Positions 1-64,000 of a stretch of DNA of 64,000 nucleotides are shown here, one piece after another. The notes under the pieces are model-generated. The model was not told the DNA's origin and did no database searches. It saw nothing but the letters and a program-made list of their open reading frames with translations. This stretch comes from Oribacterium parvum ACB1 (GTDB lineage Bacteria > Bacillota > Clostridia > Lachnospirales > Lachnospiraceae). The stretch is from assembly GCF_000238055.2 (NCBI RefSeq), contig NZ_KE148312.1, positions 875,201 through 939,200 of the forward strand. The letters are read 5' to 3'. Numbering within the stretch: the stretch's first letter is position 1; every line of letters starts with the position of its first letter. A program made the translations under genes and the position numbers.

Positions 1-523
1 GCGCCAAAGAAAGTAAATCCCCACTGGCATCCAAAATTGTTTTCACTCCCTTTTCATTGGCCTTTTGGATTAAATCCCGATAAATACTTCTCGGTACTCC
101 GGGCGGGACTGACCCATCTACAACAAGAATATCCGTTTTATCCCACTCTTTGTCCAATAGAGCAAGAAATCCCTCTACATCTTGTTCTGTAACTTCTCTC
201 CCTTTATCATTAAACTCACTCATCACTCTTTTTTCCGTGTCAAAAATCTTCACATTGACACGCAATGCTCCCGGAACAGAATATAAAGTATACGGGCAAT
301 GAATTTCCTTGAAAAATCGTTCTAATTTTTCTTTATCCTCCTGATAAGAAAAACCCGCCGCCTTATTCTGAATTCCCAGATTCTGTAGTGCAAGACTAAC
401 GTTGATTCCTTTTCCGGAAATATCCTCTTGCGTTCTTAAAACTTTGTTTGTTCCTCCATATAGAAATTTTTCAATTTCAATGGTGCGATCAACGCAAGGG
501 TTTAACGTTACTGTCAGAATCAC
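1..523 (-). CDS. PfkB-family sugar-phosphate kinase, 1-phosphofructokinase-like (3' part beyond window)
   Basis: The N-terminal 174 residues of a ribokinase/PfkB-type kinase; the rest lies outside the left edge. The protein begins MILTVTLNPCVDRTIEIEKF and carries the glycine motif GKGINVS near residue 38, as in 1-phosphofructokinase and tagatose-6-phosphate kinase, which transfer phosphate from ATP to a sugar phosphate. The start is GTG at 523, four bases overlapping the dhaL stop (GTGA) and preceded by GGGGGAAGAG, so translation is probably coupled to dhaL. It is the last visible gene of the rpiR-dhaK-dhaL unit. Which sugar phosphate it uses cannot be told from this fragment. Confidence 0.85.
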   Translation of the reverse strand, partial: MILTVTLNPCVDRTIEIEKFLYGGTNKVLRTQEDISGKGINVSLALQNLGIQNKAAGFSYQEDKEKLERFFKEIHCPYTLYSVPGALRVNVKIFDTEKRVMSEFNDKGREVTEQDVEGFLALLDKEWDKTDILVVDGSVPPGVPRSIYRDLIQKANEKGVKTILDASGDLLSLA

Positions 524-1164
524 TGCTCTTCCCCCTTTACAAAATCAGCCATGGCCTGAAAGATAATATACACGGAAGTTGCACCGGCATCCTGCAGTCC
601 AATTGCCTTTTCCCCAAAATACTTCGCCCTTCCAAAACGTGCCTTAATGGTCTTGGTATATTCCATACCTTTCTTTGCTGCTTCAGCCGCCTTCTGTAAG
701 CCTTCTGTTAAATCCAAACCGTCTTCACTACCTTCTTTCAAAGCAAGCACAGCCGGCTCCAGCGCATCCACCATGGTCTTGTCTCCCACTTTCGCTTTTC
801 CTCTTTTCTTTAGAGAAGCAAGGGAAGTGAAGAATACTTCTGCAAAATCCTTCAAAGAGAATGTATCTCTTTCCTCTCGTTTCACAATGCCCGAGATAAA
901 CACCGTTCCAAAAAGTACACCCGATGCACCGCCCATAGTATCTAACAAACAAGTTCCTACGGCTTGGAAAACCTCTTCACAAGATCGTGGATAGAAGGTC
1001 TCCAACATTCGTTCCACGGCAAGAAACCCTCGCTTCATGCCCGTACCATGGTCACCATCCCCAATCTTTAAATCTATTTCCGTAAGATAAGGCTCTGCTT
1101 CCACAATTCTCTTCGCTACGGACTTCATCATTTCTTTTAGTTGTTCTTTATTCAATTCGTTCAT
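520..1164 (-). CDS. dhaL: DhaL-like ADP-binding subunit of a dihydroxyacetone-type kinase (set 1)
   Basis: 214 residues, the normal DhaL length. The acidic magnesium/nucleotide motif is intact (IDLKIGDGDHGTGMKRGF near residue 30), as is the GGASGVLFG loop near residue 95. In PTS-type dihydroxyacetone kinases DhaL holds ADP and passes phosphate from DhaM to the sugar bound on DhaK. No dhaM lies in this window, so the donor is unknown. It follows the DhaK-like gene at 1204 after about 40 bases and overlaps the PfkB kinase. A second, less similar DhaL lies at 7633. Confidence 0.85.
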   Translation of the reverse strand: MNELNKEQLKEMMKSVAKRIVEAEPYLTEIDLKIGDGDHGTGMKRGFLAVERMLETFYPRSCEEVFQAVGTCLLDTMGGASGVLFGTVFISGIVKREERDTFSLKDFAEVFFTSLASLKKRGKAKVGDKTMVDALEPAVLALKEGSEDGLDLTEGLQKAAEAAKKGMEYTKTIKARFGRAKYFGEKAIGLQDAGATSVYIIFQAMADFVKGEEQ

Positions 1165-1203
1165 AGTTTATCTACCCTACATCCGCTAAAGTAATCCGAA
1201 TTT

Positions 1204-2196
1204 TCAAATCTTTCTTTTATAGAACAGTGGAGAATATGCCTCTTGCCGATAAAAATCTCTATATTGCTCCTGTATTTTTAAGAAGGTGAGCGATAATCCT
1301 CCGGCTCCCTGTGTCGGAAAAAGAGACTGAACAAAAGTATCAAACACCTTTATCTTTTTACTCTGCAAGAACTCCTGCAAGCTATGTAGTAAGACACACT
1401 CCTCTAAAACGGTAGTTGCCTGAAAGGGATTCACAAAAACTGCAATCTCACTTCCTTCTTCTATCTGTAAGTCATGAATGAGAGGTTCCGCCAACTTTTC
1501 TATCATCTCCTCTGCAAGGGGAAGCTCTGTCCTTTCTTTTCCCATCTCTCCGTTAAATCCCATGCCGTATTCTACAAAACCATCCGGTAAATCATAGGCT
1601 TCTTTTCCTGTTTCAAAGACAAACGCAGGTGATGTTGTGACACTTGCTGTCGCCAGATTCCGGTTTAACTCTTCCCCAAGAGAAACCAGTTCATCCAGAC
1701 TAAGTCCTGCATCCCTCGCAGCGGAAAGAACCTTTAAGACAATGGTAACTCCGGCAATTCCTCGTCTTTCTTCTCTGTCAACAGCAGAATCTACATCATC
1801 TGAAACATAAATTTGTCTCGTTTTTATTCCTTCCAATTCTGCAAGTTCACTAACTAATTCAAAATTCAATACATCTCCGGCATGGTTCGTTGCGATACAC
1901 AGAACGCCTTTCTCATGGGGAAGCGCACGAATCGTCTTCAAAATACTTCCCGCTGCGGGTGCAGTAAAAACGTCCCCTAAAACACAGGCATCTGCCAGTC
2001 CTTCTCCTACGTAGCCAATCGGCCAAGGTTCATTCCCTGCTCCTGCCCCAATCAAAATAGAAACACCGGCTTTTTTACCTTTGTAGAGAATTACTTTTTG
2101 CCCTTCCAGACGTTCGAAAAGCGTCGGATAAGTTTCCGTATACCCGTTAATCATATCTTCAACGGCTTGATCGGTTCCATTATGTATACGATTCAT
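1204..2196 (-). CDS. divergent DhaK-like protein lacking both substrate-site histidines
   Basis: 330 residues with the DhaK fold signature: the glycine loop GAGAGNEPWPIGYVGEG near residue 52, Asp108 in NHAGDVLNF, and the C-terminal VNPFQATTVLEE segment. Canonical DhaK binds dihydroxyacetone through one histidine in GxGHEP and a second in GIHGEPG that forms the covalent hemiaminal. Here these positions are Asn55 (GAGNEP) and Asn215 (GFNGEMG). The paralogue at 8296 has His55 and His217. The protein may therefore bind a different ligand non-covalently or act as a sensor or partner. It is followed by its own DhaL and a PfkB kinase and preceded by rpiR. It is not simply DhaQ of lactococci, which to my knowledge keeps the covalent histidine. 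Confidence 0.85.
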   Translation of the reverse strand: MNRIHNGTDQAVEDMINGYTETYPTLFERLEGQKVILYKGKKAGVSILIGAGAGNEPWPIGYVGEGLADACVLGDVFTAPAAGSILKTIRALPHEKGVLCIATNHAGDVLNFELVSELAELEGIKTRQIYVSDDVDSAVDREERRGIAGVTIVLKVLSAARDAGLSLDELVSLGEELNRNLATASVTTSPAFVFETGKEAYDLPDGFVEYGMGFNGEMGKERTELPLAEEMIEKLAEPLIHDLQIEEGSEIAVFVNPFQATTVLEECVLLHSLQEFLQSKKIKVFDTFVQSLFPTQGAGGLSLTFLKIQEQYRDFYRQEAYSPLFYKRKI

Positions 2197-2219
2197 TTCC
2201 TTCCTCCCTGCTTTTCTTT

Positions 2220-3095
2220 TTATTTCACATGCTCAGCATGAATTTCATTGGAAAAAGTTTTAAAATAGCTGATATTTTTCTTCTCATTTTTCCTTGCCAC
2301 CAGCATGTATATACAATCCACCATGACAAGCTGTGCAAGATTCTCACTCGACGGATCAAATAGGTTCCCATCCTGTGCATTATAGTCATATGCACTGAAC
2401 AAAGTATAATCCGACACCTTTGACAGTGGAGACTCCTTAATGCTACTAATTCCCACTACCTTTATTCCTCTTTTTTTTGCCCTTTTTGCACCTTCTACTA
2501 CAGACTTACTTAAGCCAAAATTACTCACACAAATCAGTAAGTCTTTTTCTTCCAAAATCGAGGTTATATTCACAATTTCATGCGAATCACTAAACTTCAT
2601 AATGGGATAACCAATTCGATAAAGCCTTGAAAAAAGGGCTTCCACTGTAATCTTAGATCTTCCAACTCCAATGACCGCAATCCTTCTGGCCTTATGGATT
2701 AAGTCTGCCACCTTCTGTATCAGTGAAAAATCCAAAATCCCCCAAGTTTCTTCCAACTCTCTTACACTCTTTGAAAAGATAGTTTTACAAATTGAATAAG
2801 CGTCTCCACTAATTGTTTCCCCATTATAATTCAGCTCACTCTTAGCTTGTCTTTTCTCCTCTCCTTGCTTCTCTAATACAATAGGTAAACGAAAATCACG
2901 AAATTCTTTGTACCCCATCATCTTTACAAATCTACTTACAGATGCAGTACTAACCCCACTTCTTTGCGCTAACTCGCTAGCCCTTTCGACACCTTCTATC
3001 TCATCCGTATCTATTAGATAATCTGCAATCTTCTGCATTGCTTCATTCATTTGAGGATATAATGACTTTATTTCTGTAATCACTGATTGGCGCAC
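2220..3095 (-). CDS. RpiR/MurR-family transcriptional regulator (HTH plus SIS domain)
   Basis: 291 residues. An N-terminal winged HTH (residues 1-75, with ASELAQRSGVSTASVSRF) is followed by a SIS sugar-phosphate-binding domain (about residues 125-265, with IAVIGVGRSKITVEAL and ICVSNFGLSKSVVEGA). Members of this family usually repress sugar-phosphate catabolic genes and respond to a phosphosugar. The start is GTG at 3095, preceded by GAAAGGAACGG. It heads the minus-strand unit rpiR-dhaK-like-dhaL-pfkB, with a strong promoter and an inverted repeat directly upstream, so autoregulation is likely. The inducer is unknown. Confidence 0.9.
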   Translation of the reverse strand: MRQSVITEIKSLYPQMNEAMQKIADYLIDTDEIEGVERASELAQRSGVSTASVSRFVKMMGYKEFRDFRLPIVLEKQGEEKRQAKSELNYNGETISGDAYSICKTIFSKSVRELEETWGILDFSLIQKVADLIHKARRIAVIGVGRSKITVEALFSRLYRIGYPIMKFSDSHEIVNITSILEEKDLLICVSNFGLSKSVVEGAKRAKKRGIKVVGISSIKESPLSKVSDYTLFSAYDYNAQDGNLFDPSSENLAQLVMVDCIYMLVARKNEKKNISYFKTFSNEIHAEHVK

Positions 3096-3123
3096 AATCG
3101 TTCCGTTCCTTTCTTGTATATTT

Positions 3124-3165
3124 GTTTCACGAAATAAATATACAGTAATTTTTATTTCATGAACA
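3124..3165. promoter_or_regulatory. inverted-repeat operator candidate for the RpiR regulator
   Basis: Two 15-base arms (3124-3138 GTTTCACGAAATAAA and 3151-3165 TTTATTTCATGAACA) match as an inverted repeat at 13 of 15 positions. Each arm also contains a small TTTC/GAAA-like dyad. The repeat touches the -10 box and covers the expected transcription start, a position suited to repression. Assignment to the adjacent RpiR protein is inference. Confidence 0.5.
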
Positions 3166-3193
3166 CTTTATTCTTATTATTCAAAAATGTCAA
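3165..3193 (-). promoter_or_regulatory. sigma-A promoter of the rpiR-dhaK-like-dhaL-pfkB unit
   Basis: On the minus strand a perfect -35 TTGACA (3193-3188) is followed by a 17-base spacer and -10 TAAAGT (3170-3165). The rpiR start lies about 70 bases downstream. Confidence 0.7.
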
Positions 3194-3292
3194 TTACTGT
3201 AAAAGATTTTCGTAGAATCAGACAAGAATACCAAGAGATTTTATGCAAAATAACCGATTAATGATCCAAGATAACTACATAGTGAACTCTAT

Positions 3293-3335
3293 AAAAAAAC
3301 GATAAATCCGATTTGTACAGACTTATCGTTTTTTT
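3293..3335. terminator. bidirectional hairpin terminator
   Basis: A perfect 13-base inverted repeat (3293-3305 with 3323-3335) has runs of seven A and seven T at its ends. On the minus strand it ends the DhaR-like/small-ORF transcript. The stop codon of the small ORF lies inside the 5' arm. Confidence 0.75.
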
Positions 3336-3496
3336 ATATTTATAACTTTTTTCTCTGTTGTCTCTTCCAATGCCCCAAGTATTCCAAAATGCTTTTTATT
3401 AAGAAATCCGCTCTTAGTAAAAGCATCGGAAGAGTCTGCATCATCAATCTCAACAACACTCGGGCGAGTATAACGACTCCTTTCTTCCTCCTTCAC
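3323..3496 (-). CDS. small ORF of 57 residues coupled to the DhaR-like gene
   Basis: Not recognised. A GTG start at 3496 overlaps the stop of the upstream regulator gene as GTGA, with GGAGAGG just upstream. The frame stays open for 57 codons and ends TAA within the arm of the terminator at 3293-3335. The product begins MKEEERSRYTRPSVVEIDD and ends KKVINIKKR, a charged soluble peptide without membrane segments. The coupling and exact end at a terminator suggest a real gene. A remnant of a longer regulator C-terminus displaced by a frameshift is the main alternative. Confidence 0.45.
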   Translation of the reverse strand: MKEEERSRYTRPSVVEIDDADSSDAFTKSGFLNKKHFGILGALEETTEKKVINIKKR

Positions 3497-5142
3497 CCTC
3501 TCCGCCTTTTATATTCCAGTTGATACTTCTCTATTTTCCTATAAAAGCTACTTCTGGAAATACCAAGCCTATGGCAGATTTGCTGTACCGTATAATCCCC
3601 TTTTATCAATTGTTCCAAACCGGCTCTCTCCATTTCTTTTATACTGCCCTCATTTTCCAAAGACGCAAAGCTTCTATTCATGGCTGTATTATTTTTAAAA
3701 TAGCTTTCCAGACAAGTTTCTATAGTACTTAAGTCCTTCTTTCCAATCATTCGCCAAAGCTTTTGATATAGCTCCTCAATCCCCTTAATATCCTTCTCTC
3801 CATACATTTTACTGTAGTAAAGTACTCCGCTTCTGAAAAAGCGTTCAAATACAGCTCTGTTATTGTATACGCTCTGAAAATCCACTATTCTATTTTTTGT
3901 AATAATGCTGTATAAGCGATAAGAAAACAGGTGTGCATGAACCAATTCCTCCAAGTTTTCGTTAGTACAAAAAATAAATTGGATAGAAATCTCATCCTGC
4001 TCTCTTTTTTTCACCTTCTCCACTTCTTTTTCCAGATAACACGCTAATTTTTCCTGTACAGATAGTAGCATCTTTTCCGGTTGCACAATAATAAGGCTCC
4101 CTCCCTGCATCTGCCAAAGCATACCGCGCTCGCCGAACATGAAGCTTGTCATTAATTCTCTATACACATTCTGCATATAAATGACTCGGAGTTCCTTTAA
4201 GCGTCGTTCCGAGTAATTTACAATTGCTTTTCCTATCAACTCATTCAGAGCATTATCTTCACTTTGAATTAATATACACTCCTCTTTGCTGACTCTATTT
4301 TTACATTCTTCTATTGTTTCTTTCCCTACATATTTTGATAACCATGAAAAGGTAACCATAGTGCTGTTCGAGAAGATATTCAGTTCTTTTTGAATCTGGC
4401 TATAGGGCTTAAACTTACATAAGAATTCTTTCTTTTCTTCTTCTATAACAATCGGAATAATGCTGATGGTCCCATAAAATGAAAAAATTCCCCTTTCTAT
4501 GGTGATTTTAGCCTCTTCCACTACTTTCCCTTTTTGCAGATATTTATCCAGTTCCTCGGATAATTCCCGAATATTACCGATAGACTGTTCCAATGAAAAA
4601 ATAGAATGGAATGAAGCATTTTGGTAAATAATATTTCCAAAATGATCGCAGTAGAGTAGGGCATCCGGCAAAGCTGCAATAATGGATTCTACTCTTGTTA
4701 GCTTTTCTTTTAATTTCTTTTTCGATTGATGCTCTATGATTCTTTTTCCGATAAGCTCCGCCATGTTATCCATAAACATAAGAGTGGAATCTATTTTTTC
4801 AAAGAACTTTTTTCCTCTCTTTTTGCTGACAATTAAAGCAAGAGCTCCTATCACCTCCGTCTTATCGCGGATAGGAACTCCCACAAAACCGTCAATTTTA
4901 CATTGCGCATATCCCTTACACTCTTTGCATTTCGGAACAGACTCTCTGTTTTTTACATAGAACTGTTCTCCACTTTCTATGACCGTATAAATAAGAGAGC
5001 CATAGTCAATTTTTTGATACATATCATAAAAGACCAGCTTTTGCCCTAGCAAATTCAAATCTGAATCCACGATAATCACATCGATATTTAATACATCCGA
5101 GACTACATTTGCAAATTGATTCAAATAAGACTTGACTGCCAT
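3493..5142 (-). CDS. DhaR/AcoR-like activator with degenerate sigma-54-type AAA+ domain
   Basis: 549 residues. An N-terminal GAF-like sensor (about 1-145, with CKECKGYAQC near residue 72) is followed by a short coiled linker, a PAS-like domain (about 150-250, LPDALLYCDHFGNIIYQN), an AAA+-like region (about 265-480) and a C-terminal Fis-type HTH_8 (DYTVQQICHRLGISRSSFYR). In the AAA+ region the Walker A position reads QSEDNALNE rather than GESGTGKE, GAFTGA is missing, and the Walker B position reads SLIIVQPEK rather than LFLDEI. ATP-driven opening of sigma-54 promoters is therefore unlikely. E. coli DhaR, the activator of the dha operon, has the same architecture and works with sigma-70. The location between two dhaK/dhaL sets suggests control of the liv-dha operon. 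Confidence 0.8.
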   Translation of the reverse strand: MAVKSYLNQFANVVSDVLNIDVIIVDSDLNLLGQKLVFYDMYQKIDYGSLIYTVIESGEQFYVKNRESVPKCKECKGYAQCKIDGFVGVPIRDKTEVIGALALIVSKKRGKKFFEKIDSTLMFMDNMAELIGKRIIEHQSKKKLKEKLTRVESIIAALPDALLYCDHFGNIIYQNASFHSIFSLEQSIGNIRELSEELDKYLQKGKVVEEAKITIERGIFSFYGTISIIPIVIEEEKKEFLCKFKPYSQIQKELNIFSNSTMVTFSWLSKYVGKETIEECKNRVSKEECILIQSEDNALNELIGKAIVNYSERRLKELRVIYMQNVYRELMTSFMFGERGMLWQMQGGSLIIVQPEKMLLSVQEKLACYLEKEVEKVKKREQDEISIQFIFCTNENLEELVHAHLFSYRLYSIITKNRIVDFQSVYNNRAVFERFFRSGVLYYSKMYGEKDIKGIEELYQKLWRMIGKKDLSTIETCLESYFKNNTAMNRSFASLENEGSIKEMERAGLEQLIKGDYTVQQICHRLGISRSSFYRKIEKYQLEYKRRRG

Positions 5143-5240
5143 CGCACTCTCCTATTGCTTTAATTCATTGTCAAAGCAGAGCTGAACCGTATTTCTTCCA
5201 CTTTATTTTTGTTCCGGGAATATATTCATTATACTAAAAA

Positions 5241-5549
5241 GGGGCTGTAAAAAATCAAAATAATAAAGTAATTTTTGCAATATAGGTCTGAATGCAGGGT
5301 AGTCTGAGCCCGTCGGTACTTGCGAAAAACAAGAGAATCGAAGTTTTTCGCTTAGTATCCGTTATGTAAGGACAAACTTTTCATCAGAAAAGTTGTCCTG
5401 TACAAGACCAAGGTCCGCAGGGACTTGCTTTGCGAAGCAAAGTGAGCAGTGGTTAACAAAACCACTGCTCAGTCAGGCGAAGCTAGCGAAAGCGTGCCCA
5501 AGTTCAGACCTATATTGTTAAGAAAACTATTTTGATTTTTTACAGCCCC
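5241..5549 (+). repeat. structured intergenic repeat, copy A (long form)
   Basis: An outer perfect 22-base inverted repeat (5241-5262 with 5528-5549, beginning GGGGCTGTAAAAAATC) encloses an inner perfect 15-base one (5278-5292 with 5503-5517, CAATATAGGTCTGAA). Inside are a hairpin with arms GCGAAAAAC/GTTTTTCGC-like and the long-form cassette: hairpins at 5370-5398, 5409-5427, about 5428-5443 (CTTTGC-GAA-GCAAAG) and 5443-5471 (12-base perfect stem). It fills the 451-base gap between the MtaA-like gene (stop at 5594) and the DhaR-like gene (start 5142). A TATAAT box for the latter lies at 5233-5228, just outside the repeat edge, and the repeat arm may supply its -35 region. Related copies: 14317, 21418, 61684. 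Confidence 0.85.
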
Positions 5550-5593
5550 TTCTTTGTGACATTTTATACAGCACTGTATACAACTCTCAGAAT

Positions 5594-6607
5594 TTATCTC
5601 TTTTCCTTTGCATACTCTTCGGAAATATCTTTAATCCACTGGAGTCTTTCGAGATCAATATCCTCTCGGATGGTACAGTCAGCACCAAGTCCCACACCCT
5701 TAGTTCCACTCTCATCCAGAATACGATATATTTCTTTCTTAATCTCTTCCTTTGTTCCGGTATACAGAAGGCTTCCTTCCGCATTATCAAATCCACCGAA
5801 AACCGGCTTATTATTCAATATCTTTTTTCCCTCTGCAAGAGAAATATTCTCAGAATAAATCGCCCAGTTGAAAGCCTTTACGGGATAATCTTTATACCAT
5901 TCCAAACGGTTTGTATACTTTCCATATCCGCAAATGTGGAGGAGTACATTATCCGTATATTGAAGAATCTCGTTTAAAACTTCCAGATCCAATGGCTGTA
6001 CTCTTTCTTTATGCACTTCCTCGGTAAAGCTCTTGTCCTGTACACACTGCACACTGTAATAAATTCCGTCTACATCCGTTTCCGTAAACAGCCTCTTTAC
6101 AAGCGCCTTTGTATCCTCGGCGATGCGCTTTGCAACCATAATCATTGCCTTAGGATCTTCCTTAAAGAGTCTGGTAAACTTTGTAAAGTCCTCATCATAT
6201 TCCTCAAAGCGGAGACGAATATACTGTAGCGGAGAAAAGATATTATAGTATTTATAGACATCTTTTCCTGCATGAGCACAGATTTCCTTTACATAATCCA
6301 CCTGTGCCTGAATCCAAGGGTGATTCTCTCCGACAGATTGTACTTCCTTTAACTGCTCCAGTGTAGTAATGGTAGACTTGCAAAGAGACGGATGTCCAAA
6401 GAAACCGTCAGACATAATCTTTATAAAGTCCGGCTTTGCCTCATCGATGTATTTTTTTTGTTCTGCAACAACTGTCCTCATGATGCTTGGGTCTTCCCAT
6501 CCATAGTGGTTGTGAAAGGACACAAAGTGGTGCCAGAATCCGCCAATAACTCTTTCACCTTCTTCATTTGCCAAAAAAGCATTCATTAATTCTTTTCTGT
6601 TTTCCAT
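5594..6607 (-). CDS. uroporphyrinogen-decarboxylase-family protein, MtaA-like methyltransferase fold (copy 2)
   Basis: 337 residues with the URO-D TIM-barrel pattern (GFWHHF near residue 23, NIFSPLQYIRLRF near 122). The zinc-ligand pattern of methylcobamide:CoM methyltransferases is present as His224-x-Cys226 (LLHICGYG) and Cys311 (GLGADC). The role is therefore more likely methyl transfer or a related lyase step than haem synthesis. It starts two bases after the paralogue at 6610 and ends the liv-dhaKL operon. No corrinoid protein gene is visible nearby, so the methyl carrier, if any, is unknown. The two copies share the same motifs throughout and look like an old tandem duplication. Confidence 0.75.
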   Translation of the reverse strand: MENRKELMNAFLANEEGERVIGGFWHHFVSFHNHYGWEDPSIMRTVVAEQKKYIDEAKPDFIKIMSDGFFGHPSLCKSTITTLEQLKEVQSVGENHPWIQAQVDYVKEICAHAGKDVYKYYNIFSPLQYIRLRFEEYDEDFTKFTRLFKEDPKAMIMVAKRIAEDTKALVKRLFTETDVDGIYYSVQCVQDKSFTEEVHKERVQPLDLEVLNEILQYTDNVLLHICGYGKYTNRLEWYKDYPVKAFNWAIYSENISLAEGKKILNNKPVFGGFDNAEGSLLYTGTKEEIKKEIYRILDESGTKGVGLGADCTIREDIDLERLQWIKDISEEYAKEKR

Positions 6608-6609
6608 GT

Positions 6610-7632
6610 TTACTCTCCCTGTTCTCTATTCTTTTCCTGTGCACAGTAGGTTATCCAACGCAGACGTTCATTTGCAATGCTGTTCGGTACCGAGCAATCC
6701 GCTCCAAGGATGAAGGAGCGATATTCACTCTCCTCTATGCAATCCTCTGCAAATTTCTCTACATCCGCTCTATCACCTTCTGTTATCAAAGTTTTAGGAT
6801 TGTTATCAAAACCGCCGAGAATGCATTTTCCGGGGAATAATTTCCTTCCCTCCGACAAACTGACGCCTTCCGTATGTACTGCCCAGTTATACGCCCCTGC
6901 TTCGTAGTCTTTATAGAAGTCTAAATTGTTTTTGTGATGTGCATAGCCGCAAATATGGAGGATATTATAAGGACTTAATTCATTTGCAAGTTTTAACACG
7001 GCAAGCTCGTCTTCTCCCACGATTTCTTTGTAGGTCTTCTGATCATATTTCGGGCTCTGTACATTTTGCACACAGTAATAAATGCCATCCAGTTTTGTTT
7101 CAGTAAGGAGTTTTCTTACCAGTGTCTGAATATCCTTTCCGAGCTCTTTTCCCGCATGCTGCAACTCTTTAGGATAATTCTCTGCCAGATACACAAAGCG
7201 TTCAAAGTCCAAATCAAAAAATTCCAATCGGATTCGAATCCACTGTACAGGAGAAAAAATATTGTAAAAGCACATTACCTTGTCGGAAAAAAGCTCCGTC
7301 ATCTTTTTAAGATGCTCCACCTGCTCCGTAATCCAAGGATGATCTTCCGGGAGGCTTTTTATAGTGAGAAGGTCCTCCCCATTTCTGAGAGGATTTTCCA
7401 TCACAGTCGGATGCCCGATAAATGCATCATTCATAATCTTCATGATATCGGGCTTAACTTCCTCAAAAAACTTTTTATGCCCTTCTATGGCTCTTTCTTG
7501 TGCAGCCTTATCACCGGGCTTGGCAAACTGCTCCTTTTCCGGGAGGAAATGATGCCAGAATCCTGCAGGTACTTCCTGCATTTTTTCCCCGGAAAAAGCC
7601 ATTTTAACTAGATTTCTTTTGGATTCTTGCAT
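6610..7632 (-). CDS. uroporphyrinogen-decarboxylase-family protein, MtaA-like methyltransferase fold (copy 1)
   Basis: 340 residues, paralogous to the next gene: GFWHHFLPEKEQF near the N-terminus, NIFSPVQWIRIRL near residue 122, HICGYAHH and a late FILGADCSV giving the His-x-Cys...Cys zinc-ligand set of MtaA/CmuA-type enzymes. The ATG at 7632 directly follows the TAG of dhaL (TAGATG), so translation is tightly coupled to a sugar-kinase subunit. Canonical haem-pathway uroporphyrinogen decarboxylase is unlikely because no other haem gene is present and the operon is catabolic in character. The substrate is not identifiable. Confidence 0.75.
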   Translation of the reverse strand: MQESKRNLVKMAFSGEKMQEVPAGFWHHFLPEKEQFAKPGDKAAQERAIEGHKKFFEEVKPDIMKIMNDAFIGHPTVMENPLRNGEDLLTIKSLPEDHPWITEQVEHLKKMTELFSDKVMCFYNIFSPVQWIRIRLEFFDLDFERFVYLAENYPKELQHAGKELGKDIQTLVRKLLTETKLDGIYYCVQNVQSPKYDQKTYKEIVGEDELAVLKLANELSPYNILHICGYAHHKNNLDFYKDYEAGAYNWAVHTEGVSLSEGRKLFPGKCILGGFDNNPKTLITEGDRADVEKFAEDCIEESEYRSFILGADCSVPNSIANERLRWITYCAQEKNREQGE

Positions 7633-8283
7633 CTACTTTCCTCTTTTTTCTAATGCCTTGTTCATTAAGACCTTAATTTGCAGTGCCATGGTAACCGCAC
7701 CGGGGTCCAAATGTCCCATTCCCTTATTGCTCTGATAAGTTGCCCGTCCTTTAATGGATTCCATATTTCTGGTTTCTTCTGCACCCTTTTCCGCTGCAGC
7801 CGCTACCCTCTTACACAACTCTTCGACACTTGCTCCCTCTTCCAAAGTAGCCTTATAGGCTTCTACCGCAGGGTACAAACTGTCAATCATGGTTTTAAAT
7901 CCGGGCTTAGCCTGTCCTCTTTCCATAATGGCGTTCAGCATTGCATTTAAAATCTCAAAAAGTTCCTCTTTATGGATAGCTTCCTTATCCTTCATCACTT
8001 TGGAGGCATGCAGGTAAGCACTGCCGTAGAGCACTCCGGAAGAACCTCCGATCACCGCCATCATGATTTTTCCGATTTCTTTTAACTCGGAGCTTAAGTC
8101 CATGGCCTCCAATCTTTCCTTTTCTTCGGTGAGTTTTGTGAAGCCCATGTGCAGGTTTGCCCAATGATCTCCGTCTCCTGTCGCAAGATCAAGATTGGTA
8201 ATATACTCCTCTTTTTCATTTAATTCCTGATTAACGGCAACAATATAGTCCATATAATCTTTACTGTTTAATGTAAAATTCAT
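7633..8283 (-). CDS. dhaL: DhaL, ADP-binding subunit of dihydroxyacetone-type kinase (set 2)
   Basis: 216 residues. The nucleotide/magnesium motif LDLATGDGDHWANLHMGF lies near residue 30, where the aspartates are kept but HG is HW, and GGSSGVLYG lies near residue 95. It is preceded by AGGAGGAAAT and lies 12 bases after dhaK. DhaL carries ADP as a phosphate-accepting cofactor in PTS-dependent systems or uses ATP in others. No DhaM is encoded here. It abuts the first MtaA-like gene. Confidence 0.85.
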   Translation of the reverse strand: MNFTLNSKDYMDYIVAVNQELNEKEEYITNLDLATGDGDHWANLHMGFTKLTEEKERLEAMDLSSELKEIGKIMMAVIGGSSGVLYGSAYLHASKVMKDKEAIHKEELFEILNAMLNAIMERGQAKPGFKTMIDSLYPAVEAYKATLEEGASVEELCKRVAAAAEKGAEETRNMESIKGRATYQSNKGMGHLDPGAVTMALQIKVLMNKALEKRGK

Positions 8284-8295
8284 ATTTCCTCCTCA

Positions 8296-9285
8296 TTAAT
8301 CGATCTTCAAAGCCGGAGTGTCGCAGGATGCATCCAACAGCGTCTTCATCTTGTCATTCAGCTTTAATAAAGAAAGAGAGCAACCTGTCATCTCTAAGGA
8401 AGTGGTATAGTTCCCCACAAAAGTCTTGTATGCGGTAATATTCTTTTCCTTTAATAATTTTTGTACTTCATAGTTCAGGATATAAAGTTCCATAAGCGGT
8501 GTTCCCCCTAAGCCATTGACCAGTACCGCTACTTCACTGCCTTCATAGTCATAGTCATCCAAAATTTTCTGAAGTAGAATGGCCGCAATCTCTTTCGCAG
8601 TCTTCATGGTAGTCTTCTCTACTCCGGGCTCTCCATGAATTCCCATTCCGATTTCGATTTCATTTTCCCCAAGGGTAAATCCCGGTCTTCCCACAGCAGG
8701 TAAAATACAGGGGCTCATCGCCATGCCCATACTTCTAAGGTTTTCCACCACCTCTCTGGCTACTCCTGCTACTTCACTAAGAGGAGCGCCTGTCTCAGCC
8801 ATGGCACCGGCAATTTTATGAACAAACATGGTGCCGGCGATTCCTCTTCTACCGGTAGAATAGGTGCTGTCCGGTACTGCCACATCATCTTTTACAACAA
8901 CACTTTCTACCTGGATTCCTTCCATTTCCGCCATATCCTGTGCCATACCGAAGTTCATGATATCACCGGAATAGTTCTTTATTACAAACAGTACACCCTG
9001 CCCCTTTTCCACCTTCTCAATAGCAGCTTCAATACGATCCGGACTCGGAGAGGAGAACACATTTCCGGAAACTGCGGCATCCAGCATTCCTTTTCCTACA
9101 AAGCCGGCATGAAGAGGTTCATGGCCTGCTCCGCCCCCGGAGATAACCGCAACCTTCTTATCCATATTTTTGCGATATATCACTTCCTTTTCCGGAATAT
9201 ACTCCAAGGTATCGCTGTTTGCCATCTGTAAGCCCATAAGGCACTCTTTTACTACGTCTTCCGGCTTGTTAATTATCTTTTTCAT
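8296..9285 (-). CDS. dhaK: DhaK, dihydroxyacetone-binding kinase subunit (canonical set 2)
   Basis: 329 residues with the complete active-site signature: GGGAGHEPLHAGFVGKG with His55, Asp108 in KNYSGDIMNFG, and His217 in GMGIHGEPG, the residue that forms the covalent hemiaminal with a carbonyl group. A ketose-like substrate such as dihydroxyacetone or a C4 ketose is therefore plausible. The gene begins 14 bases after livF and shares its operon, so the transporter may import the substrate or a precursor. Compare the DhaK-like gene at 1204, where both histidines are asparagine. Confidence 0.9.
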   Translation of the reverse strand: MKKIINKPEDVVKECLMGLQMANSDTLEYIPEKEVIYRKNMDKKVAVISGGGAGHEPLHAGFVGKGMLDAAVSGNVFSSPSPDRIEAAIEKVEKGQGVLFVIKNYSGDIMNFGMAQDMAEMEGIQVESVVVKDDVAVPDSTYSTGRRGIAGTMFVHKIAGAMAETGAPLSEVAGVAREVVENLRSMGMAMSPCILPAVGRPGFTLGENEIEIGMGIHGEPGVEKTTMKTAKEIAAILLQKILDDYDYEGSEVAVLVNGLGGTPLMELYILNYEVQKLLKEKNITAYKTFVGNYTTSLEMTGCSLSLLKLNDKMKTLLDASCDTPALKID

Positions 9286-9299
9286 GCTTTATCCTTTCT

Positions 9300-10007
9300 T
9301 TATCCTATTCCTAAATATGCTTCTTTTACCTTGGGGTTGTTTGCGATTTCCCTTGCATCTCCCTGCATGGTAATGAGTCCATTTTCCAAAACATAGGCAC
9401 GATTAGAAGTCTGTAGTGCCAGGTTTGCATTCTGTTCTACAAGAAGTATAGTTACACCCTGCTTCTGTATTTCCTTAATCATGTCAAAAATCAATAAAAC
9501 AATATTGGGAGCAAGTCCCAGAGACGGCTCATCTAAGAACAAGAGCTCCGGAGAAGACATCAGTGCACGTCCGACAGCAAGCATCTGCTGCTCACCGCCG
9601 GAAAGGGTTCCGGCCTGTTGCTTGATTCTTTCTTTTAATCTTGGAAACAAAGTGAATACTCTATCGTAGTTTTTCTCAATCTCTCCTTTATTGCTGATTG
9701 AAAAGGCTCCAATCCTTAAATTTTCAAGCACCGTCAAATCCGGGAAAACTTCTCTTCCCTCCGGAGAAATACTGATTTTCTTCTTACTTAACTGGTAGGG
9801 AGCAATATTGGTAATATCCTCATCATAGAGCATGACTTTTCCGCTACTGGCCTTCTGAATTCCCGTTACAGTGCTTAGCAAGGTACTCTTTCCCGCACCG
9901 TTACTTCCTATCAGAGAAACAACCTCTCCCTTATGAATTTCCAAGTCTATTCCCTTTAAGGCGTGAATTGCCCCATAATGCGTATTAAGTCCCTGAATTT
10001 TCAGCAT
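9300..10007 (-). CDS. livF: ABC transporter ATPase, LivF type
   Basis: 235 residues, the usual LivF size. Walker A GSNGAGKST near residue 36, ABC signature LSGGEQQML, Walker B LLFLDEPSLGL. It energises the LivHM permease in the branched-chain amino acid (HAAT) transporter family, whose members also import amides, urea and other small polar compounds. It overlaps livG by 23 bases. The association with dhaK/dhaL raises the possibility of a non-amino-acid substrate. Confidence 0.9.
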   Translation of the reverse strand: MLKIQGLNTHYGAIHALKGIDLEIHKGEVVSLIGSNGAGKSTLLSTVTGIQKASSGKVMLYDEDITNIAPYQLSKKKISISPEGREVFPDLTVLENLRIGAFSISNKGEIEKNYDRVFTLFPRLKERIKQQAGTLSGGEQQMLAVGRALMSSPELLFLDEPSLGLAPNIVLLIFDMIKEIQKQGVTILLVEQNANLALQTSNRAYVLENGLITMQGDAREIANNPKVKEAYLGIG

Positions 10008-10779
10008 TTTGCAACCCTCCCAAGTACGCCTCTATTACCTCTTTATTGTTTGCAATTTCCTTAGGCAAACCGTCTGCAATAGGCTTTCCATGATCGATTA
10101 CATAGATTCTGTCGGAAATGTTCATGACCACGCTCATATCATGCTCAATCATCAAAATGGTATAGCCCATGTCTCGAAGTTCACGGATAAATCCCATAAG
10201 CTCTAAGGACTCCTGTGGGTTCATCCCTGCTGCAGGCTCATCCAGTAAAATCAACTTCGCTCCCGTTGCGATGGCTCTTGCGATTTCCACCTTTCTTTGA
10301 TCTCCATAAGGAAGATTTGCCGCATACTCATCTCTTCTGTGATCCAGCTTTAAAAGTTGCAAAAGTCTAATCGCCTGTACTACTCTCTCATCTTCTTCTT
10401 TTCTAAAGCGTTTCGTTCGTAAGCTGGAATCTAAAAATGTATATTTTGTTCTGTGATGGGTTCCCACAAGAACATTTTCAATGACTCTCATGTCATGAAA
10501 AAGTCGAATATTCTGAAAGGTTCTGGCTATCCCCTTGTGCACAATTTCAATCGGCGGAAGATGGTGGATTGCTTCCCCTCTGAAATAAATTTCTCCGTGA
10601 TCCGGTTTATAAATTCCTGTCAACAGATTGAAAACAGTTGTTTTTCCTGCCCCGTTGGGACCGATAACACTGATGATTTCTCCTTTTCTTATCTGCAGAT
10701 TCACATTATCGACAGCCTTAATACCGCCGAATTGCTTGGACAGATTTTTTACCTCTAAAAGCATTTCTTCCGTACTCAT
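9985..10779 (-). CDS. livG: ABC transporter ATPase, LivG type
   Basis: 264 residues. Walker A GPNGAGKTT near residue 40, the LivG-type stretch GIARTFQNIRLF, Walker B LILLDEPAAGMNP, and the C-terminal EAYLGG typical of LivG. The signature segment reads LPYGDQRKVEIARAI, the LivG variant of LSGGQ. It pairs with LivF as the two ATPases of the HAAT importer and overlaps livM by four bases. Confidence 0.9.
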   Translation of the reverse strand: MSTEEMLLEVKNLSKQFGGIKAVDNVNLQIRKGEIISVIGPNGAGKTTVFNLLTGIYKPDHGEIYFRGEAIHHLPPIEIVHKGIARTFQNIRLFHDMRVIENVLVGTHHRTKYTFLDSSLRTKRFRKEEDERVVQAIRLLQLLKLDHRRDEYAANLPYGDQRKVEIARAIATGAKLILLDEPAAGMNPQESLELMGFIRELRDMGYTILMIEHDMSVVMNISDRIYVIDHGKPIADGLPKEIANNKEVIEAYLGGLQNAENSGT

Positions 10780-11855
10780 ACCAGCTCCTTACTCTCTTTT
10801 GCCAAATCCTCCTTTGCCTGACGAGAAAGAGGATAGGGTAGCCTGGATTTCCAGCCCAATAAGCCTGCCGGGCGGAAACGCATCATCAGCACCAGAATCA
10901 CGCCGTACAGTACGAAACGGTACTCCATAAGGAAGCGAGATACTTCCGGAAAGGCAATCAGCAAAATAGCGCCGATATACATTCCTCTCTGTGTTCCCAT
11001 CCCTCCTAAAATCACGATACTGAGTATCATTGTAGATACGTCAAAGTTGAAGGTATTCGGATCCACATAGCCGATTAAGCGGGAATACAGGGAACCGCCC
11101 AGAGCACAAATCATAGCGGAAATGACCATAGCCAGTATCTTATAAAAATTAACATTTACTCCCATCATAGTGGAAGCAAGTTCATCTCCCTTAATTCCTC
11201 TTAATGCTCTACCTGTCTTGGAACGAACTAGGAAGAAGCAGAATAGGCTGACGAGAAGGAGGAAAAATAAAGCAAGATAGTATAATCCATAGTTCTGCAC
11301 GGTCAGTTCCATTCCAAAAATCTCAGGCTTCGGAATATTCTTTATTCCTAAAGTTCCACCGGTAACACTTTGCCAGTTCATCAGAATCATTTTCATAATC
11401 TCTCCGAACCCCAAAGTAATAATCGAGAGATAGGTTCCTGTTACACGAAGACTTGGAAGCCCCAGAACTACACCGATTACACCGGCTAAAAGCATCCCTA
11501 AAAGAACAGATGGGAAGAATGGCATCCCGGCTTTCATGGAAAGAATCGCACTGCAGTAAGCTCCGATAGCCACGAATCCTGCATGCCCCAGAGAAACGAG
11601 TCCGGTATATCCTGTTAGCACATTTAATCCCAGTGCCAAAATGCTGTAAATTCCAATTTTTATAGTAACAGTCAGTAAATACTGGTTAGATAAAATAAAC
11701 GGAAAAGCCAGCAGAAAAAGAATTAAAGCCGGAAGCAAAATCCGCTTCTTCTCATGTACCCATTTTTCCATCTGATGCAAGTTCAACATTTCAGAAATAG
11801 CAAAGCTCTTCTTTTCTTTTGCTGTAGAAATGTTCTTATCTTTATTCTCTACCAT
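10776..11855 (-). CDS. livM: ABC transporter permease, LivM type
   Basis: 359 residues with an N-terminal cytoplasmic extension of about 38 residues, then about nine hydrophobic segments. Typical LivM landmarks are LNVLTGYTGLVSLGHAGFVAIGAY and FGEIMKM, with ILGGMGTQRGMYIGA near residue 290. It is an inner-membrane subunit working with LivH. The gene starts three bases after livH, and its 3' end overlaps livG by four. Confidence 0.9.
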   Translation of the reverse strand: MVENKDKNISTAKEKKSFAISEMLNLHQMEKWVHEKKRILLPALILFLLAFPFILSNQYLLTVTIKIGIYSILALGLNVLTGYTGLVSLGHAGFVAIGAYCSAILSMKAGMPFFPSVLLGMLLAGVIGVVLGLPSLRVTGTYLSIITLGFGEIMKMILMNWQSVTGGTLGIKNIPKPEIFGMELTVQNYGLYYLALFFLLLVSLFCFFLVRSKTGRALRGIKGDELASTMMGVNVNFYKILAMVISAMICALGGSLYSRLIGYVDPNTFNFDVSTMILSIVILGGMGTQRGMYIGAILLIAFPEVSRFLMEYRFVLYGVILVLMMRFRPAGLLGWKSRLPYPLSRQAKEDLAKESKELV

Positions 11856-11858
11856 AAC

Positions 11859-12734
11859 TTACACCTTCGTTATTCCTTTCCGTCCGAATAATCCTTGCGG
11901 TCTCAGTAAGAGCACAAGAATTAAAATGATAAAGGCGATGGAATCTCTATAGGTTGACCCCAGGAAGGTCGCAGCCATACTTTCCGAAACTCCGACCATA
12001 AGTCCACCTATCAATGCTCCCGGCAAGCTGCCGATTCCGCCTAAAACCGCTGCCGCAAAGGCCTTCAGTCCCGCCATAAATCCCATGTTGGGATAGACAA
12101 TCTGGTAATATCCGCTTACCAATGCTCCGGCTATTGTTGCCGAAACACCAGCGAGGAAAAACGTGAAAGAGATAATAAAATTCACGTTGACTCCCATAAG
12201 ATTGGCAGCTTTCGGGTTTTGTTCGCAGGCTCTCATGGCAAGTCCTATTTTCGTCTTAAACACGATGAACATCAGGATTCCCATAAGAAGAACCGATACT
12301 ACAAACATCATGATTTGGGTGACAGAAATGGGGAATTTTCCAAGCATTACCGTTCCTTCTCCAAATACGGAGGGGAAGTTTCTTTTTTCCGAACCTAGGA
12401 AGATGATTAAGAGGTTCGTGATTATATTGGAAATACCGATCGTGGTAATGAGGGAGGCGATTGGCGGTGACTTTTTCTTTCTTAAAGGTTCCAATGCCAC
12501 TTTATCGATTACAATTCCCAAAATTCCTGTCAACAGCATCGCAGCAATGATTCCCGGGACTATTCCGAATTGCATCCCTATAAAAACCATAGCCATCTCT
12601 GCACCGAAAGCATAAATTGCACCATGGGAAAAATTCACCAAACGAAGAATTCCGAATACAAGGGAATATCCTACAGCAATCAAGGCATATCCCATTCCCA
12701 GTGCTAATCCATTTATAATCTGCTGTGTGACCAT
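11859..12734 (-). CDS. livH: ABC transporter permease, LivH type
   Basis: 291 residues, strongly hydrophobic. It opens with ALGMGYALIAVGYSLVFG and NFSHGAIYAFGA, the usual LivH start, and carries AAVLGGIGSLPGALIGG near residue 225. It forms the membrane channel with LivM. The gene lies about 100 bases downstream of the binding-protein gene, the usual spacing at which a binding-protein transcript is separated from the rest of its operon. Confidence 0.9.
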   Translation of the reverse strand: MVTQQIINGLALGMGYALIAVGYSLVFGILRLVNFSHGAIYAFGAEMAMVFIGMQFGIVPGIIAAMLLTGILGIVIDKVALEPLRKKKSPPIASLITTIGISNIITNLLIIFLGSEKRNFPSVFGEGTVMLGKFPISVTQIMMFVVSVLLMGILMFIVFKTKIGLAMRACEQNPKAANLMGVNVNFIISFTFFLAGVSATIAGALVSGYYQIVYPNMGFMAGLKAFAAAVLGGIGSLPGALIGGLMVGVSESMAATFLGSTYRDSIAFIILILVLLLRPQGLFGRKGITKV

Positions 12735-12832
12735 AGCTACTCCTATTTCAATATCAAATACTCTTTAGAATAGAATGGGAAAAAACATAAGCTATGTTCT
12801 TTCCCATCCCCCTTGAATCGTTCTAACTTTTA

Positions 12833-13978
12833 TTACTTGTCCATCTTCACAAACTTACCGTCTTTAATGGTTACCTTTACGAACTGCTTATCTACATCAC
12901 CGTTCTCATCAAACTTGATTTCTCCGGTTACACCCTGGTAAGTAGTCTTATAAATCTGATCCTTTACCTTTTCGGAATCAGTTGTATTTGCATCCTTGAT
13001 AGCAGTAAGAAGGATACCTACTGAATCATAAGCCTGAGAGGTAAGAGCGGACGGAGCATTGCCGTAAGCTGCCTTATAGGAATCAACATAAGACTTAATC
13101 GTCGGATCATCGGACTCGGAGAAGAAGATAACCGGGAAGCATACGCCTTCCACTGCACTTCCGCCAAGTTCGATTAACTGCTGGCTGTATGCGTTGGAGA
13201 ATCCTACAACCTTAATATCCGGATTAATCTGCTTATACTGCTTTGCAACAGGTGCTACCAGATTGTACATTCCGCAGCAAATAACTACATCCGCACCTGC
13301 CTCGTTTAACTTGGTAATAGCCGGCGTATAGTCGTCGGATCCTTCCATAACTTCCTCGTGTGCAACCACTTCCGCATCGGTCTTGGCAATCAATTCCTTA
13401 ATGATGGAGGAAGTATTGGTTCCCCAGTCTGTCATGATACTGATGATACCAACCTTTTTCTTTCCTAAGTCATTCACCGCAATATCAATGCTTGCTGCAG
13501 CCTCTTTGGAAATGACGGTATTATTTCTGAAAATGTAATCTCCGATTCCGGAGTAATCCGGGTGAGACGCTGACGGAGAAATTTCGATAATCTTGTTCTC
13601 CTGATAGATAGGAGCCGCTGTCATACATACTCCGGAGGAGAAGTGACCAATCACGCCGACTACCTTCTTATCGGAAATAATCTTCTGTGCAATGGTTGTT
13701 GCTTCCTCAGCGGTGTTTTTATCATCATACTGTACGATTTCAATCTGTTTTCCTAAAACGCCGCCATTATCGTTCCACTCTTTCGCCTTCAATACAGCAG
13801 CATTGTAAAATCCGATTCCGTACTCTGAATTATCGCCGGTCATAGGTCCGCAAACTGCAATTTGAATCTTATCTCCGCTTGCTTTTGCATCGCTACTCTC
13901 TGTTTTCGCTGTTCCTCCGCCGCAGGCACTCAATAATGCTGCGCAGAGTAAGCCGGCAATTAAACTTCTTTTCTTCAT
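12833..13978 (-). CDS. branched-chain-amino-acid-type substrate-binding lipoprotein (LivJ/LivK family)
   Basis: 381 residues: a lipoprotein signal (MKKRSLIAGLLCAALLSACGGG, lipid-anchored Cys near residue 20), a short serine/alanine linker, then a periplasmic-binding fold type I domain (IQIAVCGPMTGDNSEYGIGF, and VVGVIGHFSSGVCMTAAPIY). It captures the ligand outside the membrane for LivHMGF. I place the start at ATG 13978, seven bases after GGAGG; a GTG at 13984 is too close to that site. The ligand cannot be read from sequence; the dhaK/dhaL/MtaA-like genes downstream argue against plain amino-acid uptake. Confidence 0.9.
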   Translation of the reverse strand: MKKRSLIAGLLCAALLSACGGGTAKTESSDAKASGDKIQIAVCGPMTGDNSEYGIGFYNAAVLKAKEWNDNGGVLGKQIEIVQYDDKNTAEEATTIAQKIISDKKVVGVIGHFSSGVCMTAAPIYQENKIIEISPSASHPDYSGIGDYIFRNNTVISKEAAASIDIAVNDLGKKKVGIISIMTDWGTNTSSIIKELIAKTDAEVVAHEEVMEGSDDYTPAITKLNEAGADVVICCGMYNLVAPVAKQYKQINPDIKVVGFSNAYSQQLIELGGSAVEGVCFPVIFFSESDDPTIKSYVDSYKAAYGNAPSALTSQAYDSVGILLTAIKDANTTDSEKVKDQIYKTTYQGVTGEIKFDENGDVDKQFVKVTIKDGKFVKMDK

Positions 13979-14165
13979 CAACACACCTCCTAATTTTTTT
14001 ACGACGAGTAAAACATGCTCTGTTTTCTCCTTATTTGCATGATTCTATCTTATGGTATCCGGAGGATATTATCCATCATTTTCGTGCATTTTCACTAATT
14101 TCGTTAATTTTATACTGAATTTTTTTGGTAAATTATTAGCGAATTAGGCAAGGCAACTTAGTATT

Positions 14166-14182
14166 TGTCTCATTTTGGGACA
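14166..14182. promoter_or_regulatory. dyad upstream of the liv-dha operon, candidate activator site
   Basis: A 17-base near-palindrome (TGTCTCA-TTT-TGGGACA, 13 of 14 arm bases symmetric) lies about 185 bases upstream of the binding-protein start. On the minus strand a TATAAA -10-like box follows at 14113-14108 with no recognisable -35, as expected of an activated promoter. HTH_8 (Fis-type) activators often bind TGTC-N-GACA dyads, so the DhaR-like protein is the candidate ligand. This is inference. Confidence 0.4.
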
Positions 14183-14316
14183 TTTATAATGCATTGCTGC
14201 TTGGAGAGAAAAACAGAGGCATTAATTTATTTTATACTCTTTGTCAAAAAATACATACTACCTTTTCCCTATACCAAAAGAAAGGTTTTCCCTATATAAA
14301 AAAAATGATTTTCTAT

Positions 14317-14451
14317 GCAATATAGGTCTGAACTTGGGGCACGCTCTCGCTAGCTTCGCCACGTAACGGATACTAAGCGAAAAACTGCGTTTCTCTTGTT
14401 TTTCGCAAGTACCGACGGGCTCAGACTACCCCTCATTCAGACCTATATTGC
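14317..14451 (-). repeat. structured intergenic repeat, copy B (short form, inverted)
   Basis: A perfect 16-base inverted repeat (14317-14332 with 14436-14451, GCAATATAGGTCTGAA) encloses a core hairpin. The unit lies in the opposite orientation to the other copies. Degenerate outer arms can be traced to about 14294 and 14488 (GATTTTTTATACAGCA on the right). It lacks the hairpin cassette of the long forms and is very close to the core of copy D. It sits about 20-60 bases downstream of the lon stop and upstream of the liv promoter. Reverse reading of this unit gives a peptide ASTDGLRLPLI that recurs in other copies and is a by-product of the repeat. Confidence 0.85.
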
Positions 14452-14509
14452 AAAGAATCCCTTTATTTATTTGATTTTTTATACAGCATCTATCCTATTT
14501 TACATACTT

Positions 14510-17071
14510 TTACACCGTTTCCACTCCGGGCTTCACATAGTGAATTTCACAAAGCTCCATTCCTTCTTCCACTGTTTTAATTGGAAGAATCTGCAACTTT
14601 TCCTTGACCTCATCCGGGACGTCCCGAAGATCGTCTTCGTTTGCTTTAGGAATCAAAACGGTCTTTACGCCGGCGCGTTCCGCTGCCATAAGCTTTTCCG
14701 GAAGTCCGCCGATCGGATTAACGAGGCCTTCCAGAGAAACCTCTCCGGTCATCGCGATACGCGGACTGACTGCCTGTCCTGTCACTAAGGAGGCAAGGGC
14801 AATGGTGAGGGTAATTCCGGCAGAAGGCCCATCCTTCGGGGTTGCTCCGTCAGGCACATGAATATGCAGATCATTTTCCTTGAAAAGTTTTGCTTTATCG
14901 GGGAACATAGACTTCACAAGGCTGATGGCAATCTGCGCCGACTCCTTCATGACGTCACCAAGCTGTCCGGTAATGTTCAGCTTTCCTTCTCCCTTTGTGA
15001 ACATACTCTCAATATAGAGAATCTCTCCTCCGACTGCGGTCCAAGCAAGACCGGTAACGATACCCGGCTTTCCCTCTTCCTTGACTTCTCTTCTGTGAAG
15101 CGGATTCATGTCCAGATATTCTCTCAAATCTTCCTTCCCTACGGAAATCTTCTCTCCCTTTCCCTTAACAAGATGAACTGCCGCAATTCGGCAGAGGGTG
15201 TCAAGTCTCTTCTTTAAGCCTCTGACACCGGCTTCTCTTGTGTAATCGGAAATAATATTTTCCAAGGCTTCATCCGTAAGTTCTACATTTTCCGCTTGTA
15301 ATCCTACACCCTTTAATGACTTCCTAAGGAGATGACGCTTTCCAATCTCAAATTTCTCTCTCGGAGTGTAACCCTGATACTGAATCACTTCCATACGATT
15401 TAAGAGGGGCGCCGGAATGGTATCCAGGGAGTTCGCCGTACAGATAAAGAGTACATCGGATAAATCATAAGGCACATTCATGTAGTGATCCGTGAAGGTA
15501 TTGTTTTGCTCCGGATCCAAAACTTCAAGAAGGGCTGCCGCGGGATCTCCGTTATAGGACGAAGACAGTTTATCCACCTCATCCAGCACCATGACCGGAT
15601 TGGAAACGCCGGACTTCTGTATCCCGTCCATGATTCTTCCCGGCATAGCACCAAGATACGTTCTTCTGTGTCCGCGAATATCTGCCTCATCTCGCACACC
15701 GCCAAGGCTTACACGAACATATTTTCTTCCGAGAGCCTTCGCAATACTTTTTCCAATACTGGTTTTACCGGTACCGGGTGCACCCACAAAGAGGAGAATA
15801 GACCCGGACTGCTGCTTTTTCAGATTCATGACCGCAATCTGCTGAATCATTCTCTCCTTAACCTTCTTTAAGCCGAAGTGATCCTCGGACAGGATCTTCT
15901 CCGCCTCATCAAGGTCTATTTCCTTCTGTTCTTCCTTCTTCCAGGATAGTCCGGTCAGGAAATCCAGATAGTCATAAAGCATACCGGCTTCCTGGCCGTT
16001 TGTGCCTTCATTTTTCAGGCGATTTAAAATCTTCGTAGCTTCCTTTTTCGCCGTCTCATTCATGCCGGCTTCTTCAATACGAAGTTCAAACTTACGGAGG
16101 TCGGAAACCTTCTCCGGATGCATCTCATCGAGCTCTTTCTGGAGGTAATCAATCTGCTTTTGGAGGGCCTGCTCCTTATAGAGTTTTTGATAATCCTCCT
16201 GCTGCTGGGTTCTCGCATCGGTGGTAACCTTCGTCACCTCGATATATTCATAGATAATCTGCTCCAGCATCTTCGTACGAACGGAAAGTCGATCCTCCTG
16301 CAGGACATGGTACCGCTCTTCGTTGTTAATGCTAAGCCAGGGGGACAGAACACAGCCGACCTCTTGAATCGACTTATGGCGTTCAATCATACCCGCCATA
16401 ACCTTCCCTGCATGAAAACGCCCTACCAAGTCCTTCAGCTCTTCCTTAATTTCTCCAAGCTTTCTGTCAGCCTCTTCCTGATCCAAGTCCTCCACATCAT
16501 AAAGAGGGATTGTCTTTAAAACTAGGGGCTGTCCTTCCTCCTGAGAAAGCTCCTCAATACTTACTCTATTGCCTGTTGCAACAACTGCATAGCCGTCCTG
16601 ACTGATTTCCTTGATTGTACCTTCTACCGCTACAGGATACACTTCCTCTTTATGAAGTGCCTTGGTATCCACTTCATTTTTATGTAAAACAGCCAAAAGA
16701 AGCTTGTCCCCTTCTTCTACTGTCTTTCCTGCCAGAGTTCTAAAATTATCAATCTGAAAATAGATGGTGGAATTCGGCAAAATCATCATGTTGTAAACCG
16801 GTACTACTCGCATAGCCTGTCCTCCTCGTTCCTTATTTTTTTCTTTGGAAAATACCTTTAAAGCCTCCTCCACCTTACCGGCATGCTCCAGCTTGTCTTT
16901 AGGAAAATGCACCTCCTCGACTGCTTTCTCGGAAGCTGCAATTTCCTTCTCTTTCGGAATTTCTCTGGAAATGGCAGAAATCATCCCTTTCTTTTTCTCT
17001 TTTTTTTCTGCCTCTTCTTTCCTTCCTCTTATCCATTTTTTTAGTGCGTCCACTAATTGATTCATTTTCAT
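14510..17071 (-). CDS. lon: ATP-dependent protease Lon, with an 86-residue N-terminal extension
   Basis: Hexameric cytosolic protease for damaged proteins. After a lysine/glutamate-rich extension (residues 1-86) come the LON substrate domain (MRVVPVYNMMILPNS), a coiled middle domain, AAA+ (Walker A GAPGTGKT, Walker B VMVLDEVDK) and the Ser-Lys protease domain (KDGPSAGIT with the catalytic Ser, and the Lys about 43 residues later in LMAAERAG/K context). I chose ATG 17071, six bases after AAGAGG. A second in-frame ATG at 16813, seven bases after AGGAGG, would give the ordinary 767-residue Lon, so two forms may be made. The promoter carries a CIRCE element. Repeat copy B follows the stop. Confidence 0.9.
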   Translation of the reverse strand: MKMNQLVDALKKWIRGRKEEAEKKEKKKGMISAISREIPKEKEIAASEKAVEEVHFPKDKLEHAGKVEEALKVFSKEKNKERGGQAMRVVPVYNMMILPNSTIYFQIDNFRTLAGKTVEEGDKLLLAVLHKNEVDTKALHKEEVYPVAVEGTIKEISQDGYAVVATGNRVSIEELSQEEGQPLVLKTIPLYDVEDLDQEEADRKLGEIKEELKDLVGRFHAGKVMAGMIERHKSIQEVGCVLSPWLSINNEERYHVLQEDRLSVRTKMLEQIIYEYIEVTKVTTDARTQQQEDYQKLYKEQALQKQIDYLQKELDEMHPEKVSDLRKFELRIEEAGMNETAKKEATKILNRLKNEGTNGQEAGMLYDYLDFLTGLSWKKEEQKEIDLDEAEKILSEDHFGLKKVKERMIQQIAVMNLKKQQSGSILLFVGAPGTGKTSIGKSIAKALGRKYVRVSLGGVRDEADIRGHRRTYLGAMPGRIMDGIQKSGVSNPVMVLDEVDKLSSSYNGDPAAALLEVLDPEQNNTFTDHYMNVPYDLSDVLFICTANSLDTIPAPLLNRMEVIQYQGYTPREKFEIGKRHLLRKSLKGVGLQAENVELTDEALENIISDYTREAGVRGLKKRLDTLCRIAAVHLVKGKGEKISVGKEDLREYLDMNPLHRREVKEEGKPGIVTGLAWTAVGGEILYIESMFTKGEGKLNITGQLGDVMKESAQIAISLVKSMFPDKAKLFKENDLHIHVPDGATPKDGPSAGITLTIALASLVTGQAVSPRIAMTGEVSLEGLVNPIGGLPEKLMAAERAGVKTVLIPKANEDDLRDVPDEVKEKLQILPIKTVEEGMELCEIHYVKPGVETV

Positions 17072-17276
17072 ACACATCCTCTTAAAAACAGAAAAGAAGC
17101 TTCTGCTCTTCTTCCCCGTTTTAGCTTCAATGATATACGGGAGTAGTTATTTCCCGCACTGTATAGCGTCAACAACGCGAAAAAGCTGTAAAGTATCTCC
17201 CTAAAAGTCCAAGGACTCTTTCAGGTAATCCAACTTACAGATTTCCATAGCCGTTTCGATAAAGCTATATTTGTTG

Positions 17277-17303
17277 TTAGCAGTCAAATATATAGAGTGC
17301 TAA
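17277..17303. promoter_or_regulatory. CIRCE element (HrcA operator) in the lon promoter
   Basis: TTAGCAGTC-N9-GAGTGCTAA, one mismatch from the consensus TTAGCACTC-N9-GAGTGCTAA. It sits just downstream of the predicted start of the lon transcript, the classical place for HrcA repression. CIRCE normally controls groESL and dnaK operons, so its use at lon is noteworthy. Confidence 0.85.
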
Positions 17304-17313
17304 CACTTTTAAA

Positions 17314-17342
17314 AGAATAACACCCTGTATACAGGGTGTCAA
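17314..17342 (-). promoter_or_regulatory. lon promoter with a 20-base palindrome filling the spacer
   Basis: On the minus strand -35 TTGACA (17342-17337), a 17-base spacer and -10 TATTCT (17319-17314). A perfect palindrome (17320-17339, ACACCCTGTA/TACAGGGTGT) occupies the spacer and part of the -35. It could be an operator for a second regulator (a dyad in the spacer is typical of MerR-type control, though 17 bases is shorter than their usual spacer), or a weak terminator for the gene at 17365. Confidence 0.6.
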
Positions 17343-17364
17343 GTTCTTTAGAAATTGTTTATTT

Positions 17365-18312
17365 CTAGTCCCACTCATGTTTGTTCCGCTTTTCTCTTTT
17401 CTGTTCGCGATTAAAATAATATAGGAAAAGGCCGAAGACGGAAAGACTGAAAGAGGTTCCGAAAAAGAACATTCCGCTTTCATCTCCCGTAACTACCTTT
17501 CTGGTTACTGTAAAAAATTTGGTCATAATTTTCGGAACTTCTGCAAGTACATCACCCTTATCTTTATGTTCGTATATCTTTGGGTCCTCTCCCGGAGGAG
17601 TAGACGGTGCGGGCGGTGTTTCCGGTGTGGAAGGTACGGGCGGAGTCTCCGGCACCTTTGGATCCGGGGGTCTATTCGGGTTAGGCGGCTTTGTCGGATC
17701 AGGCGGTCTCGTCGGATTAGGCGGAGTTTCTGTAGTGGGCTCCGGCGGTTTGGTATATTTATTATGAAAAAGGATTTCTCCCTGCTTCACATCCTGCTTT
17801 GCAGGATCCGGATTGTCATTCTCCGTCACAACAATGGCAGCCGCCAAGTACGGAGGATAACTGTGCCCCATCGAATCTTGCGTCTGTAACCCTACTCTTA
17901 TTTTCACGGTATACACACGGCTGTCATACTCCATATGCGGATTCGTCCCTGCAATCTGCCGAATGGTATACACATATTTCTCATTTCCCGCAAACGACTC
18001 CTCATGAAACTGCATAGCGGGAAATGTAAGAGTCCTTTTTTTATTTTGTGCGGAAAATACGCCCTCTATCGTATCCGGTACGGGCAATGCCGAGGAAGGG
18101 CTCACTTTCTCAATAATAAAACGGAATGCTTCCGCCGGAACTTGTTCTCCTTCCACTTCAGCCACTATCGGTATTTCTAAAGATGCCGGTCTGGGGGCCG
18201 CAAAAACCACAGCTGTATTCATCCATTTTCCTAACAGAAAACAGAAGGCAAAAAAGCAAACTGCCAATATACGAAAAATCGCAAGTTCTCTTTGCACTTC
18301 CCTAGCTTTCAT
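17365..18312 (-). CDS. pilin-like cell-surface protein (FctA/Spy0128-type domain, Pro-rich stalk, C-terminal anchor)
   Basis: 315 residues. Signal peptide (about 1-40 with a long hydrophobic core), an isopeptide-type pilin domain (about 45-190, with EAFRFIIEKVSP and EKYVYTIRQIAG), then a proline-rich repeat stalk of about 50 residues (units like PPDPTKPPNPNRPPDP), a C-terminal hydrophobic helix and a basic tail. A classical LPxTG is absent; the same place reads RKVVTGDES, similar to the TGD-containing sorting signals of clostridial pilins. It is probably an exported pilin or adhesin. No sortase gene is visible in the window. Good SD (GGAGGGGAGG). Confidence 0.7.
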   Translation of the reverse strand: MKAREVQRELAIFRILAVCFFAFCFLLGKWMNTAVVFAAPRPASLEIPIVAEVEGEQVPAEAFRFIIEKVSPSSALPVPDTIEGVFSAQNKKRTLTFPAMQFHEESFAGNEKYVYTIRQIAGTNPHMEYDSRVYTVKIRVGLQTQDSMGHSYPPYLAAAIVVTENDNPDPAKQDVKQGEILFHNKYTKPPEPTTETPPNPTRPPDPTKPPNPNRPPDPKVPETPPVPSTPETPPAPSTPPGEDPKIYEHKDKGDVLAEVPKIMTKFFTVTRKVVTGDESGMFFFGTSFSLSVFGLFLYYFNREQKREKRNKHEWD

Positions 18313-18453
18313 CTTGCCTCCCCTCCTTTCCTACTCTTTGAGACCCAAATCCACCTCTCGCATTATATTATCGGCAATATTTTCAAAAATATATATGCAA
18401 TTTAATATTTATTTATAACGAATATATTCTATTCCCGAACATTACGAGATATC

Positions 18454-18525
18454 GCTAAAATAGTATGGCTAAAAATTGTATTGCTAAAATAGTATTACCA
18501 AAATAGTATTACCAAAATAAAACCA
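18454..18525. repeat. five degenerate 14-15-base tandem units
   Basis: Units of the form CTAAAATAGTATTA or CCAAAATAGTATTA repeat every 14-15 bases in the AT-rich gap between the pilin-like gene and the tRNA terminator. No gene is seen in 18313-18550. Confidence 0.6.
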
Positions 18526-18553
18526 CTAAAAGCTTTATCCCTCTCGGGGAAAA

Positions 18554-18603
18554 AAAAAAGACCTGAGTTCTTCGCAACTATTGCTTAAACTCAGGTCTTT
18601 TTT
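18554..18603. terminator. hairpin terminator downstream of the tRNA genes
   Basis: A 16-base perfect inverted repeat (18554-18569 with 18588-18603) with A- and T-runs on its ends. It terminates the minus-strand tRNA transcript directly after tRNA-Ser. Confidence 0.8.
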
Positions 18604-18607
18604 ATCG

Positions 18608-18695
18608 CGGAGATGATGGGATTTGAACCCATGCGCCGGTTGCCCGACCTACCGCATTTCGAGTGCGGACCCTTCAACCACTTGGGTACATCTCC
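18608..18695 (-). tRNA. tRNA-Ser(CGA)
   Basis: A class II cloverleaf of 88 bases: acceptor GGAGATG/CATCTCC, anticodon stem CCGCA/TGCGG with loop CTCGAAA giving anticodon CGA, a long variable arm and TTCAAAT in the T loop. No CCA is encoded. Shares a transcript with tRNA-Leu. Confidence 0.95.
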
Positions 18696-18760
18696 TTATA
18701 AAGGCAATACAAAAGGTATAAAAAAACCGGCGAGATAACTCACCGATTATTCTCCTTTGC

Positions 18761-18846
18761 TGCCGGCGACCGGGGTCGAACCGGTATGAGATTTGTGTCT
18801 CGCAGGATTTTAAGTCCTGTGCGTCTACCTATTCCGCCACGCCGGC
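18761..18846 (-). tRNA. tRNA-Leu(TAA)
   Basis: A class II cloverleaf of 86 bases: acceptor GCCGGCG/CGCCGGC, anticodon stem CAGGA/TCCTG with loop CTTAAAA giving anticodon TAA, a long variable arm and GGTTCGACC in the T arm. No CCA is encoded. Confidence 0.95.
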
Positions 18847-18893
18847 AAGTTAAGATGGAATCTCAACTGCGTCGCTTTCAATGCAACAGAATT

Positions 18894-18922
18894 ATGATAC
18901 TGAATCCCTCTCTTTTTGTCAA
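18894..18922 (-). promoter_or_regulatory. promoter of the tRNA-Leu/tRNA-Ser pair
   Basis: On the minus strand -35 TTGACA (18922-18917), 17-base spacer, -10 TATCAT (18899-18894), about 48 bases upstream of tRNA-Leu. The rest of 18923-19183 is AT-rich and should hold the tex promoter on the plus strand (TATAGT/TATACT around 19040), without a clear -35. Confidence 0.75.
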
Positions 18923-19183
18923 TATTTTTTTGGAACGGAGAATACCTCCTACATTTGCATGAGTGTTTTTCTTTATCCTCTTCTCCGCTATGTTTTCCCG
19001 TTTTCTTCTCCCTCATTTTCCTGCCCTATAGTACTTTTTTATAGTATACTGTTAGCGTAGTGCTTTCTTAGCATTCATAGGCGTTTTTGCAAACGGCAAA
19101 TTCGGCCTTCCAACAAATATATTTTTATTGATAAAATATAGCGACATTATGAGTGTTACTCATTTAAGAATTAAAGGAGCAAG

Positions 19184-21346
19184 ATGAACATAATCCAAAA
19201 AATAGCTGAGGACTTATCTCTTAAAAAAATGCAGGTGGAAGCGGCGGTACAGCTTTTAGACGAGGGAAATACCGTTCCCTTTATTGCACGTTATCGTAAG
19301 GAAGCAACGCACGGTTTAAATGACGAGGAACTCCGTAGCCTTGAGGAAAAGCTGCAATATCTTCGGAATCTCGAGGAGAGGCGCGAAAGCATTTTAAACA
19401 GTATCGCGGAACAGGGGAAGCTCACGGAAGAGCTGAAGGCGCAGATTGAGGCGGCCGATACCGCAGTGCGTCTGGAAGACCTCTACCTTCCCTATAAGAA
19501 AAAGAGAAGAACCAGAGGCATGATTGCCAGAGAAAAGGGCTTAGAGGGACTGGCGAAGGCCATTCTCACCCCCGGTGTAAATCCTGTAAAGGAAGCGGAA
19601 AAGTATCTTTCCGAGGAAAAGGAAGTCTGCAGCGTGGAAGAGGCCTTGAATTATGCAAAGGACATTCTTGCGGAAGAGTTCTCCGAAAATGCCTCCTATA
19701 GGGAATGGATTCGCAATAAGACCATGGAACTTGGCAGTATTTCCTCCTCCAAAAAGGAAACAGAGGAAAATCCCGATGCAAAGACCTATGAGATGTATTT
19801 TGATTATGAGGAAAAGGTAAAAACCATTCCCGGCTATCGTACGCTTGCCATAAACCGCGGAGAAAAGGAAAAGGTTCTATCTGTAAAGCTGAATTTCCCG
19901 CAGGAGGAGATTTTGGCATACCTCGAAAAGCAGGCCGGAAAGGCTTTGCAGGGAGAAAATCTCCGGCTCTTACAGGAAGCGGTGCAGGATAGCTTCAAGA
20001 GGCTTATTTCCCCCTCTATCGAAACCGAAATCCGAAATATCTTAACCGAAAAGGCGGAAGACGGTGCGATTGCCATTTTTGCAGATAATTTAAAACAGCT
20101 TCTTATGCAGGCGCCCATTGTCGGGAAAGTCGTGCTAGGCTGGGATCCGGGCTTCCGTACCGGCTGTAAAATCGCCGTAGTCGATCCGACCGGAAAGGTA
20201 CTGGACACGACGGTCATTTACCCTACTCCGCCTAAAAATCAGGTGAAAGAAGCAATGGCTGCGATTCATAAGCTGATTGAAAAACATAAGGTGGATATCA
20301 TTGCCCTTGGAAATGGCACGGCCTCTCGTGAATCGGAAAAGGTCATCAGCGACTATATTCATGAGACAAAAAGTAAGGTGCAGTATGTGATTGTCAATGA
20401 AGCCGGTGCCTCTGTCTACTCTGCAAGTAAGCTTGCGACAGAGGAGTTCCCGAACTTTGACACGGGAGAAAGAAGTTCAACCTCCATGGCAAGGCGACTT
20501 CAAGATCCGCTTGCCGAGCTGGTAAAGATTGAGCCAAAGGCCATCGGTGTCGGGCAGTATCAGCACGACATGAATCAGAACAAGCTGGAGGAACAGCTGA
20601 ACAATACCGTGGAAGACTGCGTTAACCATGTAGGTGTAGACCTGAATACCGCATCCGCAGCCCTCCTTTCCTATATTTCCGGTATCAACAAGACACTGGC
20701 TAAGAACATCGTAGTGTATAGAGAAGAAAACGGCGCTTTTAAAAGTAGAAAAGAATTGTTAAAGGTGGCCAAGCTCGGTCCCAAGGCCTTTGAGCAAAGT
20801 GCCGGCTTTCTCCGTATCCGAGAGGGTAAGGAAGTGCTGGACAGAACCTCCGTGCACCCTGAGTCCTATCAGAAAACAAAGGAACTCCTCTCCCTTCTAA
20901 ACTTGAATGAAAAAGACATTGCCGAGGGAAAGGGAAAGGATATTGCAAAGATGATTTCCGCCCTTCCCGGAGGAATGAAAGCTTTAGAAGAAAAGCTTGC
21001 TATCGGAAGCTTTACCTTAAAGGATATTGTGGAGGCTCTTGCAAAGCCGGGAAGAGATCCTCGTGAAGATGTGCCCGCACCCATTTTGCGGAGTGATGTT
21101 TTAGAGCTTTCCGACTTAAAAGAGGGGATGATTCTCGAGGGTACAGTCCGAAATGTCCTGGACTTCGGAGCCTTTGTCGATATCGGCGTGCACCAGGACG
21201 GCTTGGTACACATCTCCGCCCTTTCCAAAAAGTTCGTAAAGCACCCTCTCGATGTTGTAAAGCTTGGTGATATCGTGAAAGTAAAAATTCTCTCCGTGGA
21301 TATGGAGAGGAAGAAGATTTCACTCAGTATGAAAGATGCGGAGTAG
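19184..21346 (+). CDS. tex: Tex-family S1 RNA-binding transcription accessory protein
   Basis: 720 residues, the usual Tex size. Helical Tex N-terminal domain (VPFIARYRKEATHGLNDEELR near residue 33), YqgF/RNase-H-like domain (ILGWDPGFRTGCKIAVVD-type stretch near 320), helix-hairpin-helix region (LSYISGINKTLAKNIVVYREE, about 500) and a C-terminal S1 domain (LEGTVRNVLDFGAFVDIGV near 655). It is a cytoplasmic nucleic-acid-binding protein linked to transcription and stress tolerance. Single gene on the plus strand with AAAGGAGC before its ATG. Its 3' end is followed by repeat copy C. Confidence 0.93.
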   Translation: MNIIQKIAEDLSLKKMQVEAAVQLLDEGNTVPFIARYRKEATHGLNDEELRSLEEKLQYLRNLEERRESILNSIAEQGKLTEELKAQIEAADTAVRLEDLYLPYKKKRRTRGMIAREKGLEGLAKAILTPGVNPVKEAEKYLSEEKEVCSVEEALNYAKDILAEEFSENASYREWIRNKTMELGSISSSKKETEENPDAKTYEMYFDYEEKVKTIPGYRTLAINRGEKEKVLSVKLNFPQEEILAYLEKQAGKALQGENLRLLQEAVQDSFKRLISPSIETEIRNILTEKAEDGAIAIFADNLKQLLMQAPIVGKVVLGWDPGFRTGCKIAVVDPTGKVLDTTVIYPTPPKNQVKEAMAAIHKLIEKHKVDIIALGNGTASRESEKVISDYIHETKSKVQYVIVNEAGASVYSASKLATEEFPNFDTGERSSTSMARRLQDPLAELVKIEPKAIGVGQYQHDMNQNKLEEQLNNTVEDCVNHVGVDLNTASAALLSYISGINKTLAKNIVVYREENGAFKSRKELLKVAKLGPKAFEQSAGFLRIREGKEVLDRTSVHPESYQKTKELLSLLNLNEKDIAEGKGKDIAKMISALPGGMKALEEKLAIGSFTLKDIVEALAKPGRDPREDVPAPILRSDVLELSDLKEGMILEGTVRNVLDFGAFVDIGVHQDGLVHISALSKKFVKHPLDVVKLGDIVKVKILSVDMERKKISLSMKDAE

Positions 21347-21417
21347 TTAACCATAGAGTAGAAAGATTTAGGATAAAAAACAGAAAAGGTTCAGGATAAA
21401 AATAGAAAAGGTTTTTT

Positions 21418-21655
21418 AAAAGGATATTGGAATAAGGGGTAATCTGAGCCCGTCAGTACTTGCCAAAAGCGAGCGAAGTGATGCTTGAGGCTTAGTACTG
21501 ATACGAAAGGACAACTTTTCATCAGAAAAGTTGTCCTGTACAAGACCAACTTCTGAAGGAAGTTGCTTTGCGAAGCAAAGTGAGCAATGGGCTACCGAGC
21601 CCATGCTCAGTCAGGCGAAGTTAGCGAGAGCGTGCCCCTGTTCCAATATCCTTTT
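21418..21655 (+). repeat. structured intergenic repeat, copy C (long form, divergent)
   Basis: A perfect 15-base inverted repeat (21418-21432 with 21641-21655, AAAAGGATATTGGAA) replaces the terminal sequence of copies A, B and D but keeps the pairing. The interior aligns with copy A: core stem TCAGTACT/AGTACTGA, then hairpins at 21508-21537 (13-base perfect stem), 21547-21565, about 21566-21580 and 21581-21609. No outer GGGGCTG arms are present. It sits between the convergent stops of tex (21346) and the ABC-F gene (21672), occupying almost the whole gap. Confidence 0.85.
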
Positions 21656-21671
21656 ACTATACTTTATTATG

Positions 21672-23429
21672 TTACTCTAAATTTTCAAGCTCCAGGGAGC
21701 TTTCCTCCCAGATGGCGTATTGCTCTTCCAGCTCTTTATCTATTGCTTCCTGCTCTCTATGAATTTCCATGAGGCGCCCGACATCGGACCCGACTTCTTC
21801 CATGGAGGCAGTGAGCTCTTCTTTTCGCTCTTCCAGCTTGGCAATCTTCTCCTCCGCCTTTTGCAAGGCATTCTGCCACTTTCTTCTCTTTGCGGAGAGC
21901 TCCTTCTGGCTTTCCCAGTCGAGTCTCTTGCTCTCCTTTTCTTCCAATCTTTGTGCTTCTTCCGGATCTATCGCTTCTAAAGGCATCTTATCCTTTTGTA
22001 GTGAATCTCCGTAGGCACGAACATCTTCCTTCTTTTCGATATAATAATCGTAATTTCCGATGTAATTATCAAAACGGTTAGAAAAGAGCTCTATAATTCT
22101 CGTTGCCGTTTTATTGATAAAATAACGGTCATGGGAAACATAGAGGACGGTTCCCTCATAGTTTCGAATCGCTTCCTCTAAAACTTCCTTCCCCTGAATA
22201 TCCAAGTGGTTCGTCGGCTCGTCCAAGATAAGAAAATTCGCATCGGAGAGCATGAGCTTTGCAAGGCTTACCCTGCCTTGTTCTCCTCCGGAAAGATCCT
22301 GAATCCGCTTATACACATCGTCTCCGGTAAAGAGAAAAGCGGCAAGAACATTTCGCACCTTCGTGTTATTCATATCCGGATAGCTATCCTGAATTTCATC
22401 AAAGAGGGTTTTTTCCATGTTGAGCACAGCGTGCTCCTGGTCATAGTAAGCAATCTTCACCTTCGAGCCTAAACGAAATTCTCCCTCATCCGCCTGTACA
22501 AGCCCGTTTAAAATCTTCAGTAAGGTCGTCTTTCCGGTCCCGTTATCTCCGATAAGCGCTACATGCTCTCCTTTTTGCAGAGAAAAAGTCCCATGGGAAA
22601 ATAGACGCTTTCCGTCATAGCTTTTTCCGAGCTCTTTCGCCATTAAGACATCGTTTCCGGAGCTTTCCCTCGGAGAAAAAAGAAGCTTCATCTCATTCTC
22701 GAGTTCCTCAGGCTTCTCCAGTCTTTCCACCTTCAAAAGCATCTTCTCTCGAGATTCCGCGCGCTTAATGCTCTTCTCCCGATTGAATTGCTTCAGCTTC
22801 TCAATCACGGCCTCCTGATGCTTGATCTCTGCCTGCTGGTTTTGAAAAGCTTTCCACTCGGCTTCTCGAAGCTGTCTCTTTTTTTCCGCATAAGCGCTGT
22901 AATTTCCCTGGTACATTCTGACCTTTCCTCGTTCCAGGTCAATGACCTTCGTCACAATCCTATCCAAGAAATAACGGTCATGGGAAACAAGAAGCACTGC
23001 TCCGTCATAACGCTTTAAGACTTTTTCCAGCCACTGAATAGAACCGATATCCAAGTGGTTTGTCGGCTCATCCAGAATCAGCAGATCGGGTTTCTCCTGC
23101 AAGATTTCCTCGAGGCGCTTCCTCGTCTTCTGGCCTCCGGAAAGAGTGTCGTAGTCTTCATTCTCCGTTTCTATATCAGCATGTTGCTGTGCCAGGTAGT
23201 CCATTTTCTTCTCTTTGGAAAATGCGATGCTCCCCTCATCTGCCTCCTCAATTCCCAGAATACATCGGAGCAAAGTTGTTTTGCCTGAACCGTTGATTCC
23301 GACAATGGCCGCTTTTTCCTTATCTTCCAGATGAAACGATACATCCTTCAGCACAGTCTTTCCTACGTATGCTTTACTTAGCATGGATACATTTAAAATC
23401 ATAGGACTTAGTATACTGGATTCCTGCAT
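21672..23429 (-). CDS. ABC-F family ATPase (ribosome-associated, YdiF/Uup-like)
   Basis: 585 residues, soluble, with two ABC domains: Walker A GINGSGKTT near residue 43 and GDNGTGKTT near 325; signatures LSGGQKTRKR and LSGGEQGRVS; Walker B LLILDEPTNHLD and FLILDEPTNHLD. A charged interdomain linker (about 215-280) and a coiled-coil C-terminus (about 500-585) are typical of ABC-F proteins, which act on the ribosome in translation or in antibiotic protection. No membrane partner is nearby. The interdomain linker is not of an obviously resistance type. The start at 23429 has AAAGGAT upstream; ATG 23402 is possible but has no SD. Confidence 0.85.
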   Translation of the reverse strand: MQESSILSPMILNVSMLSKAYVGKTVLKDVSFHLEDKEKAAIVGINGSGKTTLLRCILGIEEADEGSIAFSKEKKMDYLAQQHADIETENEDYDTLSGGQKTRKRLEEILQEKPDLLILDEPTNHLDIGSIQWLEKVLKRYDGAVLLVSHDRYFLDRIVTKVIDLERGKVRMYQGNYSAYAEKKRQLREAEWKAFQNQQAEIKHQEAVIEKLKQFNREKSIKRAESREKMLLKVERLEKPEELENEMKLLFSPRESSGNDVLMAKELGKSYDGKRLFSHGTFSLQKGEHVALIGDNGTGKTTLLKILNGLVQADEGEFRLGSKVKIAYYDQEHAVLNMEKTLFDEIQDSYPDMNNTKVRNVLAAFLFTGDDVYKRIQDLSGGEQGRVSLAKLMLSDANFLILDEPTNHLDIQGKEVLEEAIRNYEGTVLYVSHDRYFINKTATRIIELFSNRFDNYIGNYDYYIEKKEDVRAYGDSLQKDKMPLEAIDPEEAQRLEEKESKRLDWESQKELSAKRRKWQNALQKAEEKIAKLEERKEELTASMEEVGSDVGRLMEIHREQEAIDKELEEQYAIWEESSLELENLE

Positions 23430-23619
23430 ATTCGGCTATCCTTTTTTCCCGATGTTTTCGCTTTAGAGCTTGTTTAGTATCTCTATTTCCAGTTTATACC
23501 ATTAGCCAAGGAATAAAAGCTAAATATACTCTTCCTATTCTGCCCCTTCCCGATGAGCTCTCCACATAGAGCAGTTCGATTCTGCTTCTTATTTTGAACA
23601 TGAGAAATTCGAGAAATTC

Positions 23620-23648
23620 TTGTCAATATTTCCGAAATGCATTAGAAT
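23620..23648 (+). promoter_or_regulatory. ferredoxin promoter
   Basis: -35 TTGTCA (23620-23625), 17-base spacer, -10 TAGAAT (23643-23648), about 58 bases before the ferredoxin start. The rest of 23430-23619 separates two divergent genes and shows nothing else. Confidence 0.7.
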
Positions 23649-23705
23649 GAATAGAACTTTACCGGGAGTAAAGTATTTGGTCTATTTATATAAGGAGGAA
23701 CGAAT

Positions 23706-23876
23706 ATGGCACACGTAGTTAGTGATGAGTGCGTAAGCTGTGGTGCTTGCGCAGCAGTATGTCCTGTAGAAGCTATTTCCGAGGGTCCAACAAAGTATGT
23801 TGTAGATCCGGATACTTGCATCGATTGCGGCGCTTGTGAAGAGCCTTGCCCAACAGGTGCTATTGCTGCTGAATAA
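23706..23876 (+). CDS. 2[4Fe-4S] clostridial-type ferredoxin
   Basis: 56 residues starting MAHVVSDECVSCGACAAVCP. Two CxxCxxCxxxCP motifs (CVSCGACAAVCP and CIDCGACEEPCP) bind two [4Fe-4S] clusters. It is a small soluble low-potential electron carrier for fermentation enzymes such as pyruvate:ferredoxin oxidoreductase and hydrogenases. It has a strong AAGGAGG site, its own promoter and a terminator, so it is monocistronic. Confidence 0.97.
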   Translation: MAHVVSDECVSCGACAAVCPVEAISEGPTKYVVDPDTCIDCGACEEPCPTGAIAAE

Positions 23877-23899
23877 TTAACATAAGCAGAGTATAGTTT

Positions 23900-23929
23900 A
23901 AAAGAGCTGTCCGGATGGACAGCTCTTTT
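23900..23929 (+). terminator. ferredoxin terminator
   Basis: A perfect 13-base stem (AAAAGAGCTGTCC with GGACAGCTCTTTT) and a four-base loop, ending in a T-rich run, 24 bases after the ferredoxin stop. Confidence 0.85.
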
Positions 23930-24069
23930 CTTTTTAGGCTTATAAAAGGCATATAGAGAGTTATGGAGTTATAGATCAAAAGGCGTTTATGCCTAAGTCC
24001 TAAGCATAGAACAACATTCAGCATTAGTTTTACTCCATGAGCCACAATATCCTTCTTTTGGCTATCGGC

Positions 24070-24300
24070 TTATTCTCCGCTAAGTCTTCTCGCTATAATT
24101 CTCTCTATTTTTTTATAAAATACTGCCTTTTTCTTTCTTCGCTGCCACTCCCTTTCAATCTCATATAAGAAGAATAGGGAAGTCAAGGTAAGTCCACAGC
24201 TTATAGCACGAATCTCCGGAAGGATGGACAAGATTCCAAATAATGAAAACAGCAGTAGGGATGTAATAAAAATTTCGAATGTTCTCAAATTTATTCTCAT
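24070..24300 (-). CDS. small membrane protein of unknown function
   Basis: Not recognised. 76 residues: two hydrophobic segments (about 8-28 and 32-48) followed by a basic, arginine/lysine-rich cytoplasmic tail (EREWQRRKKKAVFYKK). AAGGAG lies six bases before the ATG, which supports translation. It stands alone between the ferredoxin terminator and the SseB-like gene. A function cannot be proposed. Confidence 0.55.
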   Translation of the reverse strand: MRINLRTFEIFITSLLLFSLFGILSILPEIRAISCGLTLTSLFFLYEIEREWQRRKKKAVFYKKIERIIARRLSGE

Positions 24301-24413
24301 GTTTTACTCCTTTATCTAAACGCCAGTTTGTTTTTATTGTTTCACAAGAATAACACAGAACATTCGTTTTGTAAAGATATTTTCGAATATACGTTCTATA
24401 AAATTGCATTAAA

Positions 24414-24457
24414 AAAGCTGTACTAAAGAAGCTCTTTTGATTCTTTAGCACAGCTTT
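24414..24457 (-). terminator. hairpin terminator after the SseB-like gene
   Basis: A 16-base stem with one mismatch (24414-24430 with 24441-24457), A-rich on the left, so it ends in T on the minus strand, 20 bases past the stop at 24478. Confidence 0.75.
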
Positions 24458-24477
24458 CTTCTTTTTTCTATATTTTA

Positions 24478-25224
24478 CTACACAACAAAGGGTCTTCGAT
24501 AGAAAGGCATCCTGTCTTTTACTGCCTTTTCCGCTATATCGGCCCTATACGACATTACCGCAAAGGGAATTCCCTCTGAAAAGTCGTTTCCTACCGTAGT
24601 AATGTTTGCAAAACTCGGCTGTATGCTTCCTACATGACTGACAATACAAAGATTGAAGCTCTTTCCGTTTTGCTTTGCGCCAAGGAGATAGGCAGCTGTA
24701 ACATTACGATCATCACGCATATACTCTGCAAGTGCCTCTTCCAGCTCCTTGCTGTCTCCCAGAGGCTCCGTAAACTCCATATTCTCATCCGGTCTTACCG
24801 GAACTTCTCCCATAAGTTCAGCCTGCTCCACATGAATGCAGTCCACAATAAATTTTCTCCAAAGGATAAAATTATCGCTGTTCATGTTAATCACAAAGCC
24901 GGAAATTCTGGGATCTCCAAGTGCCATTAGAGCTGCCTGATGAAAGCTCAGAATCGCCGTGGTCTCTTTTTCGTGTTTCCATTGCTTGGCTTTTTCCTGC
25001 GAAGTAAAGAGTACATAAAAATGATTGTGATCCTTATCTTCCACAACAGCAAAGGCAGGCTTTCTATCTTCGCCTTCTCCCATTGTACGCATAGGCACAT
25101 AAAACTCGGCATGATGAATCAAGGCATCTACTAATTTATCTTCCCAATCTCTACCGCCTTCATTTTTCATGCCATTGATGGCCATCATGAGACGGGCATT
25201 TTTCTTTTCTCTAAAATCGTTCAT
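24478..25224 (-). CDS. SseB-family protein
   Basis: 248 residues from ATG 25224, chosen because GGAGGAG lies directly upstream; a longer frame to 25272 lacks such a site. An N-terminal SseB-type domain (about 20-125: LVDALIHHAEFYVPMR, AFAVVEDKDHNHFYVLFTS, and FVINMNSDNFILWRK) is followed by a C-terminal domain (about 165-248) as in E. coli SseB, named for enhanced serine sensitivity. No signal peptide or membrane segment. The molecular function is not established for the family. Confidence 0.6.
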   Translation of the reverse strand: MNDFREKKNARLMMAINGMKNEGGRDWEDKLVDALIHHAEFYVPMRTMGEGEDRKPAFAVVEDKDHNHFYVLFTSQEKAKQWKHEKETTAILSFHQAALMALGDPRISGFVINMNSDNFILWRKFIVDCIHVEQAELMGEVPVRPDENMEFTEPLGDSKELEEALAEYMRDDRNVTAAYLLGAKQNGKSFNLCIVSHVGSIQPSFANITTVGNDFSEGIPFAVMSYRADIAEKAVKDRMPFYRRPFVV

Positions 25225-25278
25225 GAACTCCTCCTTCCGAGGTATTCTACCACAGCCGGAAGCAGGAGACAAGAAAAG

Positions 25279-26571
25279 CTATTGTACCCACTCTCCGCGT
25301 TCATTTACCCGGAAACCGTTAATTGTTGTATTTTTCGCCATAGCACCATTATCTTTAAAATAATAGTATATCTGTTTTCCGTTTACATTGATAGCAATCC
25401 AGCCTGTACGCATTGCACCGCTTGCATCAAAGTAATAGCTTTCCTGTCCGATTTGGAATATTCCACTTGAGACCATCATGCACTGGCGATCACCGGCATC
25501 CGGTATAAAATAATACCATATATTGTTAATCAGCTTCCAGCCGGTTTTTGCATCACCGTTACCCGGCTCCAAATAGAACCAATTGCCGTATGCACTCTTA
25601 AACCAACCGGTTTCCATTTCTCCCTGTCCATTAAAATGGTACCAACGTCCGTTCCAGTCCACCCAACTGTTAATTGCAGGCTGACCGTTTGGATAGCGGA
25701 AATACCACTTTCCGTTAATCAAGCTCCAGCCGATAGTTGAGGGAATGTTAGCATTGCCCGGTGTATTATTCTGTGCTTTATTCTGTCCGAAAATCTGTGT
25801 TTCGCTGTACTTTCCATCTCCGTTAGAGCGATTGTTTGCAGCAATGTATAAGGTATCGGATTCTGCATCTTCCGATGCCTTTCCACCTTTCTTCTGCGAA
25901 TCTGTATATGGAATACTCCTTACATTGAAGCTGTAATTTCCTTCTTCCGTCATCCAAGGATAAAAATTCAGGCTTAATGCATCCGTAGTAATCTTTGCAA
26001 GCTGTCTTCCTTCTCTATAAAGCTTTACTTCATAATATCCTGAGCTGTTCTCAGCTTGAGACCAGGTGGCGCGTCCCAGACTTGAAGCGGACCAGGCAAG
26101 ATTCTCCGGCGCATCAAAGCTTCCGGAAATCGGCTTAAGTTGAAGCACAATCTCCAGCTCCGTACCGCTGACACGCTTTGCACTGACAAAACTTCCGTTA
26201 CTTACTCTTACGTTATTACTGCTGTATGCTCCGGCAAATTGGTAATTAATAACATCTCCGTTGTTCTTTTCTTTGCTGTCAGCTACAAGATACAAAAGTA
26301 CCTTAGGCTCACTTCCTACACGAAGAACATCGAAATTGCCGCTTTCCACCCACTGTACCGCATCCACGTGATATCTGTCGGTATTTCCCGTACTAAAGTC
26401 CGATTCACTGATGTTTCCAAGAGATGATCCGGCCTCTAACTTACTAAGATTCTTATCCACCTTGATACTGATATTGGTAATCGTACTGGTACTGTCCTTT
26501 GCAAATGCAGGAATTGCAAAAAGAACCATGCATAAAAGGGACAAAAGGAATCCCACTCTTTTTCTAAACAT
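25279..26571 (-). CDS. secreted cell-wall-binding repeat protein
   Basis: 430 residues from ATG 26571 (GGAGGGAG just upstream). Signal peptide (MFRKRVGFLLSLLCMVLFAIPAFA), an N-terminal domain of two beta-rich halves (about 28-250, including a fibronectin-like stretch after APENLAWSASSLGRATW), then about six choline-binding-type wall repeats (units like GWKLINNIWYYF, GWIAINVNGKQIYYYF). Such repeats hold proteins on teichoic acid or glycan of the Gram-positive wall. No catalytic domain is evident, so an adhesin or structural role is possible. It is related in its repeats to the gene at 44613. Confidence 0.8.
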   Translation of the reverse strand: MFRKRVGFLLSLLCMVLFAIPAFAKDSTSTITNISIKVDKNLSKLEAGSSLGNISESDFSTGNTDRYHVDAVQWVESGNFDVLRVGSEPKVLLYLVADSKEKNNGDVINYQFAGAYSSNNVRVSNGSFVSAKRVSGTELEIVLQLKPISGSFDAPENLAWSASSLGRATWSQAENSSGYYEVKLYREGRQLAKITTDALSLNFYPWMTEEGNYSFNVRSIPYTDSQKKGGKASEDAESDTLYIAANNRSNGDGKYSETQIFGQNKAQNNTPGNANIPSTIGWSLINGKWYFRYPNGQPAINSWVDWNGRWYHFNGQGEMETGWFKSAYGNWFYLEPGNGDAKTGWKLINNIWYYFIPDAGDRQCMMVSSGIFQIGQESYYFDASGAMRTGWIAINVNGKQIYYYFKDNGAMAKNTTINGFRVNERGEWVQ

Positions 26572-26670
26572 ATGCTCCCTCCATTTCTTTATTCCTTGCC
26601 TAGTATAAAGCATTTTTAAGTTCAGAATCAACTTGCTTTTCTCTTACAAGATAATGACTGCCGTTAAGAA

Positions 26671-26702
26671 AAAAGAGACTGTGGAAAATCACAGCCTCTT
26701 TT
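26671..26702 (-). terminator. terminator of the ribosomal gene cluster
   Basis: A stem of 12 pairs with one mismatch (26671-26683 with 26690-26702) followed on the minus strand by six or more T, about 60 bases downstream of rplQ. Confidence 0.85.
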
Positions 26703-26761
26703 GCAATCTGTTCATTCGTTTGTTACAAGTACTATTCCGTTAATGCACTTGTCGAAATTCT

Positions 26762-27298
26762 TTATACTAACTCTAAAAGAACTTCCATAGCAGCATCTCC
26801 CTTACGAAGACCCACTTTAACAATTCTTGTATATCCACCCTTACGGTCAACATACTTCGGTGCAATCTCATCGAAAAGCTTCTTAGCGATGTCTACCTTC
26901 TTGGTGTTCTTCTTTCTGCCGGCTACAGTGCCCGGTCTTTCTGTCGGAACATAAGTTGCGGCTAAAATCTGACGACGAGCCTGAAGACGAGAGGGCTTAT
27001 CCTTCTGAATGGACTTCTCCACTTCCTCGTAAACAGTTACCTTCTTACCGTCTACTACTTCCTTCACTCTCTTTCCGTCAGCGTCTTTCTTCGCTACCTT
27101 TGCCTTCACGGCAACCATCTCATAGTTATCCTTCTCTCTTACGGAAAGAGCGATAAGCTTCTCAACCTGCTTACAAACTTCCTTTGCTCTTGCCTCCGTG
27201 GTAAAAACCTTACCATAGCGAAGTACATCTGTAGTTAAGGATCTAAGCATAGCCTTTCTAGGTGCTGTTGCCTTTCCTAATTTTCTATACATTGCCAT
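26762..27298 (-). CDS. rplQ: 50S ribosomal protein L17, with an internal insertion
   Basis: 178 residues, against about 115-130 in most bacteria. The conserved start (MAMYRKLGKATAPRKAMLRS) and the end (LFDEIAPKYVDRKGGYTRIV...LLELV) are normal. About 50 extra charged residues (roughly 65-115, with KDADGKRVKEVVDGKKVTVYEE) interrupt the middle. L17 sits at the outer end of the exit tunnel, so the insertion probably projects from the surface. It is the last gene of the cluster. Confidence 0.95.
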   Translation of the reverse strand: MAMYRKLGKATAPRKAMLRSLTTDVLRYGKVFTTEARAKEVCKQVEKLIALSVREKDNYEMVAVKAKVAKKDADGKRVKEVVDGKKVTVYEEVEKSIQKDKPSRLQARRQILAATYVPTERPGTVAGRKKNTKKVDIAKKLFDEIAPKYVDRKGGYTRIVKVGLRKGDAAMEVLLELV

Positions 27299-27353
27299 TT
27301 TATTTCTCCTTATCCGTGCTTTTTAGTCTTATCGGGTAAAATCCTGAGTCCGG

Positions 27354-28298
27354 TTATTCTTCCGGAGTGGAGAGTCCTAAGTTTAACTCGCGTAATTTCG
27401 CAAGTACCTCTTCGAGTGACTTTCTTCCCAGGTTACGAACCTTCATCATGTCCTCCGGTGTCTTGGAAGTTAATTCCGATACCGTGTTAATCCCTGCTCT
27501 CTTTAAACAATTATAAGAGCGGACACTGAGCTCCAGTTCATCAATGTTCATTTCTAAAACTTTGTCCTTATCATCCTCTGCTTTTTCTACCATGAGCTGT
27601 GTTTCGGCTCCTTCAGAGGAAAGTGTTACAAAGAGATCCAAATGCTGGAACAGCATCTTTGCCGCAGCGGAAACTGCGTCTTGAGGAAGCATACCGCCAT
27701 CCGTATACACATCCAAAGTCAGCTTGTCATAGTCTGTCATATTACCCACACGGGTATTCTCCACAGTCATATTGACCCTGTCGACAGGAGTATACAGCGC
27801 ATCCAAAAGAGTATAGCCCTTCGGATACTGTGATGCCTTCTCCTTTACTGTCCCTACATAGCCTTGTCCCTTAGTAATTACTACTCCAATAGAGAGCTTC
27901 GCACCCTTCTCAAGACTTGCGATACGCAAGTCGGGATTAATGATGACAAGTTCCGACTCTGCTTTAAAATCCGAAGCCTTCGCTTCCTCTTTATCACTGA
28001 CCTCCAGATGTGCCTCCAGCTGTTCTACATCCTCCGGAATGGAGACCACGAGAGATTTTAAATTGGTTAAAACCTCGTCGTAGCTTTCCTTTACACCGGG
28101 AATTTTATCCCCTGAAAGTCCTTGAATCTTAATTGCAGAAACCGCAGCCCCGGGCAGAGAGGACAGCATCATTCTCCGTAAAGAATTCCCTAAGGTCGCG
28201 CCGTATCCTCTTTCCAAAGGTTCACAAACAAAACGACCGAAGCGCTTATCCTCTGAAATTTCAAGAATTTCAATGTTTGGTTTTTCAAAATCAAACAT
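27354..28298 (-). CDS. rpoA: RNA polymerase alpha subunit
   Basis: 314 residues from ATG 28298 (MFDFEKPNIEILEISEDKRF), chosen because AAGGAGGC lies just upstream. An earlier ATG at 28343 would add 15 unlikely residues. N-terminal assembly domain (YGATLGNSLRRMMLSSLPGAAV near residue 40) and C-terminal DNA-binding domain (LELSVRSYNCLKRAGINTV near 245). The upstream spacer holds two small hairpins (28331-28345 and 28361-28390). Confidence 0.97.
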   Translation of the reverse strand: MFDFEKPNIEILEISEDKRFGRFVCEPLERGYGATLGNSLRRMMLSSLPGAAVSAIKIQGLSGDKIPGVKESYDEVLTNLKSLVVSIPEDVEQLEAHLEVSDKEEAKASDFKAESELVIINPDLRIASLEKGAKLSIGVVITKGQGYVGTVKEKASQYPKGYTLLDALYTPVDRVNMTVENTRVGNMTDYDKLTLDVYTDGGMLPQDAVSAAAKMLFQHLDLFVTLSSEGAETQLMVEKAEDDKDKVLEMNIDELELSVRSYNCLKRAGINTVSELTSKTPEDMMKVRNLGRKSLEEVLAKLRELNLGLSTPEE

Positions 28299-28401
28299 GC
28301 CGCCTCCTTTTTTAGGCCAAACGACCTTCTCTGTGCATGGCACAGCTTAGTCGTGAAAATAAGAATGCACACTTTTCATGTGTGATTCTTGCTATGCATT
28401 A

Positions 28402-28995
28402 TTACTTAGAGTACAACTCGACGATTAACATCTCGTTTACCGGAACATCGATATCTTCTCTGTGCGGTAAATTCTTAATGGTTGCGCTCAGTTTCTCTTC
28501 ATCCACTTCCAACCAAGCGGGTACCATTCTGCCGCCGGTTACTTCCGTGATGTCCTTATATCTTTGAGCAGTCTTCATGGACTCTTTAATAGCCACAACA
28601 TCTCCTGCAGATACAAGGTAAGAAGGAATGTTTATAATCTTACCGTTTACGGTAACGTGACGGTGCCCTACTACCTGTCTTGCCTCACGTCTTGTTCTCG
28701 CCATCCCCATACGGAAAATGACATTGTCAAGTCTACTCTCCAAAAGAACCATTAAGTTCTCACCGGTCTGTCCGGGAAGTCTCTCTGCCTTTGCATAGTA
28801 GTTACGGAAAGGCTTCTCTAAAACACCGTAGATAAACTTTGCCTTCTGCTTTTCACGAAGCTGAAGACCGTACTCACTCATCTTTCTTCTGGCATTTCTA
28901 GCCTGTCTGTTTGATTTCTTATCGACTCCCAAGAATACAGGGTCAAGTCCAAGTGACCTGCATCTTTTAAGCACAGGAACCTTATCTACTGCCAT
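28402..28995 (-). CDS. rpsD: 30S ribosomal protein S4
   Basis: 197 residues with the S4 RNA-binding domain (SRLDNVIFRMGMARTRREARQVVGHRH near residue 90). The zinc-ribbon cysteines of some S4 proteins are absent. S4 starts 30S assembly and in many bacteria represses its own operon. A 206-base gap to rpsK precedes it. Confidence 0.97.
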   Translation of the reverse strand: MAVDKVPVLKRCRSLGLDPVFLGVDKKSNRQARNARRKMSEYGLQLREKQKAKFIYGVLEKPFRNYYAKAERLPGQTGENLMVLLESRLDNVIFRMGMARTRREARQVVGHRHVTVNGKIINIPSYLVSAGDVVAIKESMKTAQRYKDITEVTGGRMVPAWLEVDEEKLSATIKNLPHREDIDVPVNEMLIVELYSK

Positions 28996-29125
28996 ATTAT
29001 CCTCCTAAATATCAAGTTCTGTTACTTTAATAGTAACATCTCCAAAATTTGATACGCCCTTTACACCATCGGCTTCTTCGGGCTGACCAAACGGTCATAC
29101 TGTTTACGTATAATGCTTACTCCGC

Positions 29126-29164
29126 TATAGCAGATTCTCTCTTATATAGCAGATTCTCTCCTTA
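29126..29164. repeat. tandem duplication of a 19-20-base unit before rpsD
   Basis: Two adjacent near-identical units (29126-29144 and 29145-29164, TATAGCAGATTCTCTC-). They lie in the rpsK-rpsD gap together with small dyads TGACC-AAAC-GGTCA (about 29082-29095) and GTTACT/AGTAAC (about 29020-29036). The gap could hold an S4-responsive leader, but nothing specific is proven. Confidence 0.6.
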
Positions 29165-29201
29165 TAAATATAAACCATTTATAGAATGATAAGCTGAATA
29201 A

Positions 29202-29597
29202 TTATACTCTTCTGCGCTTCGGCGGGCGGCATCCGTTGTGGGGAACCGGTGTAACGTCCTTAATGGATGTTACTTCGAGTCCGTTTGCCTGTAAGGCACG
29301 AATCGCTGCTTCTCTTCCGGAACCCGGTCCTTTAACCATTACATCCACATACTTTAAGCCATGTACCAAAGCTGCCTTTACAGCAGTTTCAGCAGCCATC
29401 TGAGCTGCATATGGAGTAGATTTTCTTGAACCTCTAAATCCCAGACCGCCGGCACTTGCCCAAGAAAGAGCATTTCCCTGTGCATCTGTCAAAGTAACGA
29501 TTGTGTTATTGAAAGATGATTGGATATGTGCCTGTCCGCGTTCAACGTTTTTCTTTACGCGCTTTTTTGTCACTCTCTTACCAGTTGACTTAGCCAT
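29202..29597 (-). CDS. rpsK: 30S ribosomal protein S11
   Basis: 131 residues, standard size. Contains [20 protein letters not shown] near residue 22 and ends CRPPKRRRV, both diagnostic. Part of the 30S platform near the mRNA exit. Confidence 0.97.
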
Positions 29598-29675
29598 AGT
29601 TAAACTAACCTACTTTCCTTTTTCATTTCTTCCTGTAATTAAAACATGAAGATCCTCTTAGTTACTTTTTAGACC

Positions 29676-30044
29676 TTACTTCTTCTTGTTAGCAACGGTC
29701 TTTCTTGGTCCCTTACGGGTTCTTGCATTGGTCTTGGTCTTCTGACCTCTTACCGGAAGTCCCTTTCTGTGACGGATTCCTCTGTAGCAACCAATCTCCT
29801 GTAAACGCTTGATGTTCAGAGCGATCTCTCTACGAAGGTCACCCTCTACCATCTGGTTCTCTGCGATATAGTTGGCAAGATCCTTCACCTCATCGTCTGT
29901 CAAGTCCTTCACTCTGGTATCCGGATTTACGCCGGTAGCCTGAAGAATCTTATCAGCGGATGATCTTCCGATTCCATAGATGTAAGTCAAACCGATTTCG
30001 ATTCGCTTTTCTCTAGGTAAATCCACACCTGCAATACGAGCCAT
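29676..30044 (-). CDS. rpsM: 30S ribosomal protein S13
   Basis: 122 residues: [20 protein letters not shown] at the start and [20 protein letters not shown] near the C-terminus. Head protein contacting the large subunit and P-site tRNA. Typical order rpmJ-rpsM-rpsK. Confidence 0.97.
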
Positions 30045-30063
30045 CTTTGTTTCCTCCTGTTAA

Positions 30064-30177
30064 TTAACCTTGTCTCTGCTTATGCTTAGGGTTTTCACAG
30101 ATAATTCTGATGGAGCCCTTTCGCTTGATTACTTTGCATTTTTCGCAGATCGGTTTTACTGATGATCTTACTTTCAT
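30064..30177 (-). CDS. rpmJ: 50S ribosomal protein L36 (zinc form)
   Basis: 37 residues: [20 protein letters not shown] and ending NPKHKQRQG. Contains the C-x2-C...C...H zinc ribbon ([12 protein letters not shown]), so it is the zinc-dependent L36. Located between infA and rpsM as in most Firmicutes. Confidence 0.95.
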
Positions 30178-30263
30178 AAGTAAAATTCCCCTTTCCTTTA
30201 CGAATTTGAACAGAGTTGCCGTATAATTCTAGCAAAACAGTCTATAAATGTAAAGCGAAACCT

Positions 30264-30482
30264 TTACTTATCTCTCCAGATTATTCTTCCCTTGGAAAGG
30301 TCATAGGGAGAGAGCTCGATCGTTACTTTGTCTCCGGGTAAGATACGAATATAATTCATACGAAGTTTTCCCGAGATGTGAGCAAGTACCTGGTGTCCAT
30401 TTTCCAGTTCCACCTGAAACATAGCGTTCGGTAACTTCTCCAGTACTTTTCCTGTAATTTCGATTACATCTGATTTCGACAT
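30264..30482 (-). CDS. infA: translation initiation factor IF-1
   Basis: 72 residues, an S1-like OB fold: [20 protein letters not shown], with [19 protein letters not shown] near residue 34. Binds the A site of the 30S subunit during initiation. Seven bases downstream of map. Confidence 0.97.
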
Positions 30483-30489
30483 ACTCTGT

Positions 30490-31245
30490 TTATCCTTTCA
30501 TAAGACTCAGGATTTCCGGTCCGTTGTCTGTGATCAATATTGTATTTTCATAATGTGCGGTCAGCTTTCCGTCAAACGGAACCACCGTCCAGTCATTGGA
30601 AAGAACTCTTACTGCGGGATCCCCCTCTGTAATCATGGGTTCAATCGCGAGCGTCATCCCGGCCTGCAGCTTCGGTCCTTTTCGGTTCATTCTAAAGTTT
30701 GGCACCTCCGGATCCATGTGCACCTGATGACCTATGCCATGTCCCACATATTCCCGAACCACACCGTAACCTCGACTTTCCACAAAATCACCTATGCTTC
30801 CGCAAATATCATTTAGGTGATTTCCGGGTATCGCCTGTTCAATTCCTTTGAAGAAGGCTTCCTTTGCCGTATCCACAAGCCTTTTCGCCTCCAGGGATAT
30901 CTTTCCCACTGCCCAAGTCCGTGCCGCATCCGAGTGATAGCCCTTATAGTTGGTGCCGATATCGAAGGAAACGATATCTCCTTCTTTTAAGATTCTATCT
31001 CTCGTCGGTATCCCGTGAATAAGCTCTTCATTTACGGAAACACAGCAAGCTGCCGGAAAGTCATATAGGTGTAAAAAGCTTGGTGTGCATCCGGCCTTTC
31101 GGATGAGACTTTCTGCATAATCGTTTAACTCTAAAGTACTTTTTCCGGGAGCAACCGCTTCTCCGACCTTTTCATGAACCTCGGCAAGTACCTTTCCGGC
31201 ATCCCGCATCAGTTCAATTTCTTTTTTAGACTTTATTTCAATCAT
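30490..31245 (-). CDS. map: type I methionine aminopeptidase
   Basis: 251 residues. Removes the N-terminal methionine from new proteins. Metal ligands of the pita-bread fold are visible: Asp in [15 protein letters not shown] (two), His in [16 protein letters not shown], Glu in TLAIEPMI and a late Glu in HYENTILIT. Lies between adk and infA, the common Gram-positive order. Confidence 0.97.
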
Positions 31246-31291
31246 GCTTAAACCTTTTCTTCTTTAGATTCTCTGCTTCAGCTTCTCTACT

Positions 31292-31942
31292 TCAGCTTCT
31301 TTTGTTAATAATTTCCTTTACTTTCTCAAATACTGCATCCAGCTTTTCCATTCCGTCTACTTCTTCCAGGATATTTTCCTTCTTATAATAAGAAATAAGC
31401 GGTTCCGTCATTTCATGGTAAATCTTTAAGCGGTTTTTCACTGTCTCCTCATTGTCATCCTTACGCTGAACCAGTTCTGCTCCACACAAGTCACAAATCC
31501 CCTCTTTTTTAGGTTTTAATGTTTCTGTATGGTAGATTGCGCTACAGTTTGGACAGGTTCTTCTACCGGCCATTCTTTTAATAATGAGGTCATCCGGAGC
31601 TTCCACATCCAAAGCGAGATCTATTTTCTCTCCCTGCTTTGCTAAAGCTTCTTTCAGTGCCTCTGCCTGTGGAATTGTTCTCGGAAAACCATCCAAAATA
31701 TAGCCGTTCTTACAATCCTCTTTGTGAATTCGATCAAGGAGCATCGCAATGGTAATATCATCGGGCACGAGCTCTCCTTTATCCATGAAGCTCTTTGCTT
31801 GTTTTCCAAGCTCCGTTTCTTCCTTTAAGTTGGCTCTGAAAATATCACCTGTTGAAATGTGTGGCAAATGATATTCATTTGCAATGCGACTAGCCTGGCT
31901 TCCCTTGCCTGCGCCGGGAGCACCTAACATAATAATTTTCAT
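31292..31942 (-). CDS. adk: adenylate kinase (zinc-lid type)
   Basis: 216 residues. AMP + ATP to 2 ADP. P-loop GAPGAGKGSQ near residue 7, DGFPRTIPQAEAL near 84, and a LID domain with four cysteines (CPNC...CDLC) that bind structural zinc, as in Gram-positive enzymes. Follows secY. Confidence 0.97.
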   Translation of the reverse strand: MKIIMLGAPGAGKGSQASRIANEYHLPHISTGDIFRANLKEETELGKQAKSFMDKGELVPDDITIAMLLDRIHKEDCKNGYILDGFPRTIPQAEALKEALAKQGEKIDLALDVEAPDDLIIKRMAGRRTCPNCSAIYHTETLKPKKEGICDLCGAELVQRKDDNEETVKNRLKIYHEMTEPLISYYKKENILEEVDGMEKLDAVFEKVKEIINKRS

Positions 31943-32033
31943 TTTCAGCCTCTTCTAAAGTGTGAAAAACCACTATGAGCCCCCTTAACTTACAGATATT
32001 CTATAAAAATCTGAAGCTAAGGAGGCTTATAGA

Positions 32034-33374
32034 TTAATTGTCTAAGAATCCCTTATAATTACGAATTACCATCTGTGAGTCTATTGCTTTTAAGGTCTCC
32101 AGAACCACACCCACAATAATGATGAGAGATGTTCCCGAGAAGGAAATACGACTCACATTGAAGACTCCGGAGATTATGATGGGTACCAGTGCCACAATGG
32201 CAAGTCCCGTTGCTCCGATAAAGATAATATAACGGAGAATTCCATTTAAGTAATCGCTGGTCGGCTTACCCGGACGAATGCCCGGAATAAATCCGCCTTG
32301 CTTCTTCATATTATTCGCTACTTCCAATGGATTGAATGAAATGGAAGTGTAGAAATAGGCGAAGAAATACAGCAATGCGATATAGAGCACCAGACCTATA
32401 GAATAAATCGGAGCATTCGGGTTCATCCAAGAACCGGAATTCAGCGCCATAATAATCTTCCCGATGATTGTTCCGTTATTGACATGAAGAATCTGTCCGA
32501 GTACTACGGGCATCGTCATAAGGGAGGATGCGAAGATAACCGGCATAACGTTTGCCGTATTGACCTTCAGAGGAATCTGAGACTGCTGGCCTCCTACCAT
32601 TCCTCTTCCCTGCACACGTCTGCTGTACTGTACCGGAATTCTTCTTTCCGCATCTTGCAATACTACTGTAAAGCAAACCATGCAGAAAATAGCCGTTGCT
32701 ATAATGATTGCCGCAACAACCATGGTCGCTACATTATGATTCATAATGAAGCGTTCATATAAGGTAATAAAGTCCTGCGGAATGGAAGAAAGGATATTGA
32801 ACAAGAGCACTAAGGAAATACCGTTTCCTACTCCCTTATCCGTCATTCTCTCACCAATCCACATCAGAAGTGCCGACCCTGCAGTCATGGCCACTACGCA
32901 AATCACAATACCCGCAATTTTACGTAGAACACTTCCCTCAGCATATCCAATCAAAAGTCCGGAACCGCCAAAGCCTACCGCCATCGCTGTCGACTCCAAA
33001 AGGGCGAGACCGATGGTTACATATCTGGTATATTCCGTGAGCTTTCTTCTTCCCTCTTCTCCATCCTTCTGCATCTCTTCCAGGGCAGGAATTGCCACGG
33101 TTAGAAGCTGAATAATAATGGAAGAAGTGATGTAGGGCGTAATGGATAATGCAAATATACTGAGCTGCTCGAAGGAACCTCCGGTCATGGTATTAAACCA
33201 TCCGAAAGCATCGTTTCCGGCCATACTCTTAAATAAATCTCCAAAATATCCCGGATTTACACCCGGGATAGGAAGATTTGAGCCAAAACGAATTACTACA
33301 AGCATCAGGAGTACGAAAATCAGACGATTTCGTAAATCCTTCACTTTAAATGCATTCCGTATTGTTTGAAGCAT
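32034..33374 (-). CDS. secY: preprotein translocase subunit SecY
   Basis: 446 residues with ten membrane segments, starting [20 protein letters not shown]. Contains FALSITPYITSSIIIQLL near residue 75 and the GGFIPGIRPGKPTSDYL cytoplasmic loop near 360. Forms the Sec channel. Its ATG overlaps the last base of rplO. Confidence 0.97.
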   Translation of the reverse strand: MLQTIRNAFKVKDLRNRLIFVLLMLVVIRFGSNLPIPGVNPGYFGDLFKSMAGNDAFGWFNTMTGGSFEQLSIFALSITPYITSSIIIQLLTVAIPALEEMQKDGEEGRRKLTEYTRYVTIGLALLESTAMAVGFGGSGLLIGYAEGSVLRKIAGIVICVVAMTAGSALLMWIGERMTDKGVGNGISLVLLFNILSSIPQDFITLYERFIMNHNVATMVVAAIIIATAIFCMVCFTVVLQDAERRIPVQYSRRVQGRGMVGGQQSQIPLKVNTANVMPVIFASSLMTMPVVLGQILHVNNGTIIGKIIMALNSGSWMNPNAPIYSIGLVLYIALLYFFAYFYTSISFNPLEVANNMKKQGGFIPGIRPGKPTSDYLNGILRYIIFIGATGLAIVALVPIIISGVFNVSRISFSGTSLIIIVGVVLETLKAIDSQMVIRNYKGFLDN

Positions 33375-33817
33375 TAAATCACCTCACAGGTTCCGCCACA
33401 AGCCTCAATCTTTTCTTTTGCACTCTGAGAAAATGCATTTACCTTAACGGTAAGCTTCTTTGTCAACTCTCCGTTTCCAAGAATCTTAACACCGTCATTT
33501 AACTTACGAACAATTCGTTTCTCCAGTAAACTCTCCAGTGTAACCTCATCTCCGGCATTGAAACGATCTTCCAATACGGAAACATTGATTCCGGTAATTA
33601 CCTTAGAGTTGGGATCTGTAAATCCTCTCTTCGGAATACGACGGAAGAGTGGCATCTGACCACCTTCGAAACCAAGTCTTGGTGCACCGGAACGAGCCTT
33701 CTGTCCTTTATGTCCCTTACCTGCCGTCTTACCATTTCCTGAACCGTGGCCTCTGCCGCGACGGAAATTCTGGGAGTGCTTAGAGCCCTCTGCAGGTGAT
33801 AACTTTGCTAACTCCAT
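33374..33817 (-). CDS. rplO: 50S ribosomal protein L15
   Basis: 147 residues, rich in Gly/Lys/Arg at the N-terminus ([20 protein letters not shown] near residue 19), typical of L15. Late-assembly 50S protein. Adjacent to rpmD and secY in the spc operon order. Confidence 0.97.
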
Positions 33818-33828
33818 ATTTCGCCTCC

Positions 33829-34011
33829 TTAGATTTCTTCCACTTTAACCAAGTGATTCACTTTCTGAATCATCCCCTTGGTAGCGCCGTTGTTGGGAAG
33901 CTCAACGGATTGACGAATCTTCTTTAATCCAAGAGCTTGCACAGTTGCCTTCTGCTTAGGGATGGCACCGATTGGAGACTTTACTAAAGTAATTCTTAAT
34001 TTATCTGCCAT
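33829..34011 (-). CDS. rpmD: 50S ribosomal protein L30
   Basis: 60 residues, standard bacterial length. Contains [20 protein letters not shown] and ends NHLVKVEEI. Located between rpsE and rplO. Confidence 0.97.
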
Positions 34012-34023
34012 GATAACCCTCCC

Positions 34024-34533
34024 TTAACCTGTAATCTCTGCTACGGTCTTTCCACGAAGAATAGCGAACTGCTCCGGTGTCTTCATGGAAGTAAGACCCT
34101 GTAATGTAGCATAAACCACATTTGTCTTATTGTTTGATCCTAAGGATTTAGTACGGATGTTTTTGATTCCTGCGAGCTCGCAGACCATACGTGCCGGACC
34201 GCCGGCGATGATTCCGGTTCCTTCCGGAGCCTTCTTCAAAAGAACGGTGGAAGCACCGAACTTTCCGATGTAATCATGCGGTACAGACTTATCCTCATTT
34301 ACAGGTACAGTAACCATATTTCTTACTGCAGCCTCTTTTGCCTTACGAATTGCTTCCGGAACCTCAGTTGCCTTACCGGTTCCGCAACCTACATGGCCAT
34401 TACCGTCTCCTACTACAACAAGAGCGGAGAATCTCATGGTACGACCACCCTTAACAGTCTTCGCTACACGCTTGATAGCTACAACACTGTCGTTCAGTTC
34501 TAACTGATTTGCGTCAATTTTTTCGCGCTTCAT
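34024..34533 (-). CDS. rpsE: 30S ribosomal protein S5
   Basis: 169 residues: double-stranded RNA-binding N-terminal domain ([20 protein letters not shown] near residue 17) and C-terminal domain ([19 protein letters not shown] near 104). Takes part in decoding fidelity. Confidence 0.97.
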
Positions 34534-34554
34534 CTTAGTGATTTCTCCTCTCGA

Positions 34555-34917
34555 TTAGAATACAAGTCCGGCTTCTCTTGCAGCATCTGCAAGGGCCTGA
34601 ACCTTACCATGATACAGGAAACCTGCTCTGTCGAAAACGACTTCCTTGATTCCCTTGGCAACAGCCTTCTCAGCAATAGCCTTACCAACAAACTGAGCTG
34701 CCTCAATATTATCGGTAAACTGCAAATCTGCATTCTTATCTAAGGTAGAAGCTGCGCAGAGAGTTGTCCCTGCAACATCATCAATAAGCTGTGCATACAT
34801 GTGCTTGTTTGAACGAAAAACTGCAAGACGAGGTCTCTCAGGAGTTCCGGACAAACGGTTTCTGATTCTTGCGTGCTTTTTTTGACGAAGCTCGGCTTTA
34901 TTTTTCTTACTAACCAT
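34555..34917 (-). CDS. rplR: 50S ribosomal protein L18
   Basis: 120 residues: [20 protein letters not shown] near residue 17 and [20 protein letters not shown] near the end. Binds 5S rRNA with L5. Confidence 0.97.
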
Positions 34918-34932
34918 TCTACTTTCCTCCTA

Positions 34933-35472
34933 TTATTTCTTACCTGTCTTACCGACTTTACGACGGATAACTTCGGTAGAGTACTTGATTCCTTTGCCCT
35001 TGTAGGGTTCCGGAGCTCTCTTACCGCGAATCTCTGCAGCATACTGTCCAACCTTTTCCTTATCGATTCCTCTTACGAAAATGGTATTGGTTCCTTCCAG
35101 TACTGTCTCCACGCCTTCCGGATCTTCCATCGTTACAGGATGAGAATACCCCAAAGTCAAAGTCAGAGTCTTACCCTGCTTAGCTGCTCTGTATCCTACA
35201 CCGTTAACTTCCAGTTTCTTCTCGTAACCATTGCTTACACCCTCAACCATATTGAAAAGCAAAGCTCTGCTCAGTCCGTGAAGAGACTTCTCTTTTTTAT
35301 TGTCATTCGGACGAGTAACCACCAAGTGGCCATCCTCTTCCTTAATTGTGATTTCTTTTGCAAAGGTTCTCTCTAAGGTTCCCTTTGGTCCCTTTACCTT
35401 TACTACGTTGTCCTTAATCTCAACAGTAACACCTGCCGGGATCGCGACCGGTAACTTTCCGATACGTGACAT
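34933..35472 (-). CDS. rplF: 50S ribosomal protein L6
   Basis: 179 residues: [20 protein letters not shown] at the start and the L6 signature near the end ([19 protein letters not shown]). Located near the GTPase centre of the 50S. Confidence 0.97.
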
Positions 35473-35533
35473 AGTATACTCCTCTCTTAAATTCTCAGTA
35501 AAATACTGTTTTCAGAAAATATATTCCGACAGA

Positions 35534-35935
35534 TTACCATACAAAGGCAAGGACTTCTCCACCTACACCCTTTTGTCTTGCTTCCTTGTCGGTGATAACA
35601 CCCTGGTTTGTAGAAATGATTGCAGTACCTAAACCGCCAAGGACTCTCGGCATGTTCTCTTTGCCGGCATATACTCGAAGACCCGGCTTGGAAATCTTTC
35701 GAATTCCGGAGATAATCTTGTCGTTCTTTGTAGCTCCATACTTTAAGCCAATCTTAATGTCCTGGAACTTTCCGTTCTCTACGATTTCGCAGCTTGCAAT
35801 GTATCCTTCTTTAAGAAGAATTTCAGCAATAGCCTTCTTCATCTTCGATGCCGGAATCAATACTGAATCATGTTTTGCAGTGTTTGCATTACGAATTCTT
35901 GTAAGCATATCTGCGATTGGATCACTCATACTCAT
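35534..35935 (-). CDS. rpsH: 30S ribosomal protein S8
   Basis: 133 residues from ATG 35935 ([18 protein letters not shown]). A 16-residue longer frame to 35983 does not match S8 and is rejected. AAAGGAT lies upstream. Binds 16S rRNA helix 21 and in E. coli represses the spc operon. Confidence 0.95.
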
Positions 35936-36046
35936 GTTTACGGATATCCTTTCTTCTTTTCTATTGGGATGCGCCCTATGCACTATCCTCTATTTGTAAA
36001 CGAAATATCTTGTGCATGCGCACAGGATATTCGTTTTACAATCATT

Positions 36047-36232
36047 TTACCAAGATGCCTTACGAACACCGGGGATTTCTCCCTTATATGCCAACTCACG
36101 GAAGCATACACGGCAGATTCCGTACTTACGAAGTACAGAGTGCGGACGTCCGCAAATCTTACATCTTGTGTATTCTCTTGTGGAGAACTTTGCAGGTCTT
36201 TGCTGCTTTAATTTCATTGATAATTTTGCCAT
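36047..36232 (-). CDS. rpsN: 30S ribosomal protein S14, type Z (zinc)
   Basis: 61 residues, the short zinc-binding form with four cysteines at 24, 27, 40 and 43 (CKIC...CRVC) and a C-terminus ending IPGVRKASW. Gram-positive bacteria keep this form in the spc operon. Confidence 0.97.
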
Positions 36233-36244
36233 ATTTTCCTCCGA

Positions 36245-36784
36245 TTATTTCGCAAAAGGCATATTGAACAGGGTAAGAAGCTCTCTGGACTCTTCGTCAG
36301 TCTTCGCTGTTGTTACGAAGATGATGTCCATTCCTCTAACCTTGTCTACCTTATCGAACTCGATTTCAGGGAAAATGATCTGCTCTTTGATTCCAAGGGC
36401 ATAGTTTCCTCTGCCATCGAAGGCATTCGGGTTCACACCACGGAAGTCTCTTACTCGAGGAAGAGCCAAGTTTATGAGACGATCAGCGAACTCATACATC
36501 TTCTCTCCACGGAGAGTAACCTTACAACCAATAGCCTGTCCCTCTCTGATCTTGAAGTTTGCAACAGACTTTCTAGCCTTGGTGGTTACTGCATGCTGTC
36601 CGGTAATAATCTCCAAATCACGTACTGCACTGTCGAGAACCTTGGAATTTTCTTTTGCTTCACCAACACCCATGTTGATGACGATTTTTTCAAGCTTCGG
36701 AATTTCGTTAACATTCTTATAGTTAAACTTCTTCTGCATAGCTTCTTTGATTTCGCTATTGTAAATTTCCTTTAATCTAGCCAT
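36245..36784 (-). CDS. rplE: 50S ribosomal protein L5
   Basis: 179 residues: [19 protein letters not shown] near residue 25 and [20 protein letters not shown] near 118. Binds 5S rRNA and the P-site tRNA. Confidence 0.97.
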
Positions 36785-36803
36785 CTTTCATTCCTCCTTT
36801 CTC

Positions 36804-37109
36804 TTAGTCAATAACCTTACCGGTCTTCTTCGCTACACGCACCTTCTTGCCGTCCTCTACCTTAAATCCGACTCTGGTTGCCTGTCCGTCTACAACAAGC
36901 ATTACATTGGATGCATCTAAAGCGGCTTCCTTCTTTAAGAGACCTCCCTGCGGGTTAGCCTGGCTCGGCTTCTGGTGCTTGGTTACCATGTTGCAACCTT
37001 CTATCACTACCTTGTTGGTCTTCGGATCGAAGGACAAAACCTTACCCTCTTTACCTTTATCCTTACCGGTAATGATTCTTACCATATCGTCTTTCTTAAT
37101 TCTACGCAT
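36804..37109 (-). CDS. rplX: 50S ribosomal protein L24
   Basis: 101 residues from ATG 37109 ([20 protein letters not shown]), which has GGAGGGGAG upstream. A frame extending to 37142 adds 11 residues atypical of L24. KOW motif at the N-terminus. Initiates 50S assembly. Confidence 0.96.
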
Positions 37110-37122
37110 ACGGCTCCCCTCC

Positions 37123-37491
37123 TTATAATACTTCCGGGGCAAGGGAAACGATCTTCATGTAACCATGATCTCTTAACTCTCTTGCTACCGGTCCAAAGAT
37201 ACGGGTGCCCTTCGGAGTATTATCCTCCTTGAGGATTACCGCTGCGTTTTCATCGAAACGGATATAGCTTCCGTCTTTTCTTCTTGTTTCGTCAACAGTA
37301 CGAACCACAACAGCCTTTACAACATCACCCTTTTTTACCTGTCCGCCTGGAATAGCATCCTTTACGGAAGCCACAATGGTGTCTCCAATAGCGGCATATC
37401 TTCTGGTTGAGCCACCCATAACGCGGATGCAAAGAAGCTCTCTTGCACCTGTGTTATCAGCAACTCTAAGTCTTGTTTCCTGCTGAATCAT
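37123..37491 (-). CDS. rplN: 50S ribosomal protein L14
   Basis: 122 residues: [20 protein letters not shown] and [20 protein letters not shown] near the C-terminus. Forms an intersubunit bridge. Confidence 0.97.
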
Positions 37492-37515
37492 ATATGCTCC
37501 TTCCTTGCTCCTGTA

Positions 37516-37770
37516 TTACTTCGCCTTCTCAATGATGGAAACGAGTCTCCATCTCTTGGTCTTGGACAAAGGTCTGGTTGCCATTACCTTTACTGTATCT
37601 CCCTCACCAGCCTCATTGTTTTCATCATGAGCGTAAATCTTAACGGTACGCTTTACGATCTTCCCAATAAGAGGGTGCTTCACGTGATCTTCGATAGCGA
37701 TAACGATGGTCTTGTCCATCTTTGCACTAACCACCTTACCGGTACGGGTTTTTCTCAGATTTCTTTCCAT
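37516..37770 (-). CDS. rpsQ: 30S ribosomal protein S17
   Basis: 84 residues from ATG 37770 ([20 protein letters not shown]). The upstream seven residues of the longer frame are not S17-like and GGGAG precedes the chosen start. OB-fold primary binding protein of 16S rRNA. Confidence 0.95.
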
Positions 37771-37787
37771 TCTTCTGTTCTCCCTTC

Positions 37788-37991
37788 TCACGCTTTCGCT
37801 TTCTCAGTGATAACAGTCTGAATCCGAGCGATGTTTTTCCGAACCTCGGTAATGCGGGCTGTATTATCCAACTGATTGGTTGCATTCTGGAATCGCAGAT
37901 TGAAAAGTTCTTTCTTTGCGGAAACCAGCTCTTCATTCAGCTGCTCAGCTGACTTTGCCTTCAGCTCTTCTAAATAGGTATTCTTTTTCAT
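37788..37991 (-). CDS. rpmC: 50S ribosomal protein L29
   Basis: 67 residues, two helices with the L29 core [19 protein letters not shown]. Sits at the tunnel exit near the signal recognition particle site. Its ATG overlaps the last base of rplP. Confidence 0.96.
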
Positions 37992-38419
37992 TAGTTATCA
38001 CCGCCTTCCAGATCTGCTTTTGCGACGATCTTGCAGTTACAGGGAAGCTTGTGAGAAGCAAGTCTAAGCGCCTCTCTGGCAACTTCTTCCGGTACACCGG
38101 CAATCTCGAATAAAACGCGGCCCGGCTTAATAACCGCTACCCAGTAATCGGTAGCACCCTTTCCGGATCCCATACGTACTCCTAACGGCTTAGCAGAAAC
38201 GGGCTTATCCGGGAAAATATCGATCCAAACCTTACCACCACGCTTGATGTATCTTGTAAGGGCAACTCTGGCTGCCTCGATCTGATTGGATCTGATCCAA
38301 CAAGGTTCCATGGAAACAATACCGAACTCACCGTGGCTAATGGTATTACCTCTGGTAGCTTTACCGGTCATTCTGCCACGCATCTGCTTACGGAATTTCG
38401 TTCTCTTAGGCATTAACAT
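37991..38419 (-). CDS. rplP: 50S ribosomal protein L16
   Basis: 142 residues: [20 protein letters not shown] and [20 protein letters not shown] near residue 80. Helps organise the A site of the peptidyl-transferase centre. Confidence 0.97.
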
Positions 38420-38421
38420 AG

Positions 38422-39084
38422 TTATTTCTCGCTCCCTTCCTTATTTTTCTTGGCAGGAAGAACCTCGCCCTTATAAATCCAAACCTTTACACCTAATTTT
38501 CCATAGGTTGTATCAGCTTCTGCAAATCCATAGTCGATGTCTGCGCGAAGAGTCTGAAGAGGAATGGTTCCCTCGCTGTAGAATTCTCTTCTTGCAATAT
38601 CGGCACCACCAAGACGTCCACCTACGGAAGCTTTGATTCCGAGTGCGCCGGCCTTCATGGTTCTACTCATAGCCTGCTTCAATGCTCTACGGAAAGAAAC
38701 ACGGTTCTCCAGAGAAAGCGCAATGCTTTCTGCTACAAGCTGTGCATCTCTATCCGGTCTCTTAATTTCCTTGATATCGATAAAGATGTTTCTGCTTGTG
38801 AACTTCTGTACTTCTTTCTTCAGCTTCTCAATTTCTGCACCGCCCTTACCGATAACATAACCCGGCTTAGCAGTGTAAATTGTTACGCGTACCTTATCCT
38901 CAGCTGCTCTTTCGATTTCAATCTTAGAGACATTTGCGGAATACAGTTTTTTCTTTAAAAACTCTCTGATCTTATGATCTTCGATAAGTGTATCAGCAAA
39001 GTTTTTCTTGTCTGCGTACCATTTGGAATTCCAGTCCTTAATGATACCGACTCTCATACCGTGCGGATTGACTTTCTGTCCCAT
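38422..39084 (-). CDS. rpsC: 30S ribosomal protein S3
   Basis: 220 residues: [20 protein letters not shown], a KH domain ([20 protein letters not shown] near residue 75) and the S3 C-terminal domain ([20 protein letters not shown] near 150). Part of the mRNA entry channel. Confidence 0.97.
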
Positions 39085-39097
39085 TCCTTGCCTCCTT

Positions 39098-39487
39098 TTA
39101 CTTTCTTTCGTCCAAAATAACAGTGATGTGAGAGCTTCTCTTGAAGATTCTGTAAGCTCTTCCCTGTGCTCTGGGATGAATTCTCTTTAATGTCGGTGCG
39201 CTGTTTGCGAAGCACTCTGCAACATAAAGCGTATCCCTATTCATATTGTTATTGTTCTCTGCATTTGCAGCTGCGGACTCAAGAAGTTTCTTAACCAATG
39301 TAGAAGCATATCTTGGGTTGTAGGTTACAATTCCTAAGGCCTCTTCCAATCCCTTGCCACGAATAGCATCTAAAACAAAGCAAGCTTTCTGTACAGATAC
39401 TCTAGCATAAGAAAGCTTAGCGGAAGGTCTTTTATCGCTGTTTGCATTTCTCTCTCTTTTAATCTGAGATCTATGACCCTTTGACAT
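39098..39487 (-). CDS. rplV: 50S ribosomal protein L22
   Basis: 129 residues: the core [20 protein letters not shown] near residue 23, and [20 protein letters not shown] near the end (the tunnel-lining hairpin region). Slight N-terminal extension ([20 protein letters not shown]), as in many clostridia. Confidence 0.97.
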
Positions 39488-39516
39488 TTTTCATGTCCTC
39501 CTTTCAATTATGCAGA

Positions 39517-39795
39517 TTATCCTCTTCTCTCGTCGCCGTTACCGTGATGTCCGCGGTAAGTTCTTGTAGCAACGAATTCGCCTAACTTATGTCCAACCAT
39601 ATCCTCTGTAACATATACAGGAACATGCTTTCTTCCGTCATGAACCGCAATGGTGTGTCCAACAAATGACGGGAAGATTGTGGAACGACGAGACCAGGTT
39701 TTCACAACTGTCTTTTGATTCTGTGCATTCAGTGCATCTACTGCCTTTAAAAGACTCTGATCTGCAAATGGTCCTTTTTTAATAGAACGTGCCAT
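39517..39795 (-). CDS. rpsS: 30S ribosomal protein S19
   Basis: 92 residues: [20 protein letters not shown], and [20 protein letters not shown] near residue 44. Head protein, partner of S13. Confidence 0.97.
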
Positions 39796-39814
39796 TATTC
39801 TTTCTCCTCCTCAA

Positions 39815-40660
39815 TTATTTGATGGCTCTACCATCACGTCTTCTTACGATAAGCTTATTGGAAAGCTTCTTCTTGTTTCTGGTCTTCAGTCCAAGTGCAG
39901 GCTTACCCCAAGGTGTGCAAGGTCCGCTCCGTCCGATAGGAGCTCTACCTTCTCCACCTCCGTGCGGGTGGTCGTTGGGGTTCATTACGGAACCGCGGAC
40001 TGTCGGGCGGATACCCATGTGACGCTTTCTACCTGCCTTACCGAGGTTAATGAGGTTGTGGTCTCCGTTTCCTACTACACCGATGGTTGCACGGCACTGG
40101 ATGGGAACCATTCTCATCTCACCGGAAGGAAGTCTTAAAGTTGCATACTTTCCTTCTCTTGCCATAAGCTGCGCAGCATTACCTGCAGAACGAACGAGCT
40201 GAGCGCCCTTACCCGGCTTTAACTCAATGGCGTGAATCTCGGAACCGACAGGGATAACAGCGAGAGGTAAGCAGTTTCCTACTCTTGCCTCAGCCTGTTC
40301 ACCGGACATAACCTTCATACCGTCTGTCAAACCGTTCGGCGCAAGGATGTATGCCTTGGAACCGTCTTCGTAAGAAAGAAGAGCAATGTTTGCGGAACGG
40401 TTCGGATCGTACTCGATACCGATAACCGTTGCAGAAACGCCGTCCTTGCTATTTCTCTTGAAGTCAATAATTCTGTACTTCTGTCTGTTTCCACCACCGT
40501 GGTGACGAACCGTAATCTTACCCTGGTTGTTTCTTCCGGCAGTCTTCTTGTTTTTCGCCAGAAGGGACTTTTCCGGAGTCTTCTTTGTGATTTCAGAGAA
40601 GTCGGAACCGGTCATGTTTCTTCTGGACGGTGTATAAGCTTTATATGTCTTAATACCCAT
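39815..40660 (-). CDS. rplB: 50S ribosomal protein L2
   Basis: 281 residues: [20 protein letters not shown], and near residue 220 [20 protein letters not shown] with the conserved His of the L2 signature. Needed for subunit association and peptidyl transfer. Confidence 0.97.
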
Positions 40661-40729
40661 GAATACTTTTCTCCTTTTTTTCTTCCTGCGTATAATTGAG
40701 AAATTTTTTCACGCAGGTCTTTGCTTAAA

Positions 40730-41029
40730 TTACAGAGCGCTGAAAATCTCGATTTCCTTGGACTCGGCGGCCAATGTAACGATTGCTTTCTTTCTCTTTG
40801 CTGTCTTTCCAAATACCATGCCTCTTCTCTTGGTCTTACCATCCAAGTTCATGGTGTTTACAGCCTTTACCTTTGTTCCTTCGAACATCTTCTCTACAGC
40901 TTCTTTAATCTGAACCTTGTTTGCTTCAGGATGAACCAAGAAGGTATACTTCTTCTCAGCCATGTCTGCCATAGACTTCTCTGTTACTACAGGACGAAGG
41001 ATTACATCAAAATATTGTAAGTTAGCCAT
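40730..41029 (-). CDS. rplW: 50S ribosomal protein L23
   Basis: 99 residues: [20 protein letters not shown] near the N-terminus and [20 protein letters not shown]. Tunnel-exit docking site for trigger factor and SRP. Overlaps rplD by one base. Confidence 0.97.
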
Positions 41030-41649
41030 TATGCGTATACCTCCTCAACCTTTAAAAGAGCCGCCTTCGTAGCTAATACTGTGCCATATCTCAGAACATC
41101 ATAAACATTTAATTCGTTTACCTGAGCCGTCTTTACATCCTGAATGTTTCTTGCGGAAAGCACGGTATTCTTATCATTTTCATCTAAAAGAACGAAAGCC
41201 TTCTGTACATTGAGGGCATTAAGCATGTTTTGGAAATTCTTGGTCTTGATTTCATCAAAATGAATCTCATCCACAACAATCAGCTTATTCTCTGCCACTG
41301 CATTGGATAATGCAGACTTTAATGCAGCTCTCTTCTCTTTCTTGTTCATGGTAGTGGTGTAATCTCTCGGTGTCGGAGCAAATACTACTCCGCCGCCCTT
41401 CCACTGCGGAGCGCGAATGGAACCCTGTCTTGCATGACCTGTTCCCTTTTGTCTCCAGGGCTTTCTTCCTCCTCCGGAAACTTCCGAACGAGTTAAGGCT
41501 TTCTGTGTGCCTTGGCGTTTATTGGCAAGCTGTGCCACAACTGCAAGGTGTAATAAGTGCTCGTGAACCGGAGCGGCGAAAATCGCATCATTCAGATCCA
41601 TCTTGCCAACTTCCTTACCCTGCATATTAAATACAGATACGTTAGCCAT
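41029..41649 (-). CDS. rplD: 50S ribosomal protein L4
   Basis: 206 residues: [20 protein letters not shown] near residue 52 is the L4 tunnel loop, followed by [20 protein letters not shown]. In E. coli L4 regulates its own S10 operon through the leader; that mechanism is not shown here. Confidence 0.97.
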
Positions 41650-41674
41650 TACTATGTTCCTCCTTCCTTTCGTC

Positions 41675-42304
41675 TTAGGACTTTACAGCTTCTTTGATAG
41701 TAACAAGAGCTTTCTTCGGTCCGGGAACTGCACCTTTCACAAGGATAATCCCCTTCTCCGCATCAACACGCGCTACAGTAAGATTCTGCGTTGTCACCTT
41801 TACTGCACCCATGTGGGAAGGCATTGCCTTACCGGGAAGCACTCTGGATGGTGTTGCGGATGTACCGTTAGATCCCTGATGACGATGAAACTTGGAACCG
41901 TGAGCCATCGGCCCTCTGTGCTGTCCATATTTCTTAATAGCAGATGCAAATCCCTTACCCTTGGAAGTAGCACTTACGTCTACCTTATCTCCCTCAGCAA
42001 AGATATCTGCCTTAATCTCATCTTTAACCTTATACTCTTCTGCATTCTCAAAACGGAATTCTCTTAAGAATCTCTTGTAAGAAACGCCGGCCTTGTCGAA
42101 CTGTCCCTTAAGAGGCTTGTTCAAAAGCTTCTCTCTCTTCTCTAAAAATCCCACCTGAACTGCCTTGTAACCGTCGTTCTCAAGGGTCTTCACCTGGGTA
42201 ACTACACAGGGACCTGCCTGAAGTACAGTTACTGGAATCAACACGCCGTTTTCATCCCAAATCTGTGTCATTCCTACTTTTGTTGCCAAAATAGCTTTCT
42301 TCAT
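41675..42304 (-). CDS. rplC: 50S ribosomal protein L3
   Basis: 209 residues: [20 protein letters not shown] and [12 protein letters not shown]-type region as [20 protein letters not shown] near 155. Early assembly 50S protein near the peptidyl-transferase centre. Confidence 0.97.
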
Positions 42305-42348
42305 CTGTTCTCCTTTCTACAGCGGAACCTCATCGGTTCATACTAGAA

Positions 42349-42666
42349 TTATTTGTTTTTCATCTTGATGTCTACGAATACACCTGCAGGCATCTCCAGT
42401 CTCTGAAGACTGTCCATAGTCTTTTGGTTCGGATTGATGACATCAATCAATCTCTTGTGTGTCCTCTGCTCAAACTGCTCGCGAGAGTCCTTGTACTTGT
42501 GTACCGCACGAAGGATGGTAACTACTTCCTTCTTCGTGGGAAGTGGTACAGGGCCGGAAACCTGAGAACCTGTCTTTTTGCAGTTCTCTACGATTTTTGC
42601 GGCTGATTCGTCCACAAGGCTATGCTCATAAGCCTTTAAGGTGATTCTCATTACTTGACTTGCCAT
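42349..42666 (-). CDS. rpsJ: 30S ribosomal protein S10 (NusE)
   Basis: 105 residues: [20 protein letters not shown] and [20 protein letters not shown] near residue 37. First gene of the S10 operon. Also acts in transcription antitermination with NusB. A 244-base leader precedes it. Confidence 0.97.
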
Positions 42667-42904
42667 AAAAAAAGTCGCCTCCTATCGGGTTATTGACGAT
42701 AAGTTGGTGACTGTACACGTTTCCGCGCGTATCTTATACAAATACACACGCCGCACCCGCTGCTTGGTGCTTAAATTGTAGTACAGTGACCTGCCGTCAG
42801 TTTCTAAACTTGACATTCGCTCCGGAAAGTTCTCTGTAGAAACTTATGCCTTACGGTTTTCGCTTCTATAGTAATCTTCTCCTTCATCGCTATCATGCCA
42901 CAGC
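42667..42904 (-). ncRNA. structured leader of the S10 operon (unassigned)
   Basis: The minus-strand leader before rpsJ contains several possible helices: an AGTTTCTA/TAGAAACT pair (about 42833-42799), a GCACC/GGGTGC hairpin (about 42770-42752) and a CGTGTGTAT/ATACGCGCG hairpin (about 42750-42723, with GU pairs). Its 5' part includes GATGAAGGAGAAGATTAC, which resembles the start of T-box leaders, but I find no T-box bulge consensus. It could be an autoregulatory ribosomal-protein leader. Confidence 0.35.
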
Positions 42905-42910
42905 CGTACA

Positions 42911-42939
42911 AGGATAACATAAAGTCCGTGGTCTGGCAA
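42911..42939 (-). promoter_or_regulatory. candidate promoter of the S10 operon
   Basis: On the minus strand -35 TTGCCA (42939-42934), 17-base spacer, -10 TATCCT (42916-42911). It gives a leader of about 240 bases. A second TATAGT box lies at about 43065-43060 without a good -35. Confidence 0.5.
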
Positions 42940-43067
42940 GGTATTTTTTGCAAGTTTTGTATTAAATAGGAAACAATCAAAAATCTCTATTTCTTCTTAT
43001 GGAGCGGCTTTGCTTGTACATAGACTTCTTTTTTCCACGCCTCCGAGCGTGTCATAAATACTATAAC

Positions 43068-43091
43068 AAAAAAGGAGCCTTGTAAAGCCCC
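43068..43091 (-). terminator. apbE terminator
   Basis: A short GC stem (GGGGCT with GGCTCC, GU pairs allowed; 43074-43091) followed on the minus strand by six T, 26 bases past the apbE stop. Confidence 0.6.
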
Positions 43092-43116
43092 TGTTTTATA
43101 AATAAAAAAAGATATT

Positions 43117-44205
43117 TTATTCAGCACCGACTTTTTTTAAGAAATGCTCGGTATATTCCATGCCGTGATCTGGTTCCACCCACATCGCTTCTATTTCTAT
43201 TGCGTATTCCCTCCGCATCTTTTCAAGCAGCTCTTTCCCATCTTCCACAGAAAGGATAAAGAGTGCCGTCGAAAGCGCATCCGCTATACCGGAGTCCTTT
43301 GTCAGAATGGTCACAGAGCGGTGCAGGTTTGCAGGATACTTTGTTTCGGGATCCACAATATGCGCATAACGGACTCCATCCACGGTAAAATAGCGCTCAT
43401 AGTCGCCGCTCGTCACCAAAGAAACATCTTCAATTTCTCCGGAAACAGCGTAGGGTTCCTCCTCCGTGCCATCTATATAGAAGGGATTTTGTACCGGACA
43501 AACCCACTTGGCACCGTCCCCTTTCTTTCCGATTGCTCGAAGATTTCCCCCTATGTTTAAAAGATAAGCTTTACCGCCTGCCTTTTCTAAAAGCTCTGCC
43601 GCTTTTTCCACTGCCCAGCCCTTTGCGATTCCTCCCACATCTAAACGAAGATACGGATCCTTAAAAAACACGGTCATACTCTCTTCGTCCAAGATTAAAT
43701 CTTCTATATTGCAGTGCTTGGCAGCCTCTTCCAAATCCTTTGCATCCGGTAGACTTGCATTTTCCGGATTAGCAATCCCTGCCTCTCGCTTCTCATGCCA
43801 AAGGGAAAGGACCGCGCCATAGGCTATATTAACTTTTCCGTTTGTTTGCTCGTAGATTTGCTTTCCGAATTGCAACAAAGACATAATTTCCGGCTCCACT
43901 TTCACAGGCGCTTTTCCGGCCTCCTCATTGACCTTCTTCAAATTTTCCAAGTCAGGATAGTCCGTATAAACATCAAAAAGCTTATGATAATGCAGCAAAG
44001 TCTCATGGACCAGTGTCGATTTTTCTTGAAACGCTTTCTCCGATTCTTCATATCCGATGACCATGGAGGCCGTATCAAAAACATCGGTAAACTGATCCTG
44101 ATATCTTTCTTTCCTTCCGCAGCCCACTATTGAAAAAGCAAGGAGGACAAGCCCCAGAAAAGCCCAAAGTCTCCATGATTTTTTTTCCCAAAAATAGATT
44201 CTCAT
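43117..44205 (-). CDS. apbE: FAD:protein FMN transferase ApbE, lipoprotein
   Basis: 362 residues with a lipoprotein signal ending VGC at Cys29. ApbE moves FMN from FAD onto Ser/Thr of exported flavoproteins using magnesium. Typical stretches are DTASMVIGYEESEKAF near residue 44, LRLDVGGIAKGWAVEKAAELL near 188, YLLNIGGNLRAIG, and YAHIVDPETKYPANLHRSVTIL near 280. The obvious local client is the FMN-binding domain at the C-terminus of the protein at 47694 (DAVAGATTSS). It stands alone between the S10 leader and an AT-rich gap. Confidence 0.93.
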   Translation of the reverse strand: MRIYFWEKKSWRLWAFLGLVLLAFSIVGCGRKERYQDQFTDVFDTASMVIGYEESEKAFQEKSTLVHETLLHYHKLFDVYTDYPDLENLKKVNEEAGKAPVKVEPEIMSLLQFGKQIYEQTNGKVNIAYGAVLSLWHEKREAGIANPENASLPDAKDLEEAAKHCNIEDLILDEESMTVFFKDPYLRLDVGGIAKGWAVEKAAELLEKAGGKAYLLNIGGNLRAIGKKGDGAKWVCPVQNPFYIDGTEEEPYAVSGEIEDVSLVTSGDYERYFTVDGVRYAHIVDPETKYPANLHRSVTILTKDSGIADALSTALFILSVEDGKELLEKMRREYAIEIEAMWVEPDHGMEYTEHFLKKVGAE

Positions 44206-44450
44206 TGTACTGTTTCAACCTCAATTTATATCTTTTTTCTACCTTTATTCCGATGGATTTTACGCAGTGTTCTCCATAATACAGGATTTAGTTAGGAAAA
44301 GCTACCTTTTTCACTCTGTATAAATTCGATTCTCTCCGGCTCTATACTGATACTCTAGACTGATTTACTGCCCTTATAGACAAAAAAGTTATTCTTTGCT
44401 CTTCTTTTTCCGATAGACAGATAGATAGCCAAGTGCTGTTGAAGTAGTTA

Positions 44451-44580
44451 GACGCAACCGGAAGCAACCGGAAGCAACCGGAAGCACTCAGAAACAATCA
44501 GAAGTAGTTGAAAGGAGTTGGAAAAGTTTGGAGTCGTTGTAAAGAGTAAGAGTAGTCGAGAGTAAAAAGTTGTAAGTAGT
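44451..44580. repeat. decaying 10-base tandem array upstream of a wall-binding protein gene
   Basis: Three perfect GCAACCGGAA units (44454-44483) are followed by progressively diverged units with the same 10-base step (for example GCACTCAGAA, ACAATCAGAA, GTAGTTGAAA, GGAGTTGGAA) to about 44580. It ends about 30 bases before the start at 44613, so it lies in the promoter/leader region. Ten bases is one helical turn. The rest of 44206-44450 shows no gene. Confidence 0.7.
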
Positions 44581-44612
44581 GGTGAGGACTTTTCAGAAAG
44601 GTACGGAAGTAA

Positions 44613-45332
44613 ATGATTAGAAGATGGAGTTGCCTCTTTCTTCTTTTGCTTTTCCTCTTTCCCGCAAAGGAAACATCGGCACAAAACGGAAATTGGATTA
44701 TGCAAAAGCAGGAATGGACGTATGTTGATGAATATGAAAAGGTTATTCCGGGCTGGGTGAAATATAAGGAATACTGGTATTATATTGACCCTGCCCGAGA
44801 ACGCATGCTCACAGGTTGGCTTCTTTATGGAGGAAAATGGTATTTTCTCAGCAACAGATCAAAAAGCCTGGGCAAAATGTACTGCTCCTGGTGCATTATA
44901 GACGGCTATGCTTACTATTTTGATGAAAACGGTGCCATGGCGGAAAAAACCACAGTCCAAGGAAAATATCCCGTAAATGAAAACGGACAGTTCATTGGAG
45001 AAGACGGCAAAGCAAAGTACTATGAAAAAAGTAATTTTCGTACAAAGCCAAGCACTGTAATGGATGAGCTTATGGCAAAGGCCGAAAAAGAACAGGAGCA
45101 GCTTTCTATTCCCAGAATTGCAGGAATAGGAAATCCGACCTTCATTACACACTTTGGCTATAACCCGAACGGAACCTTCGATCCCGGTCCCCAAAATCCA
45201 TGGGCGAATAAAGAATATGTCGATATGCGGCAATATGACATGAAAGAAATCTTCCCGGAAGAAGTGCCTGATCCCCCTGACTATAATGATAATGAAGAGG
45301 AGGAAACCGAAGAGGAAGACGATGAAGAATAA
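44613..45332 (+). CDS. secreted wall-binding repeat protein with acidic tail
   Basis: 239 residues. Signal peptide (IRRWSCLFLLLLFLFPAKETSA), three to four choline-binding-type wall repeats (about 28-125: GWVKYKEYWYYIDP, GWLLYGGKWYFL, YAYYFDENGAMAEKTTVQGK), a linker region (about 130-215) without recognisable domain, and a very acidic C-terminus (EEEETEEEDDEE). The tail may bind calcium or be disordered. Ends three bases from the convergent rfbH. The 10-base repeat array lies upstream. Confidence 0.75.
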   Translation: MIRRWSCLFLLLLFLFPAKETSAQNGNWIMQKQEWTYVDEYEKVIPGWVKYKEYWYYIDPARERMLTGWLLYGGKWYFLSNRSKSLGKMYCSWCIIDGYAYYFDENGAMAEKTTVQGKYPVNENGQFIGEDGKAKYYEKSNFRTKPSTVMDELMAKAEKEQEQLSIPRIAGIGNPTFITHFGYNPNGTFDPGPQNPWANKEYVDMRQYDMKEIFPEEVPDPPDYNDNEEEETEEEDDEE

Positions 45333-45335
45333 GCT

Positions 45336-46688
45336 TTATTTTTTCTTACACTCTCTCATGCCCTCGTGAATCTTATCCACCATATACTGAAGCATTTCTT
45401 TCGTCATGCCCGGATAGACGCCGATCCAGAAGCTATGTTCCATAATATAATCGGTATTCTTCAGCTCTCCTACCACGCGGTACGCATCCGTTCCGCGAAT
45501 TTGATCAAAGCAGGGGTGCTTTATCAGATTTCCGGAAAAAAGCAGTCTGGTCTGGATATTTGCCTTTTCGAGGAAAGCCGTCAAATCATTTCGTTTTACA
45601 CCGGACTCCTCCTTCACGGAAAGCAAAAAGCCGAACCAGGAGGGATCCGCATTTTTAGCCGCTTCCGGAAGAATTAAGCCTTCTATATCGGAGAGCGCCT
45701 CCTTCAAAAAGGCCCAGTTCGCCTTCCTCTTCTCGATAAAGCGCGGGAATTTCTTTAACTGCTCCACACCGACAGCCGCCTGCATATCGGTTACCTTTAA
45801 GTTATAACCAAAGTGGCTGTAGGTGTACTTATGGTCGTATCCCTTCGGAAGTTGACCGTATTGTCCCGAAAAACGGTGCTTACAAAAATTGTCCTGTCCG
45901 GAGGGGCAGATACAATCTCGTCCCCAGTCTCTATAAGAAAGAATTAATCGGCCCAGCTTACTGTCATTGGTATAAACGCAGCCTCCCTCGCCCATCGTCA
46001 TGTGATGCGGCGGATAGAAGGAGCTGGTGCCGATATCGCCGAAAGTCCCCGTAAAGCGGGTCTCTCCGTCTATGGTATAGCGGGATCCCAAAGCGTCGCA
46101 GTTGTCTTCGATAAGCCAGAGATGATGCTTATCACAGAATTTCTTGATAACTTCCAGGTTAAAGGGATTTCCCAGGGTATGCGCAATCATCACCGCCTTC
46201 GTTTTCTCGGAGAGCGCATCTTCCAGACGGCTTACATCAATATTGTACTCCGGCACCGTAACATCAAGGAAAACGGGAACCGCCCCGTACTGCAGTATGG
46301 GGGTCACTGTAGTAGGGAAACCGCAAGCCACCGTAATGACCTCATCTCCTCTTTTAATTTGCCTTTCTCCCAGTTCCGGTGCCGTAAGCGTCATAAAAGC
46401 AAGAAGATTGGCCGAAGATCCGGAATTGACCAGATAGGCGCGCTTTACGCCAATCCACTCCGCAAACTTCTTCTCAAACTCATCGGCAAAGCGTCCCGTA
46501 GTGAGCCAAAAATCCAAAGTGGCATCGGTTAAGGACAGCATTTCCTTCTCGTCAAATACGCGGGAAGCATAGCTTACTCTGTCTCCCGGCTCAAAATCTT
46601 TCTTCTGTTCCTTAAATCTGTGGTAATATTCCGCTACCAAATTCTTGATTTCTTCACGGGCCTCCGCTTCGCTCTTCCATTTTCCCAT
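45336..46688 (-). CDS. rfbH: CDP-4-dehydro-6-deoxyglucose 3-dehydratase-type enzyme (RfbH/E1)
   Basis: 450 residues, a PMP-dependent [2Fe-2S] dehydratase of 3,6-dideoxyhexose synthesis. In place of the Schiff-base lysine of aminotransferases it has histidine in SFYPPHHMTMGEGG near residue 230, the hallmark of E1. Cysteines for the iron-sulfur cluster are seen in RDCICPSGQDNFC shortly after. VNSGSSANLLAF near residue 90 is the cofactor phosphate loop. No E3 reductase or CDP-glucose enzymes lie beside it, so its partners must be elsewhere. Confidence 0.88.
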   Translation of the reverse strand: MGKWKSEAEAREEIKNLVAEYYHRFKEQKKDFEPGDRVSYASRVFDEKEMLSLTDATLDFWLTTGRFADEFEKKFAEWIGVKRAYLVNSGSSANLLAFMTLTAPELGERQIKRGDEVITVACGFPTTVTPILQYGAVPVFLDVTVPEYNIDVSRLEDALSEKTKAVMIAHTLGNPFNLEVIKKFCDKHHLWLIEDNCDALGSRYTIDGETRFTGTFGDIGTSSFYPPHHMTMGEGGCVYTNDSKLGRLILSYRDWGRDCICPSGQDNFCKHRFSGQYGQLPKGYDHKYTYSHFGYNLKVTDMQAAVGVEQLKKFPRFIEKRKANWAFLKEALSDIEGLILPEAAKNADPSWFGFLLSVKEESGVKRNDLTAFLEKANIQTRLLFSGNLIKHPCFDQIRGTDAYRVVGELKNTDYIMEHSFWIGVYPGMTKEMLQYMVDKIHEGMRECKKK

Positions 46689-46703
46689 AAATCCTCTTCT
46701 CCT

Positions 46704-47507
46704 TTACTGCCCCATTCTCTCGCACCAGTTGGCATCCACATCATAGCCATAGGCATAAATCCGTCTGTAAGCCGACTCCTGCCAGCTTTCCCGGAAAGTT
46801 CCGTCTTCACTGATAAAGAAGTCCGCATTCATATATCGGATAATAATATAGCCGGAATCTTTCTGGTCAAAACCGTTTCCGCGGGAAAAATCAATTCCAT
46901 TCCCCGTATTCCTACGCATGACCGCCTCGAGAACCGGGAGGGTGACTTCATTGATAGGCAGTTTCATGTCAGGAATATCGATGAAAAACCCGCCTTTTTC
47001 CTTTAGATAAACACAAAGATAGCCGAGTGTTCCGTTACTGACACACTTACAACGCTTAATGGCATGAAGGGGAATCTGATGCTTTGCCCCGATAATCACA
47101 CCGTCCTTCAAGATAATATCCTTCTCTCCCAAGGTAAAACCGAGGTCGGTTTCCAGGCTATCCAGATTGTTCGGAAAAGCGCTCCCTAATTTACTCGCGG
47201 AAAGCGCCACAAGAAGTGCTTTTGTTTCTTTAATATTGTGCCCGTTATTCCAAGCTTGGGTATCCAGTTCAAACTCGGGAATCTCCTTACTGTCTTTCAA
47301 GTAGCAACGCACGTCGTAATTCTGATTGGAATTGCAATAGTTGGTAATGAGGGTTCTTTTTATCGCTGAAAAAGGAAAGGAAAACGCCTTCTTTCCATTT
47401 GCGCTCTGATAAGAAAAACCATCCTTGGAAACCGTTAAGCTGTGCCCGCCTCCCAGCATTCCTTTCGCTTCAAAATGAAATGTTTCCGTGTCGAAAATTG
47501 TACGCAT
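46704..47507 (-). CDS. conserved-looking protein of unknown function, two beta-rich halves
   Basis: Not recognised. 267 residues, soluble, no signal peptide. It appears to be built of two similar segments, each pairing a strand-rich stretch with a charged loop (about 10-110 and 115-205: GFSYQSANGKKAFSFPFSAIKRT versus DIILKDGVIIGAKHQIPLHAIKRC), which suggests tandem PH-like domains. The C-terminus (about 205-267) is rich in aromatic residues. It lies 16 bases from rfbH and may share a transcript with it. A regulatory or cell-envelope role cannot be argued from sequence. Confidence 0.6.
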   Translation of the reverse strand: MRTIFDTETFHFEAKGMLGGGHSLTVSKDGFSYQSANGKKAFSFPFSAIKRTLITNYCNSNQNYDVRCYLKDSKEIPEFELDTQAWNNGHNIKETKALLVALSASKLGSAFPNNLDSLETDLGFTLGEKDIILKDGVIIGAKHQIPLHAIKRCKCVSNGTLGYLCVYLKEKGGFFIDIPDMKLPINEVTLPVLEAVMRRNTGNGIDFSRGNGFDQKDSGYIIIRYMNADFFISEDGTFRESWQESAYRRIYAYGYDVDANWCERMGQ

Positions 47508-47586
47508 CTCTTCTCCTCTTCCTTATATAACAATCACTTTAGACAAGATTTTGCAGGCTTCACCTGCTCCACATGTTAAGAACTAA

Positions 47587-47616
47587 AAAAGAATGCGCTG
47601 TGCTGCGCATTCTTTT
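47587..47616. terminator. hairpin terminator
   Basis: A perfect 12-base stem (AAAAGAATGCGC with GCGCATTCTTTT), six-base loop. It ends the minus-strand Tp47-like/ferric-reductase unit about 80 bases after the stop at 47694. Confidence 0.8.
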
Positions 47617-47693
47617 CCCGAAAGCAAAACGCAAGGATATTGTAGTATTGCAAAACAAAAATAGCAATGCCCTTCTCCAATTCCTACCGTTTC

Positions 47694-48956
47694 CTATTGT
47701 TTCGCCTGTTCCAAAGCCTTTTCCACCGCATGGGCAATGCCCTCGCTACTGGTGGTGGCTCCCGCCACGGCGTCCACATCGGTGCTTTGCTTTTCCAGAA
47801 TTTCCGGAATTACCTTCTTCTGTGCGTCAAAGAAATATTCCTCATCGTCCTTCGTTTTCACAATGTCAATAGCTGTCATCTTTCCGCCGGAAATGGTGAC
47901 CTTCACCTCCACATTGCCATTGTAAGCAGAAGCCTTTCCAAAGTATTCTCCGTCTTTATAAGTACCTGATGCACTATTCGCATCCACAGCTTTAGAATCG
48001 GAAGAAGCAGCCGTAGAATTCGCAGAGGCTTTATCTCCGCTAGCTTCTAATGCAGAATCACTTTTCTCCTCCCCGTTTCCGATGCTTTCCACACTTCCTT
48101 TATTTTCGGCTGCATTGTCCGCACTTTCCTTGCTTTCCGCTACGGTTTCCTGCGCTCTGATTTTATCTACATTTGCTTCCAATGCGGCGCGGTATTTTCC
48201 GGCACTGTAAAAGACGCTTAGAAAAAGACAGACAATCGGTAAAATCCCCCCAATGCGAAGCAGCGGGACTGCCTTTTTCTCCCTAGACTCCTTCTGCACT
48301 CTATACTGCCTGATTCGTAAGAATCCGTAGAATCCAAAAATGAAGCTGTAAAGCATCAGGGTGAAGAAATACTCTCCCTTTCCTCGAATCAACGCTCCTT
48401 GATAGATAAAGAAAATGTGCAGATACAAAAGCAGGTAAAAAAGATAAGACCAATTTTGTAACCTCTTCCAAGTCTTAGCCTGCATTTTCCGCCGAACGGT
48501 CTGAAAGGAGGTAATAGTGAGCGGAATTAACAAAAGAATCATGAGGCAAGACACGATAGCCGCATGAAGCTCCATCAGACTGATGTGGCCCTGTCCAAGG
48601 AATAAGGCGCCAAAGTATTTTCCGCCAAAGGCCAAGTTATGGGCTAAAGTAATCAGAGATGCACAAATAGCCATTTCCCCTCGAAGAAGATAGATGGTCT
48701 TTCTTCCGGAAAAGCTCTTGGGAAGCACCGGTGCCAGCATAACTAAGATAAAGAGAGAGCCTGCGAGTATTCCCCTTTGCATGATTTTCTTAAAAAAGAA
48801 GTCCAAAAAGGGAAGTCCTCCCTCCCTTGGATAAAAAATACTCACCAAGGAAAGGAGGATGCAAATCCCATATAACACTGCCGGCTTCTTCTTTACTGCT
48901 TTTCCAAAGAAATGGAAAAACGCCAAACTGCATAGTAAAGTAAGAGTCAGAATCAT
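47694..48956 (-). CDS. ferric-reductase-like membrane protein fused to an FMN-binding domain
   Basis: 420 residues. About eight hydrophobic helices (1-255) of the ferric-reductase/YedZ type, with histidines in LITLAHNLAFGG, LMELHAAIVS and LLYLHIFF that could ligate haem. A low-complexity Ser/Ala/Glu linker (about 265-325) leads to an FMN_bind domain (about 330-420) with the flavinylation motif DAVAGATTSS, acceptor probably Thr401. It probably moves electrons across the membrane to a surface flavin. ApbE at 43117 would attach the FMN. The start overlaps the stop of the upstream lipoprotein by four bases (ATGA). Confidence 0.8.
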   Translation of the reverse strand: MILTLTLLCSLAFFHFFGKAVKKKPAVLYGICILLSLVSIFYPREGGLPFLDFFFKKIMQRGILAGSLFILVMLAPVLPKSFSGRKTIYLLRGEMAICASLITLAHNLAFGGKYFGALFLGQGHISLMELHAAIVSCLMILLLIPLTITSFQTVRRKMQAKTWKRLQNWSYLFYLLLYLHIFFIYQGALIRGKGEYFFTLMLYSFIFGFYGFLRIRQYRVQKESREKKAVPLLRIGGILPIVCLFLSVFYSAGKYRAALEANVDKIRAQETVAESKESADNAAENKGSVESIGNGEEKSDSALEASGDKASANSTAASSDSKAVDANSASGTYKDGEYFGKASAYNGNVEVKVTISGGKMTAIDIVKTKDDEEYFFDAQKKVIPEILEKQSTDVDAVAGATTSSEGIAHAVEKALEQAKQ

Positions 48957-50449
48957 TGTACAACTACCTCAAACTGTACATCAGGATATCCGTCAGCCTT
49001 GATGCTTACCGGATAGGTTCCGGGGCCGTCAAAGTACTTCACTTCCTTATCATCCTTCTTATATGTAGCATCCGTATTCACGCTGCCGTCTTCATTGAAA
49101 ATATTCTTTCCGAATCTTCTTCCGGCACCGCCCTTAAACTCCTGCTCTCCGATGGTTGCAGAACTTGTGGAGGCAATGTAGTTTGCAATCGTCAGCTGAT
49201 CTGCATTATCAGCAAGGCTTAACTTATTGTTTTCAAAATGGAAGTCCTCCGCCTTTAAGCCGGATTCTACCAAAACAGTAAAGGATACATCGGAAAGATT
49301 GTCGTTAGAGAATACCAGCTGATACTTTCCGGGAGTCATCTCCTTCGGCAGTACCAAAACTCCTGCCGTTTCCGTATTTACATCGCCCTTAACCTCACTC
49401 TTTTTACTGAGAACCTTACTAAGGCTGTAGCTATCTTCTCCGGTAGAAAGCTGATAGTTAACCTTCGTTCCTTCCGGACTATAGCTAACCTTCTCATCTC
49501 CGCTCACCTTGTACTCTGCCGGCGCAATCTTCTTTACATGAAGGTCTACAGGAATCTCCACATCATCCTCATCCATTAAGAAATAGGTGATTTTCACAAT
49601 ATCCTTGTCCTGCAGATCTTCAAAGCGTTTGAATTCCTTCTGTGCTTTATGGTTTTTATCTTCGAAAGCCACCGCGGAAAATGCCAGCTCTTCCGGCTTT
49701 AACCAGATATTGTCCTCATGCTTTAAGCCATACTTCGCACCGTCCTTGGTTTCCAGAATCGCTCCCTGTACAATTTCGGAGTCGATATCCAAACCGTCTA
49801 CATCAATCTCATAATTCCCATAGGAAGAAGTAGTGGTAATATCTGCTTTTGCATCCTTTGCTTCCGTAGTGGTACCCTGCGTCTTGGAAAGGGTTCCGTC
49901 AGAATTTAATACCTTATACTCCTTCGGTTCCGTACTCACTTCACTTTCAATCGCTCCCATCAGGGTAAGAAGCGCGTTCTTGCTTTCCTTCTTCTCCTCT
50001 AAAGCCTTCTTGGCATCCTCATAGAGAGACTTCGGAATCGCAACATTTACATGCTTAATTCCCTTATAAACGGAGCCTTCTCCCTCCACTGCACCGTCCG
50101 CCATCACAAACTTCTCCACCTTCTCCTTCGTGGGAGAACTTACACTGTCATACATTCCGGTTTCACGAAAGCCGTCCTTCGCTACCTTGTCTTCCGCATC
50201 GAGCTGTGCCTTTACGTCCTTTCCCTCTTCCGGGGCAATATCCTTTAATTCTCCATAGTAAAAGTCCGCATAGGGAACCGTCATTTTCACAAAGACATAA
50301 TCTGCTTTTTCCTCTGCTGCCGCAGTGGTTTCTGCCGCCTTTTCCGTGCCTTGTGCGGTAGTGGATACATCCTCCTGTTTTTTTCCGCAAGCCAATACGG
50401 AGGATGCCAAAATGATTGCCGATGCCCCAAGAATCCAATGTTTTCTCAT
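48953..50449 (-). CDS. Tp47-like surface lipoprotein
   Basis: 498 residues with a lipoprotein signal (lipobox SVLACGKK, Cys near residue 21). The body resembles the Treponema pallidum 47-kDa lipoprotein: VKMTVPYADFYYGELKDI against its LSYADYWAGEL stretch, ETGMYDSVSSPTKEKVEKF, and a C-terminal GPGTYPVSIKADGYPDVQFE. Tp47 was described as a penicillin-binding carboxypeptidase of unusual fold. Here it is translationally coupled to the ferric-reductase/FMN protein, so a role in metal or haem handling or in electron transfer at the surface is an alternative. Start supported by AAGGGG. Confidence 0.65.
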   Translation of the reverse strand: MRKHWILGASAIILASSVLACGKKQEDVSTTAQGTEKAAETTAAAEEKADYVFVKMTVPYADFYYGELKDIAPEEGKDVKAQLDAEDKVAKDGFRETGMYDSVSSPTKEKVEKFVMADGAVEGEGSVYKGIKHVNVAIPKSLYEDAKKALEEKKESKNALLTLMGAIESEVSTEPKEYKVLNSDGTLSKTQGTTTEAKDAKADITTTSSYGNYEIDVDGLDIDSEIVQGAILETKDGAKYGLKHEDNIWLKPEELAFSAVAFEDKNHKAQKEFKRFEDLQDKDIVKITYFLMDEDDVEIPVDLHVKKIAPAEYKVSGDEKVSYSPEGTKVNYQLSTGEDSYSLSKVLSKKSEVKGDVNTETAGVLVLPKEMTPGKYQLVFSNDNLSDVSFTVLVESGLKAEDFHFENNKLSLADNADQLTIANYIASTSSATIGEQEFKGGAGRRFGKNIFNEDGSVNTDATYKKDDKEVKYFDGPGTYPVSIKADGYPDVQFEVVVQ

Positions 50450-50579
50450 AATTCCCCTTTCCTTCCATTTAACTGCTTCTCACTATCCTGTAAGATCCCA
50501 GAAAAAACGAGATATCACTCATTTCCCTTCTTAAAGCAAGATACCGCAGATTTTGCGAGCGATACTTGTTAAGAATACG

Positions 50580-50619
50580 AAAAGCATCCTCCTATTCATG
50601 AATAGGCTGATGCTTTTTT
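50580..50619. terminator. hairpin in the leader of the Tp47-like operon
   Basis: Outer stem AAAAGCATC/GATGCTTTT with an inner 16-base palindrome (50591-50606 region, CCTATTCATGAATAGG). The better T-run is on the plus strand; on the minus strand only four T follow. It lies between the promoter at 50684-50712 and the gene at 50449, so it could attenuate that operon or end the gene at 50786. Confidence 0.5.
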
Positions 50620-50683
50620 AATTCCATTAGCCCGGATAGTCCAAACAAATATACAGTTAGTTTAAACTATTTTTTCAGGCTGT

Positions 50684-50712
50684 ATTATGACAGAGGAAAG
50701 AAAACTTGTCAA
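50684..50712 (-). promoter_or_regulatory. promoter of the Tp47-like/ferric-reductase unit
   Basis: On the minus strand -35 TTGACA (50712-50707), 17-base spacer, -10 CATAAT (50689-50684). The resulting leader is about 230 bases and contains the hairpin at 50580-50619. No gene is seen in 50450-50785. Confidence 0.7.
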
Positions 50713-50785
50713 TTATATTTTGTATAATGTTAATCTATTTTAATTATTCCATTCAAAACTGTGCAGAGCGGTAATTCTTGAGCCC

Positions 50786-51205
50786 TTATCCCCACTCTCG
50801 CACTCCCACTCGATGCTTTTTAAGAGCTTTTTTCAATTCCTCGAGCTTCTGAAGTTCCTTCTTATTCGTACCGATCATAAAGACTTTTGCGATTCCCTTC
50901 TTTCGCCGGATTTTTACGATATAGCGTCTGCCGCCTCTCCCGGAGGCATAGCTGATGTGCACCGCTGCCATTTCCGAGAACGGCACTACGCGTCTTCCTA
51001 TACAGTAAAATGCAGCATGAATATAAAGAGTATCTCCCACAATATGAAACGGTTCCCAAAACTCCCCGCCGGTCCGGAGAATAGATATTCTGCGGAACAG
51101 CCAAAAGGCGCAGACTGCCGCCAAGAGATAATGAAACGGATTTAAAAGCGGATTCATCAACCACTCTTGCAGGGAAATTGAAAACTTTTCCAGCATCTCC
51201 GTCAT
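50786..51205 (-). CDS. small membrane-anchored protein, tandem paralogue 2
   Basis: Function unknown. 139 residues: one or two hydrophobic segments near residues 22-42, then a soluble domain (DTLYIHAAFYCIGRRVVPFSEMAAVHISYASGRGG, split here as DTLYIHAAFYCIGRR and PFSEM) that looks like a bacterial PH-type domain, ending in a lysine-rich helix. It is clearly homologous to the gene at 51275, sharing the order RRISILRTGGEFW, DTLYIHA, CIGRR-VPFSEM and a C-terminal HR-V-WG. The pair arose by tandem duplication. Confidence 0.6.
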   Translation of the reverse strand: MTEMLEKFSISLQEWLMNPLLNPFHYLLAAVCAFWLFRRISILRTGGEFWEPFHIVGDTLYIHAAFYCIGRRVVPFSEMAAVHISYASGRGGRRYIVKIRRKKGIAKVFMIGTNKKELQKLEELKKALKKHRVGVREWG

Positions 51206-51274
51206 CTCTTCCTGCCTTTCTTCTCAGAAGGGACATTCTTTTTCAAAAAATACATAGATAAAAGAACATGCATC

Positions 51275-51700
51275 TTAATATCCCCATTTTCTTACGGCAA
51301 TCCTGTGCTGAAAAAGTGCACGCTCCAAGTCTTTGAGCTGCCTCTTTCCTTTCTCATCTGCAGAAATAACAAAGCGCTTATTCAGACCTTTTTCTCTATG
51401 AATCTGCACGGTAAACCTTGCGCCCCCTTTTCCTCTGACATAATCAATATCTACCGTTCTCATCTCCGAGAAAGGAACATCCCGCCTTCCTATACAGAAA
51501 AGCCCGGCATGAATATATAAGGTATCCCCCGTAATATGATAACTATCCCAAAAATGCCCGCCGGTTTTCAGAATCGAAAATCTTCGGTAAAGACAAAGTA
51601 GCTGAAGAAATAGAAAAACCCCAAAGAGTAGGGGAAAAAAGGAATCCCCCGCCCTGGATTGTAAACCGGTTTGCAGATAAGACAACCACTCACTCAGCAT
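51275..51700 (-). CDS. small membrane-anchored protein, tandem paralogue 1
   Basis: Function unknown. 141 residues with a hydrophobic stretch at about 20-38, then RRFSILKTGGHFWDSYHITG, DTLYIHAGLFCIGRRDVPF, SEM and a strand-rich segment RFTVQIHREKG, ending in a basic helix. Paralogue of the gene at 50786. It lies five bases after the GHMP kinase at 51706, suggesting one transcript with the sugar kinase. No known family is assigned. Confidence 0.6.
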   Translation of the reverse strand: MLSEWLSYLQTGLQSRAGDSFFPLLFGVFLFLQLLCLYRRFSILKTGGHFWDSYHITGDTLYIHAGLFCIGRRDVPFSEMRTVDIDYVRGKGGARFTVQIHREKGLNKRFVISADEKGKRQLKDLERALFQHRIAVRKWGY

Positions 51701-51705
51701 TCTTT

Positions 51706-52710
51706 TTACCCTTTCTTTTCAAAGGTCTCCGGAGAATAGTAAACCACCTGTGTTCCTCCGTTTTCAAAGGAGAAAGGAATATAGAGGAGATCCCGCATGG
51801 CCTCCATTACACCCTGCTGCTTTTCTTTCTCCACATAAAAAAGCAGGAAACCGCCTCCGCCCGCACCAAGAAGCTTTCCACCAAGTGCGCCAGCACGAAG
51901 TCCCATTTCATAGAGGAGATCAATGCTGTCGGTACTGATACTCTTTGCCGTCTTTCGCTTTAATTCCCAAGTACTGTGCAATAGCCTTCCGAAATCATCC
52001 AAATCTCTCCCCTTAGAGCAAAGGATATCCGCGCCCTCATCCACAAGGGCTCTCATCTCTCGAAGAAGCGCATTCTTGTCTTCCGGGGAACTGCTTTGAT
52101 TCGCTTTCTGAATTTCGGAAGAAAAACGGGTAAAGCCGGTAAAGAAAAGCATCAGATTTTCATTTAAACGCTGCTTCCTTTCCGGAGAAATAAGAATTGG
52201 ACTGACCCGATAGCCTTCCTCTGAAAAATCAATACGGTTCAACCCTCCAAAAGATGCCGCAATCTGATCCTGCCAGCCACCGGCTTCCTTGCAAAGAACT
52301 CTTTCCAAGTGAATTGCCTGATCTGCCAAAGTCTTTTTATCCACGTATTTTCCTTTTAAGGCATGAAAGGCATGGAGCATCCCCACCGCAAAGGAAGAGC
52401 TCGTTCCAAGTCCCGAGCGTGCCGGCAAATCCGCCTCATACATCAGACGAATCTCCTGCATATCGAGCATACGCATGGCTTCCCTGATTGCGGGATGCTG
52501 AATCTCCTCCAAACTGTTAACACGCTCCGTCTTGGAATAGGAAAGCTCGGTACTGTACTGAAAAAACGGAGGAAGATGGCGAACATTGACATAGCAGTAT
52601 TTGTCAAAGCTGGTGGACAGTACTGCACCGCCATATTCCTTAAAATACTCTTCCATATCCGTTCCGCCGCCAAAAAAAGACATACGGAAAGGGGTCTTTG
52701 TAATAATCAA
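51706..52710 (-). CDS. GHMP-family sugar kinase, D-glycero-D-manno-heptose-7-phosphate kinase-like
   Basis: 334 residues. Begins MIITKTPFRMSFFGGGTDM, typical of heptose kinases such as HddA, and carries the GHMP ATP loop LPARSGLGTSSSFAVG near residue 95 and a C-terminal GGKLLGAGGGGFLLFY motif. It would phosphorylate C1 of a sugar 7-phosphate for GDP-heptose synthesis, or a fucose-like sugar. No other heptose genes (isomerase, phosphatase, nucleotidyltransferase) are next to it. With rfbH it suggests surface-polysaccharide sugar synthesis. Confidence 0.75.
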   Translation of the reverse strand: MIITKTPFRMSFFGGGTDMEEYFKEYGGAVLSTSFDKYCYVNVRHLPPFFQYSTELSYSKTERVNSLEEIQHPAIREAMRMLDMQEIRLMYEADLPARSGLGTSSSFAVGMLHAFHALKGKYVDKKTLADQAIHLERVLCKEAGGWQDQIAASFGGLNRIDFSEEGYRVSPILISPERKQRLNENLMLFFTGFTRFSSEIQKANQSSSPEDKNALLREMRALVDEGADILCSKGRDLDDFGRLLHSTWELKRKTAKSISTDSIDLLYEMGLRAGALGGKLLGAGGGGFLLFYVEKEKQQGVMEAMRDLLYIPFSFENGGTQVVYYSPETFEKKG

Positions 52711-52814
52711 AGCATTTTCCTCCTATGATTTCGAATCCATGAATAAGACGAAATAAGCGCCTAAACACTGAGCATTATAGGAGATATGCCGCTTTCACAC
52801 AAGCAAAGTTTTCC

Positions 52815-53882
52815 TTAATAAAAGAGAATTTTTCTCATTTCTTCCTTAGTAAGCGTCTCATCTTTAAAGGGCAAAGTAATTCGCTTTTTATATTTTGCAG
52901 ATAGATAAATAGCCTTTACCAACTCTAGAGTTTTTCTGCCTTCTACTCCATCCACCAGAGGTTTTTTTCCTTCTATAACCGAAGCATAAAAATCTTCCAA
53001 CTGCATAAGATGAGTCGTCCCCCAGTAATCTTTCCCCACGGTAACACTCGGCTTTACTTCTCGAAATTCTTCATAGTCTTTTCCCAAAAAAGAATATCCC
53101 ATGTCCTGAATCAAGCCGAATCGTCCTTTTTCTCCGCAAAACTCAATCTGAATCGGAGTGTCAAAGCCATTTGTATTAGTAGCATAAAGATGGTATTTTA
53201 CTCCATTTTTAAACATAATAAAGGCTTCTGCCGTATCCTCCACAGATAATTTGGGATGGCTACGATTGAAAATAGAAGCCTCAACCCAATCCACATCTGT
53301 AGACAAAATATAGCGAACTCTATCAATACTATGAATTGCTTGGTCTATGATTGTTCCTCCGCCCTCGTATTCCCATGTTCCCTTCCAATCACTCTCCTCA
53401 TAATAAGAATCCGGTCTATCCCATGTTAAAATAGAGCTGACCGTCTTGATTCTCCCGTAAATACCGTCTTCAAATCGTTTCTTCAAAGTAGAAACCGATT
53501 GGTTAAATCTGGTTTGAAAAATACAGCCCAATATTTTTCCCGTTCTCTTTTCTGTCTTTATCATCTCATCTGCTTCGTCTAAACTCATTGCAAGCGGCTT
53601 CTCTGTAAGCACATTTTTTCCATGTTCCATTGCCGCTACACTATAAGGCTTATGTAGAAAATGAGGAAGGCAAAGATGGATTACATCTAAGTCCTCATCC
53701 AAAATATCTTCAAACGTAGCTGTATATCGGGATGAAAAGTCTGCCGCAAATTTCTTCGCTTTTTCTATATCCTTATCTACAGCATATTCCACTGTTATTT
53801 TATCCGAAAGTTTATGAAACACATCACGATAACACTCCGAAATCCTCCCGCAACCGACAATTCCGATTTTTAATTTCTTCAT
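52815..53882 (-). CDS. Gfo/Idh/MocA-family oxidoreductase (1)
   Basis: 355 residues from ATG 53882 (MKKLKIGIVGCGRISECYRD), which has AAAGGGG upstream; a longer frame to 53924 is less likely. Rossmann NAD(P) domain with GIVGCGRI and the catalytic-region motif EKPLAMSLDEADEMI near residue 93, then a substrate domain (GGTIIDQAIHSIDRVRYIL near 170, with the conserved His). It probably oxidises or epimerises a sugar or inositol-like compound. Lies just downstream of the ROK regulator. Confidence 0.85.
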   Translation of the reverse strand: MKKLKIGIVGCGRISECYRDVFHKLSDKITVEYAVDKDIEKAKKFAADFSSRYTATFEDILDEDLDVIHLCLPHFLHKPYSVAAMEHGKNVLTEKPLAMSLDEADEMIKTEKRTGKILGCIFQTRFNQSVSTLKKRFEDGIYGRIKTVSSILTWDRPDSYYEESDWKGTWEYEGGGTIIDQAIHSIDRVRYILSTDVDWVEASIFNRSHPKLSVEDTAEAFIMFKNGVKYHLYATNTNGFDTPIQIEFCGEKGRFGLIQDMGYSFLGKDYEEFREVKPSVTVGKDYWGTTHLMQLEDFYASVIEGKKPLVDGVEGRKTLELVKAIYLSAKYKKRITLPFKDETLTKEEMRKILFY

Positions 53883-53925
53883 TTTGCCCCTTTCTATTCC
53901 AATCTTTCTTTTAACCAAAAACAAA

Positions 53926-55152
53926 CTAACCTAAATGTATCCCCTGTATACCCCTACTAGTAAAATGATAATATCTTGAAAATAAGTAGTCTGCACAGGC
54001 AATCTGAATCTCTTCCTCTCTCTCCTTTCTGTAGTTTAAATGCAAATCCTGCATAATATAAGTAAATCCAATTCGATTGATTTCTTTTTTTAATTCTTTT
54101 AAAAAATCCTCCCCCCATAAATAAAAGAATCCCCCTAAAAGAATTAAATCTGGAAAGACCATTGTAGATGCATTACATATAGCCAAAGACAAGTCATGTA
54201 TATATTTCTCTTTTATTTCCGTAAAAAAATCTCCATCTAACGCTTTCCTTTCAAATACCCATTGAAAATATTTTCCTTCTCCTAAAGCATAATCATTTTT
54301 TTCTCCAATATAACTTTGGATTTTTTCTCTTAAGGTAATTTCTCCTATTTCTGCTTCTAAACATCCTCTAGATCCACAGCTACATTTCTTTCCCCCAGGG
54401 CAAACAATACAATGTCCAAATTGAGTCAATTTTCCTCCCGCATCTCCGAACAGTTGACCTTTCATAAAATATGCCGCCCCAATACCGCTCGATAAATTTA
54501 TGTAAAGAAAATTTTTATCCTGCAGTCCAAGTTGATTCATCGCGGCAAATCCTAAAATCGCATTATCGTTAAAGAGGGCTATAGCATCTTCTCCTGCATT
54601 TTCTATATCAGAAACAATCCGCTTTCCCATATCTTCATTAATCCCCAAAGGGTGTGAAAGAATACCTTTTCGGTGCAAATCCACAATGCCCGGTAACATA
54701 ACTGAAGTCCCAATATAATGGTGATTTTTTTCAAGTTCTTTTCTTAAGGCACGGATAATCGCTATTGAGCGCTTACCATAATCAGAAACCGATAAAACAG
54801 AAAAATGAGAACTGTATAATACTCTTTTCTCTGCAGCCCACTCTTGACACATACTTACTACACTTGCTTCAATTCCTGTCGCCTTCCAAAAAAGTACTAT
54901 ACAAAAAAAACAGCGAAAGTCTGTTTTTATCAGTATTGGATTTCTTCCCACACAGCCATCTTCTTCTTTTTTTCCGTCCTCAAAAAGAGCTCCTATGGAG
55001 ATGAGTTCATCCACCAAGGAGGAGCTTGAAGGCCTGCTCAACTCCAAAGCCTTTGCAACTTTTGCCCTAGAGACATTGGAGTTATGCAGCACATATTCAT
55101 AAACATTTTTTAAATTTCGTTCTCGTATATCGATTTGTTTGATTTGTCTCAT
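53926..55152 (-). CDS. ROK-family transcriptional regulator (NagC/XylR type)
   Basis: 408 residues. N-terminal HTH (about 20-70: NVSRAKVAKALELSRPSSSS) and a ROK sugar-binding domain (about 85-390) with the zinc cysteine cluster CIVCPGGKKCSCGSRGCLE near residue 255. The ATP-loop glycines are not of kinase type, so it is a regulator rather than a glucokinase. Probably represses the surrounding sugar operon until the sugar binds. It may recognise the dyad at 60383-60401 (inference). Confidence 0.88.
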   Translation of the reverse strand: MRQIKQIDIRERNLKNVYEYVLHNSNVSRAKVAKALELSRPSSSSLVDELISIGALFEDGKKEEDGCVGRNPILIKTDFRCFFCIVLFWKATGIEASVVSMCQEWAAEKRVLYSSHFSVLSVSDYGKRSIAIIRALRKELEKNHHYIGTSVMLPGIVDLHRKGILSHPLGINEDMGKRIVSDIENAGEDAIALFNDNAILGFAAMNQLGLQDKNFLYINLSSGIGAAYFMKGQLFGDAGGKLTQFGHCIVCPGGKKCSCGSRGCLEAEIGEITLREKIQSYIGEKNDYALGEGKYFQWVFERKALDGDFFTEIKEKYIHDLSLAICNASTMVFPDLILLGGFFYLWGEDFLKELKKEINRIGFTYIMQDLHLNYRKEREEEIQIACADYLFSRYYHFTSRGIQGIHLG

Positions 55153-55231
55153 CCCATCGACCTTTAACCTAACAACACGTAGAAGAGTATAAATTTTGAC
55201 TTTACTATATCTTTTTTCAACTCTATTATTT

Positions 55232-56056
55232 CTAGTTCATTAAGCCTTCAAGATACTGCTTCGCATAAAGAATATCTCTAATTTGCTCTTCTCCGGATAT
55301 CTCCCTTTCAATTGTAATATCTCCCTGATAACCTACATCTTGAAGCTTTTTTAAAAAGAGAGGATAATTCACCTTTCCATCTCCAATCCTAGTTTCCTTT
55401 CCCAGCGCTTTAGGAGAAGTAGGATAAAGGCCATCCTTCCCGTGAACTCCGCGTATCTTACTACCGAAAATCTCCACTGCATCTACAGGGTTCGCTTTAC
55501 CATATAATAAGAGATTCGCGGGATCTAAATTTACTCCCAAAAAATCCGATTCTATATCCTCTATCATTCTCATAAGTGTTATAGGTGTCTCCTGTCCTGT
55601 TTCAAAAAGAAAATACTGCTGATTTGCTTCACACACCTTCATTAAATCCTTTAAGACCGCAAGAGTCCCTGTATACTGCGGATCATTCTGGTTTTCCGGC
55701 AGAAAACCTACATGCGTGACCAAGTCAGAAACACCTAAATCTTTAGCGAAGAAAGAACCTTCCTTTAAGCTTATTAATCTCTCCATCCTAAATGTCTCCG
55801 GAACTAAACCCAAGGTAATTGGTCCTTCTGTAAAATTCCAAAATGTAGGTCCTTCCCATCCACACCAAAAGGCAGTAACATGCACTTTTAGTGCTTCTGT
55901 CACCTCTTTTATTTTTTTTGCATTTTTCTCAGAATTAAAAAACTTTCTATCCCACGACACCACTTGGCAACTGTAAAGACCAAGATCAACTAAATTTTTA
56001 AACTCTTTTTCAATATCCGAGCTACAATTTAAGCGAACAACACATCCGATATTCAT
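55232..56056 (-). CDS. sugar phosphate isomerase/epimerase, IolE-like TIM barrel (1)
   Basis: 274 residues of the xylose-isomerase-like TIM-barrel family. Metal-site candidates are Glu in YFLFETGQETP near residue 153, Asp in LGVNLDPANLL near 182, His in IRGVHGKDG near 212 and Glu in ITIEREIS near 255. Likely isomerises, epimerises or dehydrates a keto-sugar or inositol derivative with Mn/Mg. Very similar along its whole length to the gene at 60569. Lies 10 bases after the MalG-type permease. Confidence 0.85.
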   Translation of the reverse strand: MNIGCVVRLNCSSDIEKEFKNLVDLGLYSCQVVSWDRKFFNSEKNAKKIKEVTEALKVHVTAFWCGWEGPTFWNFTEGPITLGLVPETFRMERLISLKEGSFFAKDLGVSDLVTHVGFLPENQNDPQYTGTLAVLKDLMKVCEANQQYFLFETGQETPITLMRMIEDIESDFLGVNLDPANLLLYGKANPVDAVEIFGSKIRGVHGKDGLYPTSPKALGKETRIGDGKVNYPLFLKKLQDVGYQGDITIEREISGEEQIRDILYAKQYLEGLMN

Positions 56057-56066
56057 GATTTATCTC

Positions 56067-56897
56067 CTATCCTTTTACAGCTCCTGCTGTTATTCCTGTT
56101 ACTATATACTTTTGCATAATTAAGAAAAAAAGCAAGCTTGGAATGATACTCATCATCGTACCAGGTAAAGCATGAGACCAGTCTGTACTTTGAACAGAGA
56201 AAAACATATATAAGGCATTCTGGATATTCATAGAACTCATCTTTGTTCCAACAATTAACTGATTCGTAATAACATCATTCCAAGTAGAAAGAGCGTCCAA
56301 GACCAATACCGTCGTTAGTATGGGCCGCAAAAGAGGCAAAATAATATAGAAGTAGCATTGATAAATATTCGCCCCATCAATATACGCACTTTCTTCCAAA
56401 GTCAAAGGAATTGTATTGATATAATTATAGATAATATAAACTGCCAAGGGTAATAACAAGCCCACAGTCACTGAAATATATCCTATACGAGTTCCTATGA
56501 GGCGAAAACCTCCTAGAAATTTGGTCAAAGAAATCATATAGGTCTGAAATGGTACCATAATCGGAAGGAGAAGTAGCATAAGGCTAATTTTAGAAAGGAA
56601 CATATGCTTTCTTCTTGCCAAAAAGTAGGACGCCATCGGCGCTAAAAGTAAAACCATTGCCGTTGTAATCACAGTATAAAAAACCGTATTCTTCAAGAGC
56701 AAAGGAAAATTAAACTTGTTCCAAGTCGCAAAATAGTATTGCAAGGTCCATTCTTTAGGAAGCTCCAAAAAATGGTTAATAATCTCTGCATCTCCCTTAA
56801 AAGAATTCATAAAGATAAAGATAAGAGGCATAAGCCAAAAGAGAGATAAAAAAATAGTGATAACGAAAATCCCTTTACTAAGAATTGCCTTTTTCAC
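56067..56897 (-). CDS. carbohydrate ABC transporter permease, MalG type
   Basis: 276 residues. I place the start at GTG 56897 (VKKAILSKGIFVITIFLSLF), preceded by GGAGG and overlapping the stop of the upstream permease gene as GTGA. Six membrane helices; the EAA loop is EESAYIDGANIYQCYFYIILP near residue 180. Inner-membrane subunit for a sugar. No ATPase is encoded nearby, so a shared MsmX-type ATPase from elsewhere is expected. Confidence 0.9.
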   Translation of the reverse strand: MKKAILSKGIFVITIFLSLFWLMPLIFIFMNSFKGDAEIINHFLELPKEWTLQYYFATWNKFNFPLLLKNTVFYTVITTAMVLLLAPMASYFLARRKHMFLSKISLMLLLLPIMVPFQTYMISLTKFLGGFRLIGTRIGYISVTVGLLLPLAVYIIYNYINTIPLTLEESAYIDGANIYQCYFYIILPLLRPILTTVLVLDALSTWNDVITNQLIVGTKMSSMNIQNALYMFFSVQSTDWSHALPGTMMSIIPSLLFFLIMQKYIVTGITAGAVKG

Positions 56898-57778
56898 ATC
56901 TCCACCTCCCATTTTTTTCTAAGTCGGAACAGGGCAACAGTAATACAAAGTACAACCATTACAAAGAAAAGTGATTTTGCAGTTGCAAGACCGTAATGGT
57001 TTGCACTAAAAGCCTCCTTATAAATGTTAAAAGAAACTGTATTTGTACTATTCACCGGCCCACCTTGAGTGAAAACCATAATAATATCAAATAGCTTTAA
57101 TCCGAACATCATAGATAAGAGAATACAAATAGAGAGGGAGGGGATCATTAGGGGTAGCATCACTTTCATAAAGCATTGCTTACTGCTTGCCCCATCAATT
57201 ACAGCCGCTTCCACAAGCTCTCTTGGAATTGTAATAATACCCGCAATATAGTTCACCATATAGAAACCGATATTCTGCCAGATGGTCATTACTAAAATGA
57301 TAATAAAAGTAAGTTTCGGTCTTCCCAACCAGCTATAATGAAAGAATGGAATACCGGTAATATCATAAAATCCGGAAAACACAGGTCCCAATATAAACTG
57401 CCAAACCAAACTTATTGCTGTAAGAGATATAATGTGAGGAACATAATACAAGGTCCTTCCCACCTTACTTGTAAAAGTATTTTTCCATAATTGGAGTGCC
57501 ACAAAAAGAGATAAAATATTCACGAGAATAACATAGAAAAAAGTATAACGCATGGTAAAAAGAAAGCTCTTCCAAAACACTTTATCATGAAATACTTTCG
57601 CAAAATTCTGCAAGCCCACAAAAGTTGCTGACTTGGAGATTCCATTCCATTCAAACAAGGAATACACCATATTTAAAACGAATGGTATATCCGTAGCCAG
57701 TAGCACAAAAAACAGTGCCGGAAGAACAAAGAGTATAAAATGGATATATTGCCTCCGACCTCGATGTATGCTTCCCAT
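56894..57778 (-). CDS. carbohydrate ABC transporter permease, MalF type
   Basis: 294 residues with six membrane helices. EAA loop EAAVIDGASSKQCFMKVMLP near residue 190. Typical MalF-type start with a basic N-terminus (MGSIHRGRRQYIHFILFVLP). Pairs with the downstream MalG-type subunit. Preceded by a hairpin at 57824-57875 that separates it from the binding-protein gene. Confidence 0.9.
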   Translation of the reverse strand: MGSIHRGRRQYIHFILFVLPALFFVLLATDIPFVLNMVYSLFEWNGISKSATFVGLQNFAKVFHDKVFWKSFLFTMRYTFFYVILVNILSLFVALQLWKNTFTSKVGRTLYYVPHIISLTAISLVWQFILGPVFSGFYDITGIPFFHYSWLGRPKLTFIIILVMTIWQNIGFYMVNYIAGIITIPRELVEAAVIDGASSKQCFMKVMLPLMIPSLSICILLSMMFGLKLFDIIMVFTQGGPVNSTNTVSFNIYKEAFSANHYGLATAKSLFFVMVVLCITVALFRLRKKWEVEM

Positions 57779-57823
57779 ACCTTCTCCTTTCTCCGGATCC
57801 TATATATAAACATCTATCCCTAT

Positions 57824-57875
57824 TTTGATTAGGAACCGGAGCACAGCCCAAGACTGGCCCCGGTTCTTAATCAAA
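57824..57875 (-). terminator. intra-operon hairpin after the binding-protein gene
   Basis: A 15 of 16-base stem (57824-57839 with 57860-57875) with GC-rich core GGAACCGG, about 55 bases past the binding-protein stop. Hairpins here usually stabilise the binding-protein mRNA and reduce read-through into permeases. T-run is weak. Confidence 0.65.
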
Positions 57876-57930
57876 TGAATTCTTAATTTATTGAAATGTA
57901 TATTAACTCCATAGATCCAGCCTTAAGCTT

Positions 57931-59238
57931 TTATTGCAAATTTTTAAAGTAATCCTCAAAGCCTTGCGTTACTTCATCTTTTGTATACTCTCCAAGAATA
58001 TAACCCTGAATCAATGGCCCTACTGTATCAGAGTAGGTCGTATCACAAATGGTATGAATCCATCCATTAGTCTTTCCAGCCTTTATGTATTTCTGAGCAT
58101 CCTGCGGAAGATCACCAGAAGGTTGTAAATCAGAAGTCGTACTTGCAGGAACGGCATCAACGCCCTCTGTCATCCACTTTGCGCCGTCTTCACTACAGAG
58201 AACATATTCGCAATATTCCTTTGCAAGATCTAGATTTGGAGAATCCTTATAAACTTGAAATACCCAACCTACAGAAGATAAGATTGTATTATCTGCTTCA
58301 GTACTGCCAACCGGAACAGGAAGGAATGCCAGCTTAGTATCCGGTCCCATCTTTGTAAAATTAGCCTGTGCCCAGTCTCCCATATGAAGCATTGCCGCTT
58401 CTCCTGTAGCTACTGCATTTTCAGCAGGCTCCCAACCAGTCTCCACAGCCTTATCCCCATCATACTCTTTAACCAAATCTAAAAGTTTAAAGAAGTTATC
58501 CCAGTGTGGAAGATCTTTAAAGGTTTTTTCCCCGCTCTTCAAAGCCTTTACTGTACCTTCTGCATCCAAAGTCTTATCCATAATAAAGTGGGTTGCCATC
58601 TGTCCCAGTGCCCACTTTTCCTTTCCTGCAATGGAAAGAGGCTTTACTCCATTCTCCTGAAGCTTCTTGCAAACTTCCCCTAATTCTTCAACAGAATTGG
58701 GAAGTGTTGTTATGCCCGCCTTATCAAAAACATCCTTATTATAAATAAGAGCCATAGTCTCATAAGTCCAAGGCAAACCGTAGATTGCACCATCTTCAGT
58801 CTTAGTAAGGTTTAAAGCATCCTCTTTGAACTTCGCCAGTATCTCTGCATCCTTCGACCAGTCATAAGAGTACTCGTAGTAAAGCTGAGCGCCTGCTCCT
58901 GGCTCATTTAAGAAAATATCAGGGATATCTCCAGAATTAAATCTAGACTGTAAAAGAGTATTACTATCATTTGCAGCATGCTGAATTTCCACCTTTACAC
59001 CCGGGTGATTCTCCTCAAATTTTTTAATTACTTCATCATAGGCTTCAATTCCATATGCCATGGAATCATAAACTTTTAAGACTATTTCCTGTCCATCCTT
59101 TTTTTCCTCCGCTTTTTCTGTCTCCTTAGAGACAGTCGTCCCCGCCTGATTCTCCTTCTCTTCCGCCTTCTGCCCGCAAGAGCAAAGAAGCATAGCAGAA
59201 AGACTCACCGCCATCATTACTGCCATCATTTTTTTCAT
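57931..59238 (-). CDS. extracellular sugar-binding lipoprotein
   Basis: 435 residues with a lipoprotein signal ending LLCSCGQK (Cys near residue 22), then a Glu/Lys linker and a solute-binding protein family 1 domain (IVLKVYDSMAYGIEAYDEVI, NHPGVKVEIQHAANDSNTLL, and GLPWTYETMALIYNKDVFDKAG, split here as GLPWTYETMALIYNKDVF). It captures an oligo- or monosaccharide for the MalFG-type permease. Acidic, ordinary length. First transporter gene after the Gfo/Idh gene at 59297. Confidence 0.9.
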   Translation of the reverse strand: MKKMMAVMMAVSLSAMLLCSCGQKAEEKENQAGTTVSKETEKAEEKKDGQEIVLKVYDSMAYGIEAYDEVIKKFEENHPGVKVEIQHAANDSNTLLQSRFNSGDIPDIFLNEPGAGAQLYYEYSYDWSKDAEILAKFKEDALNLTKTEDGAIYGLPWTYETMALIYNKDVFDKAGITTLPNSVEELGEVCKKLQENGVKPLSIAGKEKWALGQMATHFIMDKTLDAEGTVKALKSGEKTFKDLPHWDNFFKLLDLVKEYDGDKAVETGWEPAENAVATGEAAMLHMGDWAQANFTKMGPDTKLAFLPVPVGSTEADNTILSSVGWVFQVYKDSPNLDLAKEYCEYVLCSEDGAKWMTEGVDAVPASTTSDLQPSGDLPQDAQKYIKAGKTNGWIHTICDTTYSDTVGPLIQGYILGEYTKDEVTQGFEDYFKNLQ

Positions 59239-59271
59239 ACACTTTCTCCTTTACTTAAATATTTTCCTACA

Positions 59272-59293
59272 CAGACCTTATCTCTAAGGTCTG
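59272..59293 (-). other. hairpin between oxidoreductase and binding-protein genes
   Basis: A perfect 9-base stem (CAGACCTTA with TAAGGTCTG), four-base loop, directly after the stop at 59297. There is no T-run, so it is more likely an mRNA-processing or stability element than a terminator. Confidence 0.5.
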
Positions 59294-59296
59294 CTT

Positions 59297-60307
59297 TTAA
59301 CTTTGCTTTGTTTGTTCCCAAAGTTCTACCCCAAGTCTTACCGACTCAATAGCATCTTGCAGAGATACCGGTTTTTCCTCATCTTTCCCCAGCAGGTAAG
59401 AAATAAACTTCCGATCTTCAATCAAGTAGGCTCCCAAGCTCTTGATGTTGATTTCACTCTGAATCTCTATCTCATCTCCAGCAGTCCTTACCTTCTCCTG
59501 CTTTCCATCTGCACATAGAAAAATATGCTCTTTATCAATCGCAGAATTATATTGTATAGTCGCCTTTTCAAAATCCGCACGATAGTTTGCTTGGAATGGA
59601 TAGGAATCGGAATGATACCAACTAGCCTCACTTAATACTTCCAAATCAGAATACTTGGCCTTAGTCAAAACATGATTCACCATTCCGCTTTCAAACTTCG
59701 TAAAATGAATAACTTCAGCTTTTAATGGCTCACCTAAAACAAATCTCATAAAATCCAAATCATGGATATGTAAATCCAAAATAACACTCCCGGATTTTTT
59801 CTCGTCGTGGAACCAATCTTCATAGCCCCAACCCACATCCCCAGAAAGCCTTTCAAAGGATAAATCTAGAAGCTTGCCATATTTTCCCGATTCAATACAT
59901 GACTTCAAAAATCGATATTCAGGCATATGTCTTACCACTTGTCCAATACATATAGGTTTTGTATAGTCTTTCTCCATAGCTACAAGTGCATCGCAATCCT
60001 TTAGGGATAAGCATACCGGTTTTTCACAAAAAATAGAAAGCTTCTTCTCCATCGCTTTCTTCATTAGTGAAAAATGTTCATAGCTTGGCGCAATGATAAA
60101 TACTGTATCTAAATTCTCCTTTTCCAAGAGTTCTATTCCATCTGTGTATATTTGGGCATCAGGAAAAATTTTTTCCGCCATCTCTTGACGTTCTTTTCGT
60201 TTATCCGCAATTGCAGACACGAAAATATCTTCTTTACTAGCAATTTCTTGTAAACAGAGCAAATGGGTATATCCCATTCCTCCTACACCGATAAAGCCAA
60301 TCCTCAT
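59297..60307 (-). CDS. Gfo/Idh/MocA-family oxidoreductase (2)
   Basis: 336 residues: Rossmann motif IGFIGVGGMGYTHLLCL at the N-terminus, CEKPVCLSLKDCDALVAM near residue 93 with the conserved Lys, and SGSVILDLHIHDLDFMRFVL near 173 with the His-x-His-x2-Asp substrate motif. Likely NAD(P)-dependent oxidation of a cyclic polyol or sugar. First gene of the unit oxidoreductase-binding protein-permeases-isomerase-ROK-oxidoreductase. Strong GGAGGG upstream. Confidence 0.87.
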   Translation of the reverse strand: MRIGFIGVGGMGYTHLLCLQEIASKEDIFVSAIADKRKERQEMAEKIFPDAQIYTDGIELLEKENLDTVFIIAPSYEHFSLMKKAMEKKLSIFCEKPVCLSLKDCDALVAMEKDYTKPICIGQVVRHMPEYRFLKSCIESGKYGKLLDLSFERLSGDVGWGYEDWFHDEKKSGSVILDLHIHDLDFMRFVLGEPLKAEVIHFTKFESGMVNHVLTKAKYSDLEVLSEASWYHSDSYPFQANYRADFEKATIQYNSAIDKEHIFLCADGKQEKVRTAGDEIEIQSEINIKSLGAYLIEDRKFISYLLGKDEEKPVSLQDAIESVRLGVELWEQTKQS

Positions 60308-60382
60308 GGAACCCTCCTTATCTTTCTATAAAAATTAACACGAGCAATTTCGAATTATTATATATAACTATTGTATTCATAA

Positions 60383-60401
60383 TTGTAATGTCACTTTACA
60401 A
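60383..60401. promoter_or_regulatory. operator-like dyad upstream of the sugar operon
   Basis: TTGTAA-N7-TTACAA lies about 75-95 bases upstream of the gene at 60307. The 11-mer ATTGTAATGTC that contains its left half (60382-60392) recurs at 61452-61462 upstream of the second isomerase gene. Candidate site for the ROK regulator. The rest of 60308-60480 is very AT-rich with an ATGATA/TATCAT dyad at about 60422-60436. Confidence 0.45.
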
Positions 60402-60489
60402 ATAAATCTATTCATAGTTTTTATGATATTTTATCATATTTTTTGTGCATTATGCATAATTCGTCCTAATGTCATATCTTTAGCTATTA

Positions 60490-60519
60490 AAAAAGAAGAG
60501 ACAAAAGTCTCTTCTTTTT
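60490..60519. terminator. hairpin terminator after the second isomerase gene
   Basis: A perfect 13-base stem (60490-60502 with 60507-60519), four-base loop, A/T runs on both ends, 50 bases past the stop at 60569. It separates this gene from the operon starting at 60307. Confidence 0.8.
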
Positions 60520-60568
60520 GAAAACAATACTATCTTCTGCACCACCTCTATGCATCGCATTGATGAGT

Positions 60569-61396
60569 CTACATTTTTTCCAACAGTCCCTGAAGAAATT
60601 GCTTAGTATACAGAATATCTCTTATCTTTTCAGCGGTAATTTCTTTTTCTATTGTGATATCCCCCTGATATCCTACTTCCTGCAGCTTCTTCAAAAACAA
60701 AGGATAGTTCACTCTTCCGTCACCGATTCTGACTTCTTCTCCCGGCTCCTGTCCGGAAGTCGGATAGAAGCCGTCCTTTCCGTGTACACCGCGGATTTTG
60801 CTTCCAAACATTTCTACTGCATCAATCGGATTGGCCTTGCCATATCGGAGAAGGTTTGCAGGATCGAGATTAACACCAAGGAATTCCGATCCGACATCTT
60901 CCATTGCTCTCAAAAGGGTAGCCGGTGTCTCCAGCCCTGTTTCGAATAGAAAATACTGCTGGTTGGCTTCACAGACCTTCATCAATTCCTTCAGCGCTAA
61001 AATTGTGCCTGCATACTTTGGATCTTTAGGATCTTCCGGTAAAAATCCCACATGGGTAGCCAAATCGGAAACTCCAATATCCTTAGCAAAGAAAGATCCT
61101 TCCTTTAAGCTTATGAGTCTCTCCATCCTATACGCTTCCGGAACCAATCCCATAGTCATCGGTCCCTCGAAGAAATTGGAAAACTTCGGACCTTCCCATC
61201 CACACCAAAAAGCACTAATCTGCACATTTAAAGCTGCAGTCACCTCTTTCACTTTCTGTGCATTCTTTTCTGAATTGTAAAACTTTCTGTCCCATGAAAT
61301 AAGCTGACAACTATGAAGACCCAGTCTTACCAGATTTTTCAGCTCTTTTTCAATGTCCGAATCATTCCCCAAGCGAACCACACAAGCAATGTTCAT
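60569..61396 (-). CDS. sugar phosphate isomerase/epimerase, IolE-like TIM barrel (2)
   Basis: 275 residues, a close paralogue of the gene at 55232 from end to end (MNIACVVRLGNDSDIEKELK against MNIGCVVRLNCSSDIEKEFK), with the same metal-site candidates (FLFETGLETP, GVNLDPANLL, IRGVHGKDG, ITIEKEIT). It is transcribed on its own between a terminator and repeat copy D. The duplication may be recent, giving two enzymes with different regulation or slightly different substrates. AGGAGG site upstream. Confidence 0.85.
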   Translation of the reverse strand: MNIACVVRLGNDSDIEKELKNLVRLGLHSCQLISWDRKFYNSEKNAQKVKEVTAALNVQISAFWCGWEGPKFSNFFEGPMTMGLVPEAYRMERLISLKEGSFFAKDIGVSDLATHVGFLPEDPKDPKYAGTILALKELMKVCEANQQYFLFETGLETPATLLRAMEDVGSEFLGVNLDPANLLRYGKANPIDAVEMFGSKIRGVHGKDGFYPTSGQEPGEEVRIGDGRVNYPLFLKKLQEVGYQGDITIEKEITAEKIRDILYTKQFLQGLLEKM

Positions 61397-61683
61397 TTAT
61401 TTTCCTCCTAAATAGCATATACATCACGCAAGCAGTAATAATTCTTTCTCTATTGTAATGTCGCACAAAAAACTATTCCACATACAATTTTTATGCTGTT
61501 TAATAAATATTTTTCGATGATTTCCTCAATATATCTTATAAAATCATCACGGAATAAGACCTCCGAGCTTTGACATCCGGACAGCTTCTTTTTACTTAAA
61601 TAGACACTCCTCTCGTCTAAAATATTCCACATATAGCAAATCGACTAGTTTTTTTATTTTATAACCTTTTTTAATTAAAAAAA

Positions 61684-61888
61684 GGGGCTGTAAAAAAAAT
61701 CAAAATAATAAAGTGATTTTTGCAATATAGGTCTGAATGCGGGGTAGTCTGAGCCCGTCGGTACTTGCGAAAAACAAGAGAAATGCAGTTTTTCGCTTAG
61801 TATCCGTTACGTGGCGAAGCTAGCGAGAGCGTGCCCAAGTTCAGACCTATATTGCTTAGAAAATTATTTTGATTTTTTTTACAGCCCC
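61684..61888 (+). repeat. structured intergenic repeat, copy D (short form)
   Basis: An outer perfect 26-base inverted repeat (61684-61709 with 61863-61888, beginning GGGGCTGTAAAAAAAATC) surrounds an inner perfect 16-base one (61722-61737 with 61840-61855). The core hairpin has arms GCGAAAAAC/GTTTTTCGC. The sequence matches copy A except that the hairpin cassette of about 100 bases is absent. It ends 13 bases from the stop of the gene at 61902. The remaining gap 61397-61683 is AT-rich; one 60-codon frame there is not convincing. Confidence 0.88.
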
Positions 61889-61901
61889 TCCGGGTGTTGC
61901 T

Positions 61902-63878
61902 CTAGTGAATTTCTGCCGGATGATAGGTCTCCACAATTTCCTGTACCATTTCCCGGACATCCGCATCCTTGTTTTTATAGGCACACTGCATGAGTCCGTC
62001 TATCTTTTTCAAAAACGCATCAATATCGAAATGCAAGGGTTTACCAATATGAATACGGCTGTTTTCCGTTTCTTCCAGCCCCTCTTCCGCCATAAGCTTT
62101 TCCTCGTACAGTTTTTCTCCGGGGCGAAGTCCGGTGTATTGAATCTTGATATCCATATCCGGCTTAAAACCGGAAAGACGAATAAGATTCCGAGCTAAAG
62201 TATCAATCTTTACCGGAGACCCCATATCCAGGACAAAGATTTCTCCTCCCTTTGCAAAACTTCCCGCTTCCAGTACAAGGCTTACCGCCTCCGGAATAGT
62301 CATAAAGTAACGGATGATATCCGGATGGGTTACTGTAACAGGACCACCCTTTTCGATTTGCTTTTTAAAAATAGGGATTACAGAGCCATTGGATCCCAAA
62401 ACATTTCCAAAGCGAACCGCAACAAACTCCGTATGAATATTGTGGAATACAGTTCCATCTCCGGCCTTATCCGCATTTTCCATTCCCTTATGGGTATAAA
62501 GTTGTGGAATCTCTTCCGCCTTTCCTGCTTTTATTTTGGCATCAAAAGCTTGGATAATCATTTCGCAAAGACGTTTGCTTGCACCCATGATATTGGCGGG
62601 ATTGACCGCCTTATCGGTGGAAATCAGCACAAAGCGCTGACAGCCGTGCGTCAGTGCGGCATATGCCGTTTTATAAGTCCCCAATGCATTATTCTTAATG
62701 CTCTCACAAGGGCTTTCTTCCATCAAAGGAACATGCTTATGTGCGGCTGCATGATAAACAATATCCGGGCGATAATCCTCAAAAACCTGAAACATACGAC
62801 GGGAATCTCTGACCGAACCGATTAATACCGTAAGACGCAGATTGGGATATTTCTCTTTCAGCTCCAACTGAATACTGTAAGCATTGTTTTCATAGATATC
62901 AAAGATAATCAGTTCCTTCGGGTTATGCGCCGCTATCTGCCTGCAAAGCTCCGATCCGATGCTTCCGCCTCCACCGGTAACCAGTACGGTTTTCCCGTTG
63001 ATAAAACGAAAAACATCCTCCAAGTCAACACGAATAGGGTCTCTTCCCAATAGATCTTCTACAGAGACATTTCTCATCGCGGAAACTGTTACTTCTCCAA
63101 GAACCAACTGGTACATGCCGGGGAGGTTTTTCAGTTCACAACTGGTTTCATTACAGATATTCAAAATATCACGGCGCTGTTCTGCCGTGGCAGAAGGAAT
63201 TGCCAAAAAAATCTTATCGACAGCAAACTTTTCAACTGCTTCCAAGATACTTTCTCTTCCTCCTACAACAGGAATATTGTCAATCAGTCTTCCCCACTTG
63301 TTTTGGTTATCGTCGATAATACATACCACGTCGCCCCCCACTTCACCGGCACGATGAATGTCACGAACCAGCATCTGTCCTGCTGCCCCTGCCCCAATCA
63401 CCATAATACGCGACTGTATTCTCTTGGAATTGATTTTCCGAATCAGAAGAATAAAGCGATAGGAAAAGCGAATCCCCAGAACCGCAAAATACTGAAGCAA
63501 TGCTCCGATAAAATAATAGGAAACCGGCATTCTGCGAAAAAGTATGGTAATTCCTACTATGTGGAAGAGGGAGCTGACCATGGTTGCCAAACTGACTCGA
63601 AGCAGCTCCGAGTAACTGGCAAACCGCCATATACTCTTATATAATTTCAAATACCAAAAAACTGCCAAAGAAAAGAGGACGTAAATGGGGAGAAATCTCC
63701 TCCAAGCTTCTATATATGGAGGATCAATCATCGAGAACCGCAGATCAAAGCGTAACCACAAGGCAATAAGATAAGAAATCCCCAGTGCCAAGGCATCGTA
63801 AATCATAAGTCCGAAGGCCACAATATGCCAGTGTTCTAATCGAAATCCGTCCTTCTTTTTTTTCAATTCTTTTTCCAT
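61902..63878 (-). CDS. membrane-bound nucleotide-sugar dehydratase/epimerase (CapD/WbpM/PglF type)
   Basis: 658 residues. Four hydrophobic helices (about 17-125), a first Rossmann-like domain (IMVIGAGAAGQMLVRDIHRA near residue 155) and the catalytic SDR domain (VLVTGGGGSIGSELCRQIA near 293; YHAAAHKHVPLMEESP near 375). The usual Tyr-x3-Lys is altered in such enzymes; here STDKAVNPANIMGASKRL supplies the Met-x3-Lys form. It probably makes UDP-4-keto-6-deoxy-GlcNAc for capsule or protein glycans. It may share a transcript with the gene that ends at 63907. Confidence 0.9.
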   Translation of the reverse strand: MEKELKKKKDGFRLEHWHIVAFGLMIYDALALGISYLIALWLRFDLRFSMIDPPYIEAWRRFLPIYVLFSLAVFWYLKLYKSIWRFASYSELLRVSLATMVSSLFHIVGITILFRRMPVSYYFIGALLQYFAVLGIRFSYRFILLIRKINSKRIQSRIMVIGAGAAGQMLVRDIHRAGEVGGDVVCIIDDNQNKWGRLIDNIPVVGGRESILEAVEKFAVDKIFLAIPSATAEQRRDILNICNETSCELKNLPGMYQLVLGEVTVSAMRNVSVEDLLGRDPIRVDLEDVFRFINGKTVLVTGGGGSIGSELCRQIAAHNPKELIIFDIYENNAYSIQLELKEKYPNLRLTVLIGSVRDSRRMFQVFEDYRPDIVYHAAAHKHVPLMEESPCESIKNNALGTYKTAYAALTHGCQRFVLISTDKAVNPANIMGASKRLCEMIIQAFDAKIKAGKAEEIPQLYTHKGMENADKAGDGTVFHNIHTEFVAVRFGNVLGSNGSVIPIFKKQIEKGGPVTVTHPDIIRYFMTIPEAVSLVLEAGSFAKGGEIFVLDMGSPVKIDTLARNLIRLSGFKPDMDIKIQYTGLRPGEKLYEEKLMAEEGLEETENSRIHIGKPLHFDIDAFLKKIDGLMQCAYKNKDADVREMVQEIVETYHPAEIH

Positions 63879-63906
63879 GAATACTCAGTCACTCCATGTT
63901 GTTGAT

Positions 63907-64000
63907 TTATGCTTTAAAAGGAAATTTCTCTCCGGGACTTACCGTAACATCCTCTACCGTTTCCTCTCCCTTTGTAATGATATAATGTACGGCATACTTC
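63907..64000 (-). CDS. C-terminal end of an unknown protein (runs off the window)
   Basis: Thirty C-terminal residues are visible (KYAVHYIITKGEETVEDVTV, then SPGEKFPFKA and stop). They look like the edge strands of a beta-rich, possibly extracellular, domain. It ends 28 bases before the start of the CapD-type gene, so the two may form an operon. Too short to identify. Confidence 0.5.
   Translation of the reverse strand, partial: KYAVHYIITKGEETVEDVTVSPGEKFPFKA

Follow-up and report, generated by a model that had tools for sequence, protein, structure and literature searches.

In ordinary MITEs the ends are conserved and the middle drifts. REP/BIME sequences, associated with RAYT, are palindromic, lie behind genes and occur as inverted doublets, and Y1 enzymes are not expected to produce 8-bp target duplications, while the BOX elements of Streptococcus pneumoniae are modular, structured, intergenic and multi-copy, with an optional internal module. 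Bacterial MITEs such as RUP, Correia/NEMIS and MITEAba12 (PMC6382973 for the last) are short, non-coding and multi-copy, carry inverted terminal repeats, and show internal deletions and target-site duplications. The repeat family that we describe here, starting from a 64,000-nucleotide stretch of DNA (the window), is likewise short and non-coding, with many dispersed copies, terminal inverted repeats common to them, internal deletions and, in at least one genome, target-site duplications. However, it reverses the ordinary MITE pattern, in that its middle keeps both fold and sequence over many genera and obeys the GNRA rule of RNA, whereas its ends and arms vary between genomes. By description it resembles BOX in the features named above, but has a module that is not confined to the element and a branched fold that includes a GNRA hairpin; it shares the palindromes, gene-end positions and inverted doublets of REP/BIME, but is a branched element of 130–310 bp with which Y1 transposases do not track. 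We consider it probable, at roughly 70%, that these are non-coding, non-autonomous elements of the MITE kind, about 130–310 bp long, with a conserved RNA-like core.

The four copies that the original prediction had reported in the window (A to D, Table 1) lie exactly where it placed them, and the interior order that it described as common to them is borne out in the sequence. All four fold far better than expected, with z-scores of −17.8 (A), −7.7 (B), −11.3 (C) and −12.7 (D) and no shuffled sequence folding equally well. The long forms A and C differ from the short forms B and D by an insert of 107–108 bp comprising several hairpins, a module that additionally turns up away from any recognised element (e.g. 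G000:C1:646577, 384780 and 1695210, G000 being the window's genome), and copy C, with its other closing stem, represents a separate subfamily. The proposed absence of coding holds to the extent that no ORF of ≥90 aa lies inside any copy, although two listed ORFs (5532–5858 and 14396–14788) overlap the edges of copies A and B, respectively. Only 13 bp separate copy D from the minus-strand gene at 61902–63878, whose 3′ end faces it. In the sister genome G001, the site of copy B has the arms and lacks the core, and the intergenic region corresponding to that of copy C holds a 5′-truncated D-type copy.

Table 1. Positions of the four repeat copies in the window and of their recognised parts.
Feature	Position	Strand	Basis
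Copy A, long form, D-type arms, outer arms GGGGCTGTAAAA.../...TTTTACAGCCCC	5241..5549	+	Sequence, BLASTN, folding
Copy A closing stem P1, 5′ strand (GCAATATAGGTCTGAA)	5277..5292	+	Sequence, folding
Copy A 108-bp insert module, several hairpins	5368..5475	+	Module recurs elsewhere in genome
Copy A GNRA-type loop (GAAA), small core hairpin	5488..5491	+	Sequence; loop rule from family alignment
Copy A closing stem P1, 3′ strand	5503..5518	+	Sequence, folding
Copy B, short form, P1 and core intact, outer arms decayed	14317..14451	-	Sequence, folding
Copy C, long form, different P1 family (AAAAGGATATTGGAATA), without GGGGCTGT arm	21418..21655	+	Sequence, folding
Copy C insert module	21507..21613	+	
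Copy D, short form, D-type arms	61684..61888	+	Sequence, BLASTN, folding

A family size of four was, in contrast, far too low. BLASTN with the interior of copy D returned 16 full-length rows at 92–100% identity (D and B among them) and many partial rows besides, and a covariance model gave 60 matches at E ≤ 0.01 in the window's genome (150 of 834 candidates scored) and at least 133 in another genome of the same genus, such that the family is widespread rather than absent outside these four places. The outer-arm sequence GGGGCTGTAAAA occurs 39 times in the window's genome, compared to once for a reversed-pattern control, and some of these sites carry no core. Within the bacterial family the motif was present in 81 of 299 sampled genomes, including the window's own, and outside it in a single genome of a 398-genome phylum sample; 12 of 17 genomes of the same genus were without a covariance-model match at E ≤ 0.01. 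BLASTN of one copy against phages and against plasmids gave no match. In IMG/VR the pattern hit a single shared position in each of two related contigs, and these two hits were taken as chance because they lie in apparently continuous coding sequence and the flanking fold is missing (the pattern used cannot match the window's own GGTACTTGC type).

The earlier failure to match the repeat to a named family is upheld by Rfam 15, which at gathering thresholds gave nothing credible at the element in the window and 20 family loci; copy A searched at E ≤ 10 obtained three weak hits (E 2.5–3.4), all far below gathering. No description of the family appeared among the papers listed by the literature searches, and it looks undescribed so far. 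A structured-RNA screen of human microbiomes (PMC8040213) reports 3161 candidates overall and 250 palindromic ones, 230 of these being predicted terminator stem-loops, and the screen might include members of this family.

In the core, of approximately 100 nt, a closing stem (P1) meets two hairpins at a junction, one long and bulged, the other short and capped by a GNRA loop; inverted arms tens of base pairs long flank the core on both sides. Covariation backs this fold: 98.4% of cells are paired, compared to 33–50% when the partners are slid, and 24 of the 43 pairs show double changes. In an alignment-based tally of 79 distinct rows, all 77 four-base loops of the small hairpin are GNRA, with compensated closing pairs (an earlier regex tally had parsed 74 of 153 copies), such that the core shows both the compensatory changes and the loop rules of an RNA. 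We note that alignment A1 came from MAFFT, whereas A2 and A3 had been fitted to the model and so favour it, and that of the five measures taken on A2, that of further pair types was not above shuffles (344/500). A hammerhead-like reading of CUGAG...GAAG, judged by eye, was abandoned, as the bases concerned are not constant across the family. The P1 stems of 16 non-D copies in the window's genome fall into two related groups, of 8 and 7 copies (one is left over), with 29 of 120 pairs exceeding the shuffled 99th percentile where 0.8 would be expected, and this grouping looks like drift with compensation. In ungapped P1 arm blocks from the same genome, likeness between copies (6.0/10) was no higher than that between left and right arms (5.9).

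Turning to position, the 36 copies placed in the window's genome occupy 15 convergent, 21 co-directional and no divergent gaps, compared to 2, 24 and 6, respectively, among 32 background gaps (the four gaps of the window that carry elements are counted among these); in a wider set, 7 of 75 copies were divergent by crude ORF calls. Orientation relative to co-directional genes is split 13 to 8 in this genome and 22 to 19 in the wider set. In G000 and G001, runs of T4+ mark the right arm edge of 16 of 42 copies (4 of 42 further out), and runs of A4+ the left edge of 25 (8 further out), from which we infer that the outer arms would act as bidirectional terminators in these two genomes. The 106 copies pooled from other genomes show no such enrichment (T 18 vs 13, A 20 vs 20), and terminator embedding as a general rule finds no support outside G000 and G001. 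A host cis-acting 3′-end RNA that spreads by ordinary recombination and works as a terminator, mRNA stabiliser or RNase III site would account for the location behind genes, the strong folding, the runs in G000 and G001, and the paired change that the outer arms at site B show in G001. We nevertheless regard it as improbable, as gene orientation is free whereas the GNRA rule applies to one strand only, the runs are not enriched elsewhere, and most of the 17 same-genus genomes had no match at the threshold used.

Evidence for mobility comes from a relative, RUI455 (G707, a MAG), in which GTTACTGTTCACA ends give 93 matches at ≤1 mismatch, compared to 3 for a control. Perfect 8-bp target-site duplications flank 17 of 32 end-bounded elements and none of 992 mismatched-pair controls (21 of 32 and 1 of 992, respectively, at ≥7/8), and that such duplications so often surround GTTACTGTTCACA-bounded elements shows that an end-acting enzyme inserted these as DNA. 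The GGGGCTGT ends of the commonest subfamily in G000 and G001 behave differently, in that at most 1 of 33 pairs matched at any offset with one mismatch allowed. Across all genomes, 6 of 118 copies have a 7-mer repeat (0.66 expected), three of them in RUI455 and one being L034, a copy from another subfamily in the window's own genome with a 7-base candidate duplication. Core-less derivatives in RUI455 also retain perfect duplications, and the core may hence be dispensable for moving, although its loss by deletion after insertion is equally possible.

These data also bear on the reading that the core alone moves, without target duplication, and settles in palindromes already in place (terminators or other MITEs, for example) at their dyad centre, the hairpin loop; the paired arms would then be host palindrome outside the element proper. 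Seven copies in RGIG4233 agree over the core and roughly the first 10 nt of the arms, whereas at 10–20 nt the arms pair within copies (8.9/10) and are no more alike between copies (5.4) than a control (5.6); simple MITE spread does not explain a core between such unrelated, well-paired arms. Core-less palindromes with the same arms in G000 and RUI455, together with the D-type ends without duplications, fit this reading as well. However, in RUI455 arms and core belong to one unit whose arm ends carry the 8-bp duplications, the core-less forms are equally explicable as deletions, the non-D P1 stems fall into related groups, and arm-edge runs are not enriched outside G000/G001, all of which leave it rather unlikely.

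No partner transposase was found among the families searched (PF00872 and Y1). PF00872, the IS256-type transposase, was absent from G000, G001 and G707, and among the matches listed for the G707 GTTACTGTTCACA ends no pair at gene-sized spacing was seen. Mobilisation of a REP/BIME-like family by a Y1 transposase (RAYT or IS200-like) would fit the many hairpins at gene ends and the close copy pairs, which resemble REP doublets in that all 7 of those in the 122 G001 rows listed run minus-plus. This explanation is largely refuted and very improbable, and Y1 was rejected as mobiliser: G002 and G009 have element matches and no PF01797 match, G003 has 30 PF01797 matches (many fragments) and no element match, none of 10 Y1 loci examined holds an element, and the 8-bp duplications of RUI455 are unexpected for such enzymes.

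Under our preferred MITE-kind reading, an enzyme acting on the ends would insert the element as DNA, as the duplications in RUI455 show for that relative; it would presumably act in trans, and be now lost or unrecognised. The persistence of copies at gene ends may reflect that harm is least, or some benefit arises, in such places, and the core may be retained because its RNA form helps the element. A long shot is that the element has an RNA stage, with the GNRA-capped core working in trans, as an RNA, to recruit or guide the machinery of its spread, in which case orientation-free insertion and strict RNA-type loop conservation over many genera would be the expected trace of its life cycle. This would make it a miniature RNA-dependent mobile element, its core carried in differing ends and entering palindrome centres. 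The three options originally offered are thus partly supported: a MITE-like element by the RUI455 duplications, the occurrence in either gene orientation and the high copy number, though not by the main subfamily ends in this genus; a BOX-like repeat as a description, given a module inside and outside the element; and a functional 3′-end RNA for position only.

About a quarter of the sampled genomes of a major gut-bacterial family (81/299) carry these repeats, which lie at the 3′ ends of many genes and bear on how transcription ends in these bacteria. A MITE-like element that is conserved in its middle, with the loop rules of RNA, is hard to fit to ordinary MITE biology, and the family makes it testable whether small mobile elements could depend on a structured RNA of their own.

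The four places named in the original prediction do contain related sequence, and all four fold strongly, but they belong to a set that is much larger genome-wide. Comparison of a 130-nt interior of copy D with the 2.47-Mb genome gave 16 full-length rows of 92–100% identity (D and B themselves included) and many partial rows. A covariance model built on 15 copies of the short form, to which B and D belong, gave 60 matches at E ≤ 0.01 when 150 of 834 candidates in this genome were scored, such that the family is far from absent outside the four places; GGGGCTGTAAAA occurs 39 times in the same genome, and its reversed control once. Comparison with Rfam showed that the element matches none of its families, and no description of it appeared among the papers listed by the literature searches.

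Read on the sense strand, the element comprises outer arms, the closing stem of the core (P1), a short stem (GGGG/CCCC in this genome), a hairpin with a variable tip (GCC-CGU-NNG-UAC / GUA-CNN-ACG-GGC), and a small GC-GNRA-GC hairpin. Copies A and C are of the long form, which carries an extra 107–108-bp insert of several hairpins; this insert is also present outside recognised elements, for example at the fetched locus L051, directly behind an apparent permease gene end (read by eye). In a MAFFT alignment of 15 of the copies (A1), 98.4% of 643 cells are paired, with both-sided changes in 24 of 43 pairs, including 16 of 16 in P1; none of 500 shuffles reached the observed pairing and covariation values, and pairing fell to 33–50% when partners were slid. 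A model-fitted alignment of 41 sequences (A2) was 95.8% paired, versus 33–44% with partners slid, while further pair types, one of five measures, were not above shuffles.

In a third alignment (A3; 82 rows, 79 distinct, obtained by searching 66 fetched loci), the loop of the small hairpin is four bases long in 77 of the 79 distinct rows, and all 77 are GNRA (GAGA 42, GGGA 13, GAAA 8, GCGA 6, GCAA 5, and GGAA 3). Because the model to which A3 was fitted had been trained on sequences with such loops, a degree of lean in this tally is to be expected. The two exceptions are a six-base loop and a row with a long insert placed at the loop. The loop is closed by GC/GC pairs in 73 rows and by compensated variants in five. 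A variable second base together with a third base limited to A or G fits the RNA rule; stable DNA loops follow a different one.

The P1 stems of 16 own-genome copies outside the D subfamily fall into two related groups (eight and seven, with one left over), and thus resemble lineages in which drift was compensated; 29 of 120 pairs exceed the shuffled 99th percentile, where 0.8 would be expected. In RGIG4233, seven copies share the core and inner arm, whereas their outer arms are unrelated between copies (5.4 of 10 at 10–20 nt) and yet pair well within a copy (8.9 of 10). Either the core enters pre-existing hairpins in that genome, or insertion makes an inverted copy of the target. Terminator-like edge runs are enriched among the 42 copies from this genome and its sister (T4+, 16 versus 4; A4+, 25 versus 8) and not among 106 copies from all other fetched genomes (T, 18 versus 13; A, 20 versus 20), which argues that terminators are not the general home of the element.

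Both flanking ORFs were called for 36 of the ~60 own-genome copies. Of these, 15 sit in convergent gene gaps, 21 in co-directional gaps (13 antisense, 8 sense), and none in a divergent gap, compared to 2, 24, and 6 of 32 background gaps, a contrast that is understated since the background includes the window's four element-bearing gaps. For a broader set of 75 copies taken from the fetched loci, placed by crude ORF calls and without a background, the gaps were convergent for 27, co-directional for 41, and divergent for 7. Where two copies lie close together, they are arranged minus-plus in seven of seven cases in the sister genome, among the matches listed (122 of 133), and in the other genomes of the 75-copy set five are minus-plus and one plus-plus. 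At L101, L105, L089, and L032, a full copy is followed closely by a same-orientation, 5′-truncated copy of the 3′ half (the search covered 3′-half fragments). Several copies also have beside them, as judged by eye, a second recurrent hairpin repeat (AACGAGATATCGC...GCGATATCTCGTTA and variants), for which one search pattern had no exact match within the window. Feature positions are collected in the table.

Positions of element copies and other features (L, fetched stretches; G000, genome of the window; G001, sister genome)
Feature	Location	Remark
Copy A	window 5241–5549	long form
Copy B	window 14317–14451	short form
Copy C	window 21418–21655	long form
Copy D	window 61684–61888	short form
S10-Clostridia leader and two tRNAs	window 42791–42895 and 18608–18846	ordinary
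Second hairpin repeat	L017, L042, L043, L046, L131 (G000), L075 (G001)	adjoining element copies or alone
IS200-like gene, then candidate group II intron start	L131 (G000:C1:249560)	intron start presumed from resemblance
Candidate TwoAYGGAY RNA (RF01731)	L091:1251–1412 (−)	88 bp from element match
Putative small toxin-antitoxin gene pair	L112 (G001:C2:240752–241600)	site C, beside 5′-truncated copy

Within the genus, the element is present in 5 of 17 genomes, own included (60, 133, 8, 5, and 1 matches), and within the family in 81 of 299, own included, at E ≤ 1e-4, where per-genome counts are lower bounds because at most 10 candidates were scored in each. A phylum sample, with eight candidates scored per genome, gave 5 of 398, four in the family (own included) and one (G658) outside the class. 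A pattern scan of named genomes yielded 75 stretches, most of them labelled Lachnospiraceae or its genera, including Butyrivibrio hungatei, Coprococcus comes, Blautia, and [Lactobacillus] rogosae; 37 of the 75 were inspected individually (39 copies). NCBI taxonomy places [Lactobacillus] rogosae in Lachnospiraceae, and one of its copies is identical across 160 bases to that at L088 in a same-family genome. The scan also yielded Anaerovibrio (Negativicutes) and two possibly mis-binned MAGs, one labelled Bacteroides and the other Muribaculaceae. The phage, plasmid, and viral collections searched gave no credible match.

At site B, the sister genome has the arms, with part of one inner arm left, but no core. 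The outer arm there is GAGACTG/CAGTCTC in place of the GGGGCTG/CAGCCCC found elsewhere, such that the letters changed and pairing was kept. The relative G002 carries at site B an ordinary hairpin, GC-rich and with a T-run, and at site A likewise an ordinary hairpin; no element was seen by eye within short stretches at site B in three further relatives (G009, G014, and G011). At site C, the sister genome carries a 5′-truncated copy.

The MITE-like option in the original prediction gains direct support in one relative, the MAG RUI455, where the end common to copies, GTTACTGTTCACA, has 93 matches at ≤1 mismatch (control, 3). Of the 32 paired ends within fetched stretches, a subset of these matches that retains three pairs probably due to chance (with five or six mismatches at their ends) and excludes one stretch truncated at a contig boundary, 17 are flanked by perfect 8-bp direct repeats and 21 by repeats matching at ≥7 of 8 positions, with 0 and 1, respectively, among 992 mismatched control pairs. 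Seven derivatives with good ends, 52–121 bp long, lack all or part of the core; the repeats are perfect in six of them and match at 7 of 8 positions in the seventh. In this genome and its sister, by contrast, 33 paired GGGGCTGT-type ends, some without the full core, gave at most one direct-repeat match at any offset; L034, from another own-genome subfamily, has a 7-base candidate duplication. A left flank common to L022 and L023 and a right flank common to L023 and L018 suggest recombination between copies. No mobilising enzyme was found among the types tested, Y1 (IS200-like/RAYT) and IS256 (PF00872). The MITE reading has the best support, direct in one relative and indirect in the own genome. 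The deep conservation of the core and its adherence to the GNRA rule are surprising, and DNA transposition alone does not explain them.
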